Part shown: one piece after another, positions 1 to 64,000 of the stretch | Layout of the letters: each line of letters begins with the position of its first letter | How positions within the stretch are numbered: the stretch's first letter is position 1 | NCBI GenBank assembly: GCA_949825065.1 | Contig: OX463842.1 | Coordinates: 6,475,723-6,539,722, forward strand | Length of the DNA: 64,000 nucleotides | Direction of reading: 5' to 3' | Origin: Odontocerum albicorne | Lineage: Eukaryota; Arthropoda; Insecta; Trichoptera; Odontoceridae | Notes under the pieces: model-generated | What the model saw: only the letters and a program-made list of their open reading frames with translations | What the model was told of the DNA's origin: nothing | The model's database searches: none | Program-made: the position numbers and the translations under genes

Positions 1-780
1 AAATTAAATTAGTTATTGTTAAAATAGTAAACATACAGGGTCAATGACCGATGAAGTATTTATAGATTGTCACACGCCAGGAACGTTAACAATGTTTACT
101 ATTTTATAGTATTTGCGACCTGTCTAGCCGTCTGCAAATACAAATAAATATCTACCCGCCAATGGACGCGCTAGAGTAAGACAGAATATGTATCGCGAAC
201 TGGTTCACTCATTTGTATAAATTACCTACGCGCCGAGAAATAAATATTGATTATTATTGTTCATTCAACTGTCAAGATTTGTATTATTTACCTGCTATTC
301 ACTTTCGCCTTCATCCGCATTCCTGAGTATTTATATTTAAATAAATAAATACAAATCAAGATCATCACGACGTATAAAGATAAGCAACTCGCTACATCGA
401 TGACCCTGAACGGAAAGGAACGCAGAATTCGACTAAAACGAAGATAGCGATGTCAATATCAACATCATCAGCACATCCTAATAGGATACATGCTACATTG
501 ATAACGACCATCGCTACAACTTCATCATTATTTTTTATTGAATTTGTTTTATTTTATTTCAACGGTCACATGACATTTTTGATATAAAACAACAAACCAA
601 ATTTAAAATTTGACATGTAAGCTATGTTATACAATAGAAAAAAAACTAGCATAAGACGAACCAAACACAAAAAACAGTCCTACACGTGTGCAATTTAATC
701 GATTTATCCCGGAGGACATATTAAATTTAATTTGAAACTCATTCATTCTTTCAATACACTTTTATGCTTATAAAAAATTT
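1..780. other. AT-rich gene-free stretch
   Basis: No open frame of note, no recognisable transposon terminus and no tandem repeat is visible. Composition is AT-rich like the rest of the left flank. Confidence 0.5.
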
Positions 781-912
781 TTGGTATCAATTGAATACAT
801 CGATTTCATTGGTATCAATTGAGTATATCGATTTAATTGGTATCAATTGAATACATCGATTTCATTGGTATCAATTGAATACATCGATTTCATTGGTATC
901 AATTGAATGCTA

Positions 913-1833
913 CCTTGATCAAAAAGTTTTAGGACTTTATTCATAAAATCGAAAATACAAGTTTATTCATCAAAATCGATATGGTCCCCTTCAAAGTACT
1001 CCCCATCGACTGCAACGCACTTACGCCAGCGCTTGATCGAATCCTCGAAACACCGCTGGTACTCAATTTTCGGTATGCCCATCAGAGCCGTCTTCGATTT
1101 TTCCATGACATATTCTCGGGTGCTGTAACGCGTTCCGCGAAGCGGTTTTTTAAGTCGGTTGAACAGCAAAAAGTCGCAGGGAGCCAGATCAGGTGAATTC
1201 AAAGACTGCTGGATAGTAGTCGTGTTGTTTTTTGTCAAAAACTTATGGTATTCATGTCTTTCGCAATTTCAACGCGGTCCTTTTTTTGCATGAAATTGAG
1301 GTTTTTCAGCACCAGTTTTGCAGCGACACGTCTGAGGCCCAAATCACTAACCAAAATGTCTTGAACGGATCCATAAGCGATGCTCAAGTCTTCTGCCAGC
1401 TCTTTGATGGTCAATTTGCGGTTTTCGGCCAACATTTCTTTGATTTTATCGATGTTTTCATCGGTTTTCGACTGCCAGTGCGCCCGTCATCCTCGACCGA
1501 CTCACGACCACTTCTGAAGTATTCGTGCCACCAAAAAACACTTTTCCAACATTTCCAAGGTCTGCGGACCGTTAAATCCGTTTTTCACACAACATTTAAT
1601 GCAAACTCGTTGATGCACAGTTGATGCCATTTTCAAACTTGTAAAAAAATGAAAACACGCACAAAGGTAGATGTACTCAGTACAGCGTAACTTTTACAAA
1701 TATCAAGCTATGACGCTGAAATTTAAAGAAAAGTGTTAATGATAGATGTGGCAACCTAACAAAAAAAAAAGAATTCCAATCGGATGACTGACAGCGCCAC
1801 ACGGTGGCCGGTCCTTAAACTTTTTGATCAAGG
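913..1833 (-). mobile_element. Internally deleted mariner element with intact TIRs
   Basis: The ends are inverted repeats: the left end starts CCTTGATCAAAAAGTTT and the right end is its near-perfect complement. TA duplications lie at 911-912 and 1834-1835. At 921 bp the element is clearly shorter than the roughly 1.3 kb usual for mariner. The minus strand holds a transposase N-terminus (ATG at 1630-1628, HTH-like region around 1435-1235) and a C-terminus (963-1238) with the SPDLAPCDF motif carrying the third catalytic Asp. The first two catalytic Asp regions are missing, and the remaining parts lie in different frames. It can therefore only be mobilised in trans. Confidence 0.85.
963..1630 (-). 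pseudogene. Mariner transposase pseudogene, central catalytic part deleted
   Basis: Reading 1630 down to 963, the N-terminal DNA-binding region appears first, with a motif of the type LTIKELAEDLSIAYGSVQ typical of mariner helix-turn-helix domains. The text then jumps directly to the C-terminal SPDLAPCDFLLF motif and an ending of the type RWRKCVAVDGEYFEG. The CDEKW and HDNARPH blocks of the DD34D core are absent. Frameshifts separate the N-terminal part, the HTH part and the C-terminal part. No functional enzyme is possible. Confidence 0.85.
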
Positions 1834-2087
1834 TAGTACATCGATTTCATTGGTATCAATTGAGTATATCGATTTAATTGGTATCAATTGAACATATCGA
1901 TTTCATTGGTATCAATTGAGTACATCGATTTCATTGGTATCAATTGAATACACCGATTTCATTGGTATCAATTGAATATATCGATTTCATTGGTATCAAT
2001 TGAATATATCGATCACAACTTCCTTAATATTAAGGGACAAGTACATTTTGACCAAAGTTAACTAAGTACAGATATTGTAATTTGTTT

Positions 2088-2165
2088 TATCAAACACTTT
2101 TTATTCCACTTTATGTAACGCTATAACCCTACCGGTTTCGAAGTTTTCACTTCATTATCAGAGGA
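2088..2165. repeat. Interspersed repeat fragment shared with 22.36-22.63 kb
   Basis: The text around CGCTATAACCCTACCGGTTT is repeated, diverged, at 22363-22407 and in inverted orientation at 22586-22630, with the same flanking words about a TTTTATTCCACTT segment and TATCAAACACT. It is therefore a dispersed repeat end, of a family I cannot name. Confidence 0.6.
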
Positions 2166-2302
2166 GCATTAATAAGACTTACAAAGCCTTTAAAGAAACA
2201 TCCTCAAAATAAATACCTTAACTATAAATAATACAATTACAGATATTTGTAACTTGGCGTATTTCAATACTCGATTTATAGAGTGACTTGGTACATTAAG
2301 TA

Positions 2303-2459
2303 CAGTACCCGGCGGTAAGTAATATACATCGTTAGTAGAACGTCGTATCTGTCACACGATGCGCTAACCGCATCGGGACTACGATACCGGACTGTTAGCG
2401 CATCGTGTGACAGAGACGACGCTCTACAAACGACGTGTATTACTTAACGCCGCATACTG
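2303..2459. mobile_element. Hairpin MITE (TA target site), copy 1
   Basis: A 157-bp element begins CAGTACCCGGCGGTAAGTAA and ends in the imperfect complement, between TA dinucleotides at 2301-2302 and 2460-2461. Inverted complementarity continues inward: CTGTCACACGATGCGCTAAC is repeated as its exact complement, leaving a short loop. Nearly the whole element can fold as one hairpin. TA flanks suggest the Tc1/mariner superfamily. It has no coding capacity. Confidence 0.85.
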
Positions 2460-2469
2460 TAACCAATTG

Positions 2470-3370
2470 AGGGGGCAAACAGTATGAGTCAATTAAAAAA
2501 AATTACATTCATTCTTAATTACGAGCAAGTTCGTGATGAAATAAAAGTAATTAAAATATATCTGAACAAAACTTCATATTTGTATGTATTATATAATATG
2601 AATTATACATCACCGCATCTTAACAGTTTTGACACTAATTAGTAAGTTATATGAATAAATTCGATCTCAATGTTTGTTCCTGTAATTGGAAGGACTATAA
2701 TTTATTTATTTATATTATAAAGCTTACATATATATGTTAAACTAAATCACATACAAAGCTTAAAGATAAATTTATACAATTATGAGAAGCCAAAAAACTA
2801 ATCCCCATTAGTAAGAAAACTTAAGTTGCTTTTTTTTAACAAATAAAACATTTTCTGAAATGTTGAAGATGTCAATATCTAAGGCCCTATTAAAAAATGA
2901 TAGTTTGCGAACTTAGTAGAGCAATAGAAGAGTACATTCTACGTTTTGCCATTCTTAACACTTGCCTTACTGTGCTAAACAATTCCGCCAGCCACGATGC
3001 TGGACGCTAAGCGTCCAGTAAAAAATGTATGTTTTAAATTAAAATGATGCAAAATCTGGTAGGTTATTTTCTGTAATTAGCTATAAAAATCATTTATTTA
3101 TGTATTTAAACGTCAAATAATAAAATAAAATATAAGTCGTGGTCACTCGCTGTCCATCACAGGGTGGCAAGTGTTGATAGATCAATATTTCAGTATCTCA
3201 AATATTTCCCTTTTTATCCAAATTTCCCCAATATTTGGATAAAAAGAGACCCTTACATACCTCCTTACGCTTAAACTGCAGCATCTCAACATACGTAGAA
3301 GAAATCTTGTGGGATAGAGTCAAAGGTAGAAACCGCACTCGCGTAAGTCAAGATATCTCCAAACTAATCA
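2470..3370. other. Gene-free stretch with two perfect hairpins
   Basis: No supported gene. Two small inverted repeats stand out. One is CTGGACGCT/AGCGTCCAG around a single A at 3000-3018. The other has 14-bp perfect arms, CTTTTTATCCAAAT at 3210-3223 and its complement at 3233-3246, with a 9-nt loop. Confidence 0.55.
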
Positions 3371-3374
3371 ACTA

Positions 3375-3606
3375 CAGGACCCGGCGGTAAGTAATACACA
3401 TCGGGCTTAAGAAAGAGACTGTCGGTCATAATCGTCTAACTTTGGCTCTGTAGACCGTCGTCTTTGGCATTCATATACGTGTTCCGTCACGATTTGTCAG
3501 TCTTTGTCAAGCGACAGAGACGACGCTCTTCAAAGCCGTAGTTAGCCGATTATGGCCGACAGTCTCTTTCTTAAGCCCGATGTGTATTACTTACTGCCAG
3601 GTACTG
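3375..3606. mobile_element. Hairpin MITE (TA target site), copy 2
   Basis: A 232-bp relative of the element at 2303-2459. It shares the terminal CCCGGCGGTAAGTAATACAC, lies between TA dinucleotides at 3373-3374 and 3607-3608, and has a longer stem (for example AAGAAAGAGACTGTCGG on the left and its complement on the right). Both copies share an internal GACAGAGACGACGCTCT. The differing interiors suggest two subfamilies. Confidence 0.85.
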
Positions 3607-3940
3607 TACTGCCCTATGTCTCAACTTTATCTTACCAATGAATTATTTGCATGGAAGAATTGTCTTATTAAGCTTGAGATAGATTTTATTTTATTTTTAC
3701 GTAGACTTACTCTCTAACTAACGGTTGATAAGTGACGTATTTTTTTAAAAATCTTCTATTGATACTGCCTAACTATTTCAATGTTGTTTCAACTATTTCA
3801 TTTCCCATTTGTCAGTTTATAAAATTTGGACTCCTTTAAGCCTTTCCTTTTTTTTCGTTCTTGCTGACAGTTAACCTGAGGTGATAAATGTGGGTTTACT
3901 TTTTATTTTGTTTTCTGCCATTCGTTTTTGTTTCTTTTTT
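3607..3940. other. Gene-free stretch
   Basis: AT-rich and T-rich. No supported coding region or repeat seen. Confidence 0.4.
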
Positions 3941-4365
3941 TTTAAATCTAGATATGCGGAGGTGTGGGATGGAAGCCTCCCGATGCCCTTGCGGTCGGGC
4001 TCGCCCTACATTTGTGGGATGTATCTCGGCCGGGGGAATATTTGTGGGATGAACCCGGACCTTTTAATGTATTCTCTCTTGAATGTATTTATTTGTCATC
4101 TATTTATTAAATATGTTTTTTTTATCTTCTTGTTCTACGTGTTCAAGGGTGTAGGCTGAAAAACATCTGGTGTCCCCGTGGCTGGGCTCGCCCTATATTG
4201 GTGGAGTGTATCTTGACCTAGGGGATGTTATTAGATGTGCCCAGACCTTTTGATAACTTCTGTTTTTTAATGTATTCTCTTTTGTATGTGTTCTTGAAAT
4301 GTGTCTAAATGTATTACGTACATACTATGTTGCTATCAATAAACCTGTATTTATTTATTTATTTG
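3940..4365 (+). mobile_element. Probable non-LTR retrotransposon 3' end
   Basis: Two related blocks occur in tandem: one with CGGTCGGGCTCGCCCTACAT near 4000, and a diverged copy with GGCTGGGCTCGCCCTATATT near 4180. Each is followed by a similar GACCTTTT...TGTATTCTCT segment. The second block ends in an AATAAA-containing tail followed by TATTTATTTATTT repeats near 4345-4368, which looks like a LINE 3' terminus. There is no conserved open frame. Confidence 0.5.
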
Positions 4366-4833
4366 TAGTATTAGTCTATGTAGTTTGGACTTCTTTTTTT
4401 TAATTGCCCTTCCGCAAAATATTTTGAGTTTGAGATCTCTGCTTTAATCGAACCCCATAGTAATAACAAAAACCCATTAGAGCCAGTCAACTGCTCGTAT
4501 TTGTTGAGGTATTCGATATATCCATGTCGTAGACGTGGACATATTATAAATATTGATTATCAATTAAGTAAGGGGAGATTAAGTCAACTACTAAATATAA
4601 CGAATATCGGGAAAAAACATTAATTTTTTTTTCAGTTGGATAACGTTCTGTTATTTTGATATTATAGATTTGATATTATAGGGGTCTCCAAACTTTTTGG
4701 CCTAAGGGCCACACTGACTCCTCTACTAAGTTCCAAGGGCCAAGACCTAGCTAGCTCATCATACCAACATACTGTAGTTTTGAATAACGCGCAAATTTTC
4801 GTACTGGGACAAGCCGGCGAGTGATATATAATA

Positions 4834-6121
4834 TTAGGTCCTTACATATGAAATTGGCGTTTTGCCGTACTGGCAACTTTGATCTCAAATATCTTCTCTT
4901 TGGTTAGGAATTCCAAATTAAAATTTATACAGCTATTTACTCAAGTATTTGTGTTTCGAAAATTATAATTCATTTGTTTTTTCCTCAATTGTTTTTTTTC
5001 TTTGCGTCACTCAGTTTACAAAATGGAAAACTTGAAATATCGCGCTATTTACGAGTACGAGTTCCACCGTGGAACCAGTGCTGCAGAAACGGCTCGAAGG
5101 ATTAATGATGTGTATGGCGACGGTGCCGCAAAAGAAAACACAGTGCGTTTTTGGTTCCAACGTTTTCGTTCTGGAAATTTCGACCTGCGGAATAAGCCCC
5201 GTGGACGGCCGGAGACCAAAGTTGATAATGAAGAATTGAAGGCTATTGTGGAAGCGGATCCATCGCAAACCACGTCCGAGTTAGCTGCAGGCTGCGGTGT
5301 TAGTGATAAAACTGTTTTAATCCACTTGAAGCAAATTGGGAAGGTGAAAAAGCTTGAAAGGTGGGTACCTCACGAATTGAGTGAAGCAAATCAACAAACG
5401 CGCGTTGACTGCTGCGTTGCATTACTCAACCGGCACAATAATGAAGGGATTTTGAATCGAATCATTACCTGTGATGAAAAGTGGATCCTGTATGATAATC
5501 GGAAGCGCTCATCGCAATGGCTGAACCCTGCCGAACCAGCCAAACCATGCCCCAAGCGAAAATTGACTCCAAAAAAGTTACTTGTGAGCGTTTGGTGGAC
5601 TAGTGCTGGTGTCGTTCACTACAGCTTTCTTAAATCTGGCCAGACGATTACGGCAGATGTCTATTGTCAGCAACTGCAAACCATGATGGAAAAGCTAGCT
5701 GCTAAACAACAGAGGCTGGTTAATTGCTCTAGGCCACTGCTGCTTCATGATAACGCTAGACCACACACTGCACAACAGACGGCTACCAAATTAGAAGAGC
5801 TTCAATTGGAATGTCTAAGACATCCACCGTACTCTCTGGACCTTGCCCCAACAGATTACTATTTTTTTTCGAAATTTGGATAACTTCTTGCAAGGGAAAA
5901 AATTCAACTCCGATGGGGCAGTCCAAACCGACTTCAAAGGTTTTATTGATTCCCGTCCGAATGGTTTTTTTAGTAAAGGGATCGATGAACTACCTATGAG
6001 ATGGCAAAAGTGCATAGATAGCAATGGTACATACTTTGATTAAATAAATATATTATATTAAAAAAAAATCAACTTTATGTTCCTCCCAAACAAAACGCCA
6101 ATTTCATATGTAAGGACCTAA
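4834..6121 (+). mobile_element. Nearly intact mariner element (1,288 bp)
   Basis: The TIRs begin TTAGGTCCTTACATATGAAA and extend about 31 bp with essentially perfect complementarity at 6091-6121. TA duplications lie at 4832-4833 and 6122-6123. Length and organisation are those of a full-size mariner. The encoded transposase resembles the group that includes mammalian Hsmar1/SETMAR rather than the deleted element at 913-1833. High TIR identity and a single coding lesion point to a recent insertion. Confidence 0.92.
5023..6043 (+). pseudogene. Mariner DD34D transposase with one frameshift
   Basis: The frame opens at ATG 5023 and runs to a stop at 5881-5883. The rest continues in another frame to 6043, ending in the family's usual RWQKCIDSNGTYFD-type C-terminus. 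An N-terminal helix-turn-helix region occupies about the first 110 residues, including the WVPHELSE linker. The catalytic triad is intact: Asp in TCDEKW, Asp in LLHDNARPH, and a third Asp in DLAPTD spaced by 34 residues. The lesion lies in the T-run at about 5861-5869, compatible with a one-base slippage. Without it the protein would be near the family length of about 340 residues. It could be a sequencing or assembly homopolymer error, so inactivity is not certain. Confidence 0.88.
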
Positions 6122-6401
6122 TATATATGGCGCAGGGAGCGTGGGTGGACTCCACTCCGTTCTCACATAATTAATTACTGTTAAAATGTTAAATTTCATT
6201 ATGTATGTCAGTTATTGTGTTTCTTAATTGGTCGTTAAGTAAAAACATCTGATTATTATTTTGTATGATTTACTTACATTGTAAATTTTACAATGTAATC
6301 AAAATAAACTATGACGGGCCGGATACCGAGCATATCCGGCCCGCTACCGTGGGCTGGATTGATGGTGCTCGCGGGCCCTAGTTTGGAGACCGCTGTTATA
6401 G

Positions 6402-7445
6402 ACAAATTACAGCGTCTTCAAAATGTTTGACCAAGATTTATTTTTAACCTGAAGAGTTCGATCACATCGCTTCATACCAGCAGGAGCTGAACTGATTTAA
6501 CGTGAAAAATAGACGTCAAGTTCACATACTATATCTATTGTATACTATCCTTAACTGTCCCACCACCCCTATTATGTCGCTGAAAAAATTCAGCGTCTTT
6601 CCGATCATATACTTGCTCTACGCTCAAAAAGAGTTGTTCATAGGGCTTCCCAATTCACCGCTCTTATTTTTTACGTCATCCTTTGCTGTCCATGCAGTGA
6701 GACTCTGGAACCAGTTACAAACCAATGTTAGACTGGCTACGTCATTGGCATGCTTTTAGAAGCAACCGAAAAAACTTTTAATTTCTAGTCAGTCTAACAT
6801 GTTTCGTGCTTTCCTCTCCACTGTCCCTACCGTTTCCATTTATTGATGATCTCACGATTCCTTTCATTATACTTGCAAGAAGGATGACTTGTGGAAGAGG
6901 TTTGTGTGACCTATATATGTATTTTTTTTTGTATGTTTGTGTGCGGTATATTGTGGGATGTTTTGGTCTGTCTGGAGTGATGAAGTGTGAGGAGTTTGAT
7001 TTTGCGTGATGTATACATATGTAATTGAGCGTCACTGTTTGTCAGGTTGATGAGAATGTGCAACGGGGTTTTATATAATAAAAAATCGGAAAGAAGTATC
7101 GATTTATTTTTTTATGCTAAATATCCTCAGTGAGATACAGGCAAAAACCTTGTTTACTGGGGACACGACAAACGAAAGGCCACAAACCCAGATCCATTAA
7201 AATTATGTGTGCGAATTAAATTACCTGTTGTTTTTTCGCAAATTATGTATATTTCTTGTCATGTGTAAAATATATAAAAAATAAAATGATGTATATTTTC
7301 ATAAATTTTATAATTATGAAGAATCATTTAAATATTTTTTGCGACCATATAACTTCCTTTATTTACTTTTGGTGTGGTTAGTTGGAAGATATTGCTGACT
7401 GGTAATAAGCTCGCTAGATTATTTTTACAAAGAAGCATTCAATAA
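6402..7445 (+). mobile_element. LINE 3' fragment (family A, copy C), degenerate
   Basis: From GACAAATTACAGCGTC onward the text parallels the minus-strand element at 7990-8835 and the plus-strand element at 9455-10275, with many substitutions and stops. A recognisable stretch encodes the C-terminal VRLWNQLQTNVRLATSLA motif near 6700. The 3' terminus recurs at about 7335-7445, ending in CAATAAA. The part between 6830 and 7335 is poorly matched and may contain an insertion. The hAT-like element sits directly at its 5' edge. Confidence 0.65.
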
Positions 7446-7985
7446 AAAAACGTTGAAAATTTCCATTATCTGTAAATCATTCTTAAAACGTAGTTCCATG
7501 TTTTAATGATAATACCTAAAAGGATAATTTACATACCGCCGTTTATAAAGCAAACTCACCTCAAGGGCGCTCTAATTCAGGATTTGAACCCACTTTTATT
7601 GACAGAAATACTCGTATATAAGTTCAGTGGAAGGACAGAAATGAGGTGGTTACGGTCATTAGATTAAATACTAATCCGCTGCATATGTTTAAAAAACATA
7701 TTTGATAAGAAAACCGCAGAAAACTTACTAAGGGTTACACAATTAAAGAGTTAAACTCATAAACCACTCAATAGCCAAACAATACGTAAAGAATTATAAG
7801 AAAAAACTGCACATTTTCTACAAAACGTTTTATTTGTCAAAAATAAAAAAAACATGCAAATTATATAAAGCTGTTTTTATAGTTTGAATTCACATATATA
7901 ATATGCCATTTATGAGTATATTGTCACTTGTTGATAGACTGATTTTCCATAAAAAAATAAAAAATCAAAAATATAGTTGTTTATT
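7446..7985. other. Gene-free AT-rich stretch
   Basis: No gene recognised. A GATTTGAACCC word near 7590 resembles an inverted tRNA B box, but no A box partner was convincing. Confidence 0.4.
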
Positions 7986-7989
7986 TATT

Positions 7990-8835
7990 TTTATTTATTT
8001 ATTTAACACTTTTATTGCAATACAATCTGGCGGGCTTATTGCCAGGCGGCAATCTTTTCCAGCCAACCAGACAAAAGTAAATGAAGCAAGTTATGTGGTC
8101 GCATAAATCATTCAATTGACTATCCATCCTCACGAAATCCATAAACATATACGTGAGCATATGCCCACGAACCCCACTATGTCGGACAATTACCCAAACA
8201 TTATTTTTCATATAAAGTGAGATATCATCAATCAAAAGGAAAGGGAGGGATGGTGGAGAGGAAAGGAAAAGAAAAATCAGAAATGAAACACGTTATTTTA
8301 CTGATAGAAATTAAGAGTTTTTTCAGTCGCTTCTTAAAGCATGCCAAGGACGGAGCGAGTCTTATATTGGTTTGTAACTGATTCCAGAGTCTCACTGCAT
8401 GGACAGTAAAGGACGACGTAAAGAAAGAGGAGCGGTGAACTGGAAAGGCCAATAAACAATCTCTGTTTGAGCGTAGCGCTAATCCATGATTGGAAAGACG
8501 CTGAAAATTTTCGGCGATATAAGAGGGGGCTGCGGGACAGTTAAGGATATTATACAAACGAGACAGTATGTGAATTTGGCGTACATTTCTAACATTCAAC
8601 CGGTTCAATGCCTTCTGGTATGAAGTTATATGATCGTACTTTTGTAGGTTGAAAATGAATCTTACGACACATATTTTGAAGACGCTGTAATTTGTCCAGC
8701 TGTTCCTCTGTAACATCCAAGTAACAGACGTCCGCATAGTCCGGAATCGGAAAGAGCAGAGATTGTACGAGTAAAATTTTGGTTTTAGTTGGTAGGAATT
8801 TTTGCAACACTTTAAGGGAATAAAGGCTGAAGAAG
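7990..8835 (-). mobile_element. LINE 3' fragment (family A, copy A)
   Basis: On the minus strand, reverse-transcriptase C-terminal coding text (8829 to about 8228) is followed by a 3' region ending near 7990 in a CAATAAAAGTG-type tail. It is the inverted counterpart of the fragment at 9455-10275. Truncation at the 5' side, near 8835, is usual for LINE copies made by incomplete reverse transcription. Confidence 0.75.
8228..8829 (-). pseudogene. Non-LTR reverse transcriptase C-terminal pseudogene
   Basis: The upstream segment (8810-8589) reads LLVQSLLFPIPDYADVCY and LDKLQRLQNMC, the thumb/post-RT region of non-LTR reverse transcriptases. A frameshift near 8600-8640 switches to a second frame that ends with VRLWNQLQTNIRLAPSLACF and a basic KKRLKKLL tail. 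The RT catalytic core (the FADD-type box) lies outside the truncated copy. The family is CR1, L2 or Jockey-like by this C-terminal pattern; finer assignment is not possible here. Confidence 0.75.
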
Positions 8836-9454
8836 ATCCTTTGGCTTACCTCCTTTATTTGATCTCGCCATGGGCGAGTGTTATTAGTTTGTTATGTGGT
8901 TTATGAGGTTTACTCTTCAATTTAGTCAACAAAATAATATACCCATGAATTATTGTAGAATTTGTGAAATATATTATTTAAAAAAACATATATTTATTTT
9001 TTTTATTTTATATAGATAGATAGAATTTAATTTTACCTTTAAATAAATTAAGAACATTTCGTCTGACAAAAATACAAGACTTAAATCTTGGAATTCAATA
9101 AACACTCCTCTGTCACGTATTGTTCCAGCAATATGGAAGCCGTTCGAGACACTCTGGACAACTAGCTCGTGTCAACCAATTGACAAGGCGCTCCTCCGAG
9201 CTGCTTTTATTGGGTTAATGTCATTGCAGGAAAGAGACTGAAGTTCGTGAGAGAAAGACATTGGGGGCGACTGAGACATGACTAGAGAAAGAGATGATTC
9301 AAACGAAACTGGGTACCAAATGGATAAACATATGTGTAAATCGAAGAGTTTCTTATATGTATGGTATATAAAAGTCCATACAAAGTAATGTAATGTGACT
9401 GAATATTTCTAAACAGTTAAAATGTGGGCTGACTCAATATTTATTTATTTTATT
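8836..9454. other. Spacer between two inverted LINE fragments
   Basis: AT-rich, no coding region recognised. It forms the loop of a large inverted repeat made by the flanking LINE copies. Confidence 0.5.
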
Positions 9455-10275
9455 AAGTGTTGCAAAGATTCCTGCCAACTAAAACCTAAAATCTACTCGT
9501 AAAATCTCTGCTCTTTCCGATTCTGGACTATGCGGACGTATGTTACTATTGTATTATATTACACTTGCATTGTAGACATTACAATCTAGAGGGTTAGTTG
9601 CCATGTAGAAATATCTTCCAGCCAATCAGAAAAATCCAGCCAAACTTCATACCAGAAGGCATTGAACTGGTTGAATGCTAGAAATAGACGCCAAATTCAC
9701 ATACTGTCTCTATTGTATAATATCCTTAACTGTCCCGCCGCACCCTCTTATCTCGCCGAAAATTTTCAGCGTCTTTCCAATCATGGATTAGCGCTACGCT
9801 CAAACAGAGATTGTTTATTGGCCTTTCCAGTTCATCGCTCCTCTTTCTTTACGTCGTCCTTTACTGTCCATGCAGTGAGACTCTGGAATCAGTTACAAAC
9901 CAATATAAGACTCGCTCCGTCCTTGGCATGCTTTAAGAAGCGACTAAAAAAACTCTTAATTTCTATCAGTAAAATAACGTGTTTCATTTCTGATTTTTCT
10001 TTTCCTTTCCTCTCCACCATCGCTTCCTTTCCTTCTGATTGATGATATCTCACTTTATATGAAAAATAATGTTCGGGTAATTGTCCATCATAGTGGGGTT
10101 CGTGGGCATGTGCTCACGTATATGTTTATGGATTTCGTGGGGATGGATAGTCATTTGAATGATTTATGCGACCACGTAACTTGCTTCATTTACTTTTGTC
10201 TGGTTGGTTGGAAGAGATTGCCACCTGGCAATAAGCCCGCCAGATTGTATTTGCAATAAAAGTGTTGAATAATAA
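9455..10275 (+). mobile_element. LINE 3' fragment (family A, copy B), with a nested reversed piece
   Basis: The fragment begins in the thumb region (GTTGCAAAGATTCCTGCC, near 9458). Around 9541-9636 it is interrupted by a reversed piece of the same family's 3' end (ATTACAATCTAGAGGGTTAG and CTTCCAGCCAATCAG). It resumes at CTTCATACCAG and continues to the AATAAAAGTG tail near 10256. Identity to copy A over the coding and tail part is high by eye. Confidence 0.75.
9662..10042 (+). pseudogene. Non-LTR reverse transcriptase C-terminal remnant
   Basis: An open 126-codon stretch covers the same C-terminal segment as copy A, with VRLWNQLQTNIRLAPSLACF at its centre. It starts after the nested insertion and so lacks the RT domain. 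The open frame is a residue of recent insertion, not a functional protein. A second short open stretch (10059-10259) lies in the LINE tail and has an equivalent in copy A. Confidence 0.7.
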
Positions 10276-12086
10276 ATAAGTATATTGCATTGTGTTATAT
10301 CGATCATTAAAAATACATAGTTACAACAGAAAATAAAAATTTAGAGTGCGCTTGAATGCAAAATTACCGTGTTTAAAAAATATAAACATACATTACTCAA
10401 ATATTAAAAATATCAGAAATAAGTACAAACATGCATACTACCTACTATACATATATAATACAAGCATGAGACAGGCCAGAGCTCAGAAGGCCCAAGGCCG
10501 TAATATACATAAAAAAAAAATTGAAAAAATAAAAATATGTTCTCATAACTCATCCACCTAAAAATCATATCCAAATTTCAATTATTGTATATGAATATTT
10601 TTTATTGTATTTCACCTTCAAGAATTTTCTTTGATTTACACTATAAACCTATAAAGATTTGACATTACACGAAGATTATAATATACCTTGAATCGTCTTT
10701 GGTATGGCCGCGGTTGCAGTGCACACGCCTTGCATAGGTGGGGTTCCATTGATTCCCCATTATGCTCATGCAGAATGGTCCAGACTGTCAGTCAGATTAT
10801 GGAGTAATAACTATTATATTTTAATAATTTCTGGAAAGACTGGATGAAGTTCATGGGGCTAATCCTAAGCATGAAAGATGAATGAGTGTGTCATAAACCT
10901 TACGAGAGAAGAACTTTACACCGGTGTTACTAAAGAGAGGTTCGCAGGTTCGGCGGGAAATCAGAAAATGTGGAGTGCCAGGCTGTGGACCGACTTAAAT
11001 GAAGACGTATTGTAGTAACAGTATAGTATATTTGTGTTATTGATGAAACCAATTGGATGAAAAAACTTTTTAACCCTACAATGCGCGATTTTTTTTATTT
11101 CAAAAATAAAAATATATTTATGCATTAAATATGTACTGGAACATGAAAAATACATTAGAACTTTTTTTTTTTGGTTTTATATATTTATATTTAAAAAAAA
11201 AGTAAGGCTCATAAATGAATCACTGCGTATTTGTAAGTTAATTATATGATATAAATGAAATTATATATTTAACTTCACTTATTTTACAAATATGTTCTGA
11301 AGAATAAAAGAAAAAAATAAGATTACTTTGATCACCAATAATAAAGTAATTTGATTTCAAACTGGAACAAATCACAAAAGTCATCTACGTGCAACAAGTC
11401 AAACTTCAACTGCCAAATTGACCGGTAAAACAGTTTTCTATTAAACCTTTGTGGTTTTAAAGCATGGAGATTATTGTATCACATTTGTAACAGCGTTTAG
11501 GAACAACTGTTCCTTAAAGGAGATATGATGAGGATGATTTGTTGATAAATAAAAACTCGGCGAAATCGGAATGTGTAAAGAGGAATTTTATTGACAGACG
11601 TGGGTATTTATAATAATCTTGAATGCGTGCGGAAATGCGTACGCGATATGTCGCTGTCTCGTCTCTGCGTAGTACAATACGTTTGTTCTCGCGTGTAGGT
11701 AACCTTCAGTTTTGGGAGACAGCGCGAAAGATGTGTTGCTTTCTCGTTTCATCATGGAATGCGCTCTCGGTTGAGTTGAATGACCGACGCGTGGACTTTA
11801 GCACTGTTTGTCTCGGATCGTGAAGATGTGCAAAGGTCGTCTCGTGGGTTCAGTGACCGTGCAATGCGATCGCCACAAGCGCATGAGTCGTCGTTTATAC
11901 CATTCAACACAAAAATATTTAGAAAATTTTTGGTTGATTCATATGTGCATCATTACGCACTGTAACTATTTTTCTAAGTCTTTAATTCATTCGCATGGTA
12001 CTAATTAATTTATCCAAACAAGTAGTCTGGACATGTTGAAGAGATACTGGGAAACGGCATTATTGTCGCACCGATAAACGTACCTT
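10276..12086. other. Gene-free stretch
   Basis: No supported gene. Open stretches at 11623-12008 overlap in different frames and lack family motifs. The segment 11530-11960 is less AT-rich than its surroundings, with many GCG/CGT words, and may be an old mobile-element piece that I could not identify. Confidence 0.4.
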
Positions 12087-12602
12087 AGGCTAAGGCCATA
12101 CCAAATTGATTCGCTAGGTGCTACGTGACTAATAGACTAGGTGACTTCATGCATGGCCACATCAAAGTGCTTCGCACAAATTTATTTGACATTTGGGAAC
12201 GGTTGAGTCAGCAAACGATGCCACTCTCAAAACTAACAAATTTCATTACAACTTACCTTATACTCGTATTTATTTACTTCCTGTGCAACTTCATTCCAAA
12301 GTGATTTTATTACAGGTACATTTTTGTATAATTTGCTCGATGGGATCCACAAAGGCTCCCTTTTATACACAGATGTTATTAAAACTTCCGCCATCTTGTA
12401 AAATCACTTGGTGACACAATAAAATTAAACAACACGTCTGTTTGCTAGGACACTCACTAAGTGACTAATCGTCACGTATTGTGTCGTGCAGTGTGGCCAT
12501 TACGATAGTATGCGGTGCGTTAGTTGGCTAGGATATGTCACCTAGCTCGCAGCGTAGCTCTAAGCACCAAGCGAGGCTCCTACCTGTGTGGCCGAGGCCA
12601 AA
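12087..12602. mobile_element. Possible MITE with GGCC-rich inverted ends
   Basis: The left edge reads TTAGGCTAAGGCCATACC and the right edge TGTGTGGCCGAGGCCAAAC. These are imperfect inverted repeats, with mirrored subterminal text about CTAGGTGCTACGTGACTAA and TAGTTGGCTAGG. There is no transposase. I could not define target-site duplications, so class and exact borders are uncertain. Confidence 0.4.
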
Positions 12603-12804
12603 CGGTTTAGAACTATTGGTGTTCATACATGACACATAGTTGAGAAGTAACAGTCAGATATAGCTAGCGCAAGTTAGTATTGTTTCCAAAATGGAAGCCT
12701 TTTCTAAGTTCCACAGCGCAACCTCCGTGGACAAGTTGATAAGACGCTTGTATTTCAGCCTTAAAAAAAAAGGATTCTAGTCTGATTTTTCCTTAAGGCA
12801 TCTT

Positions 12805-12890
12805 TAACATATTTCTGATTGGCTGGAAGAGATTGTCACATGATAATAAGCCCAATAGGTTGTACTGTATACAACAAAAGTGTAATGTAA
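12805..12890 (+). mobile_element. LINE family A 3'-terminal fragment (copy D)
   Basis: TTGGCTGGAAGAGATTGTCA, then AATAAGCCCAATAGGTTGTA and an ACAAAAGTG tail, match the last 85 bp or so of copies A to C. It is a very short, 5'-truncated copy. Confidence 0.65.
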
Positions 12891-13340
12891 AACAATACAT
12901 CGGGAATCGTACCAAAATCTTATAAATGGAAAATAACCGTTATGGCAAGTAAAGTAATTCACTAAGGTCGCCAGTCACATTAATAAAAACTTCCTGTGTG
13001 GTTAATCTGCATTAATAACATGCACCTAACGTTACTACGTAAACCACAAAAAACATCCGCATTTGGTGCATTTCAGAACGGATTTTAAAACGAATTTATC
13101 ACTTGGTTCAATAATATTCACTGAATGTGAAAAAAAATCTAAAAGATAAACTTGATAGTGATAATTATTGTATAAAAACATTTTCAAACTAACAGAAAAC
13201 AAATGCAATTCTACAGTAATAGAAGCAATTTACATTATTGTAATTTTATTGTATTATACAATAACATCGTTATATACAATACAAGCAGAAAGATGGAGCC
13301 GTAAGTGATAGTCAGATTTGAATACGTTTTTTAAAAAAAA
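12891..13340. other. Gene-free AT-rich stretch
   Basis: No coding region or recognisable repeat. Confidence 0.4.
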
Positions 13341-13402
13341 TGGTATCAAGGGGATTTGAACTTGGAACCTTCAGGTATTTTAACACCTAGACTACGATAG
13401 TC
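13341..13402 (-). mobile_element. tRNA-derived SINE-like or tRNA pseudogene fragment
   Basis: On the minus strand a B-box-like AAGTTCAAATCC (complement of 13352-13363) follows an A-box-like TAGTCTAGGTGTTA (complement of 13381-13394), at tRNA-like spacing. The terminal arms do not form a convincing acceptor stem, so a working tRNA is unlikely. Confidence 0.45.
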
Positions 13403-13429
13403 TTCTACAATATGATATACGTGAGTCGT

Positions 13430-14365
13430 TTAGAAAGTGAAGAACGTTTTGGCACAACTAAATAAAAACGAAAGATATCAACACAAAACTTTATTTACAA
13501 AGTCACAGTACTTTATTATATTGTTCAATATAGTCGCCATAGCTGTCAAGGCACTTATTGTAACGTGGAACCAATTTTTCAATTCCGATGTTATACTCTT
13601 CTACTGCCAAAGATTTGAGCCAGGATGTCACTTCTTGTTTGAGGTCTTCATCGTTTGCGAACTGTTTTCCACCCAAAAATTCCTTTAGTTTCGGGAATAA
13701 GTGAAAATCGCTTGGTGCTAAGTCAGGGCTGTACGGAGGATGTCCAAAAATTTCCCACTTAAGACGTTGAAGTTCTCGCTTTGTTCGTGCTGATGCGTGA
13801 GGCCGCGCATTGTCATGAATCAAAACCACCTTTCCCGACAACATTCCACGTCTCTTGTTTTGGATGACGCGTCTAAGTCGTTAAAGAGTTTCACAATATA
13901 GTAGGCCTCTGAGTTTATTGTGTGTCTTCTTGGCATACACTCCACGTGGATCAAACCCTTTCGATCCCAAAAAACTGTTGCCATCACTTTTCTGGTGTTG
14001 AGATTCGGTTTTTCTTTTTCAGAGCACACATTTTTTTGTAGCCAAGGTGCTCTGTCCCTATTTAATGTAGGAGCGATCGTGAAATTTGTGGGAAAGATTC
14101 ATGTACTGTGCTTAAAGTTGCCTATAAATTTTGAAAGGCCGAACATTTTGTGCATTCAGAAAACGAATGACGCTACGCACTTCACATTTGGCGGGATTTT
14201 CGATGGGCGCAATTATTTTGAAAGGTTACAGAACAAAGACGCACGACCGTTGAACAACAAAACTCAACTCACTGAAACGGGGGAAGGAGCTAACTGACGC
14301 GCACACGATCGCGGTGATGGGGGATCAGCGCAGGGAATGGTGCATAATCGTTCTTTACTCTCTGG
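13430..14365 (-). mobile_element. Third mariner relic, N-terminal part deleted
   Basis: Imperfect inverted ends are visible: AGAAAGTGAAGAACGTTTTG at 13432-13451, and on the opposite strand AGAGAGTAAAGAACGATTAT near 14364-14345. The length of about 935 bp is below the mariner norm. The transposase text runs on the minus strand and is of a third mariner subgroup, distinct from the elements at 913-1833 and 4834-6121. Confidence 0.7.
13503..14240 (-). pseudogene. Mariner DD34D transposase pseudogene
   Basis: The minus-strand C-terminal frame (13844-13503) has HDNARPH and, 34 residues on, the final Asp of SPDLAPSD, then a typical LFPKLKEFLGGKQF continuation. The segment before it (14029-13820) has KVMATVFWDRKGLIHVE in another frame, so a frameshift lies near 13840-13860. 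Further up, to about 14240, degenerate N-terminal text (an APIENPAKCEVR-like start and an FPQISRS motif) is broken by stops, and part of the N-terminal domain is missing. The first catalytic Asp region is not preserved. Confidence 0.75.
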
Positions 14366-14476
14366 AGGCGCATAGTATTCTTCAGATTATTTTAGCGACT
14401 AAGTAGAAAGAAATACCTAGAGATTTTCCAAAACAATCATTTGAATTATCATTGCTTACGTTTTTCTTCTTCAGTT

Positions 14477-14860
14477 TCAATCCTGGGGATTGGTTAGCAG
14501 CAAAGCTCTGCATCTCCTCCTCCACTCCGCTCGGTCTTCAGCGATCCTCTTGAGCTCTGTATAGGAGGTGCAGTCCATATCGTGGCATATTTGCTCTAGA
14601 TACTCTCGGCGAGGACGCCCTCGACCAATCGATCCCTCAATCATTACCTCCAGTATATTGGGCAGGAGATTTTCATGTCGCAGCATATGACCCATCCATT
14701 CTGCACGCCTTTCCAATATGGTGTTTGACAGTTGCCTGGTTTCTTCGATCCTGCTGAGAACCTCGTCATTTGTAATGTGGTATCTCTAGGAAACCCTTAG
14801 GATTCGTCTATAGGTCCACATCTCGAAGGCCTCCAATCTTTTTCGATCTCTTTCGCATAT
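14477..14860 (-). pseudogene. RTE-like reverse transcriptase C-terminal remnant
   Basis: The minus-strand text reads LEAFEMWTYRRILRVS, then a stop, then RRAEWMGHMLRHENLLPNI and GRGRPRREYLEQI, ending in an EDRAEWRRRCRALL-type tail. The order AFE-W-RR, W-GH-LRH and GRGRPR is the usual C-terminal signature of RTE-like and related non-LTR elements. The catalytic RT domain is absent. Confidence 0.75.
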
Positions 14861-14945
14861 GCACCAGATTTGCGTTATTTGACCGTAATAATCTTAATAT
14901 ATGTCTGAATATCAAAGTCAGCATTATCGCTACATGTAGTGGGAT

Positions 14946-15042
14946 GAATAATAGTAGTGTTGTTATTATTGTAAAATCAAATAATAGTAGTCATTATTGT
15001 AAAATTAAATAATAGTTGGCATTATTGTAAAATAGGTTTGAA
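14946..15042. repeat. Short tandem repeat of about 33 bp, three copies
   Basis: Words of the type ATTATTGTAAAATCAAATAA followed by TAGTAGTC recur three times with small changes. The unit is AT-rich and no function is apparent. Confidence 0.6.
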
Positions 15043-15394
15043 TCTGTTGCTTATGAGCTTACTTACTTTTGAGGGGATACGAAACAACGCTATACACATC
15101 GTGTATGATATTTGTTAGTATTATTATTAATTTTACGTTATATTATTGTGATTAAAAGGAATGAGTCCAACTAAAGATATAAATATCTGGGATGCTGGCT
15201 GAATGGTCAATGGGGATGAGTCTGAAAAGTTCAGAGTAAGAATGGAGTAGACATTAAAATTGTTTCTTCAAAATGCAAGATATCCTCTGCAACAAGGAAT
15301 TCAATATCAACTTACATGTACGAATTTTGTTGTGCTATATAATTTTTAACACTTTTCTATAGTGTTGAAGTATTATACTTGTATATACCATACA
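15043..15394. other. Gene-free stretch
   Basis: Nothing recognisable beyond AT-rich sequence. Confidence 0.35.
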
Positions 15395-15700
15395 CTTATT
15401 CAAGCCAGCAAAAAGAAATTAAAAGCTTTTGAAGTGTGGTGCCATCGAAAAATAATGAGAGTTTCATGGATTGACAAAGCTTGTAAAATGACCAGCAAAT
15501 GGGAAAGTTTGAGTACTTTGAACATGTAATGCGAAGAGAAATATGTGAGATCCTTCAACCGATATCAAAATAAAAACTAGGGAAGAAGACATAGGTCTAG
15601 TCTGAAGAACTTTCGGGAGTTTGATAGCATTTTTTGTTCAGAGCTCCTGCTTCAAGGGTCTGAAAAGGCGTGGCGGTCGCTAACTCTTCATTAATTTAGG
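15395..15700 (+). pseudogene. Degenerate RTE-like C-terminal remnant
   Basis: Conceptual text of the type KAFEVWCHRKIMRVSWIDKA, then a GRRHRS-like patch and a final KAWRSLT, follows the same order as the remnant at 14477-14860 but with several frame breaks. It is on the opposite strand, so it is an independent insertion. Confidence 0.5.
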
Positions 15701-16190
15701 AATATCGTTAGTCAACTTCTTTTGTATTGGTGTTGCATTCTCATCCGCACTGAACTGAACATGTTCCATTATAACCTAGTGCTTCTCCCAACATCTTCTT
15801 GAATAATTAATCTACAATATTAATATTCAACTTTCTTAGTTTGTGTAATCTAACTATTAATTTGTATTGAAAAACAAGGCCACGCAATATGATTTATAGA
15901 AAATCATGTTTACTTTTGTGGGAATAGGAGAAAAAATTATGTTTTCCTTGCATTTAAAAAAAAAATAAATGATTGAATAAATGCATCGAATGTTGATAGC
16001 AAATTTATTCTAATAAAACTAAGCAAAAGTGCATGTACGAGTATTATGCAAGAGTTATAAACAACGCGTGAATTCACTCACTTTAAAATTCAATCCACAT
16101 TATTTCAATTCGAAAATTTGTCTACAAAATTACTTTAAAAGCTTGAAACATATTTTTTTAATAGAGAATACGTTATTTAATATTTAACAA
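15701..16190. other. AT-rich stretch, probable intron or upstream region of the exon at 16202
   Basis: No coding text found. The final bases, ATTATTATTTAG at 16190-16201, have the look of a splice acceptor for the following open frame. Confidence 0.4.
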
Positions 16191-16201
16191 TTATTATTTA
16201 G

Positions 16202-16950
16202 AGTTGTTCTATGAAGTGTATCGTATCAGAAATATGGGTGGAGTTGAAACGAAATTAAGAATTGAAAACAATTCTAACAGTGATATTGTGAATATAAAAG
16301 CTACCATCTATAGACATGCTGAGTGGGCTTATGGACACAGACCTGACGACATGTTCTCAGGAGCATCAATCAAAGCTAAAAGTTTCAAAGAAGAAACTTT
16401 GGTCATCAATCCAAACGCTGATGAATCTTTGTTCCATATGACTTTAACATTTGACGATGCCCTGCAAGATTGTTTCAAGTTCAACCAAAAGTATGTCCAA
16501 GGCAACGAAGAAGATAAATTCAATCATTATAAATGTAGTAGAGATATCAATTTTCGTAAATACGAAAACGTTGTTGTTTTTTACATTAAAGATAATCTAA
16601 AAACTATGAGAAACAGTTTGACAAAAAAACTTAAAGAAGAAGGGGAGAAACTCTCCACGGATGGTTTCTTTGAAGAAGCTCAAGCTAAATTTGATGCTGC
16701 TTTGGAATTGGCTATTGATAATGATCTTCGAGGAGAGATCACGACGAGTAAAGTAAAAAATCTTAAAATATACGCTGATGTCCTTTATGTGGAATCGAGA
16801 AAAGCAGAAGATCAGGATAAGACATGTGAAGAATATATGAAGTTAAAAGAAGCCATAAAGAAGATTAAACAAGCTTTGTCTATTCAAAATACACTTGAGT
16901 TAACAAAAAAGTTAAGAGTTTTTGAGGGGAAACTTAAAGAAATCGAGTAA
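16202..16950 (+). CDS. Terminal exon of an unrecognised protein with TPR-like C-terminal half
   Basis: An open frame of about 249 codons ends in TAA at 16948-16950. It is preceded by an acceptor-like TTATTTAG at 16194-16201, so I read it as a 3'-terminal exon whose earlier exons lie upstream and were not found. If unspliced, the first in-frame ATG is at 16234. Residues about 1-115 look beta-rich, with alternating hydrophobics and Cys in two places. From about 138 onward the sequence is charged and helical. A stretch of the type GEKLSTDGFFEEAQAKFDAAL matches the TPR helix pattern (Gly, then Glu-Ala, Phe, Ala), followed by Lys/Glu-rich helices. No family was recognised. Third codon positions are mainly A or T, unlike the F-box array genes. 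It is flanked by retrotransposon debris but carries no mobile-element motif itself. A host gene or retained fragment is most likely. Confidence 0.6.
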
Positions 16951-16999
16951 AACGAAACGATAAAAAGTAATGTTCTCAAATTCTACTAAGTCGATAAAA

Positions 17000-17005
17000 A
17001 ATAAA
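17000..17005 (+). terminator. Polyadenylation signal AATAAA
   Basis: AATAAA lies 50 bp after the TAA of the open frame ending at 16950 and supports that frame being the 3' exon of a transcribed gene. Confidence 0.5.
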
Positions 17006-17042
17006 AACAATTTAATACATAACTACTGGGTTCAACTATAAC

Positions 17043-17649
17043 GAAAGAAAACGAGGAGCATTCTGAGATTAAGAGAAGAATCACAACAGGGAACAAAACA
17101 TTCTTCTCCCTACTGCCGGTGTTCAAGTCCAGAAGTGTCCATAGAAAAACCAAAGTCACCCTTTACAAAACAATTATTAGAACAGTGGTGGCATATGGAT
17201 GCAAAGCATGGAGACTGACAGCTAAATCCGCAGAGTTGCTGGATGCCTTCAAGAGAAGAGTACTACGTAGGATCCTGGGCCCCGTGAATGACAGCGAAAC
17301 CTGTCGAATACGATACAACGACGAGCTATATAATATCTACAAAGCTCCCAGACTATCTGTACATGTCAGACTGAGCAGATTGAGATGGGCCGGACATGTG
17401 CAGAGAATGCCGTCATCGTGAGCACTCAAAAGAATCCTGGAGGGACACCCGGGTGGGAGAAGGAGAGTGAACAGGCTAAGGCTGCGATTGGAGGATGAAA
17501 TTGAGAGGGACGAAACCCGGCTGCTGCAGACGCAGGATTGGAGGGTCGTGGCGGAAGACAGGAGGAGTTGGAGGCGAAGATTGACGGAGGCCAAAGCTCG
17601 ATATGGGCTGTTAGACCATCGAAAAGAAAGAAATCATAGGTTTGAGTAA
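17043..17649 (+). pseudogene. Non-LTR reverse transcriptase C-terminal region with one in-frame stop
   Basis: One frame runs through the segment with a single TGA at 17419-17421. It encodes EIKRRI, then KTKVTLYKTIIRTVVAYGC, a DAFKRRVLRRILGP block and SRLRWAGHVQRMP. After the stop come ALKRILEGHPGGRRR and a Trp/Arg-rich EDRRSWRRRL tail. This is the segment after the RT active site in RTE/R1-like non-LTR elements. The single lesion over about 200 codons indicates a younger copy than the other RT remnants here. Confidence 0.8.
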
Positions 17650-17700
17650 TTTACTCAAACCCGTACAAAATTACTCAAACCTATACAGGATTGAGTAATT
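17639..17700. repeat. Palindromic TTTGAGTAA repeats
   Basis: GGTTTGAGTA and TACTCAAACC form perfect 10-bp arms around ATT at 17639-17661. The word ATTACTCAAACC and its complement recur twice more by 17700. It lies at the 3' edge of the RT remnant and may be its terminal repeat. Confidence 0.6.
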
Positions 17701-17709
17701 TTGTGTTTT

Positions 17710-18540
17710 GAGTTTTCACTCTCAATTTTACAGAACTCGAATGATCACGAAATGGATAATGAGTAAGTATTTAATAGGAAATTATTTTGTTGTTTCCCTT
17801 ATTATTACATATGGATCGCCACGACACGTGTTTTTACCACCATCTCGAGACTATCTTCAGACAAAATGATCCCGATTTGTTATGAAAGTAATATTTAGGT
17901 TCGGCTTTATCAGAAGTGATGTTTTCTATTGATCGGAACGATTTTTTATAAACAATAAAATTGGCTTAGTGGATCATACACACTACCGATGAAACATGAC
18001 ACAAATTTGATCTCTCGTAATTGACCGGGATCATTCATCCTGAAGAGAGCCTCAAGATAGGAGATTGAAACACGTGTCAAGAGAATTCAAAGAGGAAAAA
18101 CATAGTAATTTATTATAAAATATTCTAATATGGAGTTTCACAAAGTTAAAGGCGAATTTGATAAATTGTGGATTATTTGATAAATTGTGGATAATAAGTT
18201 ATTAGAGCTATGTAGGCGACCAGAATTATTGATAAATTAAGTCACAATGAAAATGAAAAATAAGACAAAAGTATTATCAAACTGAACGATATCAGATTTG
18301 TTTTATGTGCGGCTCGTGTATGTATAATGTTTAGTGTCCCATTGAGTTTGTTTCCTATCGATACCCACAATAGAAAAAAATTTGATGTCTGAAGTACTAA
18401 ATTCTGTATAATTTTTGTCTAATTTTTAACACGTATTGTTTGGCATATTCAGTGCTTAAATAGTATAGTATTTAGGTGTTTATTTAACATTTTGCTCAAA
18501 ACATCCAGAATTTTTTTTTTGTTATTTTTATTGTGTTATC
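17710..18540. other. Gene-free stretch
   Basis: AT-rich. A direct repeat, GATAAATTGTGGAT, occurs twice near 18160-18192. No gene recognised. Confidence 0.4.
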
Positions 18541-18559
18541 CTCCTAGATTAGGTTAGTC

Positions 18560-18760
18560 AAATGCTACGTTTGGTCAGTGTTATTGCATGGAGTGGAATC
18601 ATGGACCCCCAAAGTTGGTAGTACGAATCGACTGGAAGCATTCGAAATGTGGATGCACAGGAGAATGCTACAGATACCCTGGACGGATATGGTCAGCAAC
18701 GCAAGGGTTCTTCATAGAGCCAAAGTTGATAGAGAGTTGCTGACTAGTAACTCTACTTTC
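18560..18760 (+). pseudogene. Short RTE-like C-terminal remnant
   Basis: In one frame the text reads LLHGVESWTPKVGSTNRLEA, then FEMWMHRRMLQIPWTDMVSN, the diagnostic order of non-LTR C-terminal regions (YG-E-WT, LEAFEMW-RR-L-IPW-D). It stops shortly after and lacks all upstream domains. Confidence 0.7.
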
Positions 18761-18844
18761 TGGTTCTCTATTTTCTGGACTCGCCTAGTAATTTCTAAAT
18801 ATGGTCAATTTTCTAAGAACAACCGTTCAAGAAATAATTAAAAA

Positions 18845-19430
18845 GTCAATGCACCAAGAACAATAACGCTAATGGGTTTTGAAATGAGAATACACAGAAC
18901 TGGAAAATATGTAAGAGTGAAATAAGGTAGGCTTAGGGTAATCCAAAATTCCTAATCCAGAAAAATAAGATTAGAGGATTATTTTAAAAAATAAAATAAA
19001 AAATCCAGCATGACCCGATGTACCTATTGAGTGACAGGGACGTACTCGTACATGATGTGTTACAATATTATTATTATGTTTTATTATATTTCGGCGCAAA
19101 CAATGTGACGGGCTGTGCAGGGCCGGACGGGCAGGGGATAGGGGACAGAGGACAGGACGTGATTGTCAGGACGTTTCGTATTCCGGCAGGTTATGTTATA
19201 ACATATTTATCTCGTATTTTTGAGCCGGACGTGCCAGTCAATGTTTATTATTGACGTGTCACTATATCAGGGGGGAACTTTCCTAACAATAAACTTACAA
19301 ATAGTGCAAATGTATGTTTATTCAAATCTCGCTTTTGGTATAACTGTATTTTAAAAAATAATGACGCTAAGCGTACAATTTTTTTTAAACTAAGAACATA
19401 TTTTTTTTTACCTTATCAACAAAAAATCAT
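18845..19430. other. Gene-free stretch
   Basis: An AT-rich part is followed by a G-rich patch at 19115-19160 (GGGCAGGGGATAGGGGACAG) that could form a G-quadruplex-like strand. No gene recognised. Confidence 0.4.
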
Positions 19431-19510
19431 CGACGACCTCCGTGGCCTAGTGGTAAGACACATGTCTACCTATCCGGAGGTTGCGGGTTTGATCCCCGCT
19501 GGAATCCATA
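19431..19510 (+). mobile_element. tRNA-derived SINE-like fragment
   Basis: An A-box-like TGGCCTAGTGGTAAGA (19443-19458) and a B-box-like GGGTTTGATCC (19485-19495) lie at tRNA spacing. The acceptor ends do not pair, and an A/T-rich tail follows. This is the RNA polymerase III promoter layout of tRNA-derived SINEs rather than a working tRNA. Confidence 0.55.
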
Positions 19511-19705
19511 TTTTTATTTTAAATAGGATTCCAGGGTTAACAATTAGGGCCTATAAAAAAAATAACTTAACGTCTATTTCAAAACCCAGCCCTGAAGATG
19601 TTTTAAGTACCTAGTATGGATATATTTCGGTAAAGTAAAAATTAAATGAGTAATGAAAAGTATTAACAACTCGACTTTTAAGAATAATAGAAATATTTAA
19701 AAGGC

Positions 19706-20266
19706 TCATCATCTAGTGATAATCACCATATTATGTAGTGATAATCACCATATTTTCTAGTGATAATCACCATATTAATTAATGATAATCACCATATTAT
19801 CTAGTGATAATCACCATATTATCTAGTGATAATCACCCTATTATCTAGTGTTAATCACCATATTATATAGTGATAATCACCATATTATCTAGTAATAATC
19901 ACCATATTATCTAGTGATAATCACCATATTATCTAGTAATAATCACCATATTATCTAGTGATAATCACCATATTATTTAGTGATAATCACCATATTATCT
20001 AGTGATAATCACTATATTATCTAGTGATAATCACCATATTAATTAATGATAATCACCATATTATCTAGTGATAATCACCATATTATCTAGTGATAATCAC
20101 CATATTATCTAGTGATAATCACTATATTATCTAGTGATAATCACCATATTATCTAGTGATAATCACCATATTATCTAGTAATAATCACCATATTATCTAG
20201 TAATAATCACCATATTATCTAGTGATAATCACCATATTATCTAGTGCTACTCACCATATTATCCTA
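19706..20266. repeat. 22-bp minisatellite with palindromic core, about 25 units
   Basis: The unit TCTAGTGATAATCACCATAT plus TA repeats about 25 times with few substitutions. Each unit holds GTGATAATCAC, a perfect 5-bp inverted repeat around one A. Some units vary in concert (AATTAATGATAATC, TCTAGTAATAATC), indicating block duplication. There are no unique spacers, so it is not CRISPR-like. Confidence 0.92.
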
Positions 20267-20269
20267 GTT

Positions 20270-22360
20270 GCTTCTAAATGTAAGTCATGGGAATAATAAT
20301 AATATAAAAAACTTCCTATTCAGGAAGAACTTTCTAAACTATTACGAATTTTGAGAACTATAATATGGATGGTTCAGAAGCCAAGTAAACCAAGTCCAAA
20401 AATATTGAATTTTAGATCACTGCATGAAAGGTGTGCGAAAAGCTTTAGCTTTTAGCAAAAAATGCTTTTGTACAAAATAAGTTAAATAAATGTACTCAAT
20501 ATAACACTTTTCAGAATTGCGATCACTAAAATACCGTACAAAATTAGAAACACTAAAATGTTTGAACGTAGTTTACTCAAAACTAACAAGAATGGACTTG
20601 GTTCACTTGGCTTGTGAACGACCCATATATTATTATAAACATATTGTGGTATAAATATCACTGAAAAAGGTTAATTTTTATTGTTAATTTATTCACTTTA
20701 TTTATAGATTTTTGTTTAATAAAATAAATTAAACGCTATTTTTCTTTGCACACAACAGTGTTTTATTAATTGAGTTCACAACTAGTTTAAAAACCTCTGT
20801 ATTCTTCATTGGGGGATGGGGAATAAAATGACATGTTTAAAATATTTTTATTAGTGGCTCATAAAAATATGGGATGTACAGGCATAGTCAAGTAGTGGGT
20901 GGTTCATTCTACTCATAAGTCAGTCATTCTACTCATAAGTCAATTATAGCTGGACAACTTCGAGTTTCTTCAGATTAAGGGGGTATTCTACTCTAGAAAT
21001 TTGAAAAAATCTTTTTTTTTCTTAAAGTTTAGACCTTTAAGAATATGTTCTCAAAAGAAAATTTTAAAATTCTCTATATTTACAAAGTTATAGCTATAAA
21101 TGAGGCAGCAATTACGCCGCACCGGAATGACTCAGACAATAATCTCAAAACTACGAGTATAAACGCGTTTTTCTCGAAACTACTTTTTTCAACCTGGTCG
21201 ACATAAAATATCAAGTTTTATTAAACTGATTGGCTTCAAATTTTATATGAAACTTTAACAGGTATTTTTTGATTGGCCCTATCTTGGAAAATTAAATATT
21301 TTATTTTTACTTTTTTTTTTAAATAAAAAAAAGGGTTAAAAAAATTTTTTTCCAGACAGCCGCTATTTTAAATTTTTTTTGTTTGGTACCAACTATAACG
21401 ACATTATTTTGTATTAAGAAACTGTGTATAAATTTTATTTTAAATTTACGATAAGGTTTTAATCATGTCGACCAGCTAACCCCCCTTTTTTTACAAGATA
21501 TGACCGCTGATAGCATCTTTAATTTTAAAAAAATTTTAAAAATTGGTTTAACTTCTTAAATCATCAATAAAGGAACTGAAAAAATGTATTAGAAAAATAT
21601 ATTTTGTTTCTTTTTTATTTAGTCTGAAAAAATGCCCGAAATTCACGCCTCTAGAGTACAATACTCCCTTTAATAAAACATTTGATAAGGTCTCAATGTT
21701 GTTGAAAATCTGGGCAATATAAGATATAGTCCTCTCCTCAACTTCTTTCCCATGAAATACCAGTTTCTTGACACCACCTACACACTCCTTCGCACTTACG
21801 AGTACCACTAACCCCACTCTCGTTTCACCAGTACCACTAACAAATATATTTTAAATACGTCGTTAAATTCCTCATCAATTGGTAAAAAAAGTCAAACATC
21901 TTCGAAATCGATAGTGATGTCAATCAATAAAAAAGTGATGAATACATAATTTATTTTGTTACTTTTTAAAATTTGATTTGAATTGTGTTGAATTGAACAA
22001 TATTATATTTATTTTACTTGATTTGTAGAGCATATTAACCCATCAATTCTAATTCGGTTCTGCTCTCAGAAAATTACATTTTTCGTTACATCAATATGTT
22101 AAAATAATTATTTTTGACACGTTCGATACAAAATAATTTACTGAATGAGAGACCATGTTTTTTTTTAAATGACAATAAATGTTTTAAATTTATAACGAAA
22201 TTTCTCATTTGTCGTAAAGCGTTGCATTTTAATATTTCATAATCTTTCACAAGAGCAATTGACAGTATTGAAAATATAGTTTTTGAACAAAACTACTGTA
22301 ATTGTGTTAATGTATATGTATATGTTATCACAATATTTTTATCACTAATTGTAATTTATT
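20270..22360. other. Gene-free stretch
   Basis: AT-rich with no recognised family. Two 24-bp direct copies of CAGTCATTCTACTCATAAGT-like text are adjacent near 20905-20945. The block 20980-21540 (T/A homopolymers, TTTTTCTCGAAACTAC, CAACCTGGTCGAC) has the look of non-coding mobile-element DNA but no termini were found. Confidence 0.35.
21548..21817 (-). CDS. Unrecognised 89-codon open frame, doubtful
   Basis: A minus-strand frame contains SAKECVGGVKKLVFHGKEVE and LLKGVLYSRGVNFGHFF. It is less biased in composition than the surrounding AT-rich noise, which is why I list it. No family was recognised, no splice context is clear, and it may be a transposon relic or chance. Confidence 0.2.
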   Translation of the reverse strand: MGLVVLVSAKECVGGVKKLVFHGKEVEERTISYIAQIFNNIETLSNVLLKGVLYSRGVNFGHFFRLNKKETKYIFLIHFFSSFIDDLRS

Positions 22361-22362
22361 TT

Positions 22363-22630
22363 ATTCCACTTTTTTGTAACGGTATAACCCTACCAGTTTC
22401 AAGGCTTCAAGTCAATACACCGATGCAAACATCTGGTAAACACATGTATCCCAAAAATCTCTCCGTTACTGGCCGAAATCGTCCCATGCCTCCCTCAGTA
22501 CACAGTCCCCAACCGTTGAAGCGTGTATATCAGTACCAGTTCAAACAGAATTGAGTATTGTTTGTGCTCCCCTGAAGATGGGGTGAAAGCCTTAAAACCG
22601 GTAGGGTAATACCGTTAAAAAAAGTGGAAT
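22363..22630. repeat. Inverted repeat pair of a dispersed family
   Basis: The left arm, AACGGTATAACCCTACCAGT within 22363-22407, pairs with ACCGGTAGGGTAATACCGTT within 22586-22630, in opposite orientation. A diverged third copy lies at 2088-2165. The arrangement suggests two opposed element ends or a MITE with a loop of about 180 bp. Confidence 0.6.
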
Positions 22631-22669
22631 AAACAGTGTTTGATAAAATAAATTACAATGTCTTTAAAC

Positions 22670-23375
22670 CTTAATGCTTTAACCATTAACAATATATTTT
22701 ATCTTTAATTTTATTCGATATTTTTATCACAATAGTGAATAACCTCACATAAAACGATCGTTAGTTAGATTTTTTGCATACGGGCTTAATTTTTTATATT
22801 TATTGAAAATAATATTCCTGTCCCCAATGTTCGTTTATATTTCGAAGTATATTTAATATTGAATTAATCTTATACTTTATCATATTAAAGTAAAAGCAAA
22901 TTGGAGTAACCTTTGTAAGCATGTGTCAGAGATAGCATCAATAAATATTTACTATCTACACTTCATACGTTTTATCGTTCACATATCCACTTAAAATCCT
23001 TTCCAGCACTTTCCTTATGTGCTCGTTGAATAAGTCGTTTATGATATATAGAAGCATAATTCCTTTTCTTAGAAGCTATTGCACTTTAAAGGAACCATGC
23101 GGTGGCAATTTTCATCTCCATCTAAAGACCATTACTTTCCTCTCCCTCAAAATTTCTCTTCCTTTTCACCAATCAACGACGTGGCAATCCAATATAGCGA
23201 TAGTGGCAACCATTTTATATAAAAGCAAATACGATAAAACTACAATGGCCTGCCGTCAGCTAAAAGAAATTCCTTCTAAATTATAAGACATACTTAAGCA
23301 GAATAAGTAAGAAAGTAGTAATGTTCGTCGATTTTATTGAAAGTAATATATTTCATTTAATATCTATTAAATTAG
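22670..23375. other. Gene-free left flank of the F-box array
   Basis: AT-rich, no recognised gene. The open frame near 23017-23286 (plus strand) is low complexity in codon terms and not conserved in the array. It is the last unique sequence before the tandem units. Confidence 0.4.
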
Positions 23376-23830
23376 GTATCATTATCCAAATAAAATTTTA
23401 CTTTTTCCGTTGCCATTGCTGACATTTCTGTTGTCGTTTACCTTTTTTTGAATCGGCCTGTCTCGGCGTAGTATTTGAAGACAGCCGGTTACTCCGCCAA
23501 TGCGTCGTAAACTGTAGGGCGATTGATCAAGGCTCGTTTCATCATAATTATTAGTTACATGTCAGGATAATCTGGATCTCTGCGGGCAATCTGGCGACCA
23601 TCTTGCGCAGTCTCGTTCTCAGCACCCTGTCTCCCTTGATGACGTTCCTCCAGGCGTCGTTCACTTTCGAGGCGGCCAGCAGTGAATCTCCGTCGAGTTT
23701 TCTGTGAGCAAAAGAAACATAATTATTAGTTACATGTCAGGATAAAATGAACAAAAAATATACATGAATTAAAACCAAATCCTTCGCATACTATACGATG
23801 CGTCGGTATAAAAAACTTCCGTCGGCTTTG
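23376..23830 (-). pseudogene. Scrambled, diverged edge copy of the F-box unit
   Basis: The exon-2 3' part at about 23400-23552 is diverged from all other units. It is interrupted at 23553-23610 by an intron-1 piece (ATAATTATTAGTTACATGTC) joined to an exon-1 piece (TCTCTGCGGGCAATCTGGCG). Exon-2 5' text and the intron then follow normally to about 23817. There the sequence jumps from AAAAAACTT straight to CCGTCGGCTTTGG, so exon 1 and the promoter region are missing. It cannot encode the protein. Greater divergence is expected at array edges, which exchange little with inner units. Confidence 0.85.
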
Positions 23831-23987
23831 GATTCGGTAATGTTCGGGTCGCGGTGCCATGTTTATCAATGCGGAGCAATATTTCATTTATTTTTATTGA
23901 GTAAAATACGTTAACGACGGCAGTCGTCTCTTCTATCAATATTATTTTTTGCCATTTTTTTTTTTAAATTTAACTATCTCGTACATA

Positions 23988-23993
23988 TTTATT
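23988..23993 (-). terminator. Polyadenylation signal of F-box copy 1
   Basis: AATAAA on the minus strand lies 253 bp past the stop codon of copy 1. The same hexamer sits at the equivalent place in the other units, shifting by a base or two with poly-T length. Confidence 0.55.
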
Positions 23994-24240
23994 CTTATGA
24001 CAATAAAATAAAAATCTCTCTTTTTTTTGTAAATTGATTGACACATTTTGAATCATTATTTACGGTGTCCGTGTAAATCGTCGTCATTTTAGCAGATTTT
24101 TTTTTTGACATTCTTTCGATACACTTATCGTGTAGAGTCAAGGTTTGCATAAAATATTTAAAAAAAAATGTAATAAGTCTCTTGAGTACATTGGTTATCA
24201 TAAATTATTTCAGCCGTCGGCTTTCGTCGTTATCATTATC

Positions 24241-24716
24241 CTAATACAATTTAATTTTTTTTGTAGCCATTGCCATGTCATTTCTGTTGTCGTTTACCCT
24301 TTTTCCGAATCGGCGTCCTGTCCCGGCGTAAGATTTGAAGATAGCCGGTCCCTCCGCCGATGCGTCGTACACTGTAGGGCGATTGATCGAGGCGCGTTCT
24401 ATCTTGCGCAGTCTCGTTCTCAGCACCCTGTCTCCCTTGATGACGTTCCTCCAGGCGTCGTTCACTTTCGAGGCGGCCAACAGTGAATCTCCGTCGAGTT
24501 TTCTGTGAACAAAAGAAACATAATTATAAGTTACATGTCAGGATAAAATGAACAAAAAATATACATGAATTAAAACCAAATCCTTCGCATACTATACGAT
24601 GCGTCGGTATAAAAAACTTACCTGAAGATCATCGAAGTAATCTCTGCGGGCAATCTGGCGACCATGTCACGCATGTCGTACACCATCACGCACAATAAGG
24701 AGAAAAATGAATCCAT
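24241..24716 (-). CDS. F-box-only protein, array copy 1 (reference description)
   Basis: Exon 1 is 24716-24622 and exon 2 is 24502-24241; the 119-nt intron has GTAAGT at its 5' end and CACAG at its 3' end. Joined in phase 2, they give 118 residues. Residues 22-60 fit the F-box: LPAEI, IF, then LDGDSLL, a conserved Val45, Trp49-Arg50, Ile53, and a final Leu-Arg. Residues 4-13 are hydrophobic. The tail (61-118) is basic, with RRFGKR at 95-100 and KKIK at 113-116, possibly nuclear-targeting. There is no LRR, WD40 or Kelch domain. F-box domains bind Skp1 and recruit targets to SCF ubiquitin ligases. The start MDSFF follows an in-frame TAG upstream in most copies. This copy has Ile66-Glu67 where most have Met66-Lys67. 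Expression is unproven. Confidence 0.85.
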
Positions 24717-24758
24717 AATACTTGATTTTGTAAAGAATGTCTACAAAAATCTTTCATG

Positions 24759-24766
24759 AATATATT
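24759..24766 (-). promoter_or_regulatory. TATA-like element of F-box copy 1
   Basis: AATATATT begins 43 bp before the ATG and is present at the same offset in the other units that I checked. A TCAAGT word about 12 bp before the ATG could serve as an initiator. This would give a very short 5' UTR and avoid upstream ATGs. The assignment is by pattern only. Confidence 0.35.
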
Positions 24767-25299
24767 GACTTATTAGCAATTTCAACGCTAGCCCGTTGGA
24801 TTCATCTCGATCGTAACGTAAACACCGCGCGCTAGACATGCGTCTCGCGTACGCTTATATTTTCAACAGTTCGCTTTCCGTCGGCTTTGGATTCGGTAAT
24901 GTTCGGGTCGCGGTGCCATGTTTATCAATGCGGAGCAATATTTCATTTATTTTTATTGAGTAAAATACGTTGACGACGGCAGTCGTCTCTTCTATCAATA
25001 TTATTTTTAGCCATTTTTTTTCAAAATTTAACTATCTCGTACATATTTATTCTTATGACAATAAAATAAAAATCTCTCTTTTTTTTTGTAAATTGATTGA
25101 CACATTTTGAATCATTATTTACGGTGTCCGTGTAAATCGTCGTCATTTTAGCAGATTTTTTTTTTGACATTCTTTCGATACACTTATCGTGTAGAGTCAA
25201 GGTTTGCATAAAATATTTAAAAAAAAATGTAATAAGTCTCTTGAGTACATTGGTTATCATAAATTATTTCAGCCGTCGGCTTTCGTCCTTATCATTATC

Positions 25300-25775
25300 C
25301 TAATACAATTTAATTTTTTTTGTAGCCATTGCCATGTCATTTCTGTTGTCGTTTACCCTTTTTCCGAATCGGCGTCCTGTCCCGGCGTAAGATTTGAAGA
25401 TAGCCGGTCCCTCCGCCGATGCGTCGTACACTGTAGGGCGATTGATCGAGGCGCGTTTCATCTTGCGCAGTCTCGTTCTCAGCACCCTGTCTCCCTTGAT
25501 GACGTTCCTCCAGGCGTCGTTCACTTTCGAGGCGGCCAGCAGTGAATCTCCGTCGAGGTTTCTGTGAACAAAAGAAACATAATTATTAGTTACATGTCAG
25601 GATAAAATGAACAAAAAATATACAGGAATTAAAACCAAATCCTTCGCATACTATACGATGCGTCGGTATAAAAAACTAACCTGAAGATCATCGAAGTAAT
25701 CTCTGCGGGCAATCTGGCGACCATGTCGCGCATGTCGTACACCATCACGCACAATAAGGAGAAAAATGAATCCAT
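25300..25775 (-). CDS. F-box-only protein, array copy 2
   Basis: Exons 25775-25681 and 25561-25300. Met66-Lys67 form. Lys33 is replaced by Asn through a change in the second base-pair of exon 2. The donor is GTTAGT instead of GTAAGT, a weaker but usable site. Its near-twin is copy 4, one dimer period (2,118 bp) away. Confidence 0.85.
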
Positions 25776-26358
25776 AATACTTGATTTTGTAAAGAATGTC
25801 TACGAAAATCTTTCATGAATATATTGACTTATTAGCAATTTCAACGCTAGCCCGTTGGATTCATCTCGACCGTAACGTAAACACCGCGCGCTAGACATGC
25901 GTCTCGCGTACGCTTATGTTTTCAACAGTTCGCTTTCCGTCGGCTTTGGATTCGGTAATGTTCGGGTCGCGGTGCCATGTTTATCAATGCGGAGCAATAT
26001 TTCATTTATTTTTATTGAGTAAAATACGTTAACGACGGCAGTCGTCTCTTCTATCAATATTATTTTTTGCCATTTTTTTTTTTAAATTTAACTATCTCGT
26101 ACATATTTATTCTTATGACAATAAAATAAAAATCTCTCTTTTTTTTGTAAATTGATTGACACATTTTGAATCATTATTTACGGTGTCCGTGTAAATCGTC
26201 GTCATTTTAGCAGATTTTTTTTTTGACATTCTTTCGATACACTTATCGTGTAGAGTCAAGGTTTGCATAAAATATTTAAAAAAAAATGTAATAAGTCTCT
26301 TGAGTACATTGGTTATCATAAATTATTTCAGCCGTCGGCTTTCGTCGTTATCATTATC

Positions 26359-26834
26359 CTAATACAATTTAATTTTTTTTGTAGCCATTGCCATGTCATT
26401 TCTGTTGTCGTTTACCCTTTTTCCGAATCGGCGTCCTGTCCCGGCGTAAGATTTGAAGATAGCCGGTCCCTCCGCCGATGCGTCGTACACTGTAGGGCGA
26501 TTGATCGAGGCGCGTTCTATCTTGCGCAGTCTCGTTCTCAGCACCCTGTCTCCCTTGATGACGTTCCTCCAGGCGTCGTTCACTTTCGAGGCGGCCAACA
26601 GTGAATCTCCGTCGAGTTTTCTGTGAACAAAAGAAACATAATTATAAGTTACATGTCAGGATAAAATGAACAAAAAATATACATGAATTAAAACCAAATC
26701 CTTCGCATACTATACGATGCGTCGGTATAAAAAACTTACCTGAAGATCATCGAAGTAATCTCTGCGGGCAATCTGGCGACCATGTCACGCATGTCGTACA
26801 CCATCACGCACAATAAGGAGAAAAATGAATCCAT
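26359..26834 (-). CDS. F-box-only protein, array copy 3
   Basis: Exons 26834-26740 and 26620-26359. It shares all the diagnostic changes of copy 1: Ile66-Glu67, the TTG leucine codon at residue 40, and the flanking CTCGATCGTAACG variant. It is the other half of a recent 2,118-bp duplication. Confidence 0.85.
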
Positions 26835-27417
26835 AATACTTGATTTTGTAAAGAATGTCTACAAAAATCTTTCATGAATATATTGACTTATTAGCAATTT
26901 CAACGCTAGCCCGTTGGATTCATCTCGATCGTAACGTAAACACCGCGCGCTAGACATGCGTCTCGCGTACGCTTATATTTTCAACAGTTCGCTTTCCGTC
27001 GGCTTTGGATTCGGTAATGTTCGGGTCGCGGTGCCATGTTTATCAATGCGGAGCAATATTTCATTTATTTTTATTGAGTAAAATACGTTGACGACGGCAG
27101 TCGTCTCTTCTATCAATATTATTTTTAGCCATTTTTTTTCAAAATTTAACTATCTCGTACATATTTATTCTTATGACAATAAAATAAAAATCTCTCTTTT
27201 TTTTTGTAAATTGATTGACACATTTTGAATCATTATTTACGGTGTCCGTGTAAATCGTCGTCATTTTAGCAGATTTTTTTTTTGACATTCTTTCGATACA
27301 CTTATCGTGTAGAGTCAAGGTTTGCATAAAATATTTAAAAAAAAATGTAATAAGTCTCTTGAGTACATTGGTTATCATAAATTATTTCAGCCGTCGGCTT
27401 TCGTCCTTATCATTATC

Positions 27418-27893
27418 CTAATACAATTTAATTTTTTTTGTAGCCATTGCCATGTCATTTCTGTTGTCGTTTACCCTTTTTCCGAATCGGCGTCCTGTCC
27501 CGGCGTAAGATTTGAAGATAGCCGGTCCCTCCGCCGATGCGTCGTACACTGTAGGGCGATTGATCGAGGCGCGTTTCATCTTGCGCAGTCTCGTTCTCAG
27601 CACCCTGTCTCCCTTGATGACGTTCCTCCAGGCGTCGTTCACTTTCGAGGCGGCCAGCAGTGAATCTCCGTCGAGTTTTCTGTGAACAAAAGAAACATAA
27701 TTATAAGTTACATGTCAGGATAAAATGAACAAAAAATATACAGGAATTAAAACCAAATCCTTCGCATACTATACGATGCGTCGGTATAAAAAACTAACCT
27801 GAAGATCATCGAAGTAATCTCTGCGGGCAATCTGGCGACCATGTCGCGCATGTCGTACACCATCACGCACAATAAGGAGAAAAATGAATCCAT
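27418..27893 (-). CDS. F-box-only protein, array copy 4
   Basis: Exons 27893-27799 and 27679-27418. Met66-Lys67, Lys33 restored, donor GTTAGT. It matches copy 2 in flanking markers such as ACGTTGACGACGG, but differs at the exon-2 start. This points to a small conversion tract inside the duplicated dimer. Confidence 0.85.
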
Positions 27894-28476
27894 AATACTT
27901 GATTTTGTAAAGAATGTCTACGAAAATCTTTCATGAATATATTGACTTATTAGCAATTTCAACGCTAGCCCGTTGGATTCATCTCGACCGTAACGTAAAC
28001 ACCGCGCGCTAGACATGCGTCTCGCGTACGCTTATGTTTTCAACAGTTCGCTTTCCGTCGGCTTTGGATTCGGTAATGTTCGGGTCGCGGTGCCATGTTT
28101 ATCAATGCGGAGCAATATTTCATTTATTTTTATTGAGTAAAATACGTTAACGACGGCAGTCGTCTCTTCTATCAATATTATTTTTTGCAATTTTTTTTTT
28201 TAAATTTAACTATCTCGTACATATTTATTCTTATGACAATAAAATAAAAATCTCTCTTTTTTTTGTAAATTGATTGACACATTTTGAATCATTATTTACG
28301 GTGTCCGTGTAAATCGTCGTCATTTTAGCAGATTTTTTTTTTGACATTCTTTCGATACACTTATCGTGTAGAGTCAAGGTTTGCATAAAATATTTAAAAA
28401 AAAATGTAATAAGTCTCTTGAGTACATTGGTTATCATAAATTATTTCAGCCGTCGGCTTTCGTCGTTATCATTATC

Positions 28477-28952
28477 CTAATACAATTTAATTTTTTTTGT
28501 AGCCATTGCCATGTCATTTCTGTTGTCGTTTACCCTTTTTCCGAATCGGCGTCCTGTCCCGGCGTAAGATTTGAAGATAGCCGGTCCCTCCGCCGATGCG
28601 TCGTACACTGTAGGGCGATTGATCGAGGCGCGTTCTATCTTGCGCAGTCTCGTTCTCAGCACCCTGTCTCCCTTGATGACGTTCCTCCAGGCGTCGTTCA
28701 CTTTCGAGGCGGCCAGCAGTGAATCTCCGTCGAGGTTTCTGTGAACAAAAGAAACATAATTATTAGTTACATGTCAGGATAAAATGAACAAAAAATATAC
28801 AGGAATTAAAACCAAATCCTTCGCATACTATACGATGCGTCGGTATAAAAAACTAACCTGAAGATCATCGAAGTAATCTCTGCGGGCAATCTGGCGACCA
28901 TGTCGCGCATGTCGTACACCATCACGCACAATAAGGAGAAAAATGAATCCAT
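28477..28952 (-). CDS. F-box-only protein, array copy 5
   Basis: Exons 28952-28858 and 28738-28477. It combines Ile66-Glu67 (as copies 1 and 3) with Asn33 and donor GTTAGT (as copy 2). This mosaic is most simply explained by recombination or gene conversion between unit types. Confidence 0.85.
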
Positions 28953-29535
28953 AATACTTGATTTTGTAAAGAATGTCTACGAAAATCTTTCATGAATATA
29001 TTGACTTATTAGCAATTTCAACGCTAGCCCGTTGGATTCATCTCGACCGTAACGTAAACACCGCGCGCTAGACATGCGTCTCGCGTACGCTTATGTTTTC
29101 AACAGTTCGCTTTCCTGCGGCTTTGGATTCGGTAATGTTCGGGTCGCGGTGCCATGTTTATCAATGCGGAGCAATATTTCATTTATTTTTATTGAGTAAA
29201 ATACGTTAACGACGGCAGTCGTCTCTTCTATCAATATTATTTTTTGCAATTTTTTTTTTTAAATTTAACTATCTCGTACATATTTATTCTTATGACAATA
29301 AAATAAAAATCTCTCTTTTTTTTGTAAATTGATTGACACATTTTGAATCATTATTTACGGTGTCCGTGTAAATCGTCGTCATTTTAGCAGATTTTTTTTT
29401 TGACATTCTTTCGATACACTTATCGTGTAGAGTCAAGGTTTGCATAAAATATTTAAAAAAAAATGTAATAAGTCTCTTGAGTACATTGGTTATCATAAAT
29501 TATTTCAGCCGTCGGCTTTCGTCGTTATCATTATC

Positions 29536-30011
29536 CTAATACAATTTAATTTTTTTTGTAGCCATTGCCATGTCATTTCTGTTGTCGTTTACCCTTTTTC
29601 CGAATCGGCGTCCTGTCCCGGCGTAAGATTTGAAGATAGCCGGTCCCTCCGCCGATGCGTCGTACACTGTAGGGCGATTGATCGAGGCGCGTTCTATCTT
29701 GCGCAGTCTCGTTCTCAGCACCCTGTCTCCCTTGATGACGTTCCTCCAGGCGTCGTTCACTTTCGAGGCGGCCAGCAGTGAATCTCCGTCGAGTTTTCTG
29801 TGAACAAAAGAAACATAATTATAAGTTACATGTCAGGATAAAATTAACAAAAAATATACATGAATTAAAACCAAATCCTTCGCATACTATACGATGCGTC
29901 GGTATAAAAAACTTACCTGAAGATCATCGAAGTAATCTCTGCGGGCAATCTGGCGACCATGTCGCGCATGTCGTACACCATCACGCACAATAAGGAGAAA
30001 AATGAATCCAT
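29536..30011 (-). CDS. F-box-only protein, array copy 6
   Basis: Exons 30011-29917 and 29797-29536. Ile66-Glu67, Lys33 and donor GTAAGT. This is the last unit, reading rightward, with the Ile-Glu pair; all later copies have Met-Lys. The unit to its left has CTGCGGC instead of CGTCGGC in the spacer near 29115. Confidence 0.85.
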
Positions 30012-30592
30012 AATACTTGATTTTGTAAAGAATGTCTACGAAAATCTTTCATGAATATATTGACTTATTAGCAATTTCAACGCTAGCCCGTTGGATTCAT
30101 CTCGACCGTAACGTAAACACCGCGCGCTAGACATGCGTCTCGCGTACGCTTATGTTTTCAACAGTTCGCTTTCCGTCGGCTTTGGATTCGGTAATGTTCG
30201 GGTCGCGGTGCCATGTTTATCAATGCGGAGCAATATTTCATTTATTTTTATTGAGTAAAATACGTTAACGACGGCAGTCGTCTCTTCTATCAATATTATT
30301 TTTTGCCATTTTTTTTTTTAAATTTAACTATCTCGTACATATTTATTCTTATGACAATAAAATAAAAATCTCTCTTTTTTTTGTAAATTGATTGACACAT
30401 TTTGAATCATTATTTACGGTGTCCGTGTAAATCGTCGTCATTTTAGCAGATTTTTTTTGACATTCTTTCGATACACTTATCGTGTAGAGTCAAGGTTTGC
30501 ATAAAATATTTAAAAAAAAATGTAATAAGTCTCTTGAGTACATTGGTTATCATAAATTATTTCAGCCGTCGGCTTTCGTCGTTATCATTATC

Positions 30593-31068
30593 CTAATACA
30601 ATTTAATTTTTTTTGTAGCCATTGCCATGTCATTTCTGTTGTCGTTTACCCTTTTTCCGAATCGGCGTCCTGTCCCGGCGTAAGATTTGAAGATAGCCGG
30701 TCCCTCCGCCGATGCGTCGTACACTGTAGGGCGATTGATCGAGGCGCGTTTCATCTTGCGCAGTCTCGTTCTCAGCACCCTGTCTCCCTTGATGACGTTC
30801 CTCCAGGCGTCGTTTACTTTCGAGGCGGCCAGCAGTGAATCTCCGTCGAGTTTTCTGTGAACAAAAGAAACATAATTATTAGTTACATGTCAGGATAAAA
30901 TGAACAAAAAATATACATGAATTAAAACCAAATCCTTCGCATACTATACGATGCGTCGGTATAAAAAACTTACCTGAAGATCATCGAAGTAATCTCTGCG
31001 GGCAATCTGGCGACCATGTCGCGCATGTCGTACACCATCACGCACAATAAGGAGAAAAATGAATCCAT
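30593..31068 (-). CDS. F-box-only protein, array copy 7
   Basis: Exons 31068-30974 and 30854-30593. Majority protein sequence. A synonymous GTA replaces GTG at Val45 (shared with copy 9). The poly-T run in the 3' region is two bases shorter than usual, which accounts for the 1,057-bp spacing. Confidence 0.85.
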
Positions 31069-31652
31069 AATACTTGATTTTGTAAAGAATGTCTACGAAA
31101 ATCTTTCATGAATATATTGACTTATTAGCAATTTCAACGCTAGCCCGTTGGATTCATCTCGACCGTAACGTAAACACCGCGCGCTAGACATGCGTCTCGC
31201 GTACGCTTATGTTTTCAACAGTTCGCTTTCCGTCGGCTTTGGATTCGGTAATGTTCGGGTCGCGGTGCCATGTTTATCAATGCGGAGCAATATTTCATTT
31301 ATTTTTATTGAGTAAAATACGTTAACGACGGTAGTCGTCTCTTCTATCAATATTATTTTTTGCCATTTTTTTTTCAAAATTTAACTATCTCGTACATCTT
31401 TATTCTTATGACAATAAAATAAAAATCTCTCTTTTTTTTTGTAAATTGATTGACACATTTTGAATCATTATTTACGGTGTCCGTGTAAATCGTCGTCATT
31501 TTAGCAGATTTTTTTTTTGACATTCTTTCGATACACTTATCGTGTAGAGTCAAGGTTTGCATAAAATATTTTAAAAAAAATGTAATAAGTCTCTTGAGTA
31601 CATTGGTTATCATAAATTATTTCAGCCGTCGGCTTTCGTCCTTATCATTATC

Positions 31653-32128
31653 CTAATACAATTTAATTTTTTTTGTAGCCATTGCCATGTCATTTCTGTT
31701 GTCGTTTACCCTTTTTCCGAATCGGCGTCCTGTCCCGGCGTAAGATTTGAAGATAGCCGGTCCCTCCGCCGATGCGTCGTACACTGTAGGGCGATTGATC
31801 GAGGCGCGTTTCATCTTGCGCAGTCTCGTTCTCAGCACCCTGTCTCCCTTGATGACGTTCCTCCAGGCGTCGTTCACTTTCGAGGCGGCCAGCAGTGAAT
31901 CTCCGTCGAGTTTTCTGTGAACAAAAGAAACATAATTATTAGTTACATGTCAGGATAAAATGTACAAAAAATATACATGAATTAAAACCAAATCCTTCGC
32001 ATACTATACGATGCGTCGGTATAAAAAACTTACCTGAAGATCATCGAAGTAATCTCTGCGGGCAATCTGGCGACCATGTCGCGCATGTCGTACACCATCA
32101 CGCACAATAAGGAGAAAAATGAATCCAT
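31653..32128 (-). CDS. F-box-only protein, array copy 8
   Basis: Exons 32128-32034 and 31914-31653. Majority protein sequence and splice sites. The intron has a TGTACAAAAAA variant instead of TGAACAAAAAA, shared with copies 10 to 14. Confidence 0.85.
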
Positions 32129-32711
32129 AATACTTGATTTTGTAAAGAATGTCTACGAAAATCTTTCATGAATATATTGACTTATTAGCAATTTCAACGC
32201 TAGCCCGTTGGATTCATCTCGACCGTAACGTAAACACCGCGCGCTAGACATGCGTCTCGCGTACGCTTATGTTTTCAACAGTTCGCTTTCCGTCGGCTTT
32301 GGATTCGGTAATGTTCGGGTCGCGGTGCCATGTTTATCAATGCGGAGCAATACTTCATTTATTTTTATTGAGTAAAATACGTTAACAACGGCAGTCGTCT
32401 CTTCTATCAATATTATTTTTAGCCATTTTTTTTTCAAAATTTAACTATCTCGTACATATTTATTCTTATGACAATAAAATAAAAATCTCTCTTTTTTTTG
32501 TAAATTGATTGACACATTTTGAATCATTATTTACGGTGTCCGTGTAAATCGTCGTCATTTTAGCAGATTTTTTTTTTGACATTCTTTCGATACACTTATC
32601 GTGTAGAGTCAAGGTTTGCATAAAATATTTAAAAAAAAATGTAATAAGTCTCTTGAGTACATTGGTTATCATAAATTATTTCAGCCCTTGGCTTTCGTCC
32701 TTATCATTATC

Positions 32712-33187
32712 CTAATACAATTTAATTTTTTTTGTAGCCATTGCCATGTCATTTCTGTTGTCGTTTACCCTTTTTCCGAATCGGCGTCCTGTCCCGGCGT
32801 AAGATTTGAAGATAGCCGGTCCCTCCGCCGATGCGTCGTACACTGTAGGGCGATTGATCGAGGCGCGTTTCATCTTGCGCAGTCTCGTTCTCAGCACCCT
32901 GTCTCCCTTGATGACGTTCCTCCAGGCGTCGTTTACTTTCGAGGCGGCCAGCAGTGAATCTCCGTCGAGTTTTCTGTGAACAAAAGAAACATAATTATTA
33001 GTTACATGTCAGGATAAAATGAACAAAAAATATACATGAATTAAAACCAAATCCTTCGCATACTATACGATGCGTCGGTATAAAAAACTTACCTGAAGAT
33101 CATCGAAGTAATCTCTGCGGGCAATCTGGCGACCATGTCGCGCATGTCGTACACCATCACGCACAATAAGGAGAAAAATGAATCCAT
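32712..33187 (-). CDS. F-box-only protein, array copy 9
   Basis: Exons 33187-33093 and 32973-32712. Majority protein, with the synonymous Val45 GTA of copy 7. The 3' region reads CAGCCCTTGGC where others read CAGCCGTCGGC, a private change. Confidence 0.85.
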
Positions 33188-33769
33188 AATACTTGATTTT
33201 GTAAAGAATGTCTACGAAAATCTTTCATGAATATATTGACTTATTAGCAATTTCAACGCTAGCCTGTTGGATTCATCTCGACCGTAACGTAAACACCGCG
33301 CGCTAGACATGCGTCTCGCGTACGCTTATGTTTTCAACAGTTCGCTTTCCGTCGGCTTTGGATTCGGTAATGTTCGGGTCGCGGTGCCATGTTTATCAAT
33401 GCGGAGCAATATTTCATTTATTTTTATTGAGTAAAATACGTTAACGACGGCAGTCGTCTCTTCTATCAATATTATTTTTTGCCATTTTTTTTTTTAAATT
33501 TAACTATCTCGTACATATTTATTCTTATGACAATAAAATAAAAATCTCTCTTTTTTTTGTAAATTGATTGACACATTTTGAATCATTATTTACGGTGTCC
33601 GTGTAAATCGTCGTCATTTTAGCAGATTTTTTTTTGACATTCTTTCGATACACTTATCGTGTAGAGTCAAGGTTTGCATAAAATATTTTAAAAAAAATGT
33701 AATAAGTCTCTTGAGTACATTGGTTATCATAAATTATTTCAGCCGTCGGCTTTCGTCCTTATCATTATC

Positions 33770-34245
33770 CTAATACAATTTAATTTTTTTTGTAGCCATT
33801 GCTATGTCATTTCTGTTGTCGTTTACCCTTTTTCCGAATCGGCGTCCTGTCCCGGCGTAAGATTTGAAGATAGCCGGTCCCTCCGCCGATGCGTCGTACA
33901 CTGTAGGGCGATTGATCGAGGCGCGTTTCATCTTGCGCAGTCTCGTTCTCAGCACCCTGTCTCCCTTGATGACGTTCCTCCAGGCGTCGTTCACTTTCGA
34001 GGCGGCCAGCAGTGAATCTCCGTCGAGTTTTCTGTGAACAAAAGAAACATAATTATTAGTTACATGTCAGCATAAAATGTACAAAAAATATACATGAATT
34101 AAAACCAAATCCTTCGCATACTATACGATGCGTCGGTATAAAAAACTTACCTGAAGATCATCGAAGTAATCTCTGCGGGCAATCTGGCGACCATGTCGCG
34201 CATGTCGTACACCATCACGCACAATAAGGAGAAAAATGAATCCAT
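33770..34245 (-). CDS. F-box-only protein, array copy 10
   Basis: Exons 34245-34151 and 34031-33770. One replacement, Met108 to Ile, in the tail outside the F-box. A private base change also occurs in the intron (TGTCAGCATAAA). Confidence 0.85.
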
Positions 34246-34827
34246 AATACTTGATTTTGTAAAGAATGTCTACGAAAATCTTTCATGAATATATTGACTT
34301 ATTAGCAATTTCAACGCTAGCCCGTTGGATTCATCTCGACCGTAACGTAAACACCGCGCGCTAGACATGCGTCTCGCGTACGCTTATGTTTTCAACAGTT
34401 CGCTTTCCGTCGGCTTTGGATTCGGTAATGTTCGGGTCGCGGTGCCATGTTTATCAATGCGGAGCAATATTTCATTTATTTTTATTGAGTAAAATACGTT
34501 AACGACGGTAGTCGTCTCTTCTATCAATATTATTTTTTGCCATTTTTTTTTCAAAATTTAACTATCTCGTACATCTTTATTCTTATGACAATAAAATAAA
34601 AATCTCTCTTTTTTTTGTAAATTGATTGACACATTTTGAATCATTATTTACGGTGTCCGTGTAAATCGTCGTCATTTTAGCAGATTTTTTTTTGACATTC
34701 TTTCGATACACTTATCGTGTAGAGTCAAGGTTTGCATAAAATATTTAAAAAAAAATGTAATAAGTCTCTTGAGTACATTGGTTATCATAAATTATTTCAG
34801 CCGTCGGCTTTCGTCCTTATCATTATC

Positions 34828-35455
34828 CTAATACAATTTAATTTTTTTTGTAGCCATTGCCATGTCATTTCTGTTGTCGTTTACCCTTTTTCCGAATCGG
34901 CGTCCTGTCCCGGCGTAAGATTTGAAGATAGCCGGTCCCTCCGCCGATGCGTCGTACACTGTAGGGCGATTGATCGAGGCGCGTTTCATCTTGCGCAGTC
35001 TCGTTCTCAGCACCCTGTCTCCCTTGATGACGTTCCTCCAGGCGTCGTTCACTTTCGAGGCGGCCAGCAGTGAATCTCCGTCGAGTTTTCTGTGAACAAA
35101 AGAAACATAATTATTAGTTACATGTCAGGATAAAATGTACAAAAAATATACATGAATTAAAACCAAATCCTTCGCATACTATACGATGCGTCGGTATAAA
35201 AAACTTACCTGAAGATCATCGAAGTAATCTCTGCGGGCAATCTGGCGACCATGTCGCGCATGTCGTACACCATCACGCACAATAAGGAGAAAAATGAATC
35301 CATAATACTTGATTTTGTAAAGAATGTATACTATACGATGCGTCGGTATAAAAAACTTACCTGAAGATCATCGAAGTAATCTCTGCGGGCAATCTGGCGA
35401 CCATGTCGCGCATGTCGTACACCATCACGCACAATAAGGAGAAAAATGAATCCAT
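34828..35455 (-). CDS. F-box-only protein, array copy 11, with duplicated exon 1
   Basis: Exon 2 is 35089-34828. There are two exon-1 copies, 35303-35209 and 35455-35361, each with ATG and a GTAAGT donor, because 152 bp are duplicated in tandem. The promoter-proximal copy (35455) has the normal upstream region. The inner one is preceded by intron sequence. The joint at about 35327-35340 is GTATACTATACGATG, where short TATAC homology could have mediated the event. The outer exon can still splice to exon 2, so a normal protein is possible. The outer copy carries TCG in place of the upstream in-frame stop. Confidence 0.8.
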
Positions 35456-36037
35456 AATACTTGATTTTGTAAAGAATGTCGACGAAAATCTTTCATGAAT
35501 ATATTGACTTATTAGCAATTTCAACGCTAGCCCGTTGGATTCATCTCGACCGTAACGTAAACACCGCGCGCTAGACATGCGTCTCGCGTACGCTTATGTT
35601 TTCAACAGTTCGCTTTCCGTCGGCTTTGGATTCGGTAATGTTCGGGTCGCGGTGCCATGTTTATCAATGCGGAGCAATATTTCATTTATTTTTATTGAGT
35701 AAAATACGTTAACGACGGCAGTCGTCTCTTCTATCAATATTATTTTTTGCCATTTTTTTTTCAAAATTTAACTATCTCGTACATATTTATTCTTATGACA
35801 ATAAAATAAAAATCTCTCTTTTTTTTGTAAATTGATTGACACATTTTGAATCATTATTTACGGTGTCCGTGTAAATCGTCGTCATTTTAGCAGATTTTTT
35901 TTTGACATTCTTTCGATACACTTATCGTGTAGAGTCAAGGTTTGCATAAAATATTTAAAAAAAAATGTAATAAGTCTCTTGAGTACATTGGTTATCATAA
36001 ATTATTTCAGCCGTCGGCTTTCGTCCTTATCATTATC

Positions 36038-36687
36038 CTAATACAATTTAATTTTTTTTGTAGCCATTGCCATGTCATTTCTGTTGTCGTTTACCCTTTT
36101 TCCGAATCGGCGTCCTGTCCCGGCGTAAGATTTGAAGATAGCCGGTCCCTCCGCCGATGCGTCGTACACTGTAGGGCGATTGATCGAGGCGCGTTTCATC
36201 TTGCGCAGTCTCGTTCTCAGCACCCTGTCTCCCTTGATGACGTTCCTCCAGGCGTCGTTCACTTTCGAGGCGGCCAGCAGTGAATCTCCGTCGAGTTTTC
36301 TGTGAACAAAAGAAACATAATTATTAGTTACATGTCAGGATAAAATGTACAAAAAATATACATGAATTAAAACCAAATCCTTCGCATACTATACGATGCG
36401 TCGGTATAAAAAACTTACCTGAAGATCATCGAAGTAATCTCTGCGGGCAATCTGGCGACCATGTCGCGCATGTCGTACACCATCACGCACAATAAGGAGA
36501 AAAATGAATCCATAATACTTGATTTTGTAAAGAATGTATACGAAAATCTTTCATGAATATATTGACTTATTAGCAATTTCAACGCTAGCCCGTTGGATTC
36601 ATCTCGACCGTAACGTAAACACCGCGCGCTAGACATGTCGCGCATGTCGTACACCATCACGCACAATAAGGAGAAAAATGAATCCAT
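36038..36687 (-). CDS. F-box-only protein, array copy 12, with fused N-terminal duplication
   Basis: Exon 2 is 36299-36038. Exon 1 is enlarged by a duplication of about 176 bp joined at GACATG near 36634-36640. Because the usual upstream TAG is TAT here, one frame runs from the outer ATG at 36687 through former 5' leader into the normal start at 36513 and on to the donor at 36419. Translation from 36687 would give about 176 residues with the MDSFFSLLCVMVYDMRDM block twice. Starting at 36513 would give the standard 118. The F-box is unchanged in both. Confidence 0.75.
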
Positions 36688-37271
36688 AATACTTGATTTT
36701 GTAAAGAATGTCTACGAAAATCTTTCATGAATATATTGACTTATTAGCAATTTCAACGCTAGCCCGTTGGATTCATCTCGACCGTAACGTAAACACCGCG
36801 CGCTAGACATGCGTCTCGCGTACGCTTATGTTTTCAACAGTTCGCTTTCCGTCGGCTTTGGATTCGGTAATGTTCGGGTCGCGGTGCCATGTTTATCAAT
36901 GCGGAGCAATATTTCATTTATTTTTATTGAGTAAAATACGTTAACGACGGTAGTCGTCTCTTCTATCAATATTATTTTTTGCCATTTTTTTTTCAAAATT
37001 TAACTATCTCGTACATCTTTATTCTTATGACAATAAAATAAAAATCTCTCTTTTTTTTTGTAAATTGATTGACACATTTTGAATCATTATTTACGGTGTC
37101 CGTGTAAATCGTCGTCATTTTAGCAGATTTTTTTTTTGACATTCTTTCGATACACTTATCGTGTAGAGTCAAGGTTTGCATAAAATATTTTAAAAAAAAT
37201 TTAATAAGTCTATTGAGTACATTGGTTATCATAAATTATTTCAGCCGTCGGCTTTCGTCCTTATCATTATC

Positions 37272-37747
37272 CTAATACAATTTAATTTTTTTTGTAGCCA
37301 TTGCCATGTCATTTCTGTTGTCGTTTACCCTTTTTCCGAATCGGCGTCCTGTCCCGGCGTAAGATTTGAAGATAGCCGGTCCCTCCGCCGATGCGTCGTA
37401 CACTGTAGGGCGATTGATCGAGGCGCGTTTCATCTTGCGCAGTCTCGTTCTCAGCACCCTGTCTCCCTTGATGACGTTCCTCCAGGCGTCGTTCACTTTC
37501 GAGGCGGCCAGCAGTGAATCTCCGTCGAGTTTTCTGTGAACAAAAGAAACATAATTATTAGTTACATGTCAGGATAAAATGTACAAAAAATATACATGAA
37601 TTAAAACCAAATCCTTCGCATACTATACGATGCGTCGGTATAAAAAACTTACCTGAAGATCATCGAAGTAATCTCTGCGGGCAATCTGGCGACCATGTCG
37701 CGCATGTCGTACACCATCACGCACAATAAGGAGAAAAATGAATCCAT
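37272..37747 (-). CDS. F-box-only protein, array copy 13
   Basis: Exons 37747-37653 and 37533-37272. Majority protein. Private changes in the 3' region (AAATTTAATAAGTCTATTG) are partly shared with copy 14. Confidence 0.85.
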
Positions 37748-38330
37748 AATACTTGATTTTGTAAAGAATGTCTACGAAAATCTTTCATGAATATATTGAC
37801 TTATTAGCAATTTCAACGCTAGCCCGTTGGATTCATCTCGACCGTAACGTAAACACCGCGCGCTAGACATGCGTCTCGCGTACGCTTATGTTTTCAACAG
37901 TTCGCTTTCCGTCGGCTTTGGATTCGGTAATGTTCGGGTCGCGGTGCCATGTTTATCAATGCGGAGCAATACTTCATTTATTTTTATTGAGTAAAATACG
38001 TTAACGACGGCAGTCCTCTCTTCTATCAATATTATTTTTAGCCATTTTTTTTTCAAAATTTAGCTATCTCGTACATATTTATTCTTATGACAATAAAATA
38101 AAAATCTCTCTTTTTTTTGTAAATTGATTGACACATTTTGAATCATTATTTACGGTGTCCGTGTAAATCGTCGTCATTTTAGCAGATTTTTTTTTTGACA
38201 TTCTTTCGATACACTTATCGTGTAGAGTCAAGGTTTGCATAAAATATTTAAAAAAAAATGTAATAAGTCTATTGAGTACATTGGTTATCATAAATTATTT
38301 CAGCCGTCGGCTTTCGTCCTTATCATTATC

Positions 38331-38806
38331 CTAATACAATTTAATTTTTTTTGTAGCCATTGCCATGTCATTTCTGTTGTCGTTTACCCTTTTTCCGAAT
38401 CGGCGTCCTGTCCCGGCGTAAGATTTGAAGATAGCCGGTCCCTCCGCCGATGCGTCGTACACTGTAGGGCGATTGATCGAGGCGCGTTTCATCTTGCGCA
38501 GTCTCGTTCTCAGCACCCTGTCTCCCTTGATGACGTTCCTCCAGGCGTCGTTCACTTTCGAGGCGGCCAGCAGTGAATCTCCGTCGAGTTTTCTGTGAAC
38601 AAAAGAAACATAATTATTAGTTACATGTCAGGATAAAATGTACAAAAAATATACATGAATTAAAACCAAATCCTTCGCATACTATACGATGCGTCGGTAT
38701 AAAAAACTTACCTGAAGATCATCGAAGTAATCTCTGCGGGCAATCTGGCGACCATGTCGCGCATGTCGTACACCATCACGCACAATAAGGAGAAAAATGA
38801 ATCCAT
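38331..38806 (-). CDS. F-box-only protein, array copy 14
   Basis: Exons 38806-38712 and 38592-38331. Majority protein. It shares the TCTATTGAGTAC change of copy 13 and the GCAGTCCTCTC spacer change of copy 15. Confidence 0.85.
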
Positions 38807-39389
38807 AATACTTGATTTTGTAAAGAATGTCTACGAAAATCTTTCATGAATATATTGACTTATTAGCAATTTCAACGCTAGCCCGTTGGATTCATCTCGA
38901 CCGTAACGTAAACACCGCGCGCTAGACATGCGTCTCGCGTACGCTTATGTTTTCAACAGTTCGCTTTCCGTCGGCTTTGGATTCGGTAATGTTCGGGTCG
39001 CGGTGCCATGTTTATCAATGCGGAGCAATACTTCATTTATTTTTATTGAGTAAAATACGTTAACGACGGCAGTCCTCTCTTCTATCAATATTATTTTTAG
39101 CCATTTTTTTTTCAAAATTTAACTATCTCGTACATATTTATTCTTATGACAATAAAATAAAAATCTCTCTTTTTTTTGTAAATTGATTGACACATTTTGA
39201 ATCATTATTTACGGTGTCCGTGTAAATCGTCGTCATTTTAGCAGATTTTTTTTTTGACATTCTTTCGATACACTTATCGTGTAGAGTCAAGGTTTGCATA
39301 AAATATTTAAAAAAAAATGTAATAAGTCTCTTGAGTACATTGGTTATCATAAATTATTTCAGCCGTCGGCTTTCGTCCTTATCATTATC

Positions 39390-39865
39390 CTAATACAATT
39401 TAATTTTTTTTGTAGCCATTGCCATGTCATTTCTGTTGTCGTTTACCCTTTTTCCGAATCAGCGTCCTGTCCCGGCGTAAGATTTGAAGATAGCCGGTCC
39501 CTCCGCCGATGCGTCGTACACTGTAGGGCGATTGATCGAGGCGCGTTTCATCTTGCGCAGTCTCGTTCTCAGCACCCTGTCTCCCTTGATGACGTTCCTC
39601 CAGGCGTCGTTCACTTTCGAGGCGGCCAGCAGTGAATCTCCGTCGAGTTTTCTGTGAACAAAAGAAACATAATTATAAGTTACATGTCAGGATAAAATTA
39701 ACAAAAAATATACATGAATTAAAACCAAATCCTTCGCATACTATACGATGCGTCGGTATAAAAAACTTACCTGAAGATCATCGAAGTAATCTCTGCGGGC
39801 AATCTGGCGACCATGTCGCGCATGTCGTACACCATCACGCACAATAAGGAGAAAAATGAATCCAT
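39390..39865 (-). pseudogene. F-box-only gene, array copy 15, nonsense mutation R96*
   Basis: Exons 39865-39771 and 39651-39390 are structurally normal, but codon 96 is TGA (39461-39459) instead of CGA, a C-to-T change at a CpG. The product would stop after 95 residues. The F-box is kept, but the basic RRFGKR...KKIK tail is lost. It is the only copy in the window with a premature stop. The leader carries TCG in place of the usual upstream TAG. Confidence 0.85.
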
Positions 39866-40446
39866 AATACTTGATTTTGTAAAGAATGTCGACGAAAATC
39901 TTTCATGAATATATTGACTTATTAGCAATTTCAACGCTAGCCCGTTGGATTCATCTCGACCGTAACGTAAACACCGCGCGCTAGACATGCGTCTCGCGTA
40001 CGCTTATGTTTTCAACAGTTCGCTTTCCGTCGGCTTTGGATTCGGTAATGTTCGGGTCGCGGTGCCATGTTTATCAATGCGGAGCAATATTTCATTTATT
40101 TTTATTGAGTAAAATACGTTAACGACGGCAGTCGTCTCTTCTATCAATATTATTTTTTGCCATTTTTTTTTTTAAATTTAACTATCTCGTACATATTTAT
40201 TCTTATGACAATAAAATAAAAATCTCTCTTTTTTTTGTAAATTGATTGACACATTTTGAATCATTATTTACGGTGTCCGTGTAAATCGTCGTCATTTTAG
40301 CAGATTTTTTTTGACATTCTTTCGATACACTTATCGTGTAGAGTCAAGGTTTGCATAAAATATTTTAAAAAAAATGTAATAAGTCTCTTGAGTACATTGG
40401 TTATCATAAATTATTTCAGCCGTCGGCTTTCGTCCTTATCATTATC

Positions 40447-40922
40447 CTAATACAATTTAATTTTTTTTGTAGCCATTGCCATGTCATTTCTGTTGTCGTT
40501 TACCCTTTTTCCGAATCGGCGTCCTGTCCCGGCGTAAGATTTGAAGATAGCCGGTCCCTCCGCCGATGCGTCGTACACTGTAGGGCGATTGATCGAGGCG
40601 CGTTTCATCTTGCGCAGTCTCGTTCTCAGCACCCTGTCTCCCTTGATGACGTTCCTCCAGGCGTCGTTCACTTTCGAGGCGGCCAGCAGTGAATCTTCGT
40701 CGAGTTTTCTGTGAACAAAAGAAACATAATTATAAGTTACATGTCAGGATAAAATTAACAAAAAATATACATGAATTAAAACCAAATCCTTCGCATACTA
40801 TACGATGCGTCGGTATAAAAAACTTACCTGAAGATCATCGAAGTAATCTCTGCGGGCAATCTGGCGACCATGTCGCGCATGTCATACACCATCACGCACA
40901 ATAAGGAGAAAAATGAATCCAT
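40447..40922 (-). CDS. F-box-only protein, array copy 16
   Basis: Exons 40922-40828 and 40708-40447. Gly36 is changed to Glu inside the F-box loop after Leu34-Asp35. A synonymous TAT for Tyr13 is private. The 3' poly-T run is shortened. Confidence 0.85.
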
Positions 40923-41505
40923 AATACTTGATTTTGTAAAGAATGTCTACGAAAATCTTTCATGAATATATTGACTTATTAGCAATTTCAACGCTAGCCC
41001 GTTGGATTCATCTCGACCGTAACGTAAACACCGCGCGCTAGACATGCGTCTCGCGTACGCTTATGTTTTCAACAGTTCGCTTTCCGTCGGCTTTGGATTC
41101 GGTAATGTTCGGGTCGCGGTGCCATGTTTATCAATGCGGAGCAATACTTCATTTATTTTTATTGAGTAAAATACGTTAACGACGGTAGTCGTCTCTTCTA
41201 TCAATATTATTTTTTGCCATTTTTTTTTCAAAATTTAACTATCTCGTACATATTTATTCTTATGACAATAAAATAAAAATCTCTCTTTTTTTTTGTAAAT
41301 TGATTGACACATTTTGAATCATTATTTACGGTGTCCGTGTAAATCGTCGTCATTTTAGCAGATTTTTTTTTTGACATTCTTTCGATACACTTATCGTGTA
41401 GAGTCAAGGTTTGCATAAAATATTTTAAAAAAATGTAATAAGTCTCTTGAGTACATTGGTTATCATAAATTATTTCAGCCGTCGGCTTTCGTCCTTATCA
41501 TTATC

Positions 41506-41981
41506 CTAATACAATTTAATTTTTTTTGTAGCCATTGCCATGTCATTTCTGTTGTCGTTTACCCTTTTTCCGAATCGGCGTCCTGTCCCGGCGTAAGATT
41601 TGAAGATAGCCGGTCCCTCCGCCGATGCGTCGTACACTGTAGGGCGATTGATCGAGGCGCGTTTCATCTTGCGCAGTCTCGTTCTCAGCACCCTGTCTCC
41701 CTTGATGACGTTCCTCCAGGCGTCGTTCACTTTCGAGGCGGCCAGCAGTGAATCTCCGTCGAGTTTTCTGTGAACAAAAGAAACATAATTATAAGTTACA
41801 TGTCAGGATAAAATTAACAAAAAATATACATGAATTAAAACCAAATCCTTCGCATACTATACGATGCGTCGGTATAAAAAACTTACCTGAAGATCATCGA
41901 AGTAATCTCTGCGGGCAATCTGGCGACCATGTCGCGCATGTCGTACACCATCACGCACAATAAGGAGAAAAATGAATCCAT
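41506..41981 (-). CDS. F-box-only protein, array copy 17
   Basis: Exons 41981-41887 and 41767-41506. Majority protein. The leader has TCG in place of the upstream TAG, so an in-frame 41-residue N-terminal extension from an ATG at 42104 is open. Confidence 0.85.
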
Positions 41982-42564
41982 AATACTTGATTTTGTAAAG
42001 AATGTCGACGAAAATCTTTCATGAATATATTGACTTATTAGCAATTTCAACGCTAGCCCGTTGGATTCATCTCGACCGTAACGTAAACACCGCGCGCTAG
42101 ACATGCGTCTCGCGTACGCTTATGTTTTCAACAGTTCGCTTTCCGTCGGCTTTGGATTCGGTAATGTTCGGGTCGCGGTGCCATGTTTATCAATGCGGAG
42201 CAATATTTCATTTATTTTTATTGAGTAAAATACGTTAACGACGGCAGTCGTCTCTTCTATCAATATTATTTTTTGCCATTTTTTTTTTTAAATTTAACTA
42301 TCTCGTACATATTTATTCTTATGACAATAAAATAAAAATCTCTCTTTTTTTTGTAAATTGATTGACACATTTTGAATCATTATTTACGGTGTCCGTGTAA
42401 ATCGTCGTCATTTTAGCAGATTTTTTTTTTGACATTCTTTCGATACACTTATCGTGTAGAGTCAAGGTTTGCATAAAATATTTAAAAAAAAATGTAATAA
42501 GTCTCTTGAGTACATTGGTTATCATAAATTATTTCAGCCGTCGGCTTTCGTCGTTATCATTATC

Positions 42565-43040
42565 CTAATACAATTTAATTTTTTTTGTAGCCATTGCCAT
42601 GTCATTTCTGTTGTCGTTTACCCTTTTTCCGAATCGGCGTCCTGTCCCGGCGTAAGATTTGAAGATAGCCGGTCCCTCCGCCGATGCGTCGTACACTGTA
42701 GGGCGATTGATCGAGGCGCGTTTCATCTTGCGCAGTCTCGTTCTCAGCACCCTGTCTCCCTTGATGACGTTCCTCCAGGCGTCGTTCACTTTCGAGGCGG
42801 CCAGCAGTGAATCTCCGTCGAGTTTTCTGTGAACAAAAGAAACATAATTATAAGTTACATGTCAGGATAAAATTAACAAAAAATATACATGAATTAAAAC
42901 CAAATCCTTCGCATACTATACGATGCGTCGGTATAAAAAACTTACCTGAAGATCATCGAAGTAATCTCTGCGGGCAATCTGGCGACCATGTCACGCATGT
43001 CGTACACCATCACGCACAATAAGGAGAAAAATGAATCCAT
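42565..43040 (-). CDS. F-box-only protein, array copy 18
   Basis: Exons 43040-42946 and 42826-42565. Majority protein. Synonymous CGT for Arg16 (GTCACGC on the plus strand), shared with copies 1, 3, 19, 20 and 23. Confidence 0.85.
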
Positions 43041-43622
43041 AATACTTGATTTTGTAAAGAATGTCTACGAAAATCTTTCATGAATATATTGACTTATTAG
43101 CAATTTCAACGCTAGCCCGTTGGATTCATCTCGACCGTAACGTAAACACCGCGCGCTAGACATGCGTCTCGCGTACGCTTATGTTTTCAACAGTTCACTT
43201 TCCGTCGGCTTTGGATTCGGTAATGTTCGGGTCGCGGTGCCATGTTTATCAATGCGGAGCAATATTTCATTTATTTTTATTGAGTAAAATACGTTAACGA
43301 CGGCAGTCGTCTCTTCTATCAATATTATTTTTAGCCATTTTTTTTCAAAATTTAACTATCTCGTACATATTTATTCTTATGACAATAAAATAAAAATCTC
43401 TCTTTTTTTTGTAAATTGATTGACACATTTTGAATCATTATTTACGGTGTCCGTGTAAATCGTCGTCATTTTAGCAGATTTTTTTTTTGACATTCTTTCG
43501 ATACACTTATCGTGTAGAGTCAAGGTTTGCATAAAATATTTAAAAAAAAATGTAATAAGTCTCTTGAGTATACTGGTTATCATAAATTATTTCAGCCGTC
43601 GGCTTTCGTCCTTATCATTATC

Positions 43623-44098
43623 CTAATACAATTTAATTTTTTTTGTAGCCATTGCCATGTCATTTCTGTTGTCGTTTACCCTTTTTCCGAATCGGCGTCC
43701 TGTCCCGGCGTAAGATTTGAAGATAGCCGGTCCCTCCGCCGATGCGTCGAACACTGTAGGGCGATTGATCGAGGCGCGTTTCATCTTGCGCAGTCTCGTT
43801 CTCAGCACCCTGTCTCCCTTGATGACGTTCCTCCAGGCGTCGTTCACTTTCGAGGCGGCCAGCAGTGAATCTCCGTCGAGTTTTCTGTGAACAAAAGAAA
43901 CATAATTATAAGTTACATGTCAGGATAAAATTAACAAAAAATATACATGAATTAAAACCAAATCCTTCGCATACTATACGATGCGTCGGTATAAAAAACT
44001 TACCTGAAGATCATCGAAGTAATCTCTGCGGGCAATCTGGCGACCATGTCACGCATGTCGTACACCATCACGCACAATAAGGAGAAAAATGAATCCAT
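43623..44098 (-). CDS. F-box-only protein, array copy 19
   Basis: Exons 44098-44004 and 43884-43623. Tyr77 is Phe, a change shared only with its neighbour copy 20. The leader has the GTCTACAAAAATC and CTCGATCG variants. Confidence 0.85.
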
Positions 44099-44679
44099 AA
44101 TACTTGATTTTGTAAAGAATGTCTACAAAAATCTTTCATGAATATATTGACTTATTAGCAATTTCAACGCTAGCCCGTTGGATTCATCTCGATCGTAACG
44201 TAAACACCGCGCGCTAGACATGCGTCTCGCGTACGCTTATATTTTCAACAGTTCGCTTTCCGTCGGCTTTGGATTCGGTAATGTTCGGGTCGCGGTGCCA
44301 TGTTTATCAATGCGGAGCAATATTTCATTTATTTTTATTGAGTAAAATACGTTAACGACGGTAGTCGTCTCTTCTATCAATATTATTTTTTGCCATTTTT
44401 TTTTCAAAATTTAACTATCTCGTACATATTTATTCTTATGACAATAAAATAAAAATCTCTCTTTTTTTTGTAAATTGATTGACACATTTTGAATCATTAT
44501 TTACGGTGTCCGTGTAAATCGTCGTCATTTTAGCAGATTTTTTTTGACATTCTTTCGATACACTTATCGTGTAGAGTCAAGATTTGCATAAAATATTTTT
44601 AAAAAAATGTAATAAGTCTCTTGAGTACATTGGTTATCATAAATTATTTCAGCCGTCGGCTTTTGTCCTTATCATTATC

Positions 44680-45155
44680 CTAATACAATTTAATTTTTTT
44701 TGTAGCCATTGCCATGTCATTTCTGTTGTCGTTTACCCTCTTTCCGAATCGGCGTCCTGTCCCAGCGTAAGATTTGAAGATAGCCGGTCCCTCCGCCGAT
44801 GCGTCGAACACTGTAGGGCGATTGATCGAGGCGCGTTTCATCTTGCGCAGTCTCGTTCTCAGCACCCTGTCTCCCTTGATGACGTTCCTCCAGGCGTCGT
44901 TCACTTTCGAGGCGGCCAGCAGTGAATCTCCGTCGAGTTTTCTGTGAACAAAAGAAACATAATTATAATTTACATGTCAGGATAAAATTAACAAAAAATA
45001 TACATGAATTAAAACCAAATCCTTCGCATACTATACGATGCGTCGGTATAAAAAACTTACCTGAAGATCATCGAAGTAATCTCTGCGGGCAATCTGGCGA
45101 CCATGTCACGCATGTCGTACACCATCACGCACAATAAGGAGAAAAATGAATCCAT
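44680..45155 (-). CDS. F-box-only protein, array copy 20
   Basis: Exons 45155-45061 and 44941-44680. Tyr77 is Phe. Private synonymous changes occur at Ala91 and Lys99. With copies 21-22 it forms a three-unit block repeated at copies 23-25. Confidence 0.85.
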
Positions 45156-45736
45156 AATACTTGATTTTGTAAAGAATGTCTACAAAAATCTTTCATGAAT
45201 ATATTGACTTATTAGCAATTTCAACGCTAGCCCGTTGGATTCATCTCGATCGTAACGTAAACACCGCGCGCTAGACATGCGTCTCGCGTACGCTTATATT
45301 TTCAACAGTTCGCTTTCCGTCGGCTTTGGATTCGGTAATGTTCGGGTCGCGGTGCCATGTTTATCAATGCGGAGCAATATTTCATTTATTTTTATTGAGT
45401 AAAATACGTTAACGACGGTAGTCGTCTCTTCTATCAATATTATTTTTTGCCATTTTTTTTTCAAAATTTAACTATCTCGTACATATTTATTCTTATGACA
45501 ATAAAATAAAAATCTCTCTTTTTTTTGTAAATTGATTGACACATTTTGAATCATTATTTACGGTGTCCGTGAAAATCGTCGTCATTTTAGCAGATTTTTT
45601 TTTTGACATTCTTTCGATACACTTATCGTGTAGTCAAGGTTTGCATAAAATATTTAAAAAAAAATGTAATAAGTCTCTTGAGTACATTGGTTATCATAAA
45701 TTATTTCAGCCGTCGGCTTTCGTCCTTATCATTATC

Positions 45737-46212
45737 CTAATACAATTTAATTTTTTTTGTAGCCATTGCCATGTCATTTCTGTTGTCGTTTACCCTTTTT
45801 CCGAATCGGCGTCCTGTCCCGGCGTAAGATTTGAAGATAGCCGGTCCCTCCGCCGAAGCGTCGTACACTGTAGGGCGATTGATCGAGGCGCGTTTCATCT
45901 TGCGCAGTCTCGTTCTCAGCACCCTGTCTCCCTTGATGACGTTCCTCCAGGCGTCGTTCACTTTCGAGGCGGCCAGCAGTGAATCTCCGTCGAGTTTTCT
46001 GTGAACAAAAGAAACATAATTATTAGTTACATGTCAGGATAAAATGAACAAAAAATATACATGAATTAAAACCAAATCCTTCGCATACTATACGATGCGT
46101 CGGTATAAAAAACTTACCTGAAGATCATCGAAGTAATCTCTGCGGGCAATCTGGCGACCATGTCGCGCATGTCGTACACCATCACGCACAATAAGGAGAA
46201 AAATGAATCCAT
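45737..46212 (-). CDS. F-box-only protein, array copy 21
   Basis: Exons 46212-46118 and 45998-45737. Majority protein with a synonymous Ala79 codon. The 3' region has GTGAAAATCG and a two-base deletion (GTGTAGTCAAGG), both repeated exactly in copy 24, 3,172 bp away. Confidence 0.85.
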
Positions 46213-46795
46213 AATACTTGATTTTGTAAAGAATGTCTACGAAAATCTTTCATGAATATATTGACTTATTAGCAATTTCAACGCTAGCCCGTTGGATTCA
46301 TCTCGACCGTAACGTAAACACCGCGCGCTAGACATGCGTCTCGCGTACGCTTATGTTTTCAACAGTTCGCTTTCCGTCGGCTTTGGATTCGGTAATGTTC
46401 GGGTCGCGGTGCCATGTTTATCAATGCGGAGCAATATTTCATTTATTTTTATTGAGTAAAATACGTTAACGACGGCAGTCGTCTCTTCTATCAATATTAT
46501 TTTTTGCCATTTTTTTTTTTAAATTTAACTATCTCGTACATATTTATTCTTATGACAATAAAATAAAAATCTCTCTTTTTTTTGTAAATTGATTGACACA
46601 TTTTGAATCATTATTTACGGTGTCCGTGTAAATCGTCGTCATTTTAGCAGATTTTTTTTTTGACATTCTTTCGATACACTTATCGTGTAGAGTCAAGGTT
46701 TGCATAAAATATTTTTAAAAAAATGTAATAAGTCTCTTGAGTACATTGGTTATCATAAATTATTTCAGCCGTCGGCTTTCGTCGTTATCATTATC

Positions 46796-47271
46796 CTAAT
46801 ACAATTTAATTTTTTTTGTAGCCATTGCCATGTCATTTCTGTTGTCGTTTACCCTTTTTCCGAATCGGCGTCCTGTCCCGGCGTAAGATTTGAAGATAGC
46901 CGGTCCCTCCGCCGATGCGTCGTACACTGTAGGGCGATTGATCGAGGCGCGTTTCATCTTGCGCAGTCTCGTTCTCAGCACCCTGTCTCCCTTGATGACG
47001 TTCCTCCAGGCGTCGTTCACTTTCGAGGCGGCCAGCAGTGAATCTCCGTCGAGTTTTCTGTGAACAAAAGAAACATAATTATTAGTTACATGTCAGGATA
47101 AAATGAACAAAAAATATACATGAATTAAAACCAAATCCTTCGCATACTATACGATGCGTCGGTATAAAAAACTTACCTGAAGATCATCGAAGTAATCTCT
47201 GCGGGCAATCTGGCGACCATGTCGCGCATGTCGTACACCATCACGCACAATAAGGAGAAAAATGAATCCAT
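46796..47271 (-). CDS. F-box-only protein, array copy 22
   Basis: Exons 47271-47177 and 47057-46796. Majority protein. The 3' A/T run reads ATATTTTTAAAAAAATG, a form shared with copies 29 to 32. Confidence 0.85.
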
Positions 47272-47851
47272 AATACTTGATTTTGTAAAGAATGTCTACG
47301 AAAATCTTTCATGAATATATTGACTTATTAGCAATTTCAACGCTAGCCCGTTGGATTCATCTCGACCGTAACGTAAACACCGCGCGCTAGACATGCGTCT
47401 CGCGTACGCTTATGTTTTCAACAGTTCGCTTTCCGTCGGCTTTGGATTCGGTAATGTTCGGGTCGCGGTGCCATGTTTATCAATGCGGAGCAATATTTCA
47501 TTTATTTTTATTGAGTAAAATACGTTAACGACGGCAGTCGTCTCTTCTATCAATATTATTTTTTGCCATTTTTTTTTTTAAATTTAACTATCTCGTACAT
47601 ATTTATTCTTATGACAATAAAATAAAAATCTCTCTTTTTTTTGTAAATTGATTGACACATTTTGAATCATTATTTACGGTGTCCGTGTAAATCGTCGTCA
47701 TTTTAGCAGATTTTTTTTTGACATTCTTTCGATACACTTATCGTGTAGTCAAGGTTTGCATAAAATATTTTAAAAAAAATGTAATAAGTCTCTTGAGTAC
47801 ATTGGTTATCATAAATTATTTCAGCCGTCGGCTTTCGTCGTTATCATTATC

Positions 47852-48327
47852 CTAATACAATTTAATTTTTTTTGTAGCCATTGCCATGTCATTTCTGTTG
47901 TCGTTTACCCTTTTTCCGAATCGGCGTCCTGTCCCGGCGTAAGATTTGAAGATAGCCGGTCCCTCCGCCGATGCGTCGTACACTGTAGGGCGATTGATCG
48001 AGGCGCGTTTCATCTTGCGCAGTCTCGTTCTCAGCACCCTGTCTCCCTTGATGACGTTCCTCCAGGCGTCGTTCACTTTCGAGGCGGCCAGCAGTGAATC
48101 TCCGTCGAGTTTTCTGTGAACAAAAGAAACATAATTATAAGTTACATGTCAGGATAAAATTAACAAAAAATATACATGAATTAAAACCAAATCCTTCGCA
48201 TACTATACGATGCGTCGGTATAAAAAACTTACCTGAAGATCATCGAAGTAATCTCTGCGGGCAATCTGGCGACCATGTCACGCATGTCGTACACCATCAC
48301 GCACAATAAGGAGAAAAATGAATCCAT
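47852..48327 (-). CDS. F-box-only protein, array copy 23
   Basis: Exons 48327-48233 and 48113-47852. Majority protein. It carries the two-base 3' deletion GTGTAGTCAAGG and the leader variants of copy 20. Confidence 0.85.
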
Positions 48328-48908
48328 AATACTTGATTTTGTAAAGAATGTCTACAAAAATCTTTCATGAATATATTGACTTATTAGCAATTTCAACGCT
48401 AGCCCGTTGGATTCATCTCGATCGTAACGTAAACACCGCGCGCTAGACATGCGTCTCGCGTACGCTTATATTTTCAACAGTTCGCTTTCCGTCGGCTTTG
48501 GATTCGGTAATGTTCGGGTCGCGGTGCCATGTTTATCAATGCGGAGCAATATTTCATTTATTTTTATTGAGTAAAATACGTTAACGACGGTAGTCGTCTC
48601 TTCTATCAATATTATTTTTTGCCATTTTTTTTTCAAAATTTAACTATCTCGTACATATTTATTCTTATGACAATAAAATAAAAATCTCTCTTTTTTTTGT
48701 AAATTGATTGACACATTTTGAATCATTATTTACGGTGTCCGTGAAAATCGTCGTCATTTTAGCAGATTTTTTTTTTGACATTCTTTCGATACACTTATCG
48801 TGTAGTCAAGGTTTGCATAAAATATTTAAAAAAAAATGTAATAAGTCTCTTGAGTACATTGGTTATCATAAATTATTTCAGCCGTCGGCTTTCGTCCTTA
48901 TCATTATC

Positions 48909-49374
48909 CTAATACAATTTAATTTTTTTTGTAGCCATTGCCATGTCATTTCTGTTGTCGTTTACCCTTTTTCCGAATCGGCGTCCTGTCCCGGCGTAAG
49001 ATTTGAAGATAGCCGGTCCCTCCGCCGATGCGTCGTACACTGTAGGGCGATTGATCGAGGCGCGTTTCATCTTGCGCAGTCTCGTTCTCAGCACCCTGTC
49101 TCCCTTGATGACGTTCCTCCAGGCGTCGTTCACTTTCGAGGCGGCCAGCAGTGAATCTCCGTCGAGTTTTCTGTGAACAAAAGAAACATAATTATTAGTT
49201 ACATGTCAGGATAAAATGAACAAAAAATATACATGAATTAAAACCAAATCCTTCGCATGCGTCGGTATAAAAAACTTACCTGAAGATCATCGAAGTAATC
49301 TCTGCGGGCAATCTGGCGACCATGTCGCGCATGTCGTACACCATCACGCACAATAAGGAGAAAAATGAATCCAT
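48909..49374 (-). CDS. F-box-only protein, array copy 24, shortened intron
   Basis: Exons 49374-49280 and 49170-48909. The intron is 109 nt because ACTATACGAT is missing at about 49258; both splice sites and the coding sequence are unaffected. The deleted word lies between two GCATAC/ATGCG words, so short-repeat slippage is plausible. Confidence 0.85.
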
Positions 49375-49957
49375 AATACTTGATTTTGTAAAGAATGTCT
49401 ACGAAAATCTTTCATGAATATATTGACTTATTAGCAATTTCAACGCTAGCCCGTTGGATTCATCTCGACCGTAACGTAAACACTGCGCGCTAGACATGCG
49501 TCTCGCGTACGCTTATGTTTTCAACAGTTCGCTTTCCGTCGGCTTTGGATTCGGTAATGTTCGGGTCGCGGTGCCATGTTTATCAATGCGGAGCAATATT
49601 TCATTTATTTTTATTGAGTAAAATACGTTAACGACGGCAGTCGTCTCTTCTATCAATATTATTTTTTGCCATTTTTTTTTTTAAATTTAACTATCTCGTA
49701 CATATTTATTCTTATGACAATAAAATAAAAATCTCTCTTTTTTTTGTAAATTGATTGACACATTTTGAATCATTATTTACGGTGTCCGTGTAAATCGTCG
49801 TCATTTTAGCAGATTTTTTTTTTGACATTCTTTCGATACACTTATCGTGTAGAGTCAAGGTTTGCATAAAATATTTAAAAAAAAATGTAATAAGTCTCTT
49901 GAGTACATTGGTTATCATAAATTATTTCAGCCGTCGGCTTTCGTCGTTATCATTATC

Positions 49958-50433
49958 CTAATACAATTTAATTTTTTTTGTAGCCATTGCCATGTCATTT
50001 CTGTTGTCGTTTACCCTTTTTCCGAATCGGCGTCCTGTCCCGGCGTAAGATTTGAAGATAGCCGGTCCCTCCGCCGATGCGTCGTACACTGTAGGGCGAT
50101 TGATCGAGGCGCGTTTCATCTTGCGCAGTCTCGTTCTCAGCACCCTGTCTCCCTTGATGACGTTCCTCCAGGCGTCGTTCACTTTCGAGGCGGCCAGCAG
50201 TGAATCTCCGTCGAGTTTTCTGTGAACAAAAGAAACATAATTATTAGTTACATGTCAGGATAAAATGAACAAAAAATATACATGAATTAAAACCAAATCT
50301 TTCGCATACTATACGATGCGTCGGTATAAAAAACTTACCTGAAGATCATCGAAGTAATCTCTGCGGGCAATCTGGCGACCATGTCGCGCATGTCGTACAC
50401 CATCACGCACAATAAGGAGAAAAATGAATCCAT
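49958..50433 (-). CDS. F-box-only protein, array copy 25
   Basis: Exons 50433-50339 and 50219-49958. Majority protein. The leader stop is replaced by TCG, giving an open 41-residue extension from 50556, with one replacement (Gln for Arg at its fifth residue). Confidence 0.85.
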
Positions 50434-51016
50434 AATACTTGATTTTGTAAAGAATGTCGACGAAAATCTTTCATGAATATATTGACTTATTAGCAATTTC
50501 AACGCTAGCCCGTTGGATTCATCTCGACCGTAACGTAAACACTGCGCGCTAGACATGCGTCTCGCGTACGCTTATGTTTTCAACAGTTCGCTTTCCGTCG
50601 GCTTTGGATTCGGTAATGTTCGGGTCGCGGTGCCATGTTTATCAATGCGGAGCAATATTTCATTTATTTTTATTGAGTAAAATACGTTAACGACGGTAGT
50701 CGTCTCTTCTATCAATATTATTTTTTGCCATTTTTTTTTTTAAATTTAACTATCTCGTACATATTTATTCTTATGACAATAAAATAAAAATCTCTCTTTT
50801 TTTTGTAAATTGATTGACACATTTTGAATCATTATTTACGGTGTCCGTGTAAATCGTCGTCATTTTAGCAGATTTTTTTTTTGACATTCTTTCGATACAC
50901 TTATCGTGTAGAGTCAAGGTTTGCATAAAATATTTAAAAAAAAATGTAATAAGTCTCTTGAGTACATTGGTTATCATAAATTATTTCAGCCGTCGGCTTT
51001 CGTCCTTATCATTATC

Positions 51017-51492
51017 CTAATACAATTTAATTTTTTTTGTAGCCATTGCCATGTCATTTCTGTTGTCGTTTACCCTTTTTCCGAATCGGCGTCCTGTCCC
51101 GGCGTAAGATTTGAAGATAGCCGGTCCCTCCGCCGATGCGTCGTACACTGTAGGGCGATTGATCGAGGCGCGTTTCATCTTGCGCAGTCTCGTTCTCAGC
51201 ACCCTGTCTCCCTTGATGACGTTCCTCCAGGCGTCGTTCACTTTCGAGGCGGCCAGCAGTGAATCTCCGTCGAGTTTTCTGTGAACAAAAGAAACATAAT
51301 TATTAGTTACATGTCAGGATAAAATGAACAAAAAATATACATGAATTAAAACCAAATCCTTCGCATACTATACGATGCGTCGGTATAAAAAACTTACCTG
51401 AAGATCATCGAAGTAATCTCTGCGGGCAATCTGGCGACCATGTCGCGCATGTCGTACACCATCACGCACAATAAGGAGAAAAATGAATCCAT
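51017..51492 (-). CDS. F-box-only protein, array copy 26
   Basis: Exons 51492-51398 and 51278-51017. Majority protein. Open leader as in copy 25, from an ATG at 51615. Confidence 0.85.
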
Positions 51493-52075
51493 AATACTTG
51501 ATTTTGTAAAGAATGTCGACGAAAATCTTTCATGAATATATTGACTTATTAGCAATTTCAACGCTAGCCCGTTGGATTCATCTCGACCGTAACGTAAACA
51601 CCGCGCGCTAGACATGCGTCTCGCGTACGCTTATGTTTTCAACAGTTCGCTTTCCGTCGGCTTTGGATTCGGTAATGTTCGGGTCGCGGTGCCATGTTTA
51701 TCAATGCGGAGCAATATTTCATTTATTTTTATTGAGTAAAATACGTTAACGACGGCAGTCGTCTCTTCTATCAATATTATTTTTTGCCATTTTTTTTTTT
51801 AAATTTAACTATCTCGTACATATTTATTCTTATGACAATAAAATAAAAATCTCTCTTTTTTTTGTAAATTGATTGACACATTTTGAATCATTATTTACGG
51901 TGTCCGTGTAAATCGTCGTCATTTTAGCAGATTTTTTTTTTGACATTCTTTCGATACACTTATCGTGTAGAGTCAAGGTTTGCATAAAATATTTTAAAAA
52001 AAATGTAATAAGTCTCTTGAGTACATTGGTTATCATAAATTATTTCAGCCGTCGGCTTTCGTCGTTATCATTATC

Positions 52076-52551
52076 CTAATACAATTTAATTTTTTTTGTA
52101 GCCATTGCCATGTCATTTCTGTTGTCGTTTACCCTTTTTCCGAATCGGCGTCCTGTCCCGGCGTAAGATTTGAAGATAGCCGGTCCCTCCGCCGATGCGT
52201 CGTACACTGTAGGGCGATTGATCGAGGCGCGTTTCATCTTGCGCAGTCTCGTTCTCAGCACCCTGTCTCCCTTGATGACGTTCCTCCAGGCGTCGTTCAC
52301 TTTCGAGGCGGCCAGCAGTGAATCTCCGTCGAGTTTTCTGTGAACAAAAGAAACATAATTATTAGTTACATGTCAGGATAAAATGAACAAAAAATATACA
52401 TGAATTAAAACCAAATCTTTCGCATACTATACGATGCGTCGGTATAAAAAACTTACCTGAAGATCATCGAAGTAATCTCTGCGGGCAATCTGGCGACCAT
52501 GTCGCGCATGTCGTACACCATCACGCACAATAAGGAGAAAAATGAATCCAT
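52076..52551 (-). CDS. F-box-only protein, array copy 27
   Basis: Exons 52551-52457 and 52337-52076. Majority protein; leader stop intact. The intron reads AAATCTTTCGC, also seen in copy 25. Confidence 0.85.
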
Positions 52552-53134
52552 AATACTTGATTTTGTAAAGAATGTCTACGAAAATCTTTCATGAATATAT
52601 TGACTTATCAGCAATTTCAACGCTAGCCCGTTGGATTCATCTCGACCGTAACGTAAACACCGCGCGCTAGACATGCGTCTCGCGTACGCTTATGTTTTCA
52701 ACAGTTCGCTTTCCGTCGGCTTTGGATTCGGTAATGTTCGGGTCGCGGTGCCATGTTTATCAATGCGGAGCAATATTTCATTTATTTTTATTGAGTAAAA
52801 TACGTTAACGACGGCAGTCGTCTCTTCTATCAATATTATTTTTTGCCATTTTTTTTTTTAAATTTAACTATCTCGTACATATTTATTCTTATGACAATAA
52901 AATAAAAATCTCTCTTTTTTTTGTAAATTGATTGACACATTTTGAATCATTATTTACGGTGTCCGTGTAAATCGTCGTCATTTTAGCAGATTTTTTTTTT
53001 GACATTCTTTCGATACACTTATCGTGTAGAGTCAAGGTTTGCATAAAATATTTAAAAAAAAATGTAATAAGTCTCTTGAGTACATTGGTTATCATAAATT
53101 ATTTCAGCCGTCGGCTTTCGTCCTTATCATTATC

Positions 53135-53610
53135 CTAATACAATTTAATTTTTTTTGTAGCCATTGCCATGTCATTTCTGTTGTCGTTTACCCTTTTTCC
53201 GAATCGGCGTCCTGTCCCGGCGTAAGATTTGAAGATAGCCGGTCCCTCCGCCGATGCGTCGTACACTGTAGGGCGATTGATCGAGGCGCGTTTCATCTTG
53301 CGCAGTCTCGTTCTCAGCACCCTGTCTCCCTTGATGACGTTCCTCCAGGCGTCGTTCACTTTCGAGGCGGCCAGCAGTGAATCTCCGTCGAGTTTTCTGT
53401 GAACAAAAGAAACATAATTATTAGTTACATGTCAGGATAAAATGAACAAAAAATATACATGAATTAAAACCAAATCCTTCGCATACTATACGATGCGTCG
53501 GTATAAAAAACTTACCTGAAGATCATCGAAGTAATCTCTGCGGGCAATCTGGCGACCATGTCGCGCATGTCGTACACCATCACGCACAATAAGGAGAAAA
53601 ATGAATCCAT
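53135..53610 (-). CDS. F-box-only protein, array copy 28
   Basis: Exons 53610-53516 and 53396-53135. Majority protein, with no private coding change seen. The spacer to its right begins the second dimeric repeat block. Confidence 0.85.
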
Positions 53611-54193
53611 AATACTTGATTTTGTAAAGAATGTCTACGAAAATCTTTCATGAATATATTGACTTATTAGCAATTTCAACGCTAGCCCGTTGGATTCATC
53701 TCGACCGTAACGTAAACACCGCGCGCTAGACATGCGTCTCGCGTACGCTTATGTTTTCAACAGTTCGCTTTCCGTCGGCTTTGGATTCGGTAATGTTCGG
53801 GTCGCGGTGCCATGTTTATCAATGCGGAGCAATATTTCATTTATTTTTATTGAGTAAAATACGTTAACGACGGCAGTCGTCTCTTCTATCAATATTATTT
53901 TTTGCCATTTTTTTTTTTTAATTTAACTATCTCGTACATATTTATTCTTATGACAATAAAATAAAAATCTCTCTTTTTTTTGTAAATTGATTGACACATT
54001 TTGAATCATTATTTACGGTGTCCGTGTAAATCGTCGTCATTTTAGCAGATTTTTTTTTTGACATTCTTTCGATACACTTATCGTGTAGAGTCAAGGTTTG
54101 CATAAAATATTTTTAAAAAAATGTAATAAGTCTCTTGAGTACATTGGTTATCATAAATTATTTCAGCCGTCGGCTTTCGTCGTTATCATTATC

Positions 54194-54669
54194 CTAATAC
54201 AATTTAATTTTTTTTGTAGCCATTGCCATGTCATTTCTGTTGTCGTTTACCCTTTTTCCGAATCGGCGTCCTGTCCCGGCGTAAGATTTGAAGATAGCCG
54301 GTCCCTCCGCCGATGCGTCGTACACTGTAGGGCGATTGATCGAGGCGCGTTTCATCTTGCGCAGTCTCGTTCTCAGCACCCTGTCTCCCTTGATGACGTT
54401 CCTCCAGGCGTCGTTCACTTTCGAGGCGGCCAGCAGTGAATCTCCGTCGAGTTTTCTGTGAACAAAAGAAACATAATTATTAGTTACATGTCAGGATAAA
54501 ATGAACAAAAAATATACATGAATTAAAACCAAATCCTTCGCATACTATACGATGCGTCGGTATAAAAAACTTACCTGAAGATCATCGAAGTAATCTCTGC
54601 GGGCAATCTGGCGACCATGTCGCGCATGTCGTACACCATCACGCACAATAAGGAGAAAAATGAATCCAT
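54194..54669 (-). CDS. F-box-only protein, array copy 29
   Basis: Exons 54669-54575 and 54455-54194. Majority protein. The upstream spacer has TTTATTAATGCGG (others TTTATCAATGCGG), repeated 2,119 bp away upstream of copy 31. Confidence 0.85.
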
Positions 54670-55253
54670 AATACTTGATTTTGTAAAGAATGTCTACGAA
54701 AATCTTTCATGAATATATTGACTTATTAGCAATTTCAACGCTAGCCCGTTGGATTCATCTCGACCGTAACGTAAACACCGCGCGCTAGACATGCGTCTCG
54801 CGTACGCTTATGTTTTCAACAGTTCGCTTTCCGTCGGCTTTGGATTCGGTAATGTTCGGGTCGCGGTGCCATGTTTATTAATGCGGAGCAATATTTCATT
54901 TATTTTTATTGAGTAAAATACGTTAACGACGGTAGTCGTCTCTTCTATCAATATTATTTTTTGCCATTTTTTTTTTTTAAATTTAACTATCTCGTACATA
55001 TTTATTCTTATGACAATAAAATAAAAATCTCTCTTTTTTTTGTAAATTGATTGACACATTTTGAATCATTATTTACGGTGTCCGTGTAAATCGTCGTCAT
55101 TTTAGCAGATTTTTTTTTTGACATTCTTTCGATACACTTATCGTGTAGAGTCAAGGTTTGCATAAAATATTTTTAAAAAAATGTAATAAGTCTCTTGAGT
55201 ACATTGGTTATCATAAATTATTTCAGCCGTCGGCTTTCGTCGTTATCATTATC

Positions 55254-55729
55254 CTAATACAATTTAATTTTTTTTGTAGCCATTGCCATGTCATTTCTGT
55301 TGTCATTTACCCTTTTTCCGAATCGGCGTCCTGTCCCGGCGTAAGATTTGAAGATAGCCGGTCCCTCCGCCGATGCGTCGTACACTGTAGGGCGATTGAT
55401 CGAGGCGCGTTTCATCTTGCGCAGTCTCGTTCTCAGCACCCTGTCTCCCTTGATGACGTTCCTCCAGGCGTCGTTCACTTTCGAGGCGGCCAGCAGTGAA
55501 TCTCCGTCGAGTTTTCTGTGAACAAAAGAAACATAATTATTAGTTACATGTCAGGATAAAATGAACAAAAAATATACATGAATTAAAACCAAATCCTTCG
55601 CATACTATACGATGCGTCGGTATAAAAAACTTACCTGAAGATCATCGAAGTAATCTCTGCGGGCAATCTGGCGACCATGTCGCGCATGTCGTACACCATC
55701 ACGCACAATAAGGAGAAAAATGAATCCAT
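55254..55729 (-). CDS. F-box-only protein, array copy 30
   Basis: Exons 55729-55635 and 55515-55254. Majority protein with a private synonymous AAT at Asn102. Confidence 0.85.
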
Positions 55730-56312
55730 AATACTTGATTTTGTAAAGAATGTCTACGAAAATCTTTCATGAATATATTGACTTATTAGCAATTTCAACG
55801 CTAGCCCGTTGGATTCATCTCGACCGTAACGTAAACACCGCGCGCTAGACATGCGTCTCGCGTACGCTTATGTTTTCAACAGTTCGCTTTCCGTCGGCTT
55901 TGGATTCGGTAATGTTCGGGTCGCGGTGCCATGTTTATCAATGCGGAGCAATATTTCATTTATTTTTATTGAGTAAAATACGTTAACGACGGCAGTCGTC
56001 TCTTCTATCAATATTATTTTTTGCCATTTTTTTTTTTTAATTTAACTATCTCGTACATATTTATTCTTATGACAATAAAATAAAAATCTCTCTTTTTTTT
56101 GTAAATTGATTGACACATTTTGAATCATTATTTACGGTGTCCGTGTAAATCGTCGTCATTTTAGCAGATTTTTTTTTTGACATTCTTTCGATACACTTAT
56201 CGTGTAGAGTCAAGGTTTGCATAAAATATTTTTAAAAAAATGTAATAAGTCTCTTGAGTACATTGGTTATCATAAATTATTTCAGCCGTCGGCTTTCGTC
56301 GTTATCATTATC

Positions 56313-56788
56313 CTAATACAATTTAATTTTTTTTGTAGCCATTGCCATGTCATTTCTGTTGTCGTTTACCCTTTTTCCGAATCGGCGTCCTGTCCCGGCG
56401 TAAGATTTGAAGATAGCCGGTCCCTCCGCCGATGCGTCGTACACTGTAGGGCGATTGATCGAGGCGCGTTTCATCTTGCGCAGTCTCGTTCTCAGCACCC
56501 TGTCTCCCTTGATGACGTTCCTCCAGGCGTCGTTCACTTTCGAGGCGGCCAGCAGTGAATCTCCGTCGAGTTTTCTGTGAACAAAAGAAACATAATTATT
56601 AGTTACATGTCAGGATAAAATGAACAAAAAATATACATGAATTAAAACCAAATCCTTCGCATACTATACGATGCGTCGGTATAAAAAACTTACCTGAAGA
56701 TCATCGAAGTAATCTCTGCGGGCAATCTGGCGACCATGTCGCGCATGTCGTACACCATCACGCACAATAAGGAGAAAAATGAATCCAT
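56313..56788 (-). CDS. F-box-only protein, array copy 31
   Basis: Exons 56788-56694 and 56574-56313. Majority protein; twin of copy 29 within the second dimeric block. Confidence 0.85.
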
Positions 56789-57372
56789 AATACTTGATTT
56801 TGTAAAGAATGTCTACGAAAATCTTTCATGAATATATTGACTTATTAGCAATTTCAACGCTAGCCCGTTGGATTCATCTCGACCGTAACGTAAACACCGC
56901 GCGCTAGACATGCGTCTCGCGTACGCTTATGTTTTCAACAGTTCGCTTTCCGTCGGCTTTGGATTCGGTAATGTTCGGGTCGCGGTGCCATGTTTATTAA
57001 TGCGGAGCAATATTTCATTTATTTTTATTGAGTAAAATACGTTAACGACGGTAGTCGTCTCTTCTATCAATATTATTTTTTGCCATTTTTTTTTTTTAAA
57101 TTTAACTATCTCGTACATATTTATTCTTATGACAATAAAATAAAAATCTCTCTTTTTTTTGTAAATTGATTGACACATTTTGAATCATTATTTACGGTGT
57201 CCGTGTAAATCGTCGTCATTTTAGCAGATTTTTTTTTTGACATTCTTTCGATACACTTATCGTGTAGAGTCAAGGTTTGCATAAAATATTTTTAAAAAAA
57301 TGTAATAAGTCTCTTGAGTACATTGGTTATCATAAATTATTTCAGCCGTCGGCTTTCGTCGTTATCATTATC

Positions 57373-57848
57373 CTAATACAATTTAATTTTTTTTGTAGCC
57401 ATTGCCATGTCATTTCTGTTGTCGTTTACCCTTTTTCCGAATCGGCGTCCTGTCCCGGCGTAAGATTTGAAGATAGCCGGTCCCTCCGCCGATGCGTCGT
57501 ACACTGTAGGGCGATTGATCGAGGCGCGTTTCATCTTGCGCAGTCTCGTTCTCAGCACCCTGTCTCCCTTGATGACGTTCCTCCAGGCGTCGTTCACTTT
57601 CGAGGCGGCCAGCAGTGAATCTCCGTCGAGTTTTCTGTGAACAAAAGAAACATAATTATAAGTTACATGTCAGGATAAAATTAACAAAAAATATACATGA
57701 ATTAAAACCAAATCCTTCGCATACTATACGATGCGTCGGTATAAAAAACTTACCTGAAGATCATCGAAGTAATCTCTGCGGGCAATCTGGCGACCATGTC
57801 GCGCATGTCGTACACCATCACGCACAATAAGGAGAAAAATGAATCCAT
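57373..57848 (-). CDS. F-box-only protein, array copy 32
   Basis: Exons 57848-57754 and 57634-57373. Majority protein. Its intron switches to the AAAATTAACAAAA form that characterises copies 33 to 38, so a block boundary lies inside this unit. Confidence 0.85.
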
Positions 57849-58431
57849 AATACTTGATTTTGTAAAGAATGTCTACGAAAATCTTTCATGAATATATTGA
57901 CTTATTAGCAATTTCAACGCTAGCCCGTTGGATTCATCTCGACCGTAACGTAAACACCGCGCGCTAGACATGCGTCTCGCGTACGCTTATGTTTTCAACA
58001 GTTCGCTTTCCGTCGGCTTTGGATTCGGTAATGTTCGGGTCGCGGTGCCATGTTTATCAATGCGGAGCAATATTTCATTTATTTTTATTGAGTAAAATAC
58101 GTTAACGACGGTAGTCGTCTCTTCTATCAATATTATTTTTTGCCATTTTTTTTTCAAAATTTAACTATCTCGTACATATTTATTCTTATGACAATAAAAT
58201 AAAAATCTCTCTTTTTTTTTGTAAATTGATTGACACATTTTGAATCATTATTTACGGTGTCCGTGTAAATCGTCGTCATTTTAGCAGATTTTTTTTTGAC
58301 ATTCTTTCGATACACTTATCGTGTAGAGTCAAGGTTTGCATAAAATATTAAAAAAAAAATGTAATAAGTCTCTTGAGTACATTGGTTATCATAAATTATT
58401 TCAGCCGTCGGCTTTCGTCCTTATCATTATC

Positions 58432-58907
58432 CTAATACAATTTAATTTTTTTTGTAGCCATTGCCATGTCATTTCTGTTGTCGTTTACCCTTTTTCCGAA
58501 TCGGCGTCCTGTCCCGGCGTAAGATTTGAAGATAGAAGGTCTCTCCGCCGATGCGTCGTACACTGTAGGGCGATTGATCGAGGCGCGTTTCATCTTGCGC
58601 AGTCTCGTTCTCAGCACCCTGTCTCCCTTGATGACGTTCCTCCAGGCGTCGTTCACTTTCGAGGCGGCCAGCAGTGAATCTCCGTCGAGTTTTCTGTGAA
58701 CAAAAGAAACATAATTATAAGTTACATGTCAGGATAAAATTAACAAAAAATATACATGAATTAAAACCAAATCCTTCGCATACTATACGATGCGTCGGTA
58801 TAAAAAACTTACCTGAAGATCATCGAAGTAATCTCTGCGGGCAATCTGGCGACCATGTCGCGCATGTCGTACACCATCACGCACAATAAGGAGAAAAATG
58901 AATCCAT
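58432..58907 (-). CDS. F-box-only protein, array copy 33
   Basis: Exons 58907-58813 and 58693-58432. Two clustered replacements in the tail, Gly83 to Arg and Ala85 to Ser, arise from a short run of neighbouring base changes near 58536-58542. The leader stop is TCG, with an open extension from 59030. Confidence 0.85.
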
Positions 58908-59488
58908 AATACTTGATTTTGTAAAGAATGTCGACGAAAATCTTTCATGAATATATTGACTTATTAGCAATTTCAACGCTAGCCCGTTGGATTCATCTCG
59001 ACCGTAACGTAAACACCGCGCGCTAGACATGCGTCTCGCGTACGCTTATGTTTTCAACAGTTCGCTTTCCGTCGGCTTTGGATTCGGTAATGTTCGGGTC
59101 GCGGTGCCATGTTTATCAATGCGGAGCAATATTTCATTTATTTTTATTGAGTAAAATACGTTAACGACGGCAGTCGTCTCTTCTATCAATATTATTTTTT
59201 GCCATTTTTTTTTTTAAATTTAACTATCTCGTACATATTTATTCTTATGACAATAAAATAAAAATCTCTCTTTTTTTTGTAAATTGATTGACACATTTTG
59301 AATCATTATTTACGGTGTCCGTGTAAATCGTCGTCATTTTAGCAGATTTTTTTTGACATTCTTTCGATACACTTATCGTGTAGAGTCAAGGTTTGCATAA
59401 AATATTTAAAAAAAAATGTAATAAGTCTCTTGAGTACATTGGTTATCATAAATTATTTCAGCCGTCGGCTTTCGTCCTTATCATTATC

Positions 59489-59964
59489 CTAATACAATTT
59501 AATTTTTTTTGTAGCCATTGCCATGTCATTTCTGTTGTCGTTTACCCTTTTTCCGAATCGGCGTCCTGTCCCGGCGTAAGATTTGAAGATAGCCGGTCCC
59601 TCCGCCGATGCGTCGTACACTGTAGGGCGATTGATCGAGGCGCGTTTCATCTTGCGCAGTCTCGTTCTCAGCACCCTGTCTCCCTTGATGACGTTCCTCC
59701 AGGCGTCGTTCACTTTCGAGGCGGCCAGCAGTGAATCTCCGTCGAGTTTTCTGTGAACAAAAGAAACATAATTATAAGTTACATGTCAGGATAAAATTAA
59801 CAAAAAATATACATGAATTAAAACCAAATCCTTCGCATACTATACGATGCGTCGGTATAAAAAACTTACCTGAAGATCATCGAAGTAATCTCTGCGGGCA
59901 ATCTGGCGACCATGTCGCGCATGTCGTACACCATCACGCACAATAAGGAGAAAAATGAATCCAT
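59489..59964 (-). CDS. F-box-only protein, array copy 34
   Basis: Exons 59964-59870 and 59750-59489. Majority protein. The 3' poly-T run is shortened, giving 1,057-bp spacing to copy 33. Confidence 0.85.
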
Positions 59965-60547
59965 AATACTTGATTTTGTAAAGAATGTCTACGAAAATCT
60001 TTCATGAATATATTGACTTATTAGCAATTTCAACGCTAGCCCGTTGGATTCATCTCGACCGTAACGTAAACACCGCGCGCTAGACATGCGTCTCGCGTAC
60101 GCTTATGTTTTCAACAGTTCGCTTTCCGTCGGCTTTGGATTCGGTAATGTTCGGGTCGCGGTGCCATGTTTATCAATGCGGAGCAATACTTCATTTATTT
60201 TTATTGAGTAAAATACGTTAACGACGGTAGTCGTCTCTTCTATCAATATTATTTTTTGCCATTTTTTTTTCAAAATTTAACTATCTCGTACATATTTATT
60301 CTTATGACAATAAAATAAAAATCTCTCTTTTTTTTTGTAAATTGATTGACACATTTTGAATCATTATTTACGGTGTCCGTGTAAATCGTCGTCATTTTAG
60401 CAGATTTTTTTTTTGACATTCTTTCGATACACTTATCGTGTAGAGTCAAGGTTTGCATAAAATATTTAAAAAAAATGTAATAAGTCTCTTGAGTACATTG
60501 GTTATCATAAATTATTTCAGCCGTCGGCTTTCGTCCTTATCATTATC

Positions 60548-61023
60548 CTAATACAATTTAATTTTTTTTGTAGCCATTGCCATGTCATTTCTGTTGTCGT
60601 TTACCCTTTTTCCGAATCGGCGTCCTGTCCCGGCGTAAGATTTGAAGATAGCCGGTCCCTCCGCCGATGCGTCGTACACTGTAGGGCGATTGATCGAGGC
60701 GCGTTTCATCTTGCGCAGTCTCGTTCTCAGCACCCTGTCTCCCTTGATGACGTTCCTCCAGGCGTCGTTCACTTTCGAGGCGGCCAGCAGTGAATCTCCG
60801 TCGAGTTTTCTGTGAACAAAAGAAACATAATTATAAGTTACATGTCAGGATAAAATTAACAAAAAATATACATGAATTAAAACCAAATCCTTCGCATACT
60901 ATACGATGCGTCGGTATAAAAAACTTACCTGAAGATCATCGAAGTAATCTCTGCGGGCAATCTGGCGACCATGTCGCGCATGTCGTACACCATCACGCAC
61001 AATAAGGAGAAAAATGAATCCAT
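60548..61023 (-). CDS. F-box-only protein, array copy 35
   Basis: Exons 61023-60929 and 60809-60548. First of four units (35-38) that I cannot tell apart except for the exon-1 deletion of copy 37. They share GCAATACTTC, GACGGTAGTC and a shortened A-run near the 3' end. Confidence 0.85.
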
Positions 61024-61606
61024 AATACTTGATTTTGTAAAGAATGTCTACGAAAATCTTTCATGAATATATTGACTTATTAGCAATTTCAACGCTAGCC
61101 CGTTGGATTCATCTCGACCGTAACGTAAACACCGCGCGCTAGACATGCGTCTCGCGTACGCTTATGTTTTCAACAGTTCGCTTTCCGTCGGCTTTGGATT
61201 CGGTAATGTTCGGGTCGCGGTGCCATGTTTATCAATGCGGAGCAATACTTCATTTATTTTTATTGAGTAAAATACGTTAACGACGGTAGTCGTCTCTTCT
61301 ATCAATATTATTTTTTGCCATTTTTTTTTCAAAATTTAACTATCTCGTACATATTTATTCTTATGACAATAAAATAAAAATCTCTCTTTTTTTTTGTAAA
61401 TTGATTGACACATTTTGAATCATTATTTACGGTGTCCGTGTAAATCGTCGTCATTTTAGCAGATTTTTTTTTTGACATTCTTTCGATACACTTATCGTGT
61501 AGAGTCAAGGTTTGCATAAAATATTTAAAAAAAATGTAATAAGTCTCTTGAGTACATTGGTTATCATAAATTATTTCAGCCGTCGGCTTTCGTCCTTATC
61601 ATTATC

Positions 61607-62082
61607 CTAATACAATTTAATTTTTTTTGTAGCCATTGCCATGTCATTTCTGTTGTCGTTTACCCTTTTTCCGAATCGGCGTCCTGTCCCGGCGTAAGAT
61701 TTGAAGATAGCCGGTCCCTCCGCCGATGCGTCGTACACTGTAGGGCGATTGATCGAGGCGCGTTTCATCTTGCGCAGTCTCGTTCTCAGCACCCTGTCTC
61801 CCTTGATGACGTTCCTCCAGGCGTCGTTCACTTTCGAGGCGGCCAGCAGTGAATCTCCGTCGAGTTTTCTGTGAACAAAAGAAACATAATTATAAGTTAC
61901 ATGTCAGGATAAAATTAACAAAAAATATACATGAATTAAAACCAAATCCTTCGCATACTATACGATGCGTCGGTATAAAAAACTTACCTGAAGATCATCG
62001 AAGTAATCTCTGCGGGCAATCTGGCGACCATGTCGCGCATGTCGTACACCATCACGCACAATAAGGAGAAAAATGAATCCAT
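61607..62082 (-). CDS. F-box-only protein, array copy 36
   Basis: Exons 62082-61988 and 61868-61607. Majority protein, apparently identical to copy 35 through the whole 1,059-bp unit. Confidence 0.85.
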
Positions 62083-62665
62083 AATACTTGATTTTGTAAA
62101 GAATGTCTACGAAAATCTTTCATGAATATATTGACTTATTAGCAATTTCAACGCTAGCCCGTTGGATTCATCTCGACCGTAACGTAAACACCGCGCGCTA
62201 GACATGCGTCTCGCGTACGCTTATGTTTTCAACAGTTCGCTTTCCGTCGGCTTTGGATTCGGTAATGTTCGGGTCGCGGTGCCATGTTTATCAATGCGGA
62301 GCAATACTTCATTTATTTTTATTGAGTAAAATACGTTAACGACGGTAGTCGTCTCTTCTATCAATATTATTTTTTGCCATTTTTTTTTCAAAATTTAACT
62401 ATCTCGTACATATTTATTCTTATGACAATAAAATAAAAATCTCTCTTTTTTTTTGTAAATTGATTGACACATTTTGAATCATTATTTACGGTGTCCGTGT
62501 AAATCGTCGTCATTTTAGCAGATTTTTTTTTTGACATTCTTTCGATACACTTATCGTGTAGAGTCAAGGTTTGCATAAAATATTTAAAAAAAATGTAATA
62601 AGTCTCTTGAGTACATTGGTTATCATAAATTATTTCAGCCGTCGGCTTTCGTCCTTATCATTATC

Positions 62666-63111
62666 CTAATACAATTTAATTTTTTTTGTAGCCATTGCCA
62701 TGTCATTTCTGTTGTCGTTTACCCTTTTTCCGAATCGGCGTCCTGTCCCGGCGTAAGATTTGAAGATAGCCGGTCCCTCCGCCGATGCGTCGTACACTGT
62801 AGGGCGATTGATCGAGGCGCGTTTCATCTTGCGCAGTCTCGTTCTCAGCACCCTGTCTCCCTTGATGACGTTCCTCCAGGCGTCGTTCACTTTCGAGGCG
62901 GCCAGCAGTGAATCTCCGTCGAGTTTTCTGTGAACAAAAGAAACATAATTATAAGTTACATGTCAGGATAAAATTAACAAAAAATATACATGAATTAAAA
63001 CCAAATCCTTCGCATACTATACGATGCGTCGGTATAAAAAACTTACCTGAAGATCATCGAAGTAATCTCTGCGGGCAATCGGGCGCACAATAAGGAGAAA
63101 AATGAATCCAT
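62666..63111 (-). CDS. F-box protein, array copy 37, in-frame exon-1 deletion
   Basis: Exons 63111-63047 (65 nt instead of 95) and 62927-62666. Thirty bases are missing around 63081-63085, where GGGCAATC is followed directly by GGGCGCACAA. The deletion stays in frame and removes ten residues, joining LLC to ARLPAE. The hydrophobic/acidic segment before the F-box is lost, while the F-box and tail are intact. The predicted product is 108 residues. Confidence 0.82.
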
Positions 63112-63694
63112 AATACTTGATTTTGTAAAGAATGTCTACGAAAATCTTTCATGAATATATTGACTTATTAGCAATTTCAACGCTAGCCCGTTGGATTCAT
63201 CTCGACCGTAACGTAAACACCGCGCGCTAGACATGCGTCTCGCGTACGCTTATGTTTTCAACAGTTCGCTTTCCGTCGGCTTTGGATTCGGTAATGTTCG
63301 GGTCGCGGTGCCATGTTTATCAATGCGGAGCAATACTTCATTTATTTTTATTGAGTAAAATACGTTAACGACGGTAGTCGTCTCTTCTATCAATATTATT
63401 TTTTGCCATTTTTTTTTCAAAATTTAACTATCTCGTACATATTTATTCTTATGACAATAAAATAAAAATCTCTCTTTTTTTTTGTAAATTGATTGACACA
63501 TTTTGAATCATTATTTACGGTGTCCGTGTAAATCGTCGTCATTTTAGCAGATTTTTTTTTTGACATTCTTTCGATACACTTATCGTGTAGAGTCAAGGTT
63601 TGCATAAAATATTTAAAAAAAATGTAATAAGTCTCTTGAGTACATTGGTTATCATAAATTATTTCAGCCGTCGGCTTTCGTCCTTATCATTATC

Positions 63695-64000
63695 CTAATA
63701 CAATTTAATTTTTTTTGTAGCCATTGCCATGTCATTTCTGTTGTCGTTTACCCTTTTTCCGAATCGGCGTCCTGTCCCGGCGTAAGATTTGAAGATAGCC
63801 GGTCCCTCCGCCGATGCGTCGTACACTGTAGGGCGATTGATCGAGGCGCGTTTCATCTTGCGCAGTCTCGTTCTCAGCACCCTGTCTCCCTTGATGACGT
63901 TCCTCCAGGCGTCGTTCACTTTCGAGGCGGCCAGCAGTGAATCTCCGTCGAGTTTTCTGTGAACAAAAGAAACATAATTATAAGTTACATGTCAGGATAA
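63695..64000 (-). CDS. F-box-only protein, array copy 38, cut by the window end
   Basis: Exon 2 (63956-63695) is complete with the majority sequence. The acceptor and the start of the intron are visible, but exon 1 would lie beyond 64000. The array therefore continues to the right. Confidence 0.8.

Follow-up and report, generated by a model that had tools for sequence, protein, structure and literature searches.

A head-to-tail array of about 263 small two-exon F-box genes in Odontocerum albicorne

The array and its gene unit

In this work we have analysed a 64,000-nucleotide stretch of DNA (C8:6475723-6539722, referred to here as the window) from the 1.287-Gb genome of the insect Odontocerum albicorne. 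As befits an insect, the genome gave 55 matches to 7tm_6, an insect-specific odorant-receptor family; the lepidopteran 30K lipoprotein family gave none, a negative that is no proof of its absence. From position 23377 to its right end the window is occupied by copies of a small F-box gene, and the features on which the following account draws are these:

23377..64000 within the window, minus strand: F-box gene array with a 1,059-bp unit in tandem, period from autocorrelation and extent from BLAST tiling
23377..23867, minus strand: left-end terminal copy, degenerate and rearranged
27164..27169, minus strand: AATAAA of the example unit, poly(A)-signal-like, about 247 nt past the stop codon
27418..27679, minus strand: exon 2 of the example unit, stop codon TAG
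27680..27798, minus strand: intron of the example unit, 119 nt, GT-AG; its donor reads GTTAGT instead of GTAAGT
27799..27893, minus strand: exon 1 of the example unit, 95 bp, ATG at 27893, A at -3 and G at +4
27935..27943, minus strand: TATA-like element AATATATTC, 50 bp upstream of the ATG, a putative promoter element
35176..35479, minus strand: 152-bp internal tandem duplication with a second exon 1
36460..36811, minus strand: 174-bp internal tandem duplication with a second exon-1 start
39390..39865, minus strand: gene cut short to 95 aa by a stop at codon 96, ATG at 39865
62666..63111, minus strand: gene for 108 aa, shortened by an in-frame deletion of 30 bp ahead of the F-box, ATG at 63111
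63271..64000, minus strand: 38th unit, truncated by the window's right end (partial intron, exon 2 and 3' part)

The original prediction described at least 38 tandem units of 1,059 bp, all in one direction and running off the window, and this proved to be about right. Autocorrelation of the window peaks at 1,059 bp, a single unit used as a BLAST query tiles positions 23377-64000 with every match on the minus strand, and we count 37 complete head-to-tail genes, a 38th cut by the edge and one degenerate terminal copy. There are 39 exon-1 starts in the window; two of them (35455 and 36687) are extras made by the internal tandem duplications, so that the complete genes number 37. In the left terminal copy the upstream region is fused to the intron and the pieces are shuffled, and its final 162 bp are only about 85% similar to the array. 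Beyond the window the array continues for about 248 kb, to approximately C8:6,787,232, and its total length is about 288 kb or about 263 units, of which 218 were counted as unit anchors and the last 45 or so were extrapolated by sampling. With 218 anchors and 191 full-length genes among 217 over 264 kb, the locus has the kilobase-sized unit, the complete ORFs and the long head-to-tail arrangement of a coding megasatellite. Arrays of this kind are generally difficult to assemble, and this is the only point in favour of an assembly artefact, which we regard as scarcely credible: 159 distinct sequences occur among 216 units, in which private variants are interspersed with shared ones, a 10-kb retroelement is inserted inside the array, the two ends enter different sequences and not a single N occurs in the 264 kb of array sequence.

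As the example unit (ATG at 27893) we chose one which encodes the consensus protein. The predicted gene model, two exons with a 119-nt intron and a product of 118 aa, holds for 35 of the 37 window genes, which encode 118 aa with GT-AG introns; in one of these 35 the intron is 109 nt long. Among 216 aligned units the 9-base donor matches the consensus in 208 and the 10-base acceptor in 214. An upstream region and a polyadenylation signal had also been claimed for each unit, and both were found. The TATA-like element, an initiator-like GACATTC downstream of it at -25 and the start context are identical to the consensus in 216/216 aligned units, and AATAAA at +247 is likewise present in all 216. 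The RNA fold of the intron is nothing unusual (z +0.93), and scanning the window with Rfam and for tRNAs yielded nothing.

The F-box product and its predicted partner Skp1

A protein profile search with the 118-residue product bore out the proposed F-box, since both Pfam families scored above their cut-offs: PF12937 with 31.1 bits (cut-off 24.3, residues 20-62) and PF00646 with 27.0 bits (cut-off 20.5, residues 21-59). The domain (residues 20-62) straddles the splice junction at residues 32/33, and the intron is supported by the fact that the F-box becomes whole only across the splice site. F-box families are the only Pfam families that match. The product has no recognised substrate-binding domain, and the F-box is followed by a basic tail of about 56 residues; AlphaFold modelled the exon-2 part alone with low confidence (mean pLDDT 66.9), with helices over residues 4-38 and 62-82 of the modelled part. 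In a collection of 5.8 billion proteins none of 14 candidates was a homologue at E up to 1, and the PDB chains gave none at E up to 10, although we assume that the protein collections searched are poor in insect proteins. A single pattern match in IMG/VR was judged not to be a relative. From its sequence the product would be classed as an orphan F-box protein, and its F-box is expected to bind Skp1.

Could such a protein be a salivary effector? The SSGP-71 effectors of the Hessian fly carry an F-box plus LRRs, are secreted and have diversified. They are described as a large family of insect F-box proteins, and the F-box in an insect protein is what the array shares with them. Unlike them, it encodes an F-box only, with no LRR by Pfam at E up to 1, and its copies are uniform and in tandem rather than diversified; moreover, charged residues occur within the first 19 residues of the product. 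The suggestion of an effector locus found no support, and we consider a secreted effector of the SSGP-71 type highly implausible.

A Skp1 profile search of the genome, with 8/8 candidates scored, gave one match, an intact 162-aa ORF which lies 2.0 Mb from the array on the same chromosome. With a single match, co-amplification of Skp1 was not seen; the profile searches run exon by exon, so that split copies could escape, and the split F-boxes of the array itself went unlisted in the PF12937 search. That search gave 23 exon matches, and no close paralogue was found among the 20 of them that were compared, the best reaching 9.1 bits (Fbxw7-like by our reading). In 14 control genomes neither the PF12937 nor the Skp1 search gave a match. 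One Skp1 match set against about 263 F-box units makes titration of Skp1 possible.

The third codon positions of the array genes have a GC content (GC3) of 0.65, against a GC of 0.33 in the non-coding part of the unit. This would fit translational selection in an AT-rich unit and, together with the self-contained layout of each transcription unit, an ordinary physiological need for dose, in which some tissue requires a large pulse of the protein (for example for target turnover in the embryo or germline), as with histone arrays. The pooled GC3 of the 20 other F-box exons is lower, 0.48, but in individual exons it lies between 0.15 and 0.93. The failure to find a homologue is a poor fit to a conserved housekeeping need, even though the collections may hold few insect proteins, and we judge this explanation rather unlikely.

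We also looked for partners of the array. Neither a conflict partner nor a repressor array appeared among the 150 of 415 and 40 of 406 candidates scored, all listed matches being on C8; the array's own units filled these lists and could mask a distant repressor array or the founder gene. Neither the unit itself nor the ORF lists of the flanks (23 kb on the left and 16 kb on the right) yielded a recognisable second gene; three flank ORFs were run against Pfam, and genes with introns could have been overlooked. By our reading of the ORF lists, both flanks consist mostly of transposon remains. These results bear on the possibility that the array is the antidote or suppressor half of a toxin-antidote element, in the manner of the KSS antidotes in Caenorhabditis tropicalis. 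KSS-1 and KSS-2 are described as fast-evolving F-box proteins that act through SCF in genetic conflict, and F-box antidotes are reported there from worms, with one cited for rice (PMC12680543). The KSS antidotes, however, are partners of toxin genes and carry a solenoid at the C-terminus, as described for KSS-1, for which 118 aa are too short, whereas no partner of the insect gene was recognised. An antidote is in our view very improbable.

Variation among the units

It had been stressed that the frame survives in 37 of 38 units. This is about right, as the frame is uninterrupted in 36 of the 37 complete window genes, but the emphasis was too strong. In the window pN/pS is 0.29 (p=0.012); over 216 aligned units it is 0.58 (p=0.07), a mild depletion of nonsynonymous alleles. 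Nonsense alleles over these units are not scarce (5 observed versus about 2 expected from 14.1 sites x 0.144 alleles per non-coding site), indel events per base, by our count, are about as frequent in exons as in non-coding DNA, and amplification within the array has extended to dead copies. A coding A8 run is unchanged in 37/37 window units, while four downstream A/T runs that we examined, one of them also A8, all vary; this constancy is not unique to the coding run, because the two intron T6 runs are also invariant wherever they could be matched (34 and 28 of 37 units).

Is the array, then, a neutral coding satellite, produced by runaway unequal crossing-over of one gene, with most copies silent or redundant and kept intact by recent homogenisation? 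The whole-array pN/pS, the nonsense alleles, the similar indel densities and the amplified dead copies all speak for it, as do a mean pairwise difference between units of 0.8% and seven runs of four units which recur nearly unchanged elsewhere in the array. Against it stand the lower pN/pS of the window and a deficit of altered copies, 26 of 217 where a rough neutral expectation would have 19% broken (binomial p=0.002; p=0.003 in the window, in tests that treat as independent units which are not). All aligned units also keep their promoter-like, start and poly(A) elements, which argues against neutrality, although allele density in the upstream region is only slightly reduced (0.124 per site, versus about 0.15 in the intron and downstream). 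Youth and homogenisation may explain most of the intactness of the genes, and we give a neutral origin appreciable, though minority, weight.

A possible role in dose and comparison with known arrays

The reading that we favour, with a little short of even confidence, is that the locus is a young protein-coding megasatellite which raises the dose of an orphan Skp1-adaptor protein. According to this model, an orphan F-box gene of small size, equipped with a single intron, a poly(A) signal and promoter-like elements of its own, would have expanded into the head-to-tail array, and the uniformity of the copies suggests that exchange between them keeps them alike. The product would bind Skp1 by its F-box. 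Because it has no substrate-binding domain, only the basic tail, action by dose is expected: many copies could yield a burst of Skp1-occupying adaptor, which would act as a specialised SCF ligase or as a competitor of other F-box proteins. The weakest step is the last one, that the extreme copy number may reflect selection for dose under genetic conflict, as proposed for Stellate.

The Stellate genes of Drosophila melanogaster contain introns, and their product is related to the CK2 beta subunit. The resemblance to Stellate that had been pointed out extends to unit size, copy number and the tandem layout of a short gene, but not to the product, which by Pfam matches F-box families only and not CK2 beta; X linkage, testis expression and a Y-linked repressor are features of the Stellate system itself. 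Its unit is given as about 1,250 bp and its euchromatic alleles as 15-50 to 150-400 copies, and work cited in the same source reports that deletion of nearly all X-linked copies left drive in place (PMC9741089). The human RS447/USP17 (DUB-3) array likewise has a kilobase-sized unit with a complete gene in a long head-to-tail array. It differs in being mammalian, with a 4,746-bp unit and a 1,593-bp deubiquitinase ORF, whereas the insect unit encodes an F-box adaptor with no USP match by Pfam. RS447 is described with 20-103 copies, each unit carrying a complete ubiquitin-pathway gene, and with 20 of 23 chromosome-4 sequences intact; among the works cited there, one has a functional promoter in its title and another is quoted for similar protein levels from differing copy numbers (PMC2874809). 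On our best reading the insect array is homologous to neither, alike as the layouts are.

A stronger version would make the array a dose-driven selfish locus, in which about 263 minimal F-box copies would saturate, in the germline, the product of an apparently single Skp1 gene and bias transmission. We consider this unlikely, and the idea of dose and drive is weakened by the comparators themselves, given the survival of drive after Stellate deletion and the similar RS447 protein levels despite copy number. If it were true, a resistant Skp1 allele could be co-inherited with the array, as Skp1 lies 2.0 Mb away on the same chromosome.

To our knowledge, hundreds of intact copies are found in few coding megasatellites. 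We found no F-box megasatellite in the literature searched, as judged by titles and the beginnings of abstracts. In the passages available of a paper on Drosophila X/Y co-amplification, F-box, Skp and ubiquitin do not occur (PMC6690552), and a paper on transposons and F-box genes ties F-box genes in Caenorhabditis to hybrid incompatibility (PMC12062965). The uniform units of the present array let selection on single copies be measured against drift, and here the answer is mixed. The F-box array and the single Skp1 match share a chromosome. Of the two best comparators, Stellate points to genetic conflict and RS447/USP17 to the ubiquitin system, and the insect array touches both themes.

The repeated gene and its product

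Each unit carries one gene on the minus strand, with exons of 95 and 262 bp (stop included) and an intron of 119 nt, encoding 118 residues. There are 39 exon-1 starts in the window, and since two of them are extra copies from internal duplications of 152 and 174 bp, 37 genes are complete; besides these, the window edge cuts one further gene, and the array's terminal copy is degenerate. The 118 codons with GT-AG introns are kept in 35 of the 37, the other two having a stop at codon 96 and a 30-bp in-frame deletion, respectively. We also aligned 216 units from the window and the next 200 kb to its right (264 kb in all, numbered from the window start and called here the joined scale), omitting the unit that carries a ~10-kb insertion. 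The promoter-like elements are intact: the TATA-like AATATATTC at -50, the initiator-like GACATTC at -25 and the start context match the consensus in all 216 units, and AATAAA is found at +247 in every one of them. The 9-base donor matches in 208 and the 10-base acceptor in 214. Judged from its sequence, each unit appears to have all the parts of a transcription unit, its promoter elements being putative. The GC content of third positions is 0.65, compared with 0.33 in the non-coding part of the unit. The observed/expected ratio of CpG is 1.8 in the unit (2.17 when only the upstream and downstream parts are taken) and 1.0 in the left flank.

The original prediction had taken the product for an F-box protein, and a profile search with the 118 residues bore this out, as both Pfam models scored above their cut-offs (F-box-like 31.1 bits against 24.3, F-box 27.0 against 20.5; residues 20-62). 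Residues 32/33, where the two exons join, fall inside the domain, an arrangement that independently supports the intron. The protein is of 13.5 kDa and basic (pI 10.4), with the first 19 residues acidic. Up to E=1 Pfam gave no further domain apart from F-box_4, which stayed below threshold, and the 56-residue tail matched no known domain at the same limit. Searches of three collections (a set of 5.8 billion proteins, PDB chains and IMG/VR) found no homologue, and there was no close relative among the 20 other F-box exons of the genome that were compared, of 23 found.

Extent and surroundings of the array

The assembly has 1,287,057,991 bases in 1,241 contigs, and C8, the scaffold carrying the array, is 53.8 Mb long; the window corresponds to C8:6475723-6539722. 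The genome gave 55 matches to 7tm_6, an odorant-receptor family specific to insects, and is on that ground an insect's. The 1,059-bp period starts at window position 23377 and runs rightwards to the window edge. On the joined scale we counted 218 unit anchors between 23867 and 263310, which share a single orientation, and the 264 kb contained neither opposite-strand units nor N bases. Further to the right the extent was judged from short sampled stretches. All seven from C8:6,760,001-6,785,100 contain units about 98% identical to the query unit, the one at C8:6,788,001 has just a 40-bp unit fragment at its start, and no units were found in those at C8:6,792,001, 6,796,001 and 6,800,001 or in eight from C8:6,850,001-7,800,001. 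The final unit in register has no exon 1 and extends to about C8:6,787,232. The array is therefore about 288 kb long and comprises about 263 units: to the 218 anchors that were counted, extrapolation over a further 48 kb adds ~45, at one unit per 1,059 bp.

Features around and within the array (window coordinates unless marked C8)
781-908 and 1840-2013: 28-bp minisatellites
5002-5883: mariner-type transposase open reading frame (Pfam Transposase_1, HTH_48)
16204-16950, plus strand: open frame of 248 aa, with a sub-threshold TPR match only
19711-20268: 22-bp satellite in 25 copies, at 3 kb from the left end of the array
C8 ~6653629-6663601 (joined scale 177907-187879): insertion of ~10 kb that interrupts one unit
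C8:6,787,973-6,788,040: diverged unit fragment, 68 bp

The open frame at 16204-16950 is a possible gene, and the flank around it looks rich in transposon remains. The ~10-kb insertion lies between the gene and its upstream region, at a distance of about 50-60 bp from the ATG. From reading its translations we named a jockey-like LINE and a Ty3/gypsy retrotransposon; the latter has 337-bp terminal repeats identical to each other, and its insertion is therefore young.

Homogenisation, dead copies and selection

The units have been homogenised recently. There are 159 distinct sequences among the 216, and neighbours are slightly more alike (7.2 differences) than distant units (about 9-10). Window alleles comprise 9 non-silent (one nonsense) and 10 silent changes, giving a pN/pS of 0.29 (p=0.012). 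Could the array nevertheless be a neutral coding satellite? This serious rival stays plausible in view of the pN/pS of 0.58 (p=0.07) over the whole alignment of 216 units, where 32 nonsynonymous, 18 silent and 5 nonsense alleles occur, of a mean difference between units of 0.82%, and of a density of non-homopolymer indels in the exons (~6 events in 357 bp) about equal to that elsewhere in the unit (~11 in 702 bp; 13 if the two large duplications are counted). The coding A8 run never varies among the 37 window units, in contrast to four downstream runs; nor do the two intron T6 runs vary among the window units matched.

Of the 217 genes in the 264 kb, an exon-1 start was recognised in 213 (215 hits less two duplicates), and in the other four a deletion of 131 bp reaches into exon 1. 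In 191 of the 217 the product has 118 aa and the intron is GT-AG. The 26 altered genes, two of them altered by in-frame deletion, compare with ~19% broken expected from non-coding rates (binomial p=0.002, though the units are non-independent). Sixteen of the 22 altered genes that retain the exon-1 start lie at 123-175 kb on the joined scale. Seven copies have a stop after residue 2. Beyond the window, at 141000-166000 on the joined scale, such copies recur in pairs; in three pairs the spacing is 1,984 bp and a unit shortened to 926 bp stands in between, so dead copies multiplied too. Taken together, these data indicate that selection per copy is weak at most, and most of the uniformity may be explained by youth and exchange between copies.

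Known systems and the possible role of the array

The layout resembles that of Stellate, with units of about 1,250 bp in 15-400 copies, and that of the human RS447 megasatellite (USP17), with 20-103 copies, as given in PMC9741089 and PMC2874809, respectively. However, the product here is an F-box protein, and the array thus belongs to neither. The same papers cite near-complete deletion of X-linked Stellate copies as leaving drive in place, and differently sized RS447 arrays as yielding similar protein levels. In worm toxin-antidote elements F-box proteins serve as antidotes, according to PMC12680543; for the present F-box gene no such partner was recognised, either in the unit or among the open frames listed for the two flanks. 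A limited literature search found no F-box megasatellite.

When all eight candidates were scored, one Skp1-family match was found in the genome, outside the window:
C8:4496995-4497138: Skp1-family match within an intact 162-aa open reading frame
This search ran exon by exon and was negative in its 14 control genomes; within these limits it revealed no co-amplification of Skp1. The match shares its chromosome with the array and lies 2.0 Mb to the left of it; this proximity may well be chance, given that C8 makes up 4% of the genome and that the two positions were compared post hoc.

Given its F-box domain, the product would bind Skp1. More tentatively, it would act by dose, either as a dedicated SCF adaptor or as a competitor for Skp1. 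Most speculatively of all, the copy number might be driven by conflict, in the form of drive or drive suppression.
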